The notes under the pieces were generated by a model. That model was not told the DNA's origin. It saw nothing but the letters and a program-made list of their open reading frames with translations, and searched no databases. A stretch of DNA of 23,043 nucleotides from a virus. The translations under genes and the position numbers were made by a program. Positions 1 to 23,043 of the stretch are shown here, piece by piece. The number at the start of each line of letters is the position of its first letter. Position 1 is the stretch's first letter. The stretch lies in the IMG/VR virus record IMGVR_UViG_3300044845_000885, positions 1 through 23,043 of that record; one strand, 5' to 3'.

Positions 1-267
1 AATTTCCAAAATACTTTTATCGCATTCGTGAAAAGCTCTTTCCACATTACTGAAATTACCCCACACATCATCAAATCTTCTATCAAAGGTTTGAGTGATG
101 TTTCTTGTCTCATCATAGAACTGCCTCGGCATTTCATCTAATCTTTGTTGAAGTATATTAATACTTCTTTGTTGGTTTTTAATCTTAAGCAAACCCCAAG
201 TAATCACTCCAGCAACAATTGCCGCAACTACCGTGAGAACGCCTAAAAAGAAATACATAGTTTCCAT
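1..267 (-). CDS. Small membrane-anchored coiled-coil protein (3' end beyond window)
   Basis: An open frame runs from an ATG at 267 to the left edge, 89 codons with no stop, so the C-terminus lies outside. Residues about 4-28 form one hydrophobic segment (YFFLGVLTVVAAIVAGVITW) followed by KIKNQQ, the pattern of a single N-terminal membrane anchor. The rest is polar, helical and Q/R/D-rich (NQQRSINILQQRLDEM), probably a coiled coil. Unlike nearly all other genes here it has a clear Shine-Dalgarno sequence (AGGAG, minus-strand reading of 276-280) about 9 bases before the ATG. I do not recognise the family. An Rz-like or phage membrane-associated role is possible but not shown. Confidence 0.75.
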   Translation of the reverse strand, partial: METMYFFLGVLTVVAAIVAGVITWGLLKIKNQQRSINILQQRLDEMPRQFYDETRNITQTFDRRFDDVWGNFSNVERAFHECDKSILEI

Positions 268-292
268 TTTATTATCTCCTTTATTTATGTCA

Positions 293-388
293 AAGAACGC
301 CTGTTCTAGTGCGTCCTGTAGGATTCGAACCTACCACCGAATGATTATGAGTCATTTGCTCTAACCTAATGAGCTAAGAACGCTTGTT
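293..388. repeat. 13-bp direct repeat flanking the tRNA
   Basis: AAGAACGCCTGTT (293-305) and AAGAACGCTTGTT (376-388) differ at one base and bracket the tRNA. The second copy contains the tRNA 5' end. The first may be the leftover start of a deleted second tRNA, or a product of recombination at the tRNA. Confidence 0.5.
311..383 (-). tRNA. tRNA with CAU anticodon (Met or Ile2)
   Basis: Read on the minus strand the 73 bases fold as a complete cloverleaf: acceptor GCGTTCT/AGGACGC, D stem GCTC/GAGC, anticodon stem AATGA/TCATT with loop CTCATAA, and T arm GTAGG-TTCGAAT-CCTAC. The CCA end is not encoded. The anticodon is CAU. The normal first pair rules against initiator tRNA. The body (TTAGCTCA, GACTCATAATC, GGT before the T arm) resembles the minor isoleucine tRNA whose C34 becomes lysidine to read AUA as much as it resembles elongator Met. 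AUA is common in this AT-rich phage, so an Ile2 role is plausible. Confidence 0.9.
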
Positions 389-409
389 TAATTCTTTTAC
401 AAATATACT

Positions 410-622
410 TCAGATTTTTCCATCTTCAAAATCTTTTGATAAAACTATTTCAATTGTTTTATCTTGGATGTAGGTAGAATTATACTTGAAATCTTTCCAA
501 TTGTCAAAATCTTTTAACTCCTCAATAACTGACTGATGAACAAAGACAAAACCTTCAGGAACATTACTCATTAGTTTGTAGTAATGTGCTTTATTTATTT
601 TATCTTTAATATCTTCTGTCAT
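410..622 (-). CDS. Hypothetical 70-aa protein
   Basis: A 70-residue protein, acidic in its second half, with no membrane segment and no motif I recognise. Support for it being real comes from context: the ATG at 622 is preceded by a Bacteroidota-type box TATATTTG only 5 bases upstream, and an upstream terminator (664-688) isolates it from the gene at 709-1008. It lacks the N-terminal tag seen on many neighbours, and its host-type promoter suggests expression at a different time from the tagged genes. Confidence 0.6.
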   Translation of the reverse strand: MTEDIKDKINKAHYYKLMSNVPEGFVFVHQSVIEELKDFDNWKDFKYNSTYIQDKTIEIVLSKDFEDGKI

Positions 623-627
623 GAATA

Positions 628-635
628 CAAATATA
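628..635 (-). promoter_or_regulatory. TAnnTTTG (-7 type) promoter box
   Basis: The minus strand reads TATATTTG, matching the Bacteroidota -7 consensus TAnnTTTG, followed by TATTC and the ATG at 622. No clear -33 TTTG is visible. Any transcript would have almost no leader. Confidence 0.45.
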
Positions 636-663
636 GAACAAAAAAACTATATATTAAATAAAA

Positions 664-688
664 AACCCCACTCTTTTGGAATGGGGTT
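664..688 (-). terminator. Rho-independent terminator after gene 709-1008
   Basis: On the minus strand AACCCCA pairs with TGGGGTT around a loop of about 11 bases and is followed by a T-rich run (TTTTTTATTT). It lies 21 bases past the stop of the 709-1008 gene. Confidence 0.75.
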
Positions 689-708
689 ATTTTATGTGGG
701 ATTTTTAA

Positions 709-1008
709 TTACCTAGCATTTGGGTTTCCCTTGCCGGCAAAACCTAAATTTGTTTTATACATTTTTAATTGGAACATCATATCCTCTATAGCGTCTAGCT
801 GTTTTTCAGGTCTCATGTCAGCAATTGATTGCATGAAATCTTCAATTACTGATGATGCATCCACACTATCAGTTTCTCCAACTTCCATGTCCATTTGTGG
901 ACTTAAACCATTTATTGTTTCTGAATCCATATTCATATCCATTTCTATAATTGTTCTTTTAACAATTCTATTCAAATCCGATTCTGTAAGTCTAACTATT
1001 TTTTTCAT
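709..1008 (-). CDS. Tagged acidic small protein (tag type LTESDL)
   Basis: A 99-aa protein starting MKKIVRLTESDLNRIVKR-TIIE. This N-terminus is nearly the same as that of the gene at 7833-8402 and related to 16166-16486. It forms a basic amphipathic helix ending in I-I-E before MD, matching the [IL]-x-E site of T4-type prohead proteases. The remaining 77 or so residues are acidic and Met-rich, with helix-forming stretches near the C-terminus (IEDFMQSIADMRPEKQLDA). No enzyme motif is visible. By inference it is packed in the head and trimmed there. A TATTTATA motif lies 12 bases upstream of the ATG and a terminator follows the stop. Confidence 0.8.
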   Translation of the reverse strand: MKKIVRLTESDLNRIVKRTIIEMDMNMDSETINGLSPQMDMEVGETDSVDASSVIEDFMQSIADMRPEKQLDAIEDMMFQLKMYKTNLGFAGKGNPNAR

Positions 1009-1016
1009 GTTTTTTT

Positions 1017-1028
1017 TATTTATAAATA
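1017..1028 (-). promoter_or_regulatory. TATTTATA-type phage promoter candidate (palindromic copy)
   Basis: The 12-base palindrome TATTTATAAATA ends 8 bases before the ATG of the 709-1008 gene. The same TATTTATA motif precedes many other transcription units in this window. Confidence 0.55.
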
Positions 1029-1047
1029 TAGGTTTGGGTTAAAAAAA

Positions 1048-1079
1048 TTTGAATTTTATAAAACTGTTTTTTACATTTG
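1048..1079 (+). promoter_or_regulatory. Bacteroidota-type promoter for the HNH gene
   Basis: TTTG (1048-1051), a 20-base spacer, then TACATTTG (1072-1079) fits the Bacteroidota -33/-7 consensus closely. The ATG at 1086 lies only 6 bases downstream, so the mRNA would be leaderless or nearly so. Confidence 0.65.
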
Positions 1080-1085
1080 TATTTA

Positions 1086-1574
1086 ATGAACGTAGGAGTT
1101 TTAGTTTTAAATTCAGATTATTCCCCAATTAACGTAACCAGTTTTAAAAGGGGATTTAACCTTGTTTTTAAGGGTAAGGCCGAAGTTGTGCAATCAACAG
1201 GAGAACCTCTCATTACATCACTAGGTGAGTTTTTGAGACCAGTTATTATTAGACTACTTGATTATATCTCTTATAGACCAAAAAAGATAAGTGTTTCCAA
1301 GAACAGGATTATGAAAAGAGATAAGTTTCGATGTGTATATTGTGGAAACCAAAGACAACTAACTATTGACCACGTTATTCCAAAATCAAAAGGAGGATTA
1401 AATACTTGGTCTAATATGGTTACGTGTTGTTCAAAATGTAACAGTAAAAAAGGTGATAGAACACCTGAGGAGGCCGGACTAAAGTCCGTTTACCCAAAGG
1501 AGCCCACACTATTTCAAGATGTCATTAGTAGTGAGCTCCTTCAGGCTTGGGAAAATTTTAAAAATTCTTATTAG
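1086..1574 (+). CDS. HNH endonuclease
   Basis: A 162-aa HNH nuclease. The N-terminal part (VLVLNSDYSPINV, LVFKGKAEVV) is the extension found in bacterial and phage single-domain HNH proteins. The nuclease core follows: C83-x2-C86 (CVYCG), then L-T-I-D95-H96-V-I-P-K-S-K-G-G, W108-x-N110 and C115-x2-C118-N119. The two CxxC pairs should hold a structural zinc, and H96 and N110 are the catalytic metal-site residues. Such enzymes nick or cut DNA; possible roles are packaging, homing or host DNA attack, and the sequence does not decide. I chose the ATG at 1086 because the earlier TTG at 1077 lies inside the promoter box. The 3' end overlaps the converging 1558-2184 gene by 17 bases. Confidence 0.9.
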   Translation: MNVGVLVLNSDYSPINVTSFKRGFNLVFKGKAEVVQSTGEPLITSLGEFLRPVIIRLLDYISYRPKKISVSKNRIMKRDKFRCVYCGNQRQLTIDHVIPKSKGGLNTWSNMVTCCSKCNSKKGDRTPEEAGLKSVYPKEPTLFQDVISSELLQAWENFKNSY

Positions 1575-2184
1575 TGTCTTTTGTTTTTTTTGCAACTTGA
1601 GACATTATTTCTTTAACCATGGATTCAATTTTTGACTTTCTTTCATCCATTAATTTTTCAATTAATTTTTTAATTTCCTTTTTAAGTTTGTATCTTGTTT
1701 CTTGAGAGTCCATATTTGAAGTAATAACATTTTGTACAGCTCCCATAATGTCTGAAGGCTCGGAACCTGAATCTTTAGACTCATCAACTATTGCGTCTAC
1801 CAAAATATCTGAAATTTTGTTCGAATCCGTAAATAAAGAAGCAACGTCAGCATCTGAAACAGAATTCATTTTATCTTCAAAATAAGATTTAACACCTGAT
1901 GGTAAACTAAGGTTTGTTGATACAAAATTTGTTAATTCAGTTTTAACTTTACCCTCTTGCCCTTTGAATAGTTTGGTAAAATATGTATCAAACATATCAC
2001 TTGAGGATTCGTTAATTGATGTTTTTTTGGAAATTTTAAAAATGTTCTTAATAAAGTCATTGTAGTTAGAGAACTTATAATCAACTGCCGCGCTTTTTAA
2101 ACTTTCAGTAATTAATTTTTTAGTCTCAATCTGATTTGTTTGGGACTCGACTAATTTTTTTCTTATTTTAGATTTTAGGTTCAT
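1558..2184 (-). CDS. Tagged helical protein
   Basis: A 208-aa, almost entirely helical, Lys/Glu/Ser-rich protein. It begins MNLKSKIRKKLVE-SQ, related to the tags at 10951-11580 and 16508-17173, with an L-V-E site after residue 13; a second possible site, LITE-S, follows at about 25-28. The C-terminal third (KKEIKKLIEKLMDERKSKIE) looks like a coiled coil. There is no known domain, membrane segment or catalytic motif. It begins 11 bases after the stop of the 702-aa gene, so it is probably co-transcribed with it. An internal head or scaffold-like role is inference. Confidence 0.75.
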   Translation of the reverse strand: MNLKSKIRKKLVESQTNQIETKKLITESLKSAAVDYKFSNYNDFIKNIFKISKKTSINESSSDMFDTYFTKLFKGQEGKVKTELTNFVSTNLSLPSGVKSYFEDKMNSVSDADVASLFTDSNKISDILVDAIVDESKDSGSEPSDIMGAVQNVITSNMDSQETRYKLKKEIKKLIEKLMDERKSKIESMVKEIMSQVAKKTKDTNKNF

Positions 2185-2195
2185 ATTTTTTTATA

Positions 2196-4304
2196 TTATT
2201 GACATTTTAATGGTGTACTATAAACAGGTGTTTGTCCTGGGTCGGAAACATTCCATCCCCAACTTCCATCGGTATTTTTTCCCAGTAGGTAAAATTTACT
2301 ATCTTTATCACTGATGAATTTTACTTGATTATCATCAACATATTTCCAAGCGCCAAATACGTCTTTGGCGTTATATGCAAATTCACATATTCCAATTCTT
2401 TTGGCTTCTTCTAATGTTAAATCAGTTTCACCAATAATGTTTGTTACGGATTCTTTCGCTTCATCCCAAAGTTTATTAGCATTACTCACTATTGAATCTT
2501 GAACGGGTTTACCTTCTTCCTTAAGAGCTTTTGCTTGTTCTTCTATCACTTTAAGAGTACTATCTAATTTTTGTTCTAATTTATTTTTTTCATTTTCGAT
2601 ATTTTGTAAAGTTTTTTCAGCTTCATTTTTGTATTCTTGTACGTCCTTTTCAGTAACCTCATCTTGTTTTAACAAATGGACCCATTGAGAAATTAAGTTA
2701 TCTATATTTGTAAAAAATAATAATCTTTGAGTTATAAAACTTTCCATTGTTGATTCGGTGTCGGCCGCGAAAGCCCCTCCGTGCTCTTTATACGTTTGTA
2801 ATAATTCTTTTTTCCAATCAAAATTTGGAACTTCATCAGGACCATATATAACTTCATTTTCAGGACTCAGTAAATCATCTGCTGCCAAATATGTTTGATA
2901 AACCAATGCATAAATTGTTGGTAAAATAAATTCTGTAAATACCATGTGTGAGACTAATATTCCTCCTGCCATGGTAAGTGCTGTAGTTCCTCTTGCATTT
3001 CTAAGTGCTAAAACTTCTTTAGGGAATCTAGGGTCGTTCCAAATCAAATACCAAATCCATCTTTTACCGGTTAAAGTTGCGGTTTCCCAAGCTCCCTTTA
3101 AGCCCTCTACAATACTTTTTGTATTAACTCCTCTTGATATTCCTCTAAAAATAAACAAAAGCGGATTCATTTCCCACAAAGCACTTGCTTCATCTGCAAA
3201 CCCTGTACCTATTGAAGTTGAAACTTTTCCTGACTTACTCTCGTAAGCTTTTTTAACTGTTTTCCACCACTCCATGAATTTTGAATTATCCTTCATTAAT
3301 TCATCATAAACTTCTTTAGAAATTAAATCTCGCTTCTTTAATTGGTCTAGAATTGACTTGGGGTCGGTGCCTGATGATTCTTTTAATGAATATATTAGTT
3401 CAGTAAGTCTTGCCAACATTCTTTCATTTACTTCAGGAGTACCTTCCTCAATGTTTTTAGTCATCAATTCTGTTATTTCATTAGAAAGTTGTTCAATTTT
3501 ATCAACTATTGATTTCGTACCCCAACCCTCGTCAGGTAAAGTTTTACCAAATAATTTAGCGATTTGGTCTCTCATGGCAGATAAAGCATTCTTTACATCC
3601 CTTGACCATGTATCATACCATCTAGTCATCTCACTGTACCAAACCCCAATTGACGGAAGGTCAACATCTGCCCATTCATACACCGCATCTTTAATACTTT
3701 TACTTGCGGCTTTAGTAAACTTTTTAGCCGATGACGTTGTGATTACTTTTTCCGGTATATCGTCAAGTTTTAATTTAGAATTTATAATTGCCGCCATATC
3801 AGGGTCGTCCTTAAACGTGTCAGCAATTTTTGTTTTTACCTCGGCCATTTTATCAACCAACTCATCATGTAATTTTGGGTCTAATTTTTTTAATTCGTCA
3901 AAATTAGTAGTCTCTACAGTGTCATTTATACTTTTTATAGTTTTTCCTAACTCATCATCAATATTAGAGGAAATTCCATCATAAAGCATGTCTTTATAAG
4001 TTTTATCATTAGTAGAAGATACTACGTTATCGATAATTTTATACCAATCTATTTCAGGATAATCTGATATTGATTTTGTCCCACTTTTAATATCATCTAA
4101 AATATTAGTTGCCTCATCAAAACTTTTTCCAGTAGATTCAATAGCGGAGGTCATCGTATTTTTTAGAGCGTTGTCTTGAGTTTTCCAGTAATCGGTAATT
4201 AGATTTTGAATAAATTTTCTAACTAAGGAGGCCTGTTCAACTATTAAGTTGGACCCCATTATTTCTTTTATCCTATTAATTTCTTCTAAAATTTGTTTAT
4301 CCAT
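2196..4304 (-). CDS. Large tagged protein with membrane segment, candidate ejected virion protein
   Basis: A 702-aa protein with the tag MDKQILEEINRIKEIMG-SNLIVE-QA; the I-V-E site falls after residue 23. The tag aligns closely with those of the PPK2 at 17160-18272 and the protein at 20441-21445. Residues 30-400 are mostly polar helix. A strongly hydrophobic stretch at about 439-472 (TTALTMAGGILVSHMVF onward) should cross a membrane, probably once or twice. A coiled coil covers about 551-600, and a short compact C-terminal module (about 655-702) contains FYLLGKNTDGSWGWNV. It heads a transcription unit with TATTTATA 4 bases before the ATG. Size, coiled coils and a membrane segment behind a head-targeting tag suggest an internal protein ejected with the DNA, but no homologue is recognised. 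Confidence 0.8.
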   Translation of the reverse strand: MDKQILEEINRIKEIMGSNLIVEQASLVRKFIQNLITDYWKTQDNALKNTMTSAIESTGKSFDEATNILDDIKSGTKSISDYPEIDWYKIIDNVVSSTNDKTYKDMLYDGISSNIDDELGKTIKSINDTVETTNFDELKKLDPKLHDELVDKMAEVKTKIADTFKDDPDMAAIINSKLKLDDIPEKVITTSSAKKFTKAASKSIKDAVYEWADVDLPSIGVWYSEMTRWYDTWSRDVKNALSAMRDQIAKLFGKTLPDEGWGTKSIVDKIEQLSNEITELMTKNIEEGTPEVNERMLARLTELIYSLKESSGTDPKSILDQLKKRDLISKEVYDELMKDNSKFMEWWKTVKKAYESKSGKVSTSIGTGFADEASALWEMNPLLFIFRGISRGVNTKSIVEGLKGAWETATLTGKRWIWYLIWNDPRFPKEVLALRNARGTTALTMAGGILVSHMVFTEFILPTIYALVYQTYLAADDLLSPENEVIYGPDEVPNFDWKKELLQTYKEHGGAFAADTESTMESFITQRLLFFTNIDNLISQWVHLLKQDEVTEKDVQEYKNEAEKTLQNIENEKNKLEQKLDSTLKVIEEQAKALKEEGKPVQDSIVSNANKLWDEAKESVTNIIGETDLTLEEAKRIGICEFAYNAKDVFGAWKYVDDNQVKFISDKDSKFYLLGKNTDGSWGWNVSDPGQTPVYSTPLKCQ

Positions 4305-4308
4305 AGCT

Positions 4309-4316
4309 TATAAATA
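4309..4316 (-). promoter_or_regulatory. TATTTATA-type phage promoter candidate
   Basis: The minus strand reads GTATTTATAAGCT immediately before the ATG at 4304, a gap of 4 bases. It separates the 2196-4304 unit from the 4332-6381 unit. Confidence 0.5.
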
Positions 4317-4331
4317 CTCTCAATTTTAACT

Positions 4332-6131
4332 TTATTTAATGTCCGGTTCGCCAATTCCTTGTAATTGTAATAAACCAAGTGTGTCGGATGGCGCCTCCTC
4401 TAAAAACTCATTAACTTCTTCAATTTCTTCCTCAGTTGGGCTATCTGCAAGTTCATCACTTGATATTTGAGGATTATTTTTTTTAGCCTCTGCAATTCTT
4501 CTTTTAAGGTCAATAAATGTTGGTAAAACATCATTTTCGAGATATTCTTTCATTGTAACAGTTTGTCCGGCCGAATTTTTAACTTCTTTATTAAAGAATT
4601 TTTTATTTGCAACATCCTCAATAATTTTTTCATCTCCAACAACTTGAGCAAATGCCTCAGGGCTATCAATCATTAGTTGAGCTAACTCCTCACTAGATTG
4701 TTCAGGATAATTCGCATCTATATTGTTAATCATCCTTTGGACTACCTCAGTACTTGGTTCTTTACCATAATATGCTTTATACATATCACTCAAAACATAT
4801 GCTACCTCAGGTCCGTATGCAATTAAAACAGGAGACATTACAATTGGTAGTTTAAATCTAACATTTTTCTTAATTGTCTCCCATAATAGTCCTCCCTTAC
4901 TTTGTCTTGTAACTTTGGCAATTTTAGAATCCATAGCGCTCATGACTCTTGATATTGGAGAATTTTGACTTTCAGCAAATTCCTTTACCGCATCTTGTAA
5001 TTCTTTTCTATCTAAAACATTTCTTAAATTTTTTTGTTCCACAGTACTTAATCCTTCCATATGTTTCACAAAGTCATCGTAAGATTTTGGTTTTTTTGAT
5101 AGAAAATGTTTAAGTGCTGCTTCTTGAGCAAAATCGTCAAGCCCCCCTGTTAAAAGTTTTGATATTCCAGGGAATTCAACGCCTGCCGAAAGTAAACCAA
5201 CAAAAATATCAACCATAGCGGCCTTTGTATCACCTTCTTTAAAGTGATAATGTGCTGATACTAAATTAACACCTAAATCTATGGCAGTTGTTATAAATAA
5301 TCTTGTTCCTAAAGTAGCTCCAAAAGTTAATGATGTCCCCAAAGTAGGTATCATAAGGACAATTGATAAAATAGTTCCCCCCCATTGTATAACGTTGCCC
5401 CACTCATCCCAAAAAATTTGGTCTGGGGCTTTAAATTGGATGTATTTTTTCTCGTCATAGGTTTCCACACACCCTCCTTTAGCTCTATCAAAAACACAGT
5501 ATCCCCAAGCTCTCCAACCTCTAGATGGGTCACTTTTAACATCATCAATTAAAACTCTTTTGAACCAAAATTCCTCGTCACAAGAAATTCCTGAGTCAAA
5601 CCTAACGTCAGCGGGTAACGGTATTTCTGACCAATCATTATTTTCATCATCCCATTTTGGTATCATTGTGCCGGCGGGTATTACAAATGCACTTAAAACA
5701 TCTGCAAACTGACTTAACCAAGATTCTGTAGGATAATATAATTTAGTATCATCTTTAAAATTTAAAACTACACCAGAACTATTAAATTTATAAGGTACTT
5801 GACCATTAAAAGTTGCATTCATTTGAGCAAAAGTTTGATAATACCCTAATTCATCTTTTTTGGCGGTTTTTGTCCATCTAAGTCTTGTAAGACCCCCTTT
5901 TGATATTTTAGTTCCTTTAGGTACCCTTATTGGTCCATTAATTCCCTCATATTGGTCAAATTGAGGTTTCCATTCCTCATCTTTTGCAAAGTCTGTCAAC
6001 CCCACTATCGGTGGTGATATCAGCCACGGTTGCTCAATAATTATATTATGATTTTCAGATAAAGTTTTTTTGGTGTCATAACCCATCAAAAGTTTAACTC
6101 TGTGTAATAATTCTTGTTGTTCCCTATTCAT
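4332..6131 (-). CDS. Large tagged protein with hydrophobic central region, candidate ejected virion protein
   Basis: A 599-aa protein from the ATG at 6131, which lies one base after the stop of 6133-6381. An earlier in-frame ATG at 6155 is less likely because the tag-like sequence starts at MNREQQELLHRVKLLMGYDT; it runs to I-I-I-E33 before QPW. The N-terminal half has W- and D-rich beta-type sequence with Cys residues (SCDEEFWF, WGYCVFD, GGCVE). The middle (about 255-335) is hydrophobic and Gly/Ala-rich (GGTILSIVLMIPTLGTSLTF, then AIDLGVNLVSA and VDIFVGLLSAGVEFPG), as in pore-forming or membrane-inserting proteins. A third apolar stretch lies near VMSPVLIAYGPEVAYVL. The C-terminus is acidic. 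With the 702-aa neighbour it could make up a DNA-ejection or membrane-channel set; this is inference from architecture. Confidence 0.8.
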   Translation of the reverse strand: MNREQQELLHRVKLLMGYDTKKTLSENHNIIIEQPWLISPPIVGLTDFAKDEEWKPQFDQYEGINGPIRVPKGTKISKGGLTRLRWTKTAKKDELGYYQTFAQMNATFNGQVPYKFNSSGVVLNFKDDTKLYYPTESWLSQFADVLSAFVIPAGTMIPKWDDENNDWSEIPLPADVRFDSGISCDEEFWFKRVLIDDVKSDPSRGWRAWGYCVFDRAKGGCVETYDEKKYIQFKAPDQIFWDEWGNVIQWGGTILSIVLMIPTLGTSLTFGATLGTRLFITTAIDLGVNLVSAHYHFKEGDTKAAMVDIFVGLLSAGVEFPGISKLLTGGLDDFAQEAALKHFLSKKPKSYDDFVKHMEGLSTVEQKNLRNVLDRKELQDAVKEFAESQNSPISRVMSAMDSKIAKVTRQSKGGLLWETIKKNVRFKLPIVMSPVLIAYGPEVAYVLSDMYKAYYGKEPSTEVVQRMINNIDANYPEQSSEELAQLMIDSPEAFAQVVGDEKIIEDVANKKFFNKEVKNSAGQTVTMKEYLENDVLPTFIDLKRRIAEAKKNNPQISSDELADSPTEEEIEEVNEFLEEAPSDTLGLLQLQGIGEPDIK

Positions 6132-6132
6132 T

Positions 6133-6381
6133 TTACCAAATTTGATTTGCAACACTTCTATTTAATCCTGTTTGCCATTTTTCTCCCTTTAGTCCCAACA
6201 TATTGGCCTTTCCTCTTGTAACTTTATATAGTTCATTCCAATTAGAACCTCTTTTATTGGTATTAGTTGTACCTCCACCGGTCGCACCTGCAGCTGCTTC
6301 ATCTTCCCCAATCTCTATTTTTTGGGATTCTCCTGAAAAATTGTTTAAAATATTAATATATAGGTCAATGTCAAACTTCAT
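6133..6381 (-). CDS. Small protein with Gly/Thr-rich linker, tag-like N-terminus
   Basis: An 82-aa protein. Its N-terminus (MKFDIDLYINILNNF...IEIGE) contains an I-G-E site at about residues 24-26. Next comes a low-complexity A/G/T/N stretch (EAAAGATGGGTTNTNKRG) and a basic C-terminal part (YKVTRGKANMLGLKGEKW). It is the first gene of the unit leading into the 599-aa protein; stop and next start are one base apart, suggesting coupled translation. A variant of the promoter motif (TATTTATT on the coding strand, 6402-6409) lies 20 bases upstream. Function unknown. Confidence 0.7.
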   Translation of the reverse strand: MKFDIDLYINILNNFSGESQKIEIGEDEAAAGATGGGTTNTNKRGSNWNELYKVTRGKANMLGLKGEKWQTGLNRSVANQIW

Positions 6382-6446
6382 TTTTAAGCATATTATTATC
6401 CAATAAATACTTAAAAAAAATGAAATTTAAACGATACGATAAATAA

Positions 6447-6779
6447 TTAAAACGGGACTAATTCGGGTAAACTATTTTCATTTTCTGAATAATATTCAGT
6501 TAAAAAATTCTTTAACTCGATTTTGTCAATTTTTACCTCTTCAGAATCCATATCCTCACCAAGAATTAACTCATCAGTTTCCTCTTGATATTCATAAAGA
6601 AACTCATTAGATTCTGCAAAATCAGACTCTAGAATAAAATACCCATAATCTTTTGTTGTTGATAATTCAAACTCAGCTTCTCTCATTTGAGTCTCGGGGT
6701 CGCCCTTCATCCTAAAACTTACCTCAATAGTCTCCGTTACTGGACTATAATAGTAGTCTATTATCTCCTTTACTTTCAT
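6447..6779 (-). CDS. Acidic hypothetical protein
   Basis: A 110-aa, strongly acidic protein rich in Glu/Asp and aromatic residues (FLYEYQEETDELILGED), predicted mixed beta/alpha, with no membrane segment, tag or known motif. Its start overlaps the stop of the zinc-ribbon gene as ATGA, which points to translational coupling and a shared role. A DNA-mimic or protein-binding function would fit the charge, but nothing in the sequence proves it. Confidence 0.75.
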   Translation of the reverse strand: MKVKEIIDYYYSPVTETIEVSFRMKGDPETQMREAEFELSTTKDYGYFILESDFAESNEFLYEYQEETDELILGEDMDSEEVKIDKIELKNFLTEYYSENENSLPELVPF

Positions 6780-7258
6780 ATACGATTACTCAACTTCCTA
6801 AACCAATCAAGTGACTCATTGATTTGGTTATATACTTGACCTTTCTTAGATTTTAAATAAATCCCCTCTCCAATTTCTTCCATAGAATATTTCATTCCCG
6901 CTCCTCCACATTCACACATTTTACCTTCATTCATCTCACCACCGCAAGCTTCACACACATATTTTTCTTCCATGTAACCTTTAGTCCCGCACTCACACAT
7001 TACACCTTCATAAAGTCCACCGCAATCGTTACATTTTTTCTTTGTTTTTTTATTGATACCAATATTCTTGTATTCAGAAACTTCACCTTCGTTATTTACT
7101 GTAATACCTTTTTCATCTAAAGCTAAATTTTCTATATAAAGTGGTGTTTCTTTTGAAACTTTAGATTCCATAGTTTGATACCCATCATAGATACTTCTTT
7201 GTTTCTCTCTGATTGATTTTTTATCTTCTTCTGATATGTTTAAAAAATATTGATTCAT
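6776..7258 (-). CDS. Double zinc-ribbon protein with tag-like N-terminus
   Basis: A 160-aa protein. The N-terminus FLNISEEDKKSIREKQRSIY matches the pattern of the tag at 19847-20416 (I-x-E-x-x-K-x-x-I-x-E-x-[HQ]), although no clean [ILV]-x-E-Q site follows. The middle holds two tandem metal-binding units with identical spacing, C76-x2-C79-x8-C88-x-C90 and C102-x2-C105-x8-C114-x-C116 (CNDCGG...MCECG; CEACGG...MCECG), expected to bind one zinc each. The C-terminal part ends in LDWFRKLSNRI. It is the first gene of a two-gene unit, with TATTTATA 15 bases upstream. Zinc ribbons usually bind nucleic acid or protein; the partner is unknown. Confidence 0.8.
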   Translation of the reverse strand: MNQYFLNISEEDKKSIREKQRSIYDGYQTMESKVSKETPLYIENLALDEKGITVNNEGEVSEYKNIGINKKTKKKCNDCGGLYEGVMCECGTKGYMEEKYVCEACGGEMNEGKMCECGGAGMKYSMEEIGEGIYLKSKKGQVYNQINESLDWFRKLSNRI

Positions 7259-7273
7259 TATAAAATGTTTTGC

Positions 7274-7281
7274 TATAAATA
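7274..7281 (-). promoter_or_regulatory. TATTTATA-type phage promoter candidate
   Basis: The minus strand reads ATATATTTATAGC, 15 bases before the ATG at 7258. Confidence 0.5.
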
Positions 7282-7323
7282 TATTGGTATTTTCATTTTA
7301 CAGAAATTACCATATAATTGTTT

Positions 7324-7836
7324 ATGACTTTAGAACCATTTCAAATTGATTCCCCCGTATTTGAGGACAATCGGGGATGTTTTGCTCCAGTTAAACTTTT
7401 TGGTGATTGGATGCAGTCTAACATTAGTATTAATGATAATATATTCACTTTTAGAGGATTACATCTACAAAGTGGTAGACACAAACAAACTAAAAAACTC
7501 TCAGTAATTAGAGGAGCGATTATCGATTTTGTGGTCGATTTAAGACCTGAAACATTTGGAGACGTTTATCAGTTTATGTTAGAGCCAGGTCAGGCAGTCT
7601 TTGTTCCCAACCACTGCGCTCACGGATTTTTGACATTAAAATCGGGGACTATTGTAAATTATCTTGTAGACAATGACTACAATAAAGATAGTGAAGTTTG
7701 TATTAAGTGGGATTCTGTACCTGATGTTAAAGAAACAATTACAAAATACATTTCAGGTTGGGACTTACAATTAACTATAAGTAGTAAAGACGAAGAAGGT
7801 ATAACACTTGAAGAATATAGAGAACAGATAATTTAA
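7324..7836 (+). CDS. dTDP-4-dehydrorhamnose 3,5-epimerase-like protein (RmlC family)
   Basis: A 170-aa cupin-fold sugar epimerase, slightly shorter than typical RmlC (about 180). Family motifs occur in order: N16-R17-G18 near the start, F43-R44-G45-L46-H47-L48-Q49 with H47 at the catalytic-base position, K58 and R63-G64, D72-L73-R74, the P95-N-H97-C-A-H100-G-F loop, and Y113/Y119 in NYLVDNDYN. RmlC inverts carbons 3 and 5 of dTDP-4-keto-6-deoxyglucose on the way to dTDP-rhamnose. No other rhamnose-pathway gene is present, so it probably acts on a host pool or a related sugar, perhaps to change the host surface or a phage glycoconjugate. The ATG at 7324 is preferred over an upstream TTG (7318). 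Its TAA shares bases with the stop of the converging gene. Confidence 0.85.
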   Translation: MTLEPFQIDSPVFEDNRGCFAPVKLFGDWMQSNISINDNIFTFRGLHLQSGRHKQTKKLSVIRGAIIDFVVDLRPETFGDVYQFMLEPGQAVFVPNHCAHGFLTLKSGTIVNYLVDNDYNKDSEVCIKWDSVPDVKETITKYISGWDLQLTISSKDEEGITLEEYREQII

Positions 7837-8402
7837 ATCATTCCCACATCAATTCCATCCAAACAGGTGGAAACTCCAGCTTCATCTTTGAACTTTTCGA
7901 GAGCTGAGGCAACGTCTATCCACTGAATTGATGTTTCATCGTCTAACCAACTATACAAATCATTTTTGCCAGGTCTTTCACTATTTTCGTAATTATAATT
8001 TACTGCAACCTTACAAAAATCATCAAGAGTTGATATTTTTTCTAGTAAACTCAAAGTACCTGTTGAAAATAAACCTTCCATACTTTTATAAAGGTCTTGT
8101 ATCAAGTATCTTTGAGTCGGAGTTAACCCTCCCGAATATTTTGATTTGTTCTTATTACAATACGTGAAATAGCCTTTTACTTGCATTTCATAGGGGGTAG
8201 GATTTTCACATTCAGACATAGAGCCATCCAATTCGGTTCTAGGTGTTTTACCTGAAAATTCATTATATTTTGATGCTCTAGGGATTTTAGATAAATTTAT
8301 TCTGCTAGCCGCCCCCAAAGGACCTGATATTGGTTGTTCCGATATTACTCTTTTAACTATTCTAACTAAATCTGATTCTGTTAGTCTTATAACTTTTTTC
8401 AT
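7833..8402 (-). CDS. Tagged protein of unknown function (tag type LTESDL)
   Basis: A 189-aa protein beginning MKKVIRLTESDLVRIVKR-VISE-QP, almost a copy of the tag at 709-1008 also at DNA level (roughly four in five bases match by eye over 54 bases). The I-S-E site lies at residues 20-22. The mature part is soluble, with four Cys residues (SECENP, TYCNK, DFCKV, STCLD) and several short helices. It looks like a small compact domain, but I do not recognise it. It follows the DUF4314-like gene by 13 bases and is probably co-transcribed. By inference it is a head cargo protein. Confidence 0.75.
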   Translation of the reverse strand: MKKVIRLTESDLVRIVKRVISEQPISGPLGAASRINLSKIPRASKYNEFSGKTPRTELDGSMSECENPTPYEMQVKGYFTYCNKNKSKYSGGLTPTQRYLIQDLYKSMEGLFSTGTLSLLEKISTLDDFCKVAVNYNYENSERPGKNDLYSWLDDETSIQWIDVASALEKFKDEAGVSTCLDGIDVGMI

Positions 8403-8415
8403 ATTAATAATATTC

Positions 8416-9063
8416 TTAGTGATAAGTGGTCATCCACATATCTAATACTTTAGATGAGTATCTTTTAATGACTCTGGAAACACTTTCAACAGTAATTTCC
8501 TTTCCTTCTTTTTCAAGCACTTTAACTGCTCCCTGAATCATTTTGTCTTTAGCTTCATCTGCCATTTCAACAAGTTCATCAAAGGCATCATCATCTTTAT
8601 TTTCGTTATACTTATTCTCGCTATAAATTCTGTCTGAACCCATATAAAGATATGGCGCCGCACCAAACATATTTGTAATACCTGTTTCTCTTAGTTTTTC
8701 TAAAAATGCAAATAAAAATTGTCTATCAAATGTTCTGAAAACTTCTACATTTGACATAAGGTGTTCCATTTTATTTTTTTGTTCTGATTCTCCCAAGTTC
8801 TTTCTTTTTTTTAATTTCATTAAAATGTCAAAAACATCTTCACCCATCCACCTATCACCAGTGCTTGACCTATCGCCTAAATCTTCAATGAGTGCTAATC
8901 TACTACCATTATCCCAATCTACAAAATATTGTATAAAGGAATGTGCGTGATTAACTTTACTAACGGTTCCTCTATCACCATAAGAAACTGAATCTTCACC
9001 TGGCATCATAATTAGGACTATTCTATCACCCTCTTTCAATCTTGGATTAATCTTATCTTTCAT
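8416..9063 (-). CDS. DUF4314-like protein with C-terminal helical region
   Basis: A 215-aa protein starting MKDKINPRLKEGDRIVLI. Residues about 10-65 resemble the DUF4314 domain, an SH3-like beta fold: GDRIVLIMMPGEDS, GDRGTVSKVNH, then the hallmark VDWDNGSRLALIEDLGDR. The function of that domain is unknown; its fold suggests nucleic-acid or protein binding. The remainder is helical and charged (FDRQFLFAFLEKLRETGI; DELVEMADEAKDKM). I chose the ATG at 9063 because an upstream ATG (9108) would lie inside the divergent gene at 9079. It has no tag. Its ATG sits 5 bases from a palindromic TATTTATAAATA shared with the divergent gene. Confidence 0.75.
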   Translation of the reverse strand: MKDKINPRLKEGDRIVLIMMPGEDSVSYGDRGTVSKVNHAHSFIQYFVDWDNGSRLALIEDLGDRSSTGDRWMGEDVFDILMKLKKRKNLGESEQKNKMEHLMSNVEVFRTFDRQFLFAFLEKLRETGITNMFGAAPYLYMGSDRIYSENKYNENKDDDAFDELVEMADEAKDKMIQGAVKVLEKEGKEITVESVSRVIKRYSSKVLDMWMTTYH

Positions 9064-9077
9064 ATATTTATAAATAT
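9064..9077. promoter_or_regulatory. Bidirectional palindromic promoter candidate
   Basis: ATATTTATAAATAT is a perfect 14-base palindrome that fills nearly all of the 15 bases between two divergent ATGs (9063 on -, 9079 on +). It contains TATTTATA on both strands, and would therefore fire both ways and give leaderless or near-leaderless mRNAs. Confidence 0.55.
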
Positions 9078-9078
9078 T

Positions 9079-9726
9079 ATGGAAATTACAATTTCTGAAG
9101 ACATTCAAAGGAAACTAATTACAGAATCACTGATGGGTGATTTGTCAAAAGTTTTGTCAAATATTTCTCAAATCGGTAAAGAAAATTTGAGAGATACTCA
9201 AAAGATGATGAAATTTGATTTAAAATTTCTTCTTACTTGGAGTGCAACTATTGGGGGGTTTATGGGACCACTTACTCAGTATATTAAAGACCAAAATGTT
9301 GAAATAACTGACGCAAATATAAATCTAATAGTTGTTGGGGTTTGTGCAACTCTTTTCTATAATAATGAAAAATTGGTTGCCGAAATAATTTCAAAGATTA
9401 AGGAAAAAGGTTTAATACCTGTTTTTGAATCAGCTCTTCAAAAGGGGGATGAATTAAGAAGTGCTCTTATTAGATTTTTGGAGTCTATTGGATTAACTGT
9501 CGGAAATTTATTTGCAATTGCAAGTTTTACATTTTTAATTCCAATAATCGGCATTTTAAATACCTATGCAACAAATGGTGAAATTACACCTGAAAGTATT
9601 CAAGAAATATCTGAAAGAATTGCGATGGCCGGTGTTACAGCTTTAAGCGCAACTACAATAAGAAATTTTTTAAAGAAGTTTTTTGCTAAATCCGAGAAGG
9701 GTCAAAGCGAAGAACAGCATTCTTAA
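9079..9726 (+). CDS. Multi-pass membrane protein with tag-like N-terminus
   Basis: A 215-aa protein. The N-terminus MEITISEDIQRKLITE-SLM carries an I-T-E site at residues 14-16 and resembles the neighbours' tags. Apolar stretches lie at about 50-69 (FLLTWSATIGGFMGPLTQYI), 81-95 (NLIVVGVCATLFY), 137-161 (LTVGNLFAIASFTFLIPIIG) and 180-195 (AMAGVTALSATTI), indicating three or four membrane passes. The C-terminal tail is basic then polar (KKFFAKSEKGQSEEQHS). Possible roles are a holin-like protein or a virion membrane protein used in DNA entry; the tag favours the second. The 3' end overlaps the converging metallopeptidase gene by 41 bases. Confidence 0.8.
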   Translation: MEITISEDIQRKLITESLMGDLSKVLSNISQIGKENLRDTQKMMKFDLKFLLTWSATIGGFMGPLTQYIKDQNVEITDANINLIVVGVCATLFYNNEKLVAEIISKIKEKGLIPVFESALQKGDELRSALIRFLESIGLTVGNLFAIASFTFLIPIIGILNTYATNGEITPESIQEISERIAMAGVTALSATTIRNFLKKFFAKSEKGQSEEQHS

Positions 9727-10681
9727 TTTTTGCAACTTCATCGTCGGTAAGTTCAAACTTATCTTGTCTAAACATAAACCAATCGTCAACTACATCCTCC
9801 ATTGGTAAACCCATGGATTTAGCTTTTTGTTTTAAACCAAAATACTGAGCCTCTATTTCATCAGGTTGCATAAAATATTCAAAATTACTTCCATCAAATT
9901 CGTCATCACCTAATCTACCTTCTTCAGATTGTCTTGAGTGTTGCATTTCGTGAGTCATATCATCATTTAACTCCGCAATTATTGCGAATAAATTTTTCTC
10001 AAGTCTTTCGGGGTCAATCTGTATTAAAATTTCAACATCACCAGTATCTTGGTTATAATATGGTTGTAAATCAAAGTCTCTTGCCGATTCAATTTCATTA
10101 TTAAATCTAACATCAACAATTACTTTGTTTTCTTCTCCCCCTGACATAAATGGTAAATAATATTCGCCCTCTTCTTTCTTTTTAAGAATGTTAACAATTT
10201 TCTGAACTATTCCTCTAACCATAGTTCTTGGAATTCTCGACTCTGTAATTTTTTTCTTATATAAGTCAAAACCATCAAGAATCTCAACATCGTCAGGTAT
10301 TGTCATATTTTCAACCTGAACTGAAACATTACTGTCTAAAACTTTAAATTTTTGACTTAGTTCACTTCCAATATACCCCATAATATAGTCAATACCATTG
10401 TTAAAACTGTATGTACTTAACATTTCTACTCTATTAAATGTTTTTCTAAGGTGGTTGGCGGCTTTAAATACACCAGCCCCTAATCCCTCAATTTTAACTA
10501 TTTTAACATCAACTTGAATAACAGGATGCGGCTCTCCCATAGAGTACATGATTCTTTGACCTGTAACTTTTGCAGTGAAATAAAATGTAAACCCTTCAAA
10601 AGTCCCAATGGTCTTTTTGTATTTAAAGACCTTGTCTTTAAGAATTAAACTAGCAACTTTTAGTTGTGATTCGTTATACAT
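9686..10681 (-). CDS. Putative zinc metallopeptidase (HExxH)
   Basis: A 331-aa protein. Residues 236-248 (AELNDDMTHEMQH) contain the zinc-binding, catalytic HExxH motif at 244-248. About 27 residues later DEIEAQYFGL (274-283) supplies Glu275 or Glu277, in the place of the third ligand of gluzincin-type peptidases. The first 150 residues are a beta-rich region with no motif I recognise, and KKKITESRIPR (about 142-152) resembles an internal tag/cleavage sequence. It is the last gene of a leftward operon and overlaps its upstream neighbour by 8 bases. It may process virion or host proteins. Whether it matures the tagged proteins is unknown; the T4 enzyme for that job is a serine protease. Confidence 0.7.
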   Translation of the reverse strand: MYNESQLKVASLILKDKVFKYKKTIGTFEGFTFYFTAKVTGQRIMYSMGEPHPVIQVDVKIVKIEGLGAGVFKAANHLRKTFNRVEMLSTYSFNNGIDYIMGYIGSELSQKFKVLDSNVSVQVENMTIPDDVEILDGFDLYKKKITESRIPRTMVRGIVQKIVNILKKKEEGEYYLPFMSGGEENKVIVDVRFNNEIESARDFDLQPYYNQDTGDVEILIQIDPERLEKNLFAIIAELNDDMTHEMQHSRQSEEGRLGDDEFDGSNFEYFMQPDEIEAQYFGLKQKAKSMGLPMEDVVDDWFMFRQDKFELTDDEVAKIKNAVLRFDPSRI

Positions 10682-10949
10682 TTACAAATTCAATTTTTAC
10701 TTTAAGGTCTCCGTCTCCTTTTATTACTCTATGATAAACACCTTTTGGAATAAATACTTTATTTTCTTTAACTAATTTTTTTGGTAGTTCATTATCAAGT
10801 TGGACGTACCAGTTCTTACCTTCAATAAGTTCAACCAATCTATCTTCTCTGTCTCTGTGCCAAGTATATTCACCAGAATCAGTATCAGAACTAAATGTTC
10901 TAATTTTTACATTTTCTGTTAAATCATTTTGCTTAAATGGAAGATTCAT
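10674..10949 (-). CDS. Cupin-like protein
   Basis: A 91-aa single-domain beta protein from the ATG at 10949, one base after the preceding stop; an earlier in-frame ATG (10979) would overlap that gene by 29 bases and is less likely. The pattern WHRDREDRLVELIEGKNWYV and later VFIPKGVYHRVI fits the two conserved cupin boxes, with His in each as possible metal ligands. Small cupins of this kind may bind metal, sugars or other small ligands; the substrate is not evident. It sits between the basic phage protein and the metallopeptidase in a tightly packed operon. Confidence 0.6.
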   Translation of the reverse strand: MNLPFKQNDLTENVKIRTFSSDTDSGEYTWHRDREDRLVELIEGKNWYVQLDNELPKKLVKENKVFIPKGVYHRVIKGDGDLKVKIEFVNV

Positions 10950-10950
10950 A

Positions 10951-11580
10951 TTACCAAAAACCAGGATATGTTTTACCACCCCAAAGGTGTCCGTATCTGT
11001 TAATTCTGCAAGCCCAATAACCAGCAGTCATTCTGTCTTTCTTTTTTTCACATTGGTGACGTGAGGCAAATGCCTTTCTTGCCTTTGCATTTGATACTTT
11101 TGCAGTTAATCCTCCGCTTACATCACCAAATGAAATCTTTTTTATTTTCCCTGTGGATGGGTTTTTAACATAAACAACATATTTTTTTCCACCACCTGTG
11201 TTTCTCATTGGCCTCCCAACTTGAACTTTTCTACCCTTATATTCGGCCTCAGTTAATTCTTCCTCAATTACAGGAATATCCAAATAAACTTCTTTACCAT
11301 TAGTTAACTGAACTTTTTTACCCAAATCACTTTCAATTAATTCAAGGTCTCTACCACTAAGTTCAATCATTTCATTTTCATAAAGATATCTAACTTCATT
11401 AATTAAATCAAAGAAAGCATCTGAGTGACTTCTGAAAATATTATTAAATAATGGAATTTTATTATCTAAGTGGTATTGTAAATTTTCAGTTATTTCAACA
11501 TTTTCAGTTAATACCATAGATTGTTTAATATTGTCGGCTTCGACCAATATTTTCTTAATAAGAGAATTAATGTTTTTCAT
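10951..11580 (-). CDS. Tagged protein with basic C-terminal phage module
   Basis: A 209-aa protein starting MKNINSLIKKILVE-AD, with an L-V-E site at residues 12-14, closely matching the tag of the peptidoglycan hydrolase at 16508-17173. Further LTE motifs (VLTE-N, EITE-N, ELTE-A) lie in the N-terminal half and could allow repeated trimming. The C-terminal 90 residues form a Lys/Arg-rich module: KKYVVYVKNPSTGKIKKISF, then ARKAFASRHQCEKKKDR, then GYWACRINRY. Modules with FGD...ARK.F..RH.C.....YW.C occur in tailed-phage proteins of unknown function. Its start overlaps the previous stop as ATGA. Confidence 0.75.
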   Translation of the reverse strand: MKNINSLIKKILVEADNIKQSMVLTENVEITENLQYHLDNKIPLFNNIFRSHSDAFFDLINEVRYLYENEMIELSGRDLELIESDLGKKVQLTNGKEVYLDIPVIEEELTEAEYKGRKVQVGRPMRNTGGGKKYVVYVKNPSTGKIKKISFGDVSGGLTAKVSNAKARKAFASRHQCEKKKDRMTAGYWACRINRYGHLWGGKTYPGFW

Positions 11581-11783
11581 TTATTTAATCTTTTCAATAA
11601 AAAATACAATCCAAAAAAGAATGCTGAGACGCAATAAAATATTATAGTAGTTCCCCAGTATGAACCTGTCGAGTCCATTACCATTTTGAACAGCACGTCG
11701 AATCCGAGAGGATTGAAGAAGGTTGCAATAACTAAAGCTACTGTCGCCAGGTTCTTGTGAAGTGTCTGTTTCCAAGTTGTCAT
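11577..11783 (-). CDS. Small two-helix membrane protein
   Basis: A 68-aa protein with two membrane helices, about 12-34 (ATVALVIATFFNPLGFDVLF) and 43-63 (WGTTIIFYCVSAFFFGLYFL), with basic residues at both ends (KQTLHKN; LKRLNK). It is the first gene of the operon running to 9686, and its TGA overlaps the next ATG. It faces the putative lysis cassette across an 88-bp divergent region, so a holin or antiholin role is possible. No family is recognised. A TATTTATA motif lies about 51 bases upstream of its ATG. Confidence 0.7.
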   Translation of the reverse strand: MTTWKQTLHKNLATVALVIATFFNPLGFDVLFKMVMDSTGSYWGTTIIFYCVSAFFFGLYFLLKRLNK

Positions 11784-11834
11784 TACCCATTTAATTGGAT
11801 TTAGAATTTATGCTTGTAATAAGCGATTCTCATT

Positions 11835-11856
11835 TATAAATACCACAATATTTATA
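11835..11856. promoter_or_regulatory. Two divergent TATTTATA-type promoter candidates
   Basis: The minus strand has TATTTATAAATG (TATTTATA at 11835-11842), serving the operon that starts at 11783. The plus strand has TATTTATAAG (11849-11856), 15 bases before the ATG at 11872. They sit nearly back to back in the 88-bp divergent region. Confidence 0.55.
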
Positions 11857-11871
11857 AGTAAATAAAACATT

Positions 11872-12003
11872 ATGGCAACAAAAACAGCAGGGGCTAGTAA
11901 AGTAACTTTCGGCTCAAAAAAATCAGGAAAATCAACAAAGAAATTCACAGCAAATAAAAGGTCAAAAAATTATAAGAAACCATATAAAGGCCAAGGCCGA
12001 TAA
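11872..12003 (+). CDS. Lys-rich 43-aa basic protein
   Basis: An ATG at 11872 opens 43 codons ending in TAA (12001-12003). The peptide contains 12 Lys and 2 Arg and no acidic residue (SKKSGKSTKKFTANKRSKNY, ending PYKGQGR), so it should bind nucleic acid or acidic surfaces. A TATTTATA promoter motif lies 15 bases upstream and the holin-like gene begins 19 bases after its stop, which together support it as a genuine first gene of the cassette. A DNA-condensing internal head protein is one option; function is unproven. Confidence 0.7.
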   Translation: MATKTAGASKVTFGSKKSGKSTKKFTANKRSKNYKKPYKGQGR

Positions 12004-12022
12004 ACTATAAAAAAATAATAAA

Positions 12023-12292
12023 ATGAAAAAAGGTCCTGTGAGGAACTTCTTCAGTAGAATGTTTTCTTCTGACTCGGGAGTCTCATCCAAAAGAGTTATT
12101 AGCTTTATTATTTTAATAAACGTAATTATATTTTGTTACGTCGCCACTTTTTTAGGAAAAATAATTCCTGAATTTATGTTTGATGGACTCGCATTAGTTG
12201 GTGGAGGAGGAATCGGACTCACAGCAATTGAGAATATATTCAGAAAAGGTGGTACTAAAAAAAATATAAACAACGAACCCGAACAACAATGA
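12023..12292 (+). CDS. Holin-like membrane protein
   Basis: An 89-aa protein with a basic N-terminus (MKKGPVRNFFSRMFSSDSG), then SSKR, a membrane helix at about 25-46 (VISFIILINVIIFCYVATFL), a short turn and a second Gly-rich helix (about 51-72, MFDGLALVGGGGIGLTAIE), and a charged tail (FRKGGTKKNINNEPEQQ). The SSDSG-SSKR lead, two helices and a GLTAIE-x-x-F end resemble small phage holin-type proteins from Bacteroidota phages. A holin would form the timed lesion in the inner membrane. Its stop overlaps the next start (ATGA), and the next genes look like spanins. Confidence 0.65.
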   Translation: MKKGPVRNFFSRMFSSDSGVSSKRVISFIILINVIIFCYVATFLGKIIPEFMFDGLALVGGGGIGLTAIENIFRKGGTKKNINNEPEQQ

Positions 12293-12714
12293 TTGAATTT
12301 TTAAAGAAAAGTTGGTACATAATAATTATTGTTTTATTAACAATAATACTTGTTTATCAGTTCAAACAAAATTATCACGTAATTCAAAAGACCGAGCCAG
12401 TTGAGAAATCTACTCGTATTGAGGAACTCAGGGATTCGGTGGAAAAACTCGTTCAAAAGAATGTGGATTTACAAACGGCTTATGATAATAAGCAGACAAC
12501 GGTAATTAACAATATAATAAATAAAAATAATCAAGATGGGAAAAAAATTAACGCTATTCCTCTTTATTCTAACACTCAGCTCGACAGTGTTTGGGCAAGT
12601 AAATCTAATACCGAAAAGGATAGTATACCAAGGGGATACTGGGATATTCTTAACCAAAAAACAGGAGGTAGAAGTATTAAAGACCTTCGAGTACAAAGAG
12701 ATATACAAGAGTAA
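12289..12714 (+). CDS. Rz-like inner-membrane spanin candidate
   Basis: A 141-aa protein with one N-terminal membrane helix (about 8-25, SWYIIIIVLLTIILVYQF) followed by a helical, coiled-coil-prone region (EKSTRIEELRDSVEKLVQKN) and a polar C-terminus. This is the layout of an inner-membrane spanin (Rz), which links to an outer-membrane partner to disrupt the envelope at lysis. Residues from about 83 onward are encoded in DNA that also encodes the start of the next gene in another frame. Assignment rests on topology and position after the holin-like gene, not on sequence similarity. Confidence 0.6.
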   Translation: MIEFLKKSWYIIIIVLLTIILVYQFKQNYHVIQKTEPVEKSTRIEELRDSVEKLVQKNVDLQTAYDNKQTTVINNIINKNNQDGKKINAIPLYSNTQLDSVWASKSNTEKDSIPRGYWDILNQKTGGRSIKDLRVQRDIQE

Positions 12715-13087
12715 TTTAGATTCGATGTTTCGATATGCAGATAATTGCACCGAGGCATTAATGTTATCTCGTGAGGCATTTTTTGGACTTTACGACCAGT
12801 ACAATAAACTTGAGGACGAGGCAAAACTCCAAAGAGATAACGCATTAAATGAGGCAAAATTAAAACAGGATGCTAGGGATAGTCTTGCCACTGAAACTGT
12901 AAGAAAAAAAACTTGGAGAAGGGCGGCTATTGGTGAAGGTATTTTAATTGCCGGAGCAGTTGTTGGTGCCGCAACTGGAGCTTGGGTTCCTGTAGCGGCA
13001 ATCGTTATAGTTGCCGAAGTGGCAATTATATTAGATGTAAAACCTCCTAAACTTACAATGAAAAACTTATTTTTTAAGCCTGAGTAA
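12536..13087 (+). CDS. Secreted protein with coiled coil and C-terminal membrane region, spanin-partner candidate
   Basis: A 183-aa protein whose start lies in another frame inside the Rz-like gene (179-base overlap). Residues 1-21 (MGKKLTLFLFILTLSSTVFG-Q) form a classical type I signal peptide with no lipobox Cys. A coiled coil follows (LYDQYNKLEDEAKLQRDNA), then KKTWRRAA and a long Gly/Ala/Val membrane segment at about 134-167 (GEGILIAGAVVGAATGAWVP), which contains a glycine-zipper pattern. The nested position recalls Rz/Rz1. However, lack of a lipoprotein signal and presence of a C-terminal membrane helix differ from Rz1, so it may be an unusual spanin or an unrelated envelope protein. Confidence 0.65.
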   Translation: MGKKLTLFLFILTLSSTVFGQVNLIPKRIVYQGDTGIFLTKKQEVEVLKTFEYKEIYKSNLDSMFRYADNCTEALMLSREAFFGLYDQYNKLEDEAKLQRDNALNEAKLKQDARDSLATETVRKKTWRRAAIGEGILIAGAVVGAATGAWVPVAAIVIVAEVAIILDVKPPKLTMKNLFFKPE

Positions 13088-13684
13088 AATCTCTTCTTCG
13101 ATTAGATGTCTCATCTTAAATAAATCATCGAGACTCTTACTTTCGATAATATTAGAAACCCCTTCCACAAGGGGTTTTTTATTTTTTGATTCGTGTATAA
13201 AACTAACATCGTAAATTTCAACATCGTTAGTTTCTGAATCGTGAATATCCTCATCAACCATCTCACCTTCCCAATACTCAAGTTCTCCATTTGACATTTT
13301 GGTTCGACTAATAATTTCACAATTATCTCTACTATAAGACTCAGAATTTATGTTCCACCATTCACTTGCGTATTTATTAATACTAACTCTAACTTCAACT
13401 TTATAGTTACCAAATTTTGGCCTTTTAAGTGGTTGAGTTAATGGTTCAGTACTTTTAAAGACATCCCAATTTTCTTTACATAGAGCAGCGATAAAATCAG
13501 CGTCTTCAAAAATGTCATCAACTAAACCTGTCGGCTTAAATTTATCCTCTAGTGTTTCTCTTTCAGAATCACTATCATCAAGTAAATCCCTAACATAACC
13601 AATAGGACTATTATATCCCTCCAAAAGAGGATTGATTAATCTATGTAAAACTTTATCAGGTAAATTTTCTAATTTTGACGCCAT
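13067..13684 (-). CDS. Acidic hypothetical protein
   Basis: A 205-aa acidic protein from the ATG at 13684; a TTG just upstream is an unlikely start because it falls between promoter motif and ATG. The central part is beta-rich (YKVEVRVSINKYASEWWNIN), and the ends are helical. There is no known domain or tag. A TATTTATA motif lies 5 bases before the ATG and overlaps the stop codon of the upstream gene. The last 120 bases or so of the coding region contain, on the other strand, the terminator of the rightward lysis cassette, and the last 21 bases overlap that cassette's last gene. Confidence 0.75.
   Translation of the reverse strand: MASKLENLPDKVLHRLINPLLEGYNSPIGYVRDLLDDSDSERETLEDKFKPTGLVDDIFEDADFIAALCKENWDVFKSTEPLTQPLKRPKFGNYKVEVRVSINKYASEWWNINSESYSRDNCEIISRTKMSNGELEYWEGEMVDEDIHDSETNDVEIYDVSFIHESKNKKPLVEGVSNIIESKSLDDLFKMRHLIEEEILLRLKK
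13156..13187 (+). terminator. Terminator of the lysis-like cassette, inside the converging gene
   Basis: AAACCCCTT-CCAC-AAGGGGTTT gives a perfect 9-bp stem with a 4-base loop, followed by TTTATTTTTTT on the plus strand. It lies 69 bases past the stop at 13087 and within the coding sequence of 13067-13684. Confidence 0.8.
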
Positions 13685-13688
13685 CAAG

Positions 13689-13895
13689 TTATAAATATCC
13701 TAAAACTTTGCTTTTTGTGGATGATAGATTGTCAGACATATTTTTTACCAACTTTTTGGTATATTCACAGTCTTTCCCTCTTTTATTAAAAAATAATTTT
13801 TTAAAATTAGTTATTAATTTTTCGCATGACTCGAATTGAGTTTTTGTTTTTGAAGAGTTAATACACTTATTTATCTTAATATAATGTTCGTTCAC
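13689..13895 (-). CDS. Small basic hypothetical protein (GTG start)
   Basis: A 68-aa Lys-rich protein with three Cys residues (KINKCIN, FESCEKL, GKDCEYT). No ATG is available near the 5' end; the GTG at 13895 overlaps the upstream stop as GTGA, a common coupled-translation arrangement. Its own TAA lies within the TATTTATAA motif that precedes the next gene. Function unknown. Confidence 0.6.
   Translation of the reverse strand: MNEHYIKINKCINSSKTKTQFESCEKLITNFKKLFFNKRGKDCEYTKKLVKNMSDNLSSTKSKVLGYL
13690..13697 (-). promoter_or_regulatory. TATTTATA-type promoter candidate overlapping a stop codon
   Basis: The minus strand reads GATATTTATAACTTG before the ATG at 13684, a gap of 5 bases. The TAA within it terminates the preceding gene. 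Confidence 0.5.
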
Positions 13896-14218
13896 AATAT
13901 TGAGTTTAAGTTAGGATTTCTACTAATAAACGTGTTTGACATAACAGAAACCTCTTTTTCAGTACAAGGTATTTTTCTCTGTTTGGAGAACTCGTCTACC
14001 CAAATTTGAGAAATTTTATTCACTAATTCAATAGGTGTATAATTTTTTGTTTCGATTAAATACATTCCTTCGTAGATGGGAGTATCGGTTCTATCAACAA
14101 AAACAATATTTATACTTTTTTTTAATGGTGAAAATTCTTGGCAAAAAACAAGAAAATTCCTTAAAATCTGAATTTTCATCGGTTTGTCAGTACTGTTATT
14201 TTTAATATTAATTTTCAT
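13892..14218 (-). CDS. Hypothetical 108-aa protein
   Basis: A 108-aa protein with an alternating beta/alpha pattern (INIVFVDRTDTPIYEGMYLI). No membrane segment, tag or known motif. It overlaps both neighbours by a few bases (11 upstream, 4 downstream) in a leftward operon that starts at 14510. Function not recognised. Confidence 0.65.
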   Translation of the reverse strand: MKINIKNNSTDKPMKIQILRNFLVFCQEFSPLKKSINIVFVDRTDTPIYEGMYLIETKNYTPIELVNKISQIWVDEFSKQRKIPCTEKEVSVMSNTFISRNPNLNSIL

Positions 14219-14510
14219 AACTTGTATCTAGATTAATCCACGGCACAACGCCCTTTATTTTAAACATAGAGTAAAACAAATCCTGTCCGAGCGAAGATAA
14301 ATTACTTAATGTCTCGTCATTTTCAAGAGCAACCCTTACTTTCCATTTAATTGTCACACCCAAAGTTTTCCAAGGAAAATCTTTACCACTTTCCATAATT
14401 TCCTCAAAAGCTTCAGGGTCCACGTCTACATCAACTATACTTTTATACTTACGTTTAAGAGTACCTTTAAAAACTGTTTGATATTTTAAATATTCTTGGT
14501 TATAATTCAT
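14208..14510 (-). CDS. Hypothetical 100-aa protein
   Basis: A 100-aa soluble protein with a charged beta region (FKGTLKRKYKSIVDVDVDPE) and a C-terminal part rich in aromatic residues. It is the first gene of a leftward operon and its ATG is separated by only 5 bases from the divergent ATG at 14516, so its promoter must lie inside the opposite gene. I do not recognise the family. Confidence 0.65.
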   Translation of the reverse strand: MNYNQEYLKYQTVFKGTLKRKYKSIVDVDVDPEAFEEIMESGKDFPWKTLGVTIKWKVRVALENDETLSNLSSLGQDLFYSMFKIKGVVPWINLDTSYEN

Positions 14511-14515
14511 ATGTA

Positions 14516-14896
14516 ATGGATAGGAAAATTCTACTCGAATACCACTTAAATAAATATGTTGTTCCAGACTATCTTTTAATAAAAAGAATTGATGTGGAAG
14601 ATATATTAGAAGTTAAAGATGGTAGAATTGATGTTGGTCTACAAATAGTCTGTAATAATGATGAATTTAAAACTAAATTTAATTTAACTGAATCGTTACA
14701 AGAATTATTTATTAATCATAATACAATATCCCAAACTTTCCTTTTAGCACCAATATTCAAAGAATCAAAAGAAATAAATTTTGATAAGTTAAAAAAGGAT
14801 ATAAAACATTACGTTAAGATTATTGTTAATAAAAGAATAAATTTATTTAAAATGGATTTGAAACTTGAAAACTCATATTCAGACAACAATAAATAA
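14516..14896 (+). CDS. Hypothetical 126-aa protein
   Basis: A 126-aa protein, starting MDRKILLEYHLNKYVVPDYL, with a beta-rich first half and a helical, Lys-rich second half (FDKLKKDIKHYVKIIVNKRI). No recognised motif. It leads a rightward group of four genes that ends at 16169 and is divergent from 14208-14510 with a 5-base gap. The similar size and fold pattern to the gene opposite might reflect old duplication, but no convincing alignment can be seen. Confidence 0.65.
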   Translation: MDRKILLEYHLNKYVVPDYLLIKRIDVEDILEVKDGRIDVGLQIVCNNDEFKTKFNLTESLQELFINHNTISQTFLLAPIFKESKEINFDKLKKDIKHYVKIIVNKRINLFKMDLKLENSYSDNNK

Positions 14897-15152
14897 AGTT
14901 CATAAACGAGAACTAAATGAATTATTTGGAGAGAACTCAAAAGTTATTGTCGAAAATTTTACATATTCAACAAACGGGAAATTCTTCTCTTGTTCCGTTA
15001 CACTTTATGTTGAAGATGTTAATAAGCATCTTGATTTATTTCCTTTTGCTCTTGAGCAACTTGTAATGGATTCTTTTAGATTATTTGCATTAGGTAAAGA
15101 ATTACAAATAACATCATCAATAAAACAAATAGAAAATGTCTCACCCAATTGA
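14865..15152 (+). CDS. Hypothetical protein, TTG start likely
   Basis: About 95 aa, mixed alpha/beta (FTYSTNGKFFSCSVTLYVED; LFPFALEQLVMDSFRLFALG). No ATG is suitably placed; a TTG at 14865 within the end of the previous gene is the best start, giving a 32-base overlap. The end overlaps the following gene by 17 bases. Function unknown; the start is uncertain. Confidence 0.55.
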   Translation: MKTHIQTTINKVHKRELNELFGENSKVIVENFTYSTNGKFFSCSVTLYVEDVNKHLDLFPFALEQLVMDSFRLFALGKELQITSSIKQIENVSPN

Positions 15153-15486
15153 ACACGCAGAATCCTCAGTTAAAATCTGGGGTGGAAAAGTTGAGGATTA
15201 TTTACCCATGCATAATTGGATTGACGAGACAAAAGGATGGGTTTGTTATTCGAGTCATAGAATGTTTCGTCATCATTCAGAAGGAATATTTGAAATGGAG
15301 AGAATTTTTGGTCAGTCATTTATTAACTCTGACGGAAAAGTTGTTTACACAAGATATGTTGGAGAGCAACACGTTAGAGAAGACCTAAATGGGTATGTCC
15401 CAACAGCAAAGGAGTGGTTGACCGCAATAGAAAAGAATGAAAGACCCATTTGGATGATGAGAACCAAAAAATTAAAAGAAGAATAA
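15136..15486 (+). CDS. DUF6915-like protein
   Basis: A 116-aa protein that reads like the DUF6915 family: MSHPIEHAESSVKIWGGKVE and EDYLPMHNWIDETKG, then RMFRHHSEGIFEMERIFG, SDGKVVYTRYVGEQHVREDL and a C-terminal YVPTAKEWL. The conserved His-rich HRMFRHHSEG segment and the GEQHV motif might hold a metal or an active site, but the family has no established function. It occurs in bacteria and phages. It overlaps the preceding gene by 17 bases and its stop adjoins the TATTTATT motif before 15498. Confidence 0.75.
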   Translation: MSHPIEHAESSVKIWGGKVEDYLPMHNWIDETKGWVCYSSHRMFRHHSEGIFEMERIFGQSFINSDGKVVYTRYVGEQHVREDLNGYVPTAKEWLTAIEKNERPIWMMRTKKLKEE

Positions 15487-15497
15487 TATTTATTGTT

Positions 15498-16169
15498 ATG
15501 AATTTAGAACTATCACCCGAAGAAAGAAAAATAATCAAACAATTTTTTGTATACATTAAAAGTAATGGAGCCGACACCGCATCAATTGACGCTAATTTTG
15601 AATGGGGGAACCCATCATATGTTGGTGGGATGTATGGTGACAATGGAAGAGTAATTCCAAAGTTCCCTCCCGTAGAACCAATTATAGAAAAGATTTTTGA
15701 TAAAGTAGATACGGATGAATTTGAAGATAACTTTCATTCCGGCGAAAATGATGTAGAATTTTTTAGTGTAGACCTTATTTTTGACGCAACCACCAAAAAA
15801 ATTATTGTTGAATGTAATTATTCAACCCCTGATGAGGAAGAAGCACTTGATGAAAGTGATATTGATGATATGGATATTTTCAAAGAATATACCGATAGAG
15901 GGGTATCAGAAATAATTTGTACTTACAATGGTGGTGGTGATAGTGGATATGTTGATGGAGATATGTCAGTCGATGGTGAACGAGAAAATACTCCTGCCTT
16001 TCTTGAGGATTTGTGTTATGATGCTTTAAGTAATTTTGGTGGTTGGGAAATAAATGAGGGTTCCCAAGGAAATATTGTTTTTAACTTGTCCGATAAAACA
16101 AGAACAGTAAACCACTCTTGGAATACGGAAGAGAATCATAGATTCAGAGTTCTTGAAATGGAAGTTTAG
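15498..16169 (+). CDS. Acidic protein resembling DUF6878
   Basis: A 223-aa acidic protein from the ATG at 15498, which follows a TATTTATT motif by 3 bases; an earlier in-frame ATG at 15450 would lie in the previous gene. The C-terminal half has EIICTYNGGGDSGYVDG, then FLEDLCYDAL and GGWEINEGSQGNIVFNL. The GSGDSG-like and GGWEINxGxxG motifs recall DUF6878, known from phage and bacterial proteins without known function. The N-terminal half contains a short Asp/Glu-rich run. The stop overlaps the stop of the converging gene by 4 bases. Confidence 0.7.
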   Translation: MNLELSPEERKIIKQFFVYIKSNGADTASIDANFEWGNPSYVGGMYGDNGRVIPKFPPVEPIIEKIFDKVDTDEFEDNFHSGENDVEFFSVDLIFDATTKKIIVECNYSTPDEEEALDESDIDDMDIFKEYTDRGVSEIICTYNGGGDSGYVDGDMSVDGERENTPAFLEDLCYDALSNFGGWEINEGSQGNIVFNLSDKTRTVNHSWNTEENHRFRVLEMEV

Positions 16170-16486
16170 AAAACCTGAATTGTTCTCTGTGGTCTGTCAT
16201 CACCAAAATTAGGACAGAAATAAACGTTATTTCCATCGTGATAGATAGTTCCACCAACCCCATTTGGGATTTTGTGTTTTTCGTGGAATTTTTCACCTAA
16301 GTCTATTTGGTAATTTCCGTCATGTACTAAAAAACATAAATTTTGATATCCACAAGTATATTGTTGGTCTTTATTTTTATGTTTCATAAACTCATCGAAT
16401 GACATAACATAACGAGCATTTTCATTCATAAGTCTTTTAACGACTTTATCTAATTGACTTTCTGTAAGTTTAATTTCTTTTCCCAT
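16166..16486 (-). CDS. Tagged small protein (tag type LTESDL)
   Basis: A 106-aa protein beginning MGKEIKLTESQLDKVVKR-LMNE-NA, a third member of the LTES-type tag family, here ending M-N-E before NA rather than a strict [IL]-x-E. The mature part has three Cys (YTCGYQNLCFLV; VYFCPNF) and a His/Gly-rich beta region (KIPNGVGGTIYHDGNNVYFC). Function unknown. TATTTATA lies 4 bases before its ATG, separating it from the upstream peptidoglycan hydrolase gene. Confidence 0.75.
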   Translation of the reverse strand: MGKEIKLTESQLDKVVKRLMNENARYVMSFDEFMKHKNKDQQYTCGYQNLCFLVHDGNYQIDLGEKFHEKHKIPNGVGGTIYHDGNNVYFCPNFGDDRPQRTIQVF

Positions 16487-16490
16487 ATTT

Positions 16491-16498
16491 TATAAATA
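16491..16498 (-). promoter_or_regulatory. TATTTATA-type phage promoter candidate
   Basis: The minus strand reads AATATTTATAAAAT directly before the ATG at 16486, a gap of 4 bases. Confidence 0.5.
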
Positions 16499-16507
16499 TT
16501 GAGTATT

Positions 16508-17173
16508 TTATATTTTAATAATTTTAGCCATTGATGTATCAGGTGTAAATTCCGCATTACCTAACGATTTTAAAATATCATTAATATATTTTGTCGTATC
16601 ATTTTCATTTGGTGGAGCATAAGTATACATAAATTGTTTAAGTGTTGGGATTTCTCCCTTATCATATCCTGGTGCTGAGCCATAGTCAGGCATATTACCA
16701 TTTGACCACTTTATTATTTTTTCCTCAATTAGTGCTTTTGCACCTAAACAAGGAGAACTAAATTTTGCAAATCTACCGGTTGAGCCATCTAATTTGGTTT
16801 CTTTTGTTGCTTTACTATCTATTGATTTTAATCCATCATAATAATCTAAATTACCAGGATTATTATTTCTATAACTTCTACTACCTTTACCATTATTCAT
16901 ATTTTTAACCCATCCTTCTTTATTTGCAATAATCTTAGCTAACTTAAATTCAGAAGTGTTTGGTCCATACCCTGAACAAGAAATAACTGAATCCAAATTG
17001 TCTTTATTGAAATCTACTTTTTGTTCATCATCTAAATCTATTGCAATCTTAGGTTCCCCTTGAGTTGCAACATAGGTACTTGATGCTGGTGCAGTAATAT
17101 CTATCTTTTCAGGTTCAATTGGCTCAACTGTCTGCTCCATTAAGATTTTTTGTAAAATATTAATTGTCTTCAT
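16508..17173 (-). CDS. Tagged RNNNPGN-type peptidoglycan hydrolase candidate
   Basis: A 221-aa protein with tag MKTINILQKILME-QT (L-M-E at 11-13), a Pro/Thr-rich linker (about 14-60) and a C-terminal lysozyme-like region. That region has KIIANKEGW (Glu86 a possible catalytic acid), YRNNNPGNL (101-109), GRFAKFSSPCLGAKALIEE (about 133-151) and TYAPPNENDTTKYI (184-197). The RNNNPGN, AxFxSPxLGxxAL and YAPPxENDT motifs occur in phage structural peptidoglycan hydrolases, which open a local hole in the wall for DNA entry. The head-type tag would place this enzyme inside the virion. It overlaps the end of the PPK2 gene by 14 bases. Confidence 0.75.
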   Translation of the reverse strand: MKTINILQKILMEQTVEPIEPEKIDITAPASSTYVATQGEPKIAIDLDDEQKVDFNKDNLDSVISCSGYGPNTSEFKLAKIIANKEGWVKNMNNGKGSRSYRNNNPGNLDYYDGLKSIDSKATKETKLDGSTGRFAKFSSPCLGAKALIEEKIIKWSNGNMPDYGSAPGYDKGEIPTLKQFMYTYAPPNENDTTKYINDILKSLGNAEFTPDTSMAKIIKI

Positions 17174-18272
17174 TTGATTCAGGTCTTAAAACGGTCATTG
17201 CTTCAGGGAATTCCTTATCCAATAACTCTTCATTTTTATTTTCGTAAGGGATGGTTTGTAACACATATCTAATGGCATTCAACCCCGATACTTTTTTATC
17301 ATTAGCGTCTAAAACAATCCAAGGATGGTTCATTGTTGATGTCTTATCGAATAGTCTTTGTTTAAATTCTGTGAACCTTTCCCACATATCTTGCATCTTT
17401 GCGTCATTTGGAGAATATTTCCAGTATTTGAGAGGAGATTTTTGTCTCATTTCAAATCTTCTTGATTGTGTTTCCTTGTCAATCGAAAACCATAGTTTAA
17501 ACAGGTAATCTCCTTGTTCAACTAACTCATTTTCAAAGTTTTCAACGTTCTCCATAAAATTTTCATACTCTTCTTCAGTACCGTAACCCATAACAGGTTC
17601 AACAAGACCTCGATTATACCAACTTCTGTCAAAAAAGTTAATCATACCAGGTTTAATATGTTTTTTGTATCTACCGAACCAGTCCTGTCTCTCCTCAGGT
17701 GATGGAATACCAAGAGCAATAATGTTATAATATCTTGGATTTAAGTTTTCTGTGAATTTTTTAATCGTGGACCCTTTTCCAGCCGAGTCCCTACCTTCAA
17801 ATACAATAATAACTGTTTTACCTGTCTCAATTAGCCATTCTTGTAGTTTTAGGAGCTCTACTTGTAAGTAATATAATTCTTTTCTAAATATTTTTTTCTT
17901 TAGAATTGATGGTTCCTCAGGTTCAAAACTATAATCATCTTGCTCGGGCTCAATTTCATAGGAATCAGGTTCTCTATCCTTTAAAGAACTCAAAACCTTT
18001 TCAAAATACTTAACAATTGAATTATATTTATCTCCTTTTTTAAGTAATGTATTTCTAACTCCATGTTCTAGTAAATCAAAATTGATAATTTGGTCATCGG
18101 CAAGTTCAATAATCTGATTAAGAAGTAACTCAGCCTCCTTTTTAAGTAAATTATTGGCATTTAAAATTGTTTGAATTGACTTTATATATTGCTCACTAGG
18201 TTTTGCCATTTCATTAACAGGCAACCCAATCATTTCTCTTATTCTTTCTACTTCAGTAAGAAGATTTCTCAT
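17160..18272 (-). CDS. ppk2: Polyphosphate kinase 2 (PPK2) with N-terminal phage tag
   Basis: A 370-aa protein. Residues about 128-345 form a complete PPK2 domain: LYYLQVELLKLQEWLIETGK, Walker A FEGRDSAGKGSTI (158-170, K166), NPRYYNIIALGIPSPEERQD, Walker B and signature FFDRSWYNRGLVEPVMG (213-229), and a lid RRFEMRQKSPLKYWKYSPND (271-290). PPK2 transfers phosphate between polyphosphate and nucleoside mono- or diphosphates, and could feed ATP/GTP or dNTP synthesis. The first 125 residues are an added region: the tag MRNLLTEVERIREMIGLPVNE-MA, which aligns with the tags at 2196-4304 and 20441-21445, then a helical spacer and an acidic linker. All key residues look intact. It leads a leftward unit with the tagged hydrolase; TATTTATA lies 14 bases upstream. 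Confidence 0.92.
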   Translation of the reverse strand: MRNLLTEVERIREMIGLPVNEMAKPSEQYIKSIQTILNANNLLKKEAELLLNQIIELADDQIINFDLLEHGVRNTLLKKGDKYNSIVKYFEKVLSSLKDREPDSYEIEPEQDDYSFEPEEPSILKKKIFRKELYYLQVELLKLQEWLIETGKTVIIVFEGRDSAGKGSTIKKFTENLNPRYYNIIALGIPSPEERQDWFGRYKKHIKPGMINFFDRSWYNRGLVEPVMGYGTEEEYENFMENVENFENELVEQGDYLFKLWFSIDKETQSRRFEMRQKSPLKYWKYSPNDAKMQDMWERFTEFKQRLFDKTSTMNHPWIVLDANDKKVSGLNAIRYVLQTIPYENKNEELLDKEFPEAMTVLRPESNEDN

Positions 18273-18284
18273 ACAAAAACTTTT

Positions 18285-18296
18285 TATATAAATATT
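18285..18296. promoter_or_regulatory. Divergent promoter candidate (PPK2 / 29-aa peptide)
   Basis: TATATAAATATT reads AATATTTATATA on the minus strand (TATTTATA, 14 bases before the PPK2 ATG) and TATAAATATT on the plus strand, 2 bases before an ATG at 18297, the same plus-strand sequence that precedes the ATG at 9079. Confidence 0.5.
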
Positions 18297-18386
18297 ATGA
18301 TACTATTGATTACTTTTTTAAAAATAGATATATTTAAAATTAATGAAAATGAAAAAAGAGAAAAGAAAATTGCGAATAAATTATAA
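18297..18386 (+). CDS. 29-aa peptide with hydrophobic start, candidate
   Basis: An ATG at 18297 opens 29 codons. The peptide has an apolar N-terminal part (MILLITFLKIDIF) and a charged C-terminal part (NENEKREKKIANKL), like tiny membrane-associated peptides. Support: the ATG is preceded by TATAAATATT as at 9079, and a strong plus-strand terminator begins 18 bases after the stop, although no other rightward gene lies nearby to need it. It could instead be a non-coding transcript. Confidence 0.4.
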   Translation: MILLITFLKIDIFKINENEKREKKIANKL

Positions 18387-18403
18387 TATTTTATTTTCAT
18401 TGT

Positions 18404-18431
18404 AATCCTGACATTTGTCAGGATTTTTTTT
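18404..18431 (+). terminator. Rho-independent terminator
   Basis: AATCCTGACA and TGTCAGGATT pair almost perfectly around a very short loop, followed by a run of T on the plus strand. It can only serve rightward transcription from the 18273-18404 region. Confidence 0.75.
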
Positions 18432-18474
18432 GCCCTGTTCATAAATAAACCGTAAATAAATTAAATAAAAAAAA

Positions 18475-19305
18475 ATGAAAAACACAAAAGTTTACAACGA
18501 GTTAGTTCAAAAAATGAGAACATTCTTCCAATCAAAAGGATTTAAAGAAGTTCCAACACAATCAAGGCTGTCAATTTTAGCAGCATGTGAAAATCCACAT
18601 TCAATTACAACATTTGAATACAAAGGAGAGGTTTGGCCATTACCACAAACAGGTCAAATGTGGTTAGAATACGAATTACTTAAAAACCCTGAGTGGGAAG
18701 GAGTATATTGTATATCAACATCATATAGACAAGAAAAAAATCCAATCCCAGGTCGACACGAATTAATCTTCCCAATGTTTGAATTTGAATCAAAAGGGAC
18801 AATGAAAGACTTATTGAAGCTTGAAGAAGAATTACTTGAGTATCTTGGGTTCGATGAACCAGTTAATACAACTTACGAAGGAGTTTGTGCCGAATATGGT
18901 GGAGTTTCAATACTTGAGGATGAGCATGAACAAAAAATGTGGAAAGAAAAAGGTTCAGTTGTATCACTACAACATTTCCCCCTAAGAACCAATCCATTTT
19001 GGAATATGCAACACGGAACAAATGGAATCTTCAATAAAGTTGACGTTATTATGTATGGTCAAGAAACCATTGGGTCTGCTGAAAGAAGTTGTGATGTTGA
19101 AAAAATGAGAGAGATGTTTTATACAATTGAAAATGGTGGGTATTCGGCTAAATTATTTGAACTTTTTGGAAAGGAGAGAGTTGAAAAGGAACTTGAGGAA
19201 TTTTTATCATTTGAATTCTTCCCTCGTTATGGTGGTGGAATTGGGATGACTCGTCTTGCAAGAGCATATGAACTTATGAAACAAGAACAATTACAAGAAA
19301 TTTAA
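18475..19305 (+). CDS. Class II aminoacyl-tRNA-synthetase-like enzyme lacking the anticodon domain
   Basis: A 276-aa protein that is only a class II synthetase catalytic core of the Asp/Asn type. Motif 2 is STSYRQE...GRHELIFPMFEFE (82-105), then VIMYGQETIGSAERSCD (191-207) at the site of the G-x-E...R amino-acid/ATP element, and motif 3 GGGIGMTRLARAYEL (253-267). There is no N-terminal OB-fold for anticodon binding. Stand-alone cores of this kind include AsnA-like asparagine synthetases and EpmA-type enzymes that aminoacylate protein rather than tRNA. Database names are usually 'amino acid--tRNA ligase-related protein'. Substrate cannot be read from the sequence, though aspartate or asparagine is likely. 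No tag. The 5' leader (18432-18474) is A-rich without a clear promoter box. Confidence 0.8.
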   Translation: MKNTKVYNELVQKMRTFFQSKGFKEVPTQSRLSILAACENPHSITTFEYKGEVWPLPQTGQMWLEYELLKNPEWEGVYCISTSYRQEKNPIPGRHELIFPMFEFESKGTMKDLLKLEEELLEYLGFDEPVNTTYEGVCAEYGGVSILEDEHEQKMWKEKGSVVSLQHFPLRTNPFWNMQHGTNGIFNKVDVIMYGQETIGSAERSCDVEKMREMFYTIENGGYSAKLFELFGKERVEKELEEFLSFEFFPRYGGGIGMTRLARAYELMKQEQLQEI

Positions 19306-19311
19306 AAAAAA

Positions 19312-19344
19312 TTTGGAGCGGTGAGTAACTTTACCATATATTTG
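19312..19344 (+). promoter_or_regulatory. Bacteroidota-type promoter for 19365-19799
   Basis: TTTG (19312-19315), a 21-base spacer and TATATTTG (19337-19344) match the -33/-7 pattern, about 20 bases before the ATG at 19365. TATATTTGTATTC is the same 13-mer as at the 410-622 gene. Confidence 0.6.
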
Positions 19345-19364
19345 TATTCTAAATAATAAACACT

Positions 19365-19799
19365 ATGAAAAATACAATTCTCGCCGTTTCCTTTTTTCTT
19401 TTGACTATTGTTTCACATTCTCAAGTAGTTACCGTATCAACAAAAGGATTACAAGTTTACTTTCGTCCAAATAATATGACTCTACAAGAATGCCAAGAAA
19501 AAAATCTTGTGGACCACAGATATTTTGGTAACGGTGATTGTAAATATATTTTTGATTTGGATAAAAAAGTTTTTACTATGAAACCTCTCTACACTGATTG
19601 GGTTTTTACATGTAAAATTACAGAATTAAAAAAAAATGGTAATGAACTTAATGTTACTACTGAACTCGGTACTAAGTACATGATTACTGACAAAACCGAT
19701 ACTAATGAAAAAATCTTTTTGATTGAGTATTTTGACCTACCTAGTCAAGTCGAGGGTAGATTTGCCAAAGAAGAAGACTTTTCAGTTAGTATTAAATAA
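19365..19799 (+). CDS. Secreted hypothetical protein
   Basis: A 144-aa protein with a type I signal peptide (MKNTILAVSFFLLTIVSHSQ, cut near residue 20). The mature part is beta-rich, with Cys residues near QECQEKN, GDCKYIF and FTCKITE. It has its own host-type promoter and a terminator, so it is an independent unit. A periplasmic or outer-surface role, such as changing the infected host's envelope or blocking superinfection, is possible but nothing confirms it. Confidence 0.75.
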   Translation: MKNTILAVSFFLLTIVSHSQVVTVSTKGLQVYFRPNNMTLQECQEKNLVDHRYFGNGDCKYIFDLDKKVFTMKPLYTDWVFTCKITELKKNGNELNVTTELGTKYMITDKTDTNEKIFLIEYFDLPSQVEGRFAKEEDFSVSIK

Positions 19800-19800
19800 A

Positions 19801-19826
19801 AAAAGGGGACTAATGTCCCCTTTTTT
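19801..19826. terminator. Bidirectional terminator
   Basis: AAAAGGGGAC-TAAT-GTCCCCTTTT is a perfect 10-bp stem with a 4-base loop, with A and T tracts on either side. It can end both the rightward 19365-19799 and the leftward 19847-20416 transcripts. Confidence 0.85.
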
Positions 19827-19846
19827 AATTTACAAAAGTTATATTT

Positions 19847-20416
19847 TTAGGATTGACATCCATTCAATTTATTAATCTGTGTTTGTAAAACTTTAGTAAC
19901 CGCATTGTAGAAAATAGTTTTTCCCAAGTCAATTTTTCCTCCTCCCAAATTTTGAAACAACGTACTATAATCTTCATTTTTTGTAGCCACCCTATCTAAA
20001 GCGGCAATATTTTTAAATCCATCACACAACATTTTATTTTGCCCAACTAATTGAGCCGCCGCGTCAACGTAACTTCTTAATAAACGATAAACTGTAGTAG
20101 TAAAATTAGGCTGACCCGCTTCAGTTGGTGCCGCTGGTAATCCTTTAATTCCTAAACTTGCTAAAAAACTACTATCAATTGTACCATCGTTTATGGTTAT
20201 AAATTTGTTAACATCTTCGTCACTAGTAATTATGGGTAATTTATATTTAACTCCATTTGCCGAGGTGAATGGCTCTCTTTGTGAGGCTGTTTGAGTTGTT
20301 GCTGCCGGCGCAGTTGCTTGACCCTGCTCGCTTAAATAATTTCTCTTGGTTGCATTTTCATGCATCTCAATGATTCTTCTTTTTTCTGATTCGTCTATTT
20401 TAAATAATTGTTTCAT
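19847..20416 (-). CDS. Tagged protein of unknown function (tag type IDESEK)
   Basis: A 189-aa protein with N-terminus MKQLFKIDESEKRRIIEMHE...YLSE-QG; the L-S-E-Q site lies at about residues 28-31. An Ala/Thr/Gln-rich linker (TAPAATTQTASQ) leads to a helical domain with two Cys (KMLCDGF and LNGCQS at the very end). No known enzyme motif. It is the second gene of a unit, 24 bases after the stop of 20441-21445, and shares a bidirectional terminator. By inference it is a head cargo protein. Confidence 0.75.
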   Translation of the reverse strand: MKQLFKIDESEKRRIIEMHENATKRNYLSEQGQATAPAATTQTASQREPFTSANGVKYKLPIITSDEDVNKFITINDGTIDSSFLASLGIKGLPAAPTEAGQPNFTTTVYRLLRSYVDAAAQLVGQNKMLCDGFKNIAALDRVATKNEDYSTLFQNLGGGKIDLGKTIFYNAVTKVLQTQINKLNGCQS

Positions 20417-20440
20417 ATTCTATTTTTATTTTATTTTATT

Positions 20441-21445
20441 TTAAGTCATATTAACACCTGGGTCTAATACAGAAGGTTGTTTAACTTCCATATCTTTTGT
20501 AGGTGTAACCGGCTCTTCCATATCTTTTGTAGGTTTTGAGCCGGACATTTTTAATTTATTTCTTTGTTTAAGTTGTTTTATACTTCTACTTCTTAATCCA
20601 TAAATTGCAATATATGTTTTTGTTGACTCATCCCAAAATTCATCCCTTTTGTAAGGATGTTCGGCCTTAGTTGCGTTTACTGAGGATTGTCTTCTCGCTT
20701 GATTATATTCCAAATTTCTTACAGGATAACATTCCTCATCAGCCAATAATTCATTAGCCTCACACCAATCATTAATCATTATATCAATTTCAGATTGTTC
20801 AGGTTGTTCAGATTGTACAGGTTGTTCTGTTTTATTTTGTATTTCTTTATCTCCTGAATCTTGTGAATCGCTAGGAATATCCGTCATTTTAAATCCGAAA
20901 TTACCAATATATCCAGCAACAAATCCTCCTTTAGGCATCTGCGGGTAAGTATACGAGTCAAAATTTTGAACGGCTCCAAATTCTTTTGACTTAGTAATAA
21001 GTTCGTTCATCGGTAAATTTGATGCAACTCCATCAACTCTACCTTTATTTTCAAAAAAACCAAAAGTATTAAATGTTTTTCCATTCATTTTATCTTTTCC
21101 TTCGGCTAATTGGTCAAAAACTCCTTGAGCACTACTTGAGGTTGCTGTGAACCAATCGGTAGGTGGTGTATAAGTGCTTTTGATTTTATATTTTTCAGGT
21201 ACTGGTTGTCCGGGTAACCATCCGTCTTTCATTGCATTAGAAATGTTCATATTATCAGCGGCAGTCCCTGATGAATTAAATTCATTTTTTACAGATAGCC
21301 AATCACCTCCAGCTAATTCAACATTCTTTCTAATTGGAAGTTTTGGATTGTACTTGTACCCAGATTGTTCAGAAATGACGACACCTCTTTGATGTTCAAA
21401 AAGATATTTCATTCTAATCAATTCTTCATTTAAAATTTCACCCAT
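20441..21445 (-). CDS. Tagged protein of unknown function (tag type ILxExxR)
   Basis: A 334-aa protein from the ATG at 21445: the tag MGEILNEELIRMKYLFEHQR continues to VVISE-QSG, with an I-S-E-Q site near residues 24-27. Longer upstream ATGs (to 21556) would run into the divergent gene and lose the tag position. The first 190 residues form a Gly/Asn-rich, soluble domain (FFENKGRVDGVASNLPMNEL); a Gln/Glu/Ser linker with QPVQSEQPEQSE repeats follows, then a Cys-containing helical region (INDWCEANELLADEECYPV). The C-terminus has two PTKDME repeats. No catalytic motif is recognised. Its TATTTATA motif lies 18 bases upstream. Confidence 0.75.
   Translation of the reverse strand: MGEILNEELIRMKYLFEHQRGVVISEQSGYKYNPKLPIRKNVELAGGDWLSVKNEFNSSGTAADNMNISNAMKDGWLPGQPVPEKYKIKSTYTPPTDWFTATSSSAQGVFDQLAEGKDKMNGKTFNTFGFFENKGRVDGVASNLPMNELITKSKEFGAVQNFDSYTYPQMPKGGFVAGYIGNFGFKMTDIPSDSQDSGDKEIQNKTEQPVQSEQPEQSEIDIMINDWCEANELLADEECYPVRNLEYNQARRQSSVNATKAEHPYKRDEFWDESTKTYIAIYGLRSRSIKQLKQRNKLKMSGSKPTKDMEEPVTPTKDMEVKQPSVLDPGVNMT
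20485..20534 (-). repeat. In-gene direct repeat (PTKDME)
   Basis: A 20-base sequence (CTTCCATATCTTTTGTAGGT) occurs at 20485-20504 and 20515-20534, exactly 30 bases apart, encoding two PTKDME units near the C-terminus of the 334-aa protein. Confidence 0.8.
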
Positions 21446-21463
21446 GAAAACAAACTTTTTTTT

Positions 21464-21471
21464 TATAAATA
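21464..21471 (-). promoter_or_regulatory. TATTTATA-type phage promoter candidate
   Basis: The minus strand reads GTATTTATAAAAAA, 18 bases before the ATG at 21445, inside the 52-base divergent region with the + strand gene at 21498. Confidence 0.5.
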
Positions 21472-21484
21472 CAACAAAAATTAT

Positions 21485-21492
21485 TAATTTTG
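21485..21492 (+). promoter_or_regulatory. TAnnTTTG (-7 type) promoter box
   Basis: TAATTTTG matches TAnnTTTG and ends 5 bases before the ATG at 21498. No clear -33 TTTG is present. Confidence 0.4.
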
Positions 21493-21497
21493 CACCT

Positions 21498-21986
21498 ATG
21501 AACATATTTTTTCTAGATTGGGACGTAAATAAATGCGCTAAGGACCACTGTGACAAACATGTGGTTAAGATGATTCTTGAAACCGCTCAGTTATTGTGTG
21601 GTGCTCATCATATGACCCCCCAAGTCACCCCCCAAGTACCTTACAAGTTATCACATAAGAACCACCCCTGTTCAATATGGACCAGGTCCTCATTAAGCAA
21701 CTATCTTTATCTTTGTGAACTTGGGCTCGCTCTTTGTAAAGAATACACTAATAGGTACGGAAAACGTCATAAATCACAGGATGTGATTGAGTGGTGTCTA
21801 ATTAATAAACCAAAAATTAAAGACATAGGTTTTACCGAGCCGCCAAAGGCAATGCCCGATGAATATAAAGTAAGTGATGTAGTTGAATCATATAGAAACT
21901 ACTACCGTGGAGAAAAAATGAAATTTGCTGTATGGAAAAATGGTTATAAACCTGAGTGGCTTATTGATATATTGGAAAATGTTTAG
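21498..21986 (+). CDS. Conserved phage protein of unknown function
   Basis: A 162-aa protein beginning MNIFFLDWDVNKCAKDHCDK, then HVVKMILETAQLLCGAHH, KNHPCSIWTRSSLSNYLYL, ELGLALCKEYTNRYGKRHKS and AMPDEYK. This pattern (HCDKHVVKMxxE; HKNHPCxxW; KEYxxRYGKxHK) is familiar from many tailed-phage genomes, but no function is established to my knowledge. Conserved His, Cys, Asp and Glu residues suggest a metal site or enzyme. The ATG at 21498 is preferred over 21444 because the family starts at MNIF and the promoter box lies between. A short duplication gives PQVTPQVP near residue 45. The FKBP gene follows 24 bases downstream. Confidence 0.75.
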   Translation: MNIFFLDWDVNKCAKDHCDKHVVKMILETAQLLCGAHHMTPQVTPQVPYKLSHKNHPCSIWTRSSLSNYLYLCELGLALCKEYTNRYGKRHKSQDVIEWCLINKPKIKDIGFTEPPKAMPDEYKVSDVVESYRNYYRGEKMKFAVWKNGYKPEWLIDILENV

Positions 21987-22010
21987 TATAATTAATAAAA
22001 ATTACAAAAA

Positions 22011-22436
22011 ATGACACAAATTGCAAATGGTAGTAGTGTTTCCGTAAATTACACTGGCCGACTCGAAGACGGCACAATTTTCGACTCCTCTTTACAAGAA
22101 GGACGTACACCTTTAACTGCAAAATTGGGAGAAGGGCAGTTAATTGTCGGTTTTGAGAATGGTCTTATGGGGATGTCCGCAGGTGAGAAGAAAACAATTG
22201 AACTTGAACCAGAAGATGCTTATGGTGAAGTTAATCCACAATTCGTCTCTGAAGTACCAATCGACCAAGTTCCTGAAGGTGTTAAACCAGGTGATATGTT
22301 ACAAGGACAAAATCAATTTGGCCCTGTTCAGGTTACAGTTAAAGAAATTAAAGAGTCAACTGTCGTTTTGGATATGAACCATCCATTGGCAGGTAAAAAA
22401 CTTATCTTTGATTTGGAAGTTGTTTCAGTTAATTAA
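22011..22436 (+). CDS. FKBP-type peptidyl-prolyl isomerase, SlyD/SlpA-like
   Basis: A 141-aa protein. The FKBP half-domain covers about 7-70 (VSVNYTGRLEDGTIFDSS; KLGEGQLIVGFENGLMGMSA; GEKKTIELEPEDAYGEV). It is interrupted by an insert-in-flap domain (about 72-125) ending VVLDMNHPLAGKKLIFDLEV, a SlyD/SlpA hallmark. There is no His/Cys-rich metal-binding tail and no signal peptide, so it is probably a cytoplasmic folding helper that speeds proline isomerisation. Host Bacteroidota encode close relatives, so recent acquisition from a host is possible. In a phage it might assist folding of virion proteins. It follows 21498-21986 in one unit and is ended by a strong terminator. Confidence 0.92.
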   Translation: MTQIANGSSVSVNYTGRLEDGTIFDSSLQEGRTPLTAKLGEGQLIVGFENGLMGMSAGEKKTIELEPEDAYGEVNPQFVSEVPIDQVPEGVKPGDMLQGQNQFGPVQVTVKEIKESTVVLDMNHPLAGKKLIFDLEVVSVN

Positions 22437-22453
22437 TTAAACTTACATTAATG

Positions 22454-22480
22454 AAAAAACCCCTCATTGAGGGGTTTTTT
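22454..22480. terminator. Bidirectional terminator
   Basis: AAAAAACCCCTC-ATT-GAGGGGTTTTTT is a 12-bp perfect stem with a 3-base loop and T tracts on both strands. It serves the rightward FKBP unit and the leftward repeat protein. Confidence 0.88.
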
Positions 22481-22500
22481 ATTTTTATAAAATTAATAAG

Positions 22501-23043
22501 TTATTTTGTTTTAAAAGAATCGTCTTTGTATTGAGGTTCACCTTGACCTTGTTGTGCCCCACTACCCATTGATTGTAGATTAGCCTGTAAGTTTGCAATT
22601 GCAGTCTGATAAGTTGTAATTAACTGTGTGTATGTACTATCTTGTGGATTTACAGCCTTACGACTTTTATCTGCTTGTTGTAAAATACCCATTACTTTTT
22701 GTAAGTCAGCAATCTCAGATTGGAGTTGTTTCATATCTCTCTTTTCTTGTCTTGCTTCTTTTTTAGCCGCTCTTTCAGCTTGTCTTTGAGTACGTGCAAG
22801 TTCTCTTTGAGCCTGTCTTTCAGCCTGATTTTCTTGTCTTTCAGCCTGTCTTGCGTCCCTAGCATCTTGTCTCACATCTTGTCTTTCAGCTCTCGCGTCT
22901 TGTCTAATGTCTTGTTTAGCCTGTCTAATGTCTTGTCTAACATCCTTTTGTTGAGCTCTTAAATCTTGTCTAGCCTGTCTTTGGTCCTGTCTAATACCTG
23001 ACATAAGACCTGTGGTTGAGCCGGCAGGTGCCACGGTTCCTTG
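22501..23043 (-). CDS. RQD-repeat long-helix protein (5' end beyond window)
   Basis: The frame is open from the right edge (181 codons including stop) with no certain start; a GTG at 23034 is available but the frame continues upstream without a stop, so the N-terminus is probably missing. After a short Gly-rich segment, about 80 residues are made of degenerate R-Q-D-x and R-Q-A-x units (RQDIRQAKQDIRQDARAERQ; ARQAERQENQAERQAQ), then K/E-rich sequence and a typical coiled-coil-like stretch (MKQLQSEIADLQKVMGILQQ). The C-terminal region is Gln/Asn/Thr-rich with a final GQGEPQYKDDSF. This should be a long, highly charged single helix or coiled coil. A structural phage role such as a tail, fibre or scaffold rod is inference; no family is recognised. 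Confidence 0.8.
   Translation of the reverse strand, partial: QGTVAPAGSTTGLMSGIRQDQRQARQDLRAQQKDVRQDIRQAKQDIRQDARAERQDVRQDARDARQAERQENQAERQAQRELARTQRQAERAAKKEARQEKRDMKQLQSEIADLQKVMGILQQADKSRKAVNPQDSTYTQLITTYQTAIANLQANLQSMGSGAQQGQGEPQYKDDSFKTK

Follow-up and report, generated by a model that had tools for sequence, protein, structure and literature searches.

Shared N-terminal tags ending in [ILV]-x-E on unrelated proteins of large Bacteroidota phages: candidate T4-like capsid-targeting propeptides with an unusually large cargo set

In phage T4, the prohead protease gp21 cuts after L/I-x-E, and the propeptides of the internal proteins (IPs) are 10-19 residues long, with the targeting of IPIII residing in its first ten residues (PMC9026906). 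Such capsid-targeting sequences (CTSs) have already been proposed as a means for T4-like phages to load a variety of proteins (PMC9026906; PMC3012670). In phage P1, the 30 N-terminal residues of DarB direct a reporter to the capsid, an N-terminal signal that brings a large accessory protein into the head (PMC9024508). In SPN3US and phiKZ, gp21-like proteases (gp245/gp175) cut behind a motif of three residues, the last being E, and remove N-terminal propeptides, two of which are 20-24 residues long (PMC10052503).

The window analyzed here, a 23,043-nt stretch of viral DNA, is part of the genome of a large uncultured phage of Bacteroidota. The studied records appear to belong to the bS21-encoding T4-like freshwater Bacteroidota phages (Chen et al. 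2022, PMC9723584), with which they share the gene order and have similar genome size and GC content. For the window itself, this membership is suggested only via its relationship to one record, G018, whose polyphosphate kinase 2 (PPK2) is 91% identical. In another record, G010, bS21 (PF01165, E 8.5e-10) lies on the opposite strand between the portal and prohead protease genes, and short opposite-strand ORFs occupy the same place in most of the relatives shown. In the published account, word searches find no such N-terminal tags mentioned, and bS21 itself is suggested as a protein that could be packaged (PMC9723584).

An earlier note on this DNA had assigned four types of N-terminal tag (a-d) to about a dozen unrelated proteins and read them as removable head-targeting tags. 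All of the ORFs it listed are present, all but one on the minus strand (Table 1). We built five iterated HMMs, one for each of these types and one for type e (MKYLITEsQ), which is seen in relatives; the training set was these same genomes, and the control windows were not included in it. At a threshold of at least 10 bits, types a, b, c, d and e matched 153, 58, 48, 104 and 126 genes, respectively, versus 2, 1, 3, 1 and 0 of 4,846 internal Met-starting control windows. Eleven of the ORFs are clear members (19-54 bits), whereas 4332-6131 and 9079-9726 stay below threshold and are only weaker relatives. N-termini related to the former occur in G018, G015 and G001, with L[NT]EN..[VI][IV][SN]EQ kept, and some homologues of the latter start with MKIIISESQYKKILLEE or MDILITESQQKLLITE and score as type e. 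For 20441-21445, the ORF-tool listing (20441-21556) begins too early, the tagged start being the ATG at 21445.

Table 1. Tagged ORFs of the window. A slash marks the putative tag junction; bases of the tag or N-terminus are in parentheses.
Feature	Coordinates	Strand	Tag or N-terminus	Evidence
Type-a tagged ORF, 99 aa	709..1008	-	MKKIVRLTESDLNRIVKRTIIE/MDM (residues 1-22, 943-1008)	HMM a 45.6 bits; TATTTAT upstream
Type-d tagged ORF, 208 aa	1558..2184	-	MNLKSKIRKKLVE/SQT (2146-2184)	HMM d 18.7 bits
Type-b tagged ORF, 702 aa	2196..4304	-	MDKQILEEINRIKEIMGSNLIVE/QAS (4236-4304)	HMM b 42.3 bits; weak tape-measure protein likeness (phrog_167, E 1.9e-8)
Looser b-type relative, 599 aa	4332..6131	-	MNREQQELLHRVKLLMGYDTKKTLSENHNIIIE/QPW (6033-6131)	HMM b 6.6 bits, sub-threshold
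Type-c tagged ORF, 160 aa	6776..7258	-	MNQYFLNISE/EDKKSIREKQRS	HMM c 54.1 bits; best-kept site is the early [IV]-[STK]-E-like one
Type-a tagged ORF, 189 aa	7833..8402	-	MKKVIRLTESDLVRIVKRVISE/QPI (8337-8402)	HMM a 53.8 bits
Variant (e-like) ORF, 215 aa	9079..9726	+	MEITISEDIQRKLITE/SLMG (9079-9126)	2.8 bits, sub-threshold
Type-d tagged ORF, 209 aa, conserved cargo	10951..11580	-	MKNINSLIKKILVE/ADN (11539-11580)	HMM d 25.0 bits
Type-a tagged ORF, 106 aa, conserved cargo	16166..16486	-	MGKEIKLTESQLDKVVKRLMNE/NARYVM (16421-16486)	HMM a 48.4 bits; 9 orthologues
Type-d tagged peptidoglycan-hydrolase-like protein, 221 aa	16508..17173	-	MKTINILQKILME/QTV (17135-17173)	phrog_7182 (tail injection transglycosylase) E 6e-13; phrog_873 E 1.1e-12
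Type-b tagged polyphosphate kinase 2, 370 aa	17160..18272	-	MRNLLTEVERIREMIGLPVNE/MAK (18210-18272)	PF03976 E 7e-74
Type-c tagged ORF, 189 aa	19847..20416	-	MKQLFKIDESEKRRIIEMHENATKRNYLSE/QGQ (20327-20416), then Thr/Ala/Gln-rich linker	HMM c 52.5 bits
Type-b tagged ORF, 334 aa	20441..21445	-	MGEILNEELIRMKYLFEHQRGVVISE/QSG (21368-21445)	HMM b 35.0 bits; TATTTAT upstream

The profile search across related phages, which the same note had proposed, found a tag on 324 of the 2,312 ORFs in the window and 13 related records. A single record of 294 kb has the most, with 51 tagged genes out of 376. The very large cargo set that had been claimed is hence larger than the window suggests, while its packaging remains an inference. 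A degenerate DNA pattern for MKKxxRLTESDL occurs in at least 120 stretches in viral contigs. Bacterial and archaeal genomes, 257 Gb in all, yielded only two stretches, and phage-like genes adjoin at least one of these; by this measure the tags seem nearly phage-specific. A tblastn search of phage records with a 25-aa tag gave no match, the query being too short to inform, and a literature search for the tag string found nothing.

Judged from the type-a profile, the tag is a discrete module: the Glu of [IV]-x-E is retained in 60 of 72 cases and conservation collapses directly after it, the information falling from 2.8 bits to 1.2 and then to ~0.5. In windows 12-24 and 16-28, 94-96% of type-a tags contain [ILVM]-x-E, while farther down the share is 12-23%. 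When V, M or F (in type a, also A or T) were counted as hydrophobic at P3 as well, hydrophobic-x-E was found in the expected window in 74/82 type-a, 52/53 type-b, 37/43 type-c and 45/47 type-d tags. The tag end described in the earlier note matches the published gp21 consensus L/I-x-E, which counts for the head-targeting reading. Nevertheless, the junction is imperfect, with no motif in the expected place for eight of the 82 type-a and six of the 43 type-c tags. Type e mostly has an early [IL]-T-E (ITE) only, so that its propeptide would be ~7 residues long and its status is weaker. The tags are ~13-30 residues long and usually carry two [IL]-x-E sites, an early one and a terminal one; in G002-type phages, they are a few residues longer and still mostly end in [IL]-x-E. 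Their mean charge is +2.6 in type a and +1.3 in type d, while types b and c are barely basic, and electrostatic docking is therefore not an explanation for all types. In the predicted structure of the window's PPK2, which matches PPK2 5llf (Foldseek, E 9.4e-21), junction residues 16-23 have pLDDT below 50 and are flanked by two helices.

At the DNA level, codon positions 1 and 2 of the tags are 0.76 identical and position 3 only 0.54, and where tag residues are identical, their codons agree in 60% of cases. Between paralogues, the tag DNA is ~70% identical and the downstream DNA ~0.30, near random. With this limited identity and mixed codons, recent copying of a tag cassette at the DNA level was ruled out.

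The tags are found on ~154 body families (blastp), among which PPK2, GH24, LysM, M23 and GH19-like domains are recognized as unrelated folds. The tagged set covers 35 PHROG families, the named ones being mostly peptidoglycan hydrolases, compared with 130 families in the untagged set, which include polymerase subunits, helicase, sheath and methyltransferases. The recognizable cargo, PPK2 and peptidoglycan hydrolases, looks like ejected enzymes. The body of 709-1008 is short and its function is unknown. Furthermore, the same body can carry different tags. The MFFSNLEQ family has either tag a (TLQE/ERTENYMFF) or tag d (VIKE/QSDRYMFF), joined at hydrophobic-x-E, and two further pairs (G013_94/G015_166 and G015_1/G020_18) differ at the same kind of junction. 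Homologues of 10951-11580 likewise differ at the N-terminus, G027_58 being type a and G018_52 and G001_71 type d. Overall, orthologous bodies switch between a and d and between a and e, whereas PPK2 proteins keep to type b and the 6776-7258 family, found in most relatives and tagged in 12 members, keeps to type c. A tblastn search of phage records with PPK2 gave matches mostly in the catalytic part and none over the tag.

The 23-kb window, being a genome fragment, contains no protease or capsid gene. A gp21-like protease, on which the earlier note had made its reading depend, was looked for in relatives, and 18 of 28 tag-bearing records have Peptidase_S77 above cut-off; the same 18 have a T4-type Gp23 major capsid protein (MCP), also above cut-off. 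The MCP junction predicted from sequence is LINE/A in eight bS21-type records (LINE/S in G007), LIYE/A in G002 and IVSE/A in the isolate immuto, and appears equivalent in kind to the tag junction. A gp22-like scaffold with a net charge of -74 to -78 and 14-18 [ILV]-x-E sites adjoins the protease and capsid genes in relatives. Flavobacterium phage immuto, the nearest isolate found, has gp21 and the MCP junction; its tags, however, are few, weak and d-like (MKKSxLxxxIKExL), and it is therefore a distant test case.

TATTTAT is present upstream of 207 of the 324 tagged genes versus 329 of 1728 untagged genes; with an upstream gap of at least 40 nt, it precedes 116/125 tagged and 195/770 untagged genes (P 3e-49). 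The untagged genes with this element include portal, gp21, gp22 scaffold, sheath and tube genes, so the putative late element of the tagged genes is one that they share with portal, protease, scaffold and tail genes. The T4-like late promoter TATAAATA was only weakly enriched, and the strand-specific TATTTAT was stronger.

We consider it very probable that the tags are T4-like capsid-targeting propeptides that are cut off by a gp21 homologue and serve an unusually large cargo set in bS21 Bacteroidota phages, with virion localization and cleavage inferred. The tagged proteins would be made late in infection together with head and tail proteins, and their N-terminal peptide, often a predicted amphipathic helix, would dock on the acidic gp22-like core of the prohead scaffold. 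A gp21-type serine protease would then cut after [ILV]-x-E and free the mature protein inside the head, from which it would leave with the DNA at ejection; the cargo would be a large exchangeable accessory set including polyphosphate kinase and peptidoglycan hydrolases. The shared tags with their modular junction, the tag swaps between orthologues, gp21 and gp23 in relatives, the MCP junction, TATTTAT and the near phage specificity support the head-targeting reading of the earlier note, while the docking partner, cleavage, virion presence and injection are inferred. A literature search found no virion proteomics for these tag-bearing phages.

The likeness to T4 (IPI-III and Alt, gp21) lies in a short N-terminal peptide with an [L/I]-x-E end on unrelated accessory proteins, in a phage that also has Peptidase S77, Gp23 and an acidic gp22-like scaffold. 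In contrast to T4, the tags are mostly longer, often have two bracketing motif sites and belong to several classes that can replace one another. Tens of genes per genome have them, compared with four in T4, and PPK2 and peptidoglycan hydrolases of several kinds are among the cargo. T4 ipI-III (NC_000866; MKTYQEFIAE), viewed beside the tags without formal comparison, are alike in length and end and show no obvious similarity otherwise. The six Dar proteins of P1 have no recognizable shared N-terminal sequence, whereas the tags here are shared and readable from sequence. SPN3US and phiKZ differ in their A-x-E motif, nine substrates and propeptides mostly longer than 100 residues, and no shared sequence tag is reported in the part of that source at hand (PMC10052503).

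The shared N-termini might instead be a translational or regulatory feature of late mRNA 5' ends and not a protein signal, as Bacteroidota rely little on Shine-Dalgarno sequences. The common TATTTAT and the phages' own bS21 (PMC9723584) would fit such a role. However, the codon positions indicate conservation at the protein level, and untagged late genes (portal, gp21, gp22) have TATTTAT without a tag, which leaves this reading very little credence. Equally hard to sustain is the notion that the common N-termini are leftovers of duplication, on bodies that diverged fast and without a shared function of the tag: true paralogue families exist, such as 22 related MKYLITE proteins, but the number of body families, their unrelated folds and the near-random DNA downstream of the paralogue tags argue against it.

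It is also conceivable that the tags are docking peptides for head, neck or tail that are never removed, [ILV]-x-E being merely a helix end. Any role in the virion would agree with a late-type upstream element and virion-like cargo, and the members include some large proteins that are tape-measure-like or belong to the head module. We nevertheless find retained peptides quite improbable, because the conserved E and the sudden drop in conservation behind it coincide with the gp21 consensus and the MCP junction, the longer G002-type tags still mostly end in [IL]-x-E, and tags of different length join the same body at such a motif. The suggestion in the earlier note that different tag types mean different docking sites or timing would make them a sorting code for destination or release time. 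Charge, length and the number of motif sites do vary between the types, and some families are single-type; the swaps between orthologous bodies, on the other hand, suggest interchangeable function and do not support separate addresses, and these data show no difference in destination. A sorting code is therefore unsupported, and we regard it as unlikely. The boldest form of the propeptide reading, in which ~40-50 proteins are loaded per virion via readable, interchangeable tags as the largest sequence-inferred injected set, with enzymes (polyphosphate kinase and several cell-wall hydrolases) acting at entry and tag classes that may encode docking position or timing, is possible but tentative.

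Phage-injected proteins are usually known only via virion proteomics of a cultured phage; with the propeptide reading, the proteins that a large uncultured group is likely to inject become readable from sequence, gene by gene. T4 internal proteins turned out to be counter-defence or host take-over factors, and the many tagged unknown families are good candidates for such functions. Swappable tags could also act as packaging signals for protein delivery into Bacteroidota. To judge from our literature search, a polyphosphate kinase among the likely cargo of virions would be a novelty.

Some details of individual cargo proteins are added here. PPK2 and GH24 lysozyme are joined in a single protein behind a single tag in three genomes, and G007, G020 and G023 encode the lysozyme separately, with its own d-like N-terminal peptide. 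The predicted structure of the 106-aa protein (16166-16486), built from five sequences, has moderate confidence only (pLDDT 68). Between 19847-20416 and two G018 proteins, 21 of 22 tag residues are identical, and the aligned bodies are ~40% identical.

The window, a viral fragment of 23,043 bases, has no further genome sequence, and its closest relatives were located via the tagged PPK2 and via the LTESDL DNA pattern. We read 36 to 400 kb from each of 13 related records (400 of the 412 kb in the case of G002; G numbers denote tag-bearing viral records related to the window), and 2,312 ORFs were surveyed, the window's own included. ORF starts follow simple rules, the genomes used to train the HMMs are also those in which the tags were counted, and many relatives share ancestry, so that the counts are not independent. 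Iterated HMMs for tag types a to d and for a fifth class found in relatives, type e (MKYLITEsQ), were applied to in-frame ATG starts, and 4,846 internal Met windows served as controls. With a threshold of 10 bits, genes and controls scored 153 versus 2, 58 versus 1, 48 versus 3, 104 versus 1 and 126 versus 0 for types a to e, respectively. In total, 324 genes in the window and the 13 records were tagged, including 11 of the window's 38 ORFs; the shared N-terminal tags that the earlier note had read from the window alone are thus real. All the ORFs it named are present; two looser members fell below the HMM threshold, but their pattern is kept in relatives. Type e, whose propeptide would be very short, may form a class of its own. 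Clusters of ~110-aa MKYLITEsQ proteins with variable bodies lie at G001:C1:3113-9168 and in parts of G015, G007 and G018; these proteins, 22 related copies across records, are possibly a rapidly evolving cargo family.

The exact tag DNA pattern occurs in at least 120 stretches of viral contigs and in only two stretches of 257 Gb of bacterial and archaeal genomes. One of the two, on a short MAG contig, has a sigma-factor-like gene and another tag-like ORF beside it, and its assembly also contains a Peptidase S77; the other is a single isolated gene in a Prevotella MAG. This lone gene (L250:6395-6955) has the N-terminus MKKLIRLTESDLHKIIKESMKRILAE followed by TYNS, and a weak, sub-threshold ADP-ribosyltransferase match (E 0.006) that recalls T4 Alt. 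In a cultured relative, Flavobacterium phage immuto (NC_055915), several proteins start with MKKSxLxxxIKExL (at 102294, 102880, 113188 and 123355), which may be this phage's form of the d-type tag.

The tags behave as modules with a defined end. The type-a core is LTESDLxxIVKRVIxE (72 tags), its terminal E is kept in 60, and the information drops from 2.8 bits at this E to 1.2 and then ~0.5, in line with the earlier note, which has most tags end in [ILV]-x-E with nothing shared beyond. Several tags of the G002 lineage are a few residues longer and still end in hydrophobic-x-E. The bodies that follow fall into ~154 families by blastp, and orthologues of one body may differ in their tag, with hydrophobic-x-E at the join; MFFSNLEQ proteins, for instance, are of type a in G026 and of type d in G007, G015 and G027. 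The type-c protein at 19847-20416 has 21 of 22 tag residues in common with two G018 proteins, and the aligned bodies are ~40% identical over short stretches. Paralogue identity is 0.76 at codon positions 1+2 and only 0.54 at position 3, indicating that the peptide is under selection.

A gp21-like prohead protease, which had to be sought in relatives since the window is a fragment, is present as Peptidase S77 in 18 of the 28 tag-bearing records, the same 18 in which T4-type Gp23 exceeded the cut-off. Every record that has neither is at most 127 kb and may be a fragment. The head region runs portal, opposite-strand bS21 (PF01165), gp21, acidic scaffold and MCP, the same order as in bS21-encoding Bacteroidota phages (PMC9723584). 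By sequence, the N-terminal region of the MCP closes with LINE, followed by A or S, in the eight bS21-type records and with LIYE, followed by A, in G002; the scaffold has a net charge of ~-75 and 14-18 [ILV]-x-E sites.

To survey the cargo, 104 tagged proteins and 100 untagged G001 proteins were scanned against protein families, and only matches to the 25 commonest families were listed, so that rarer ones may have escaped notice. Among these, few tagged proteins match any family; the matches are PPK2, GH24 lysozyme, LysM, M23, GH19-like, YkuD, PG-binding and transglycosylase-like domains, one head-protein family and one ParB-like match. The untagged matches include polymerase exonuclease, helicase, sheath, portal, glycosyltransferases and methyltransferases. 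The proposal of a very large tagged set holds, with up to 51 of 376 genes tagged in one record; their presence in virions is inferred.

At the PPK2 locus, PPK2 and GH24 lysozyme form a single protein with one tag in G001, G015 and G010. In G007, G020 and G023 the lysozyme is encoded separately and has a d-like N-terminal peptide of its own, above threshold in G007 only, and in G019 the slot holds a protein with a similar start. The window has a transglycosylase-like protein there with a similar d tag (MKTINILQKILME versus MKIIDILQKIILKE); fused and split forms, the latter with an N-terminal peptide on each of the two proteins, can be compared at L173:8908-10692 (PPK2-lysozyme) and window 16508-18272. 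The window PPK2 retains GRDSAGKGS and FDRSWYNR, and its structure model matches solved PPK2 structures, with the tag predicted as a helix (residues 2-14) and the predicted junction (residues 16-23) as a low-confidence break ahead of the body. Adjoining the PPK2 gene, at 18475-19305, is a class II tRNA-synthetase-like gene (PF00152, E 3e-15), kept in this position in several relatives.

In T4, L/I-x-E is the motif after which gp21 cleaves, and targeting of IPIII resides in its first ten residues (PMC9026906). By analogy, the tags most likely dock on the prohead core and would be cut off by gp21, leaving cargo in the head for ejection together with the DNA; all three steps (docking, cleavage and ejection) are inferred. 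The presence of two motif sites in a tag is consistent with the cleavage redundancy reported for phiKZ-type phages (PMC9026906). Capsid-targeting propeptides are already known in T4, a packaging signal lies at the N-terminus of P1 DarB (PMC9024508), and cleaved head proteins are described for SPN3US and phiKZ (PMC10052503). What is new is the scale, the existence of several tag classes that can be told by sequence and are interchangeable, the nature of the cargo (PPK2 and cell-wall hydrolases of various kinds) and the group of phages; a search limited to open-access papers found no description of these tags.

Upstream of the genes, TATTTAT lies within 45 nt of 207 of 324 tagged and 329 of 1728 untagged genes, compared with 2% of random windows. 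Where the upstream gap is at least 40 nt, the figures are 116/125 and 195/770 (P 3e-49). Enrichment of the reverse complement, ATAAATA, is not significant, so AT-richness alone does not account for the signal. The element also precedes untagged genes such as those for portal, gp21, gp22, sheath and tube. Across G001 192-235 kb, a part with glycosyltransferases, sigma-like and other non-structural genes, it precedes only five of the roughly fifty genes listed; four of the five start tag-like (MKFTNILTNIILE, MRLLNCIKNIIKEE, MFEFDKIIKGIISE and MEFKIFKKLNEE). We infer that TATTTAT is a promoter, and its distribution is independent evidence for late, virion-linked expression of the tagged genes. 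Its spacing to the start codon shows two preferred distances, 4-6 nt and 12-18 nt, which could reflect late transcripts of two kinds, leaderless and with a short leader, or else a translation element that works with the phage's bS21.

Further features of the window and examples of the upstream element
Feature	Window position	Remark
tRNA-Met gene (CAT anticodon)	309-383	
HNH endonuclease	1077-1574	
dTDP-sugar epimerase	7318-7836	
TATTTAT upstream examples	1009-1050, 16487-16510, 4305-4320	upstream of tagged genes

At the edge of the window, the ORF at 22501-23043 is rich in (R/Q)QDxRQ-type repeats and is highly charged and coiled-coil-like.
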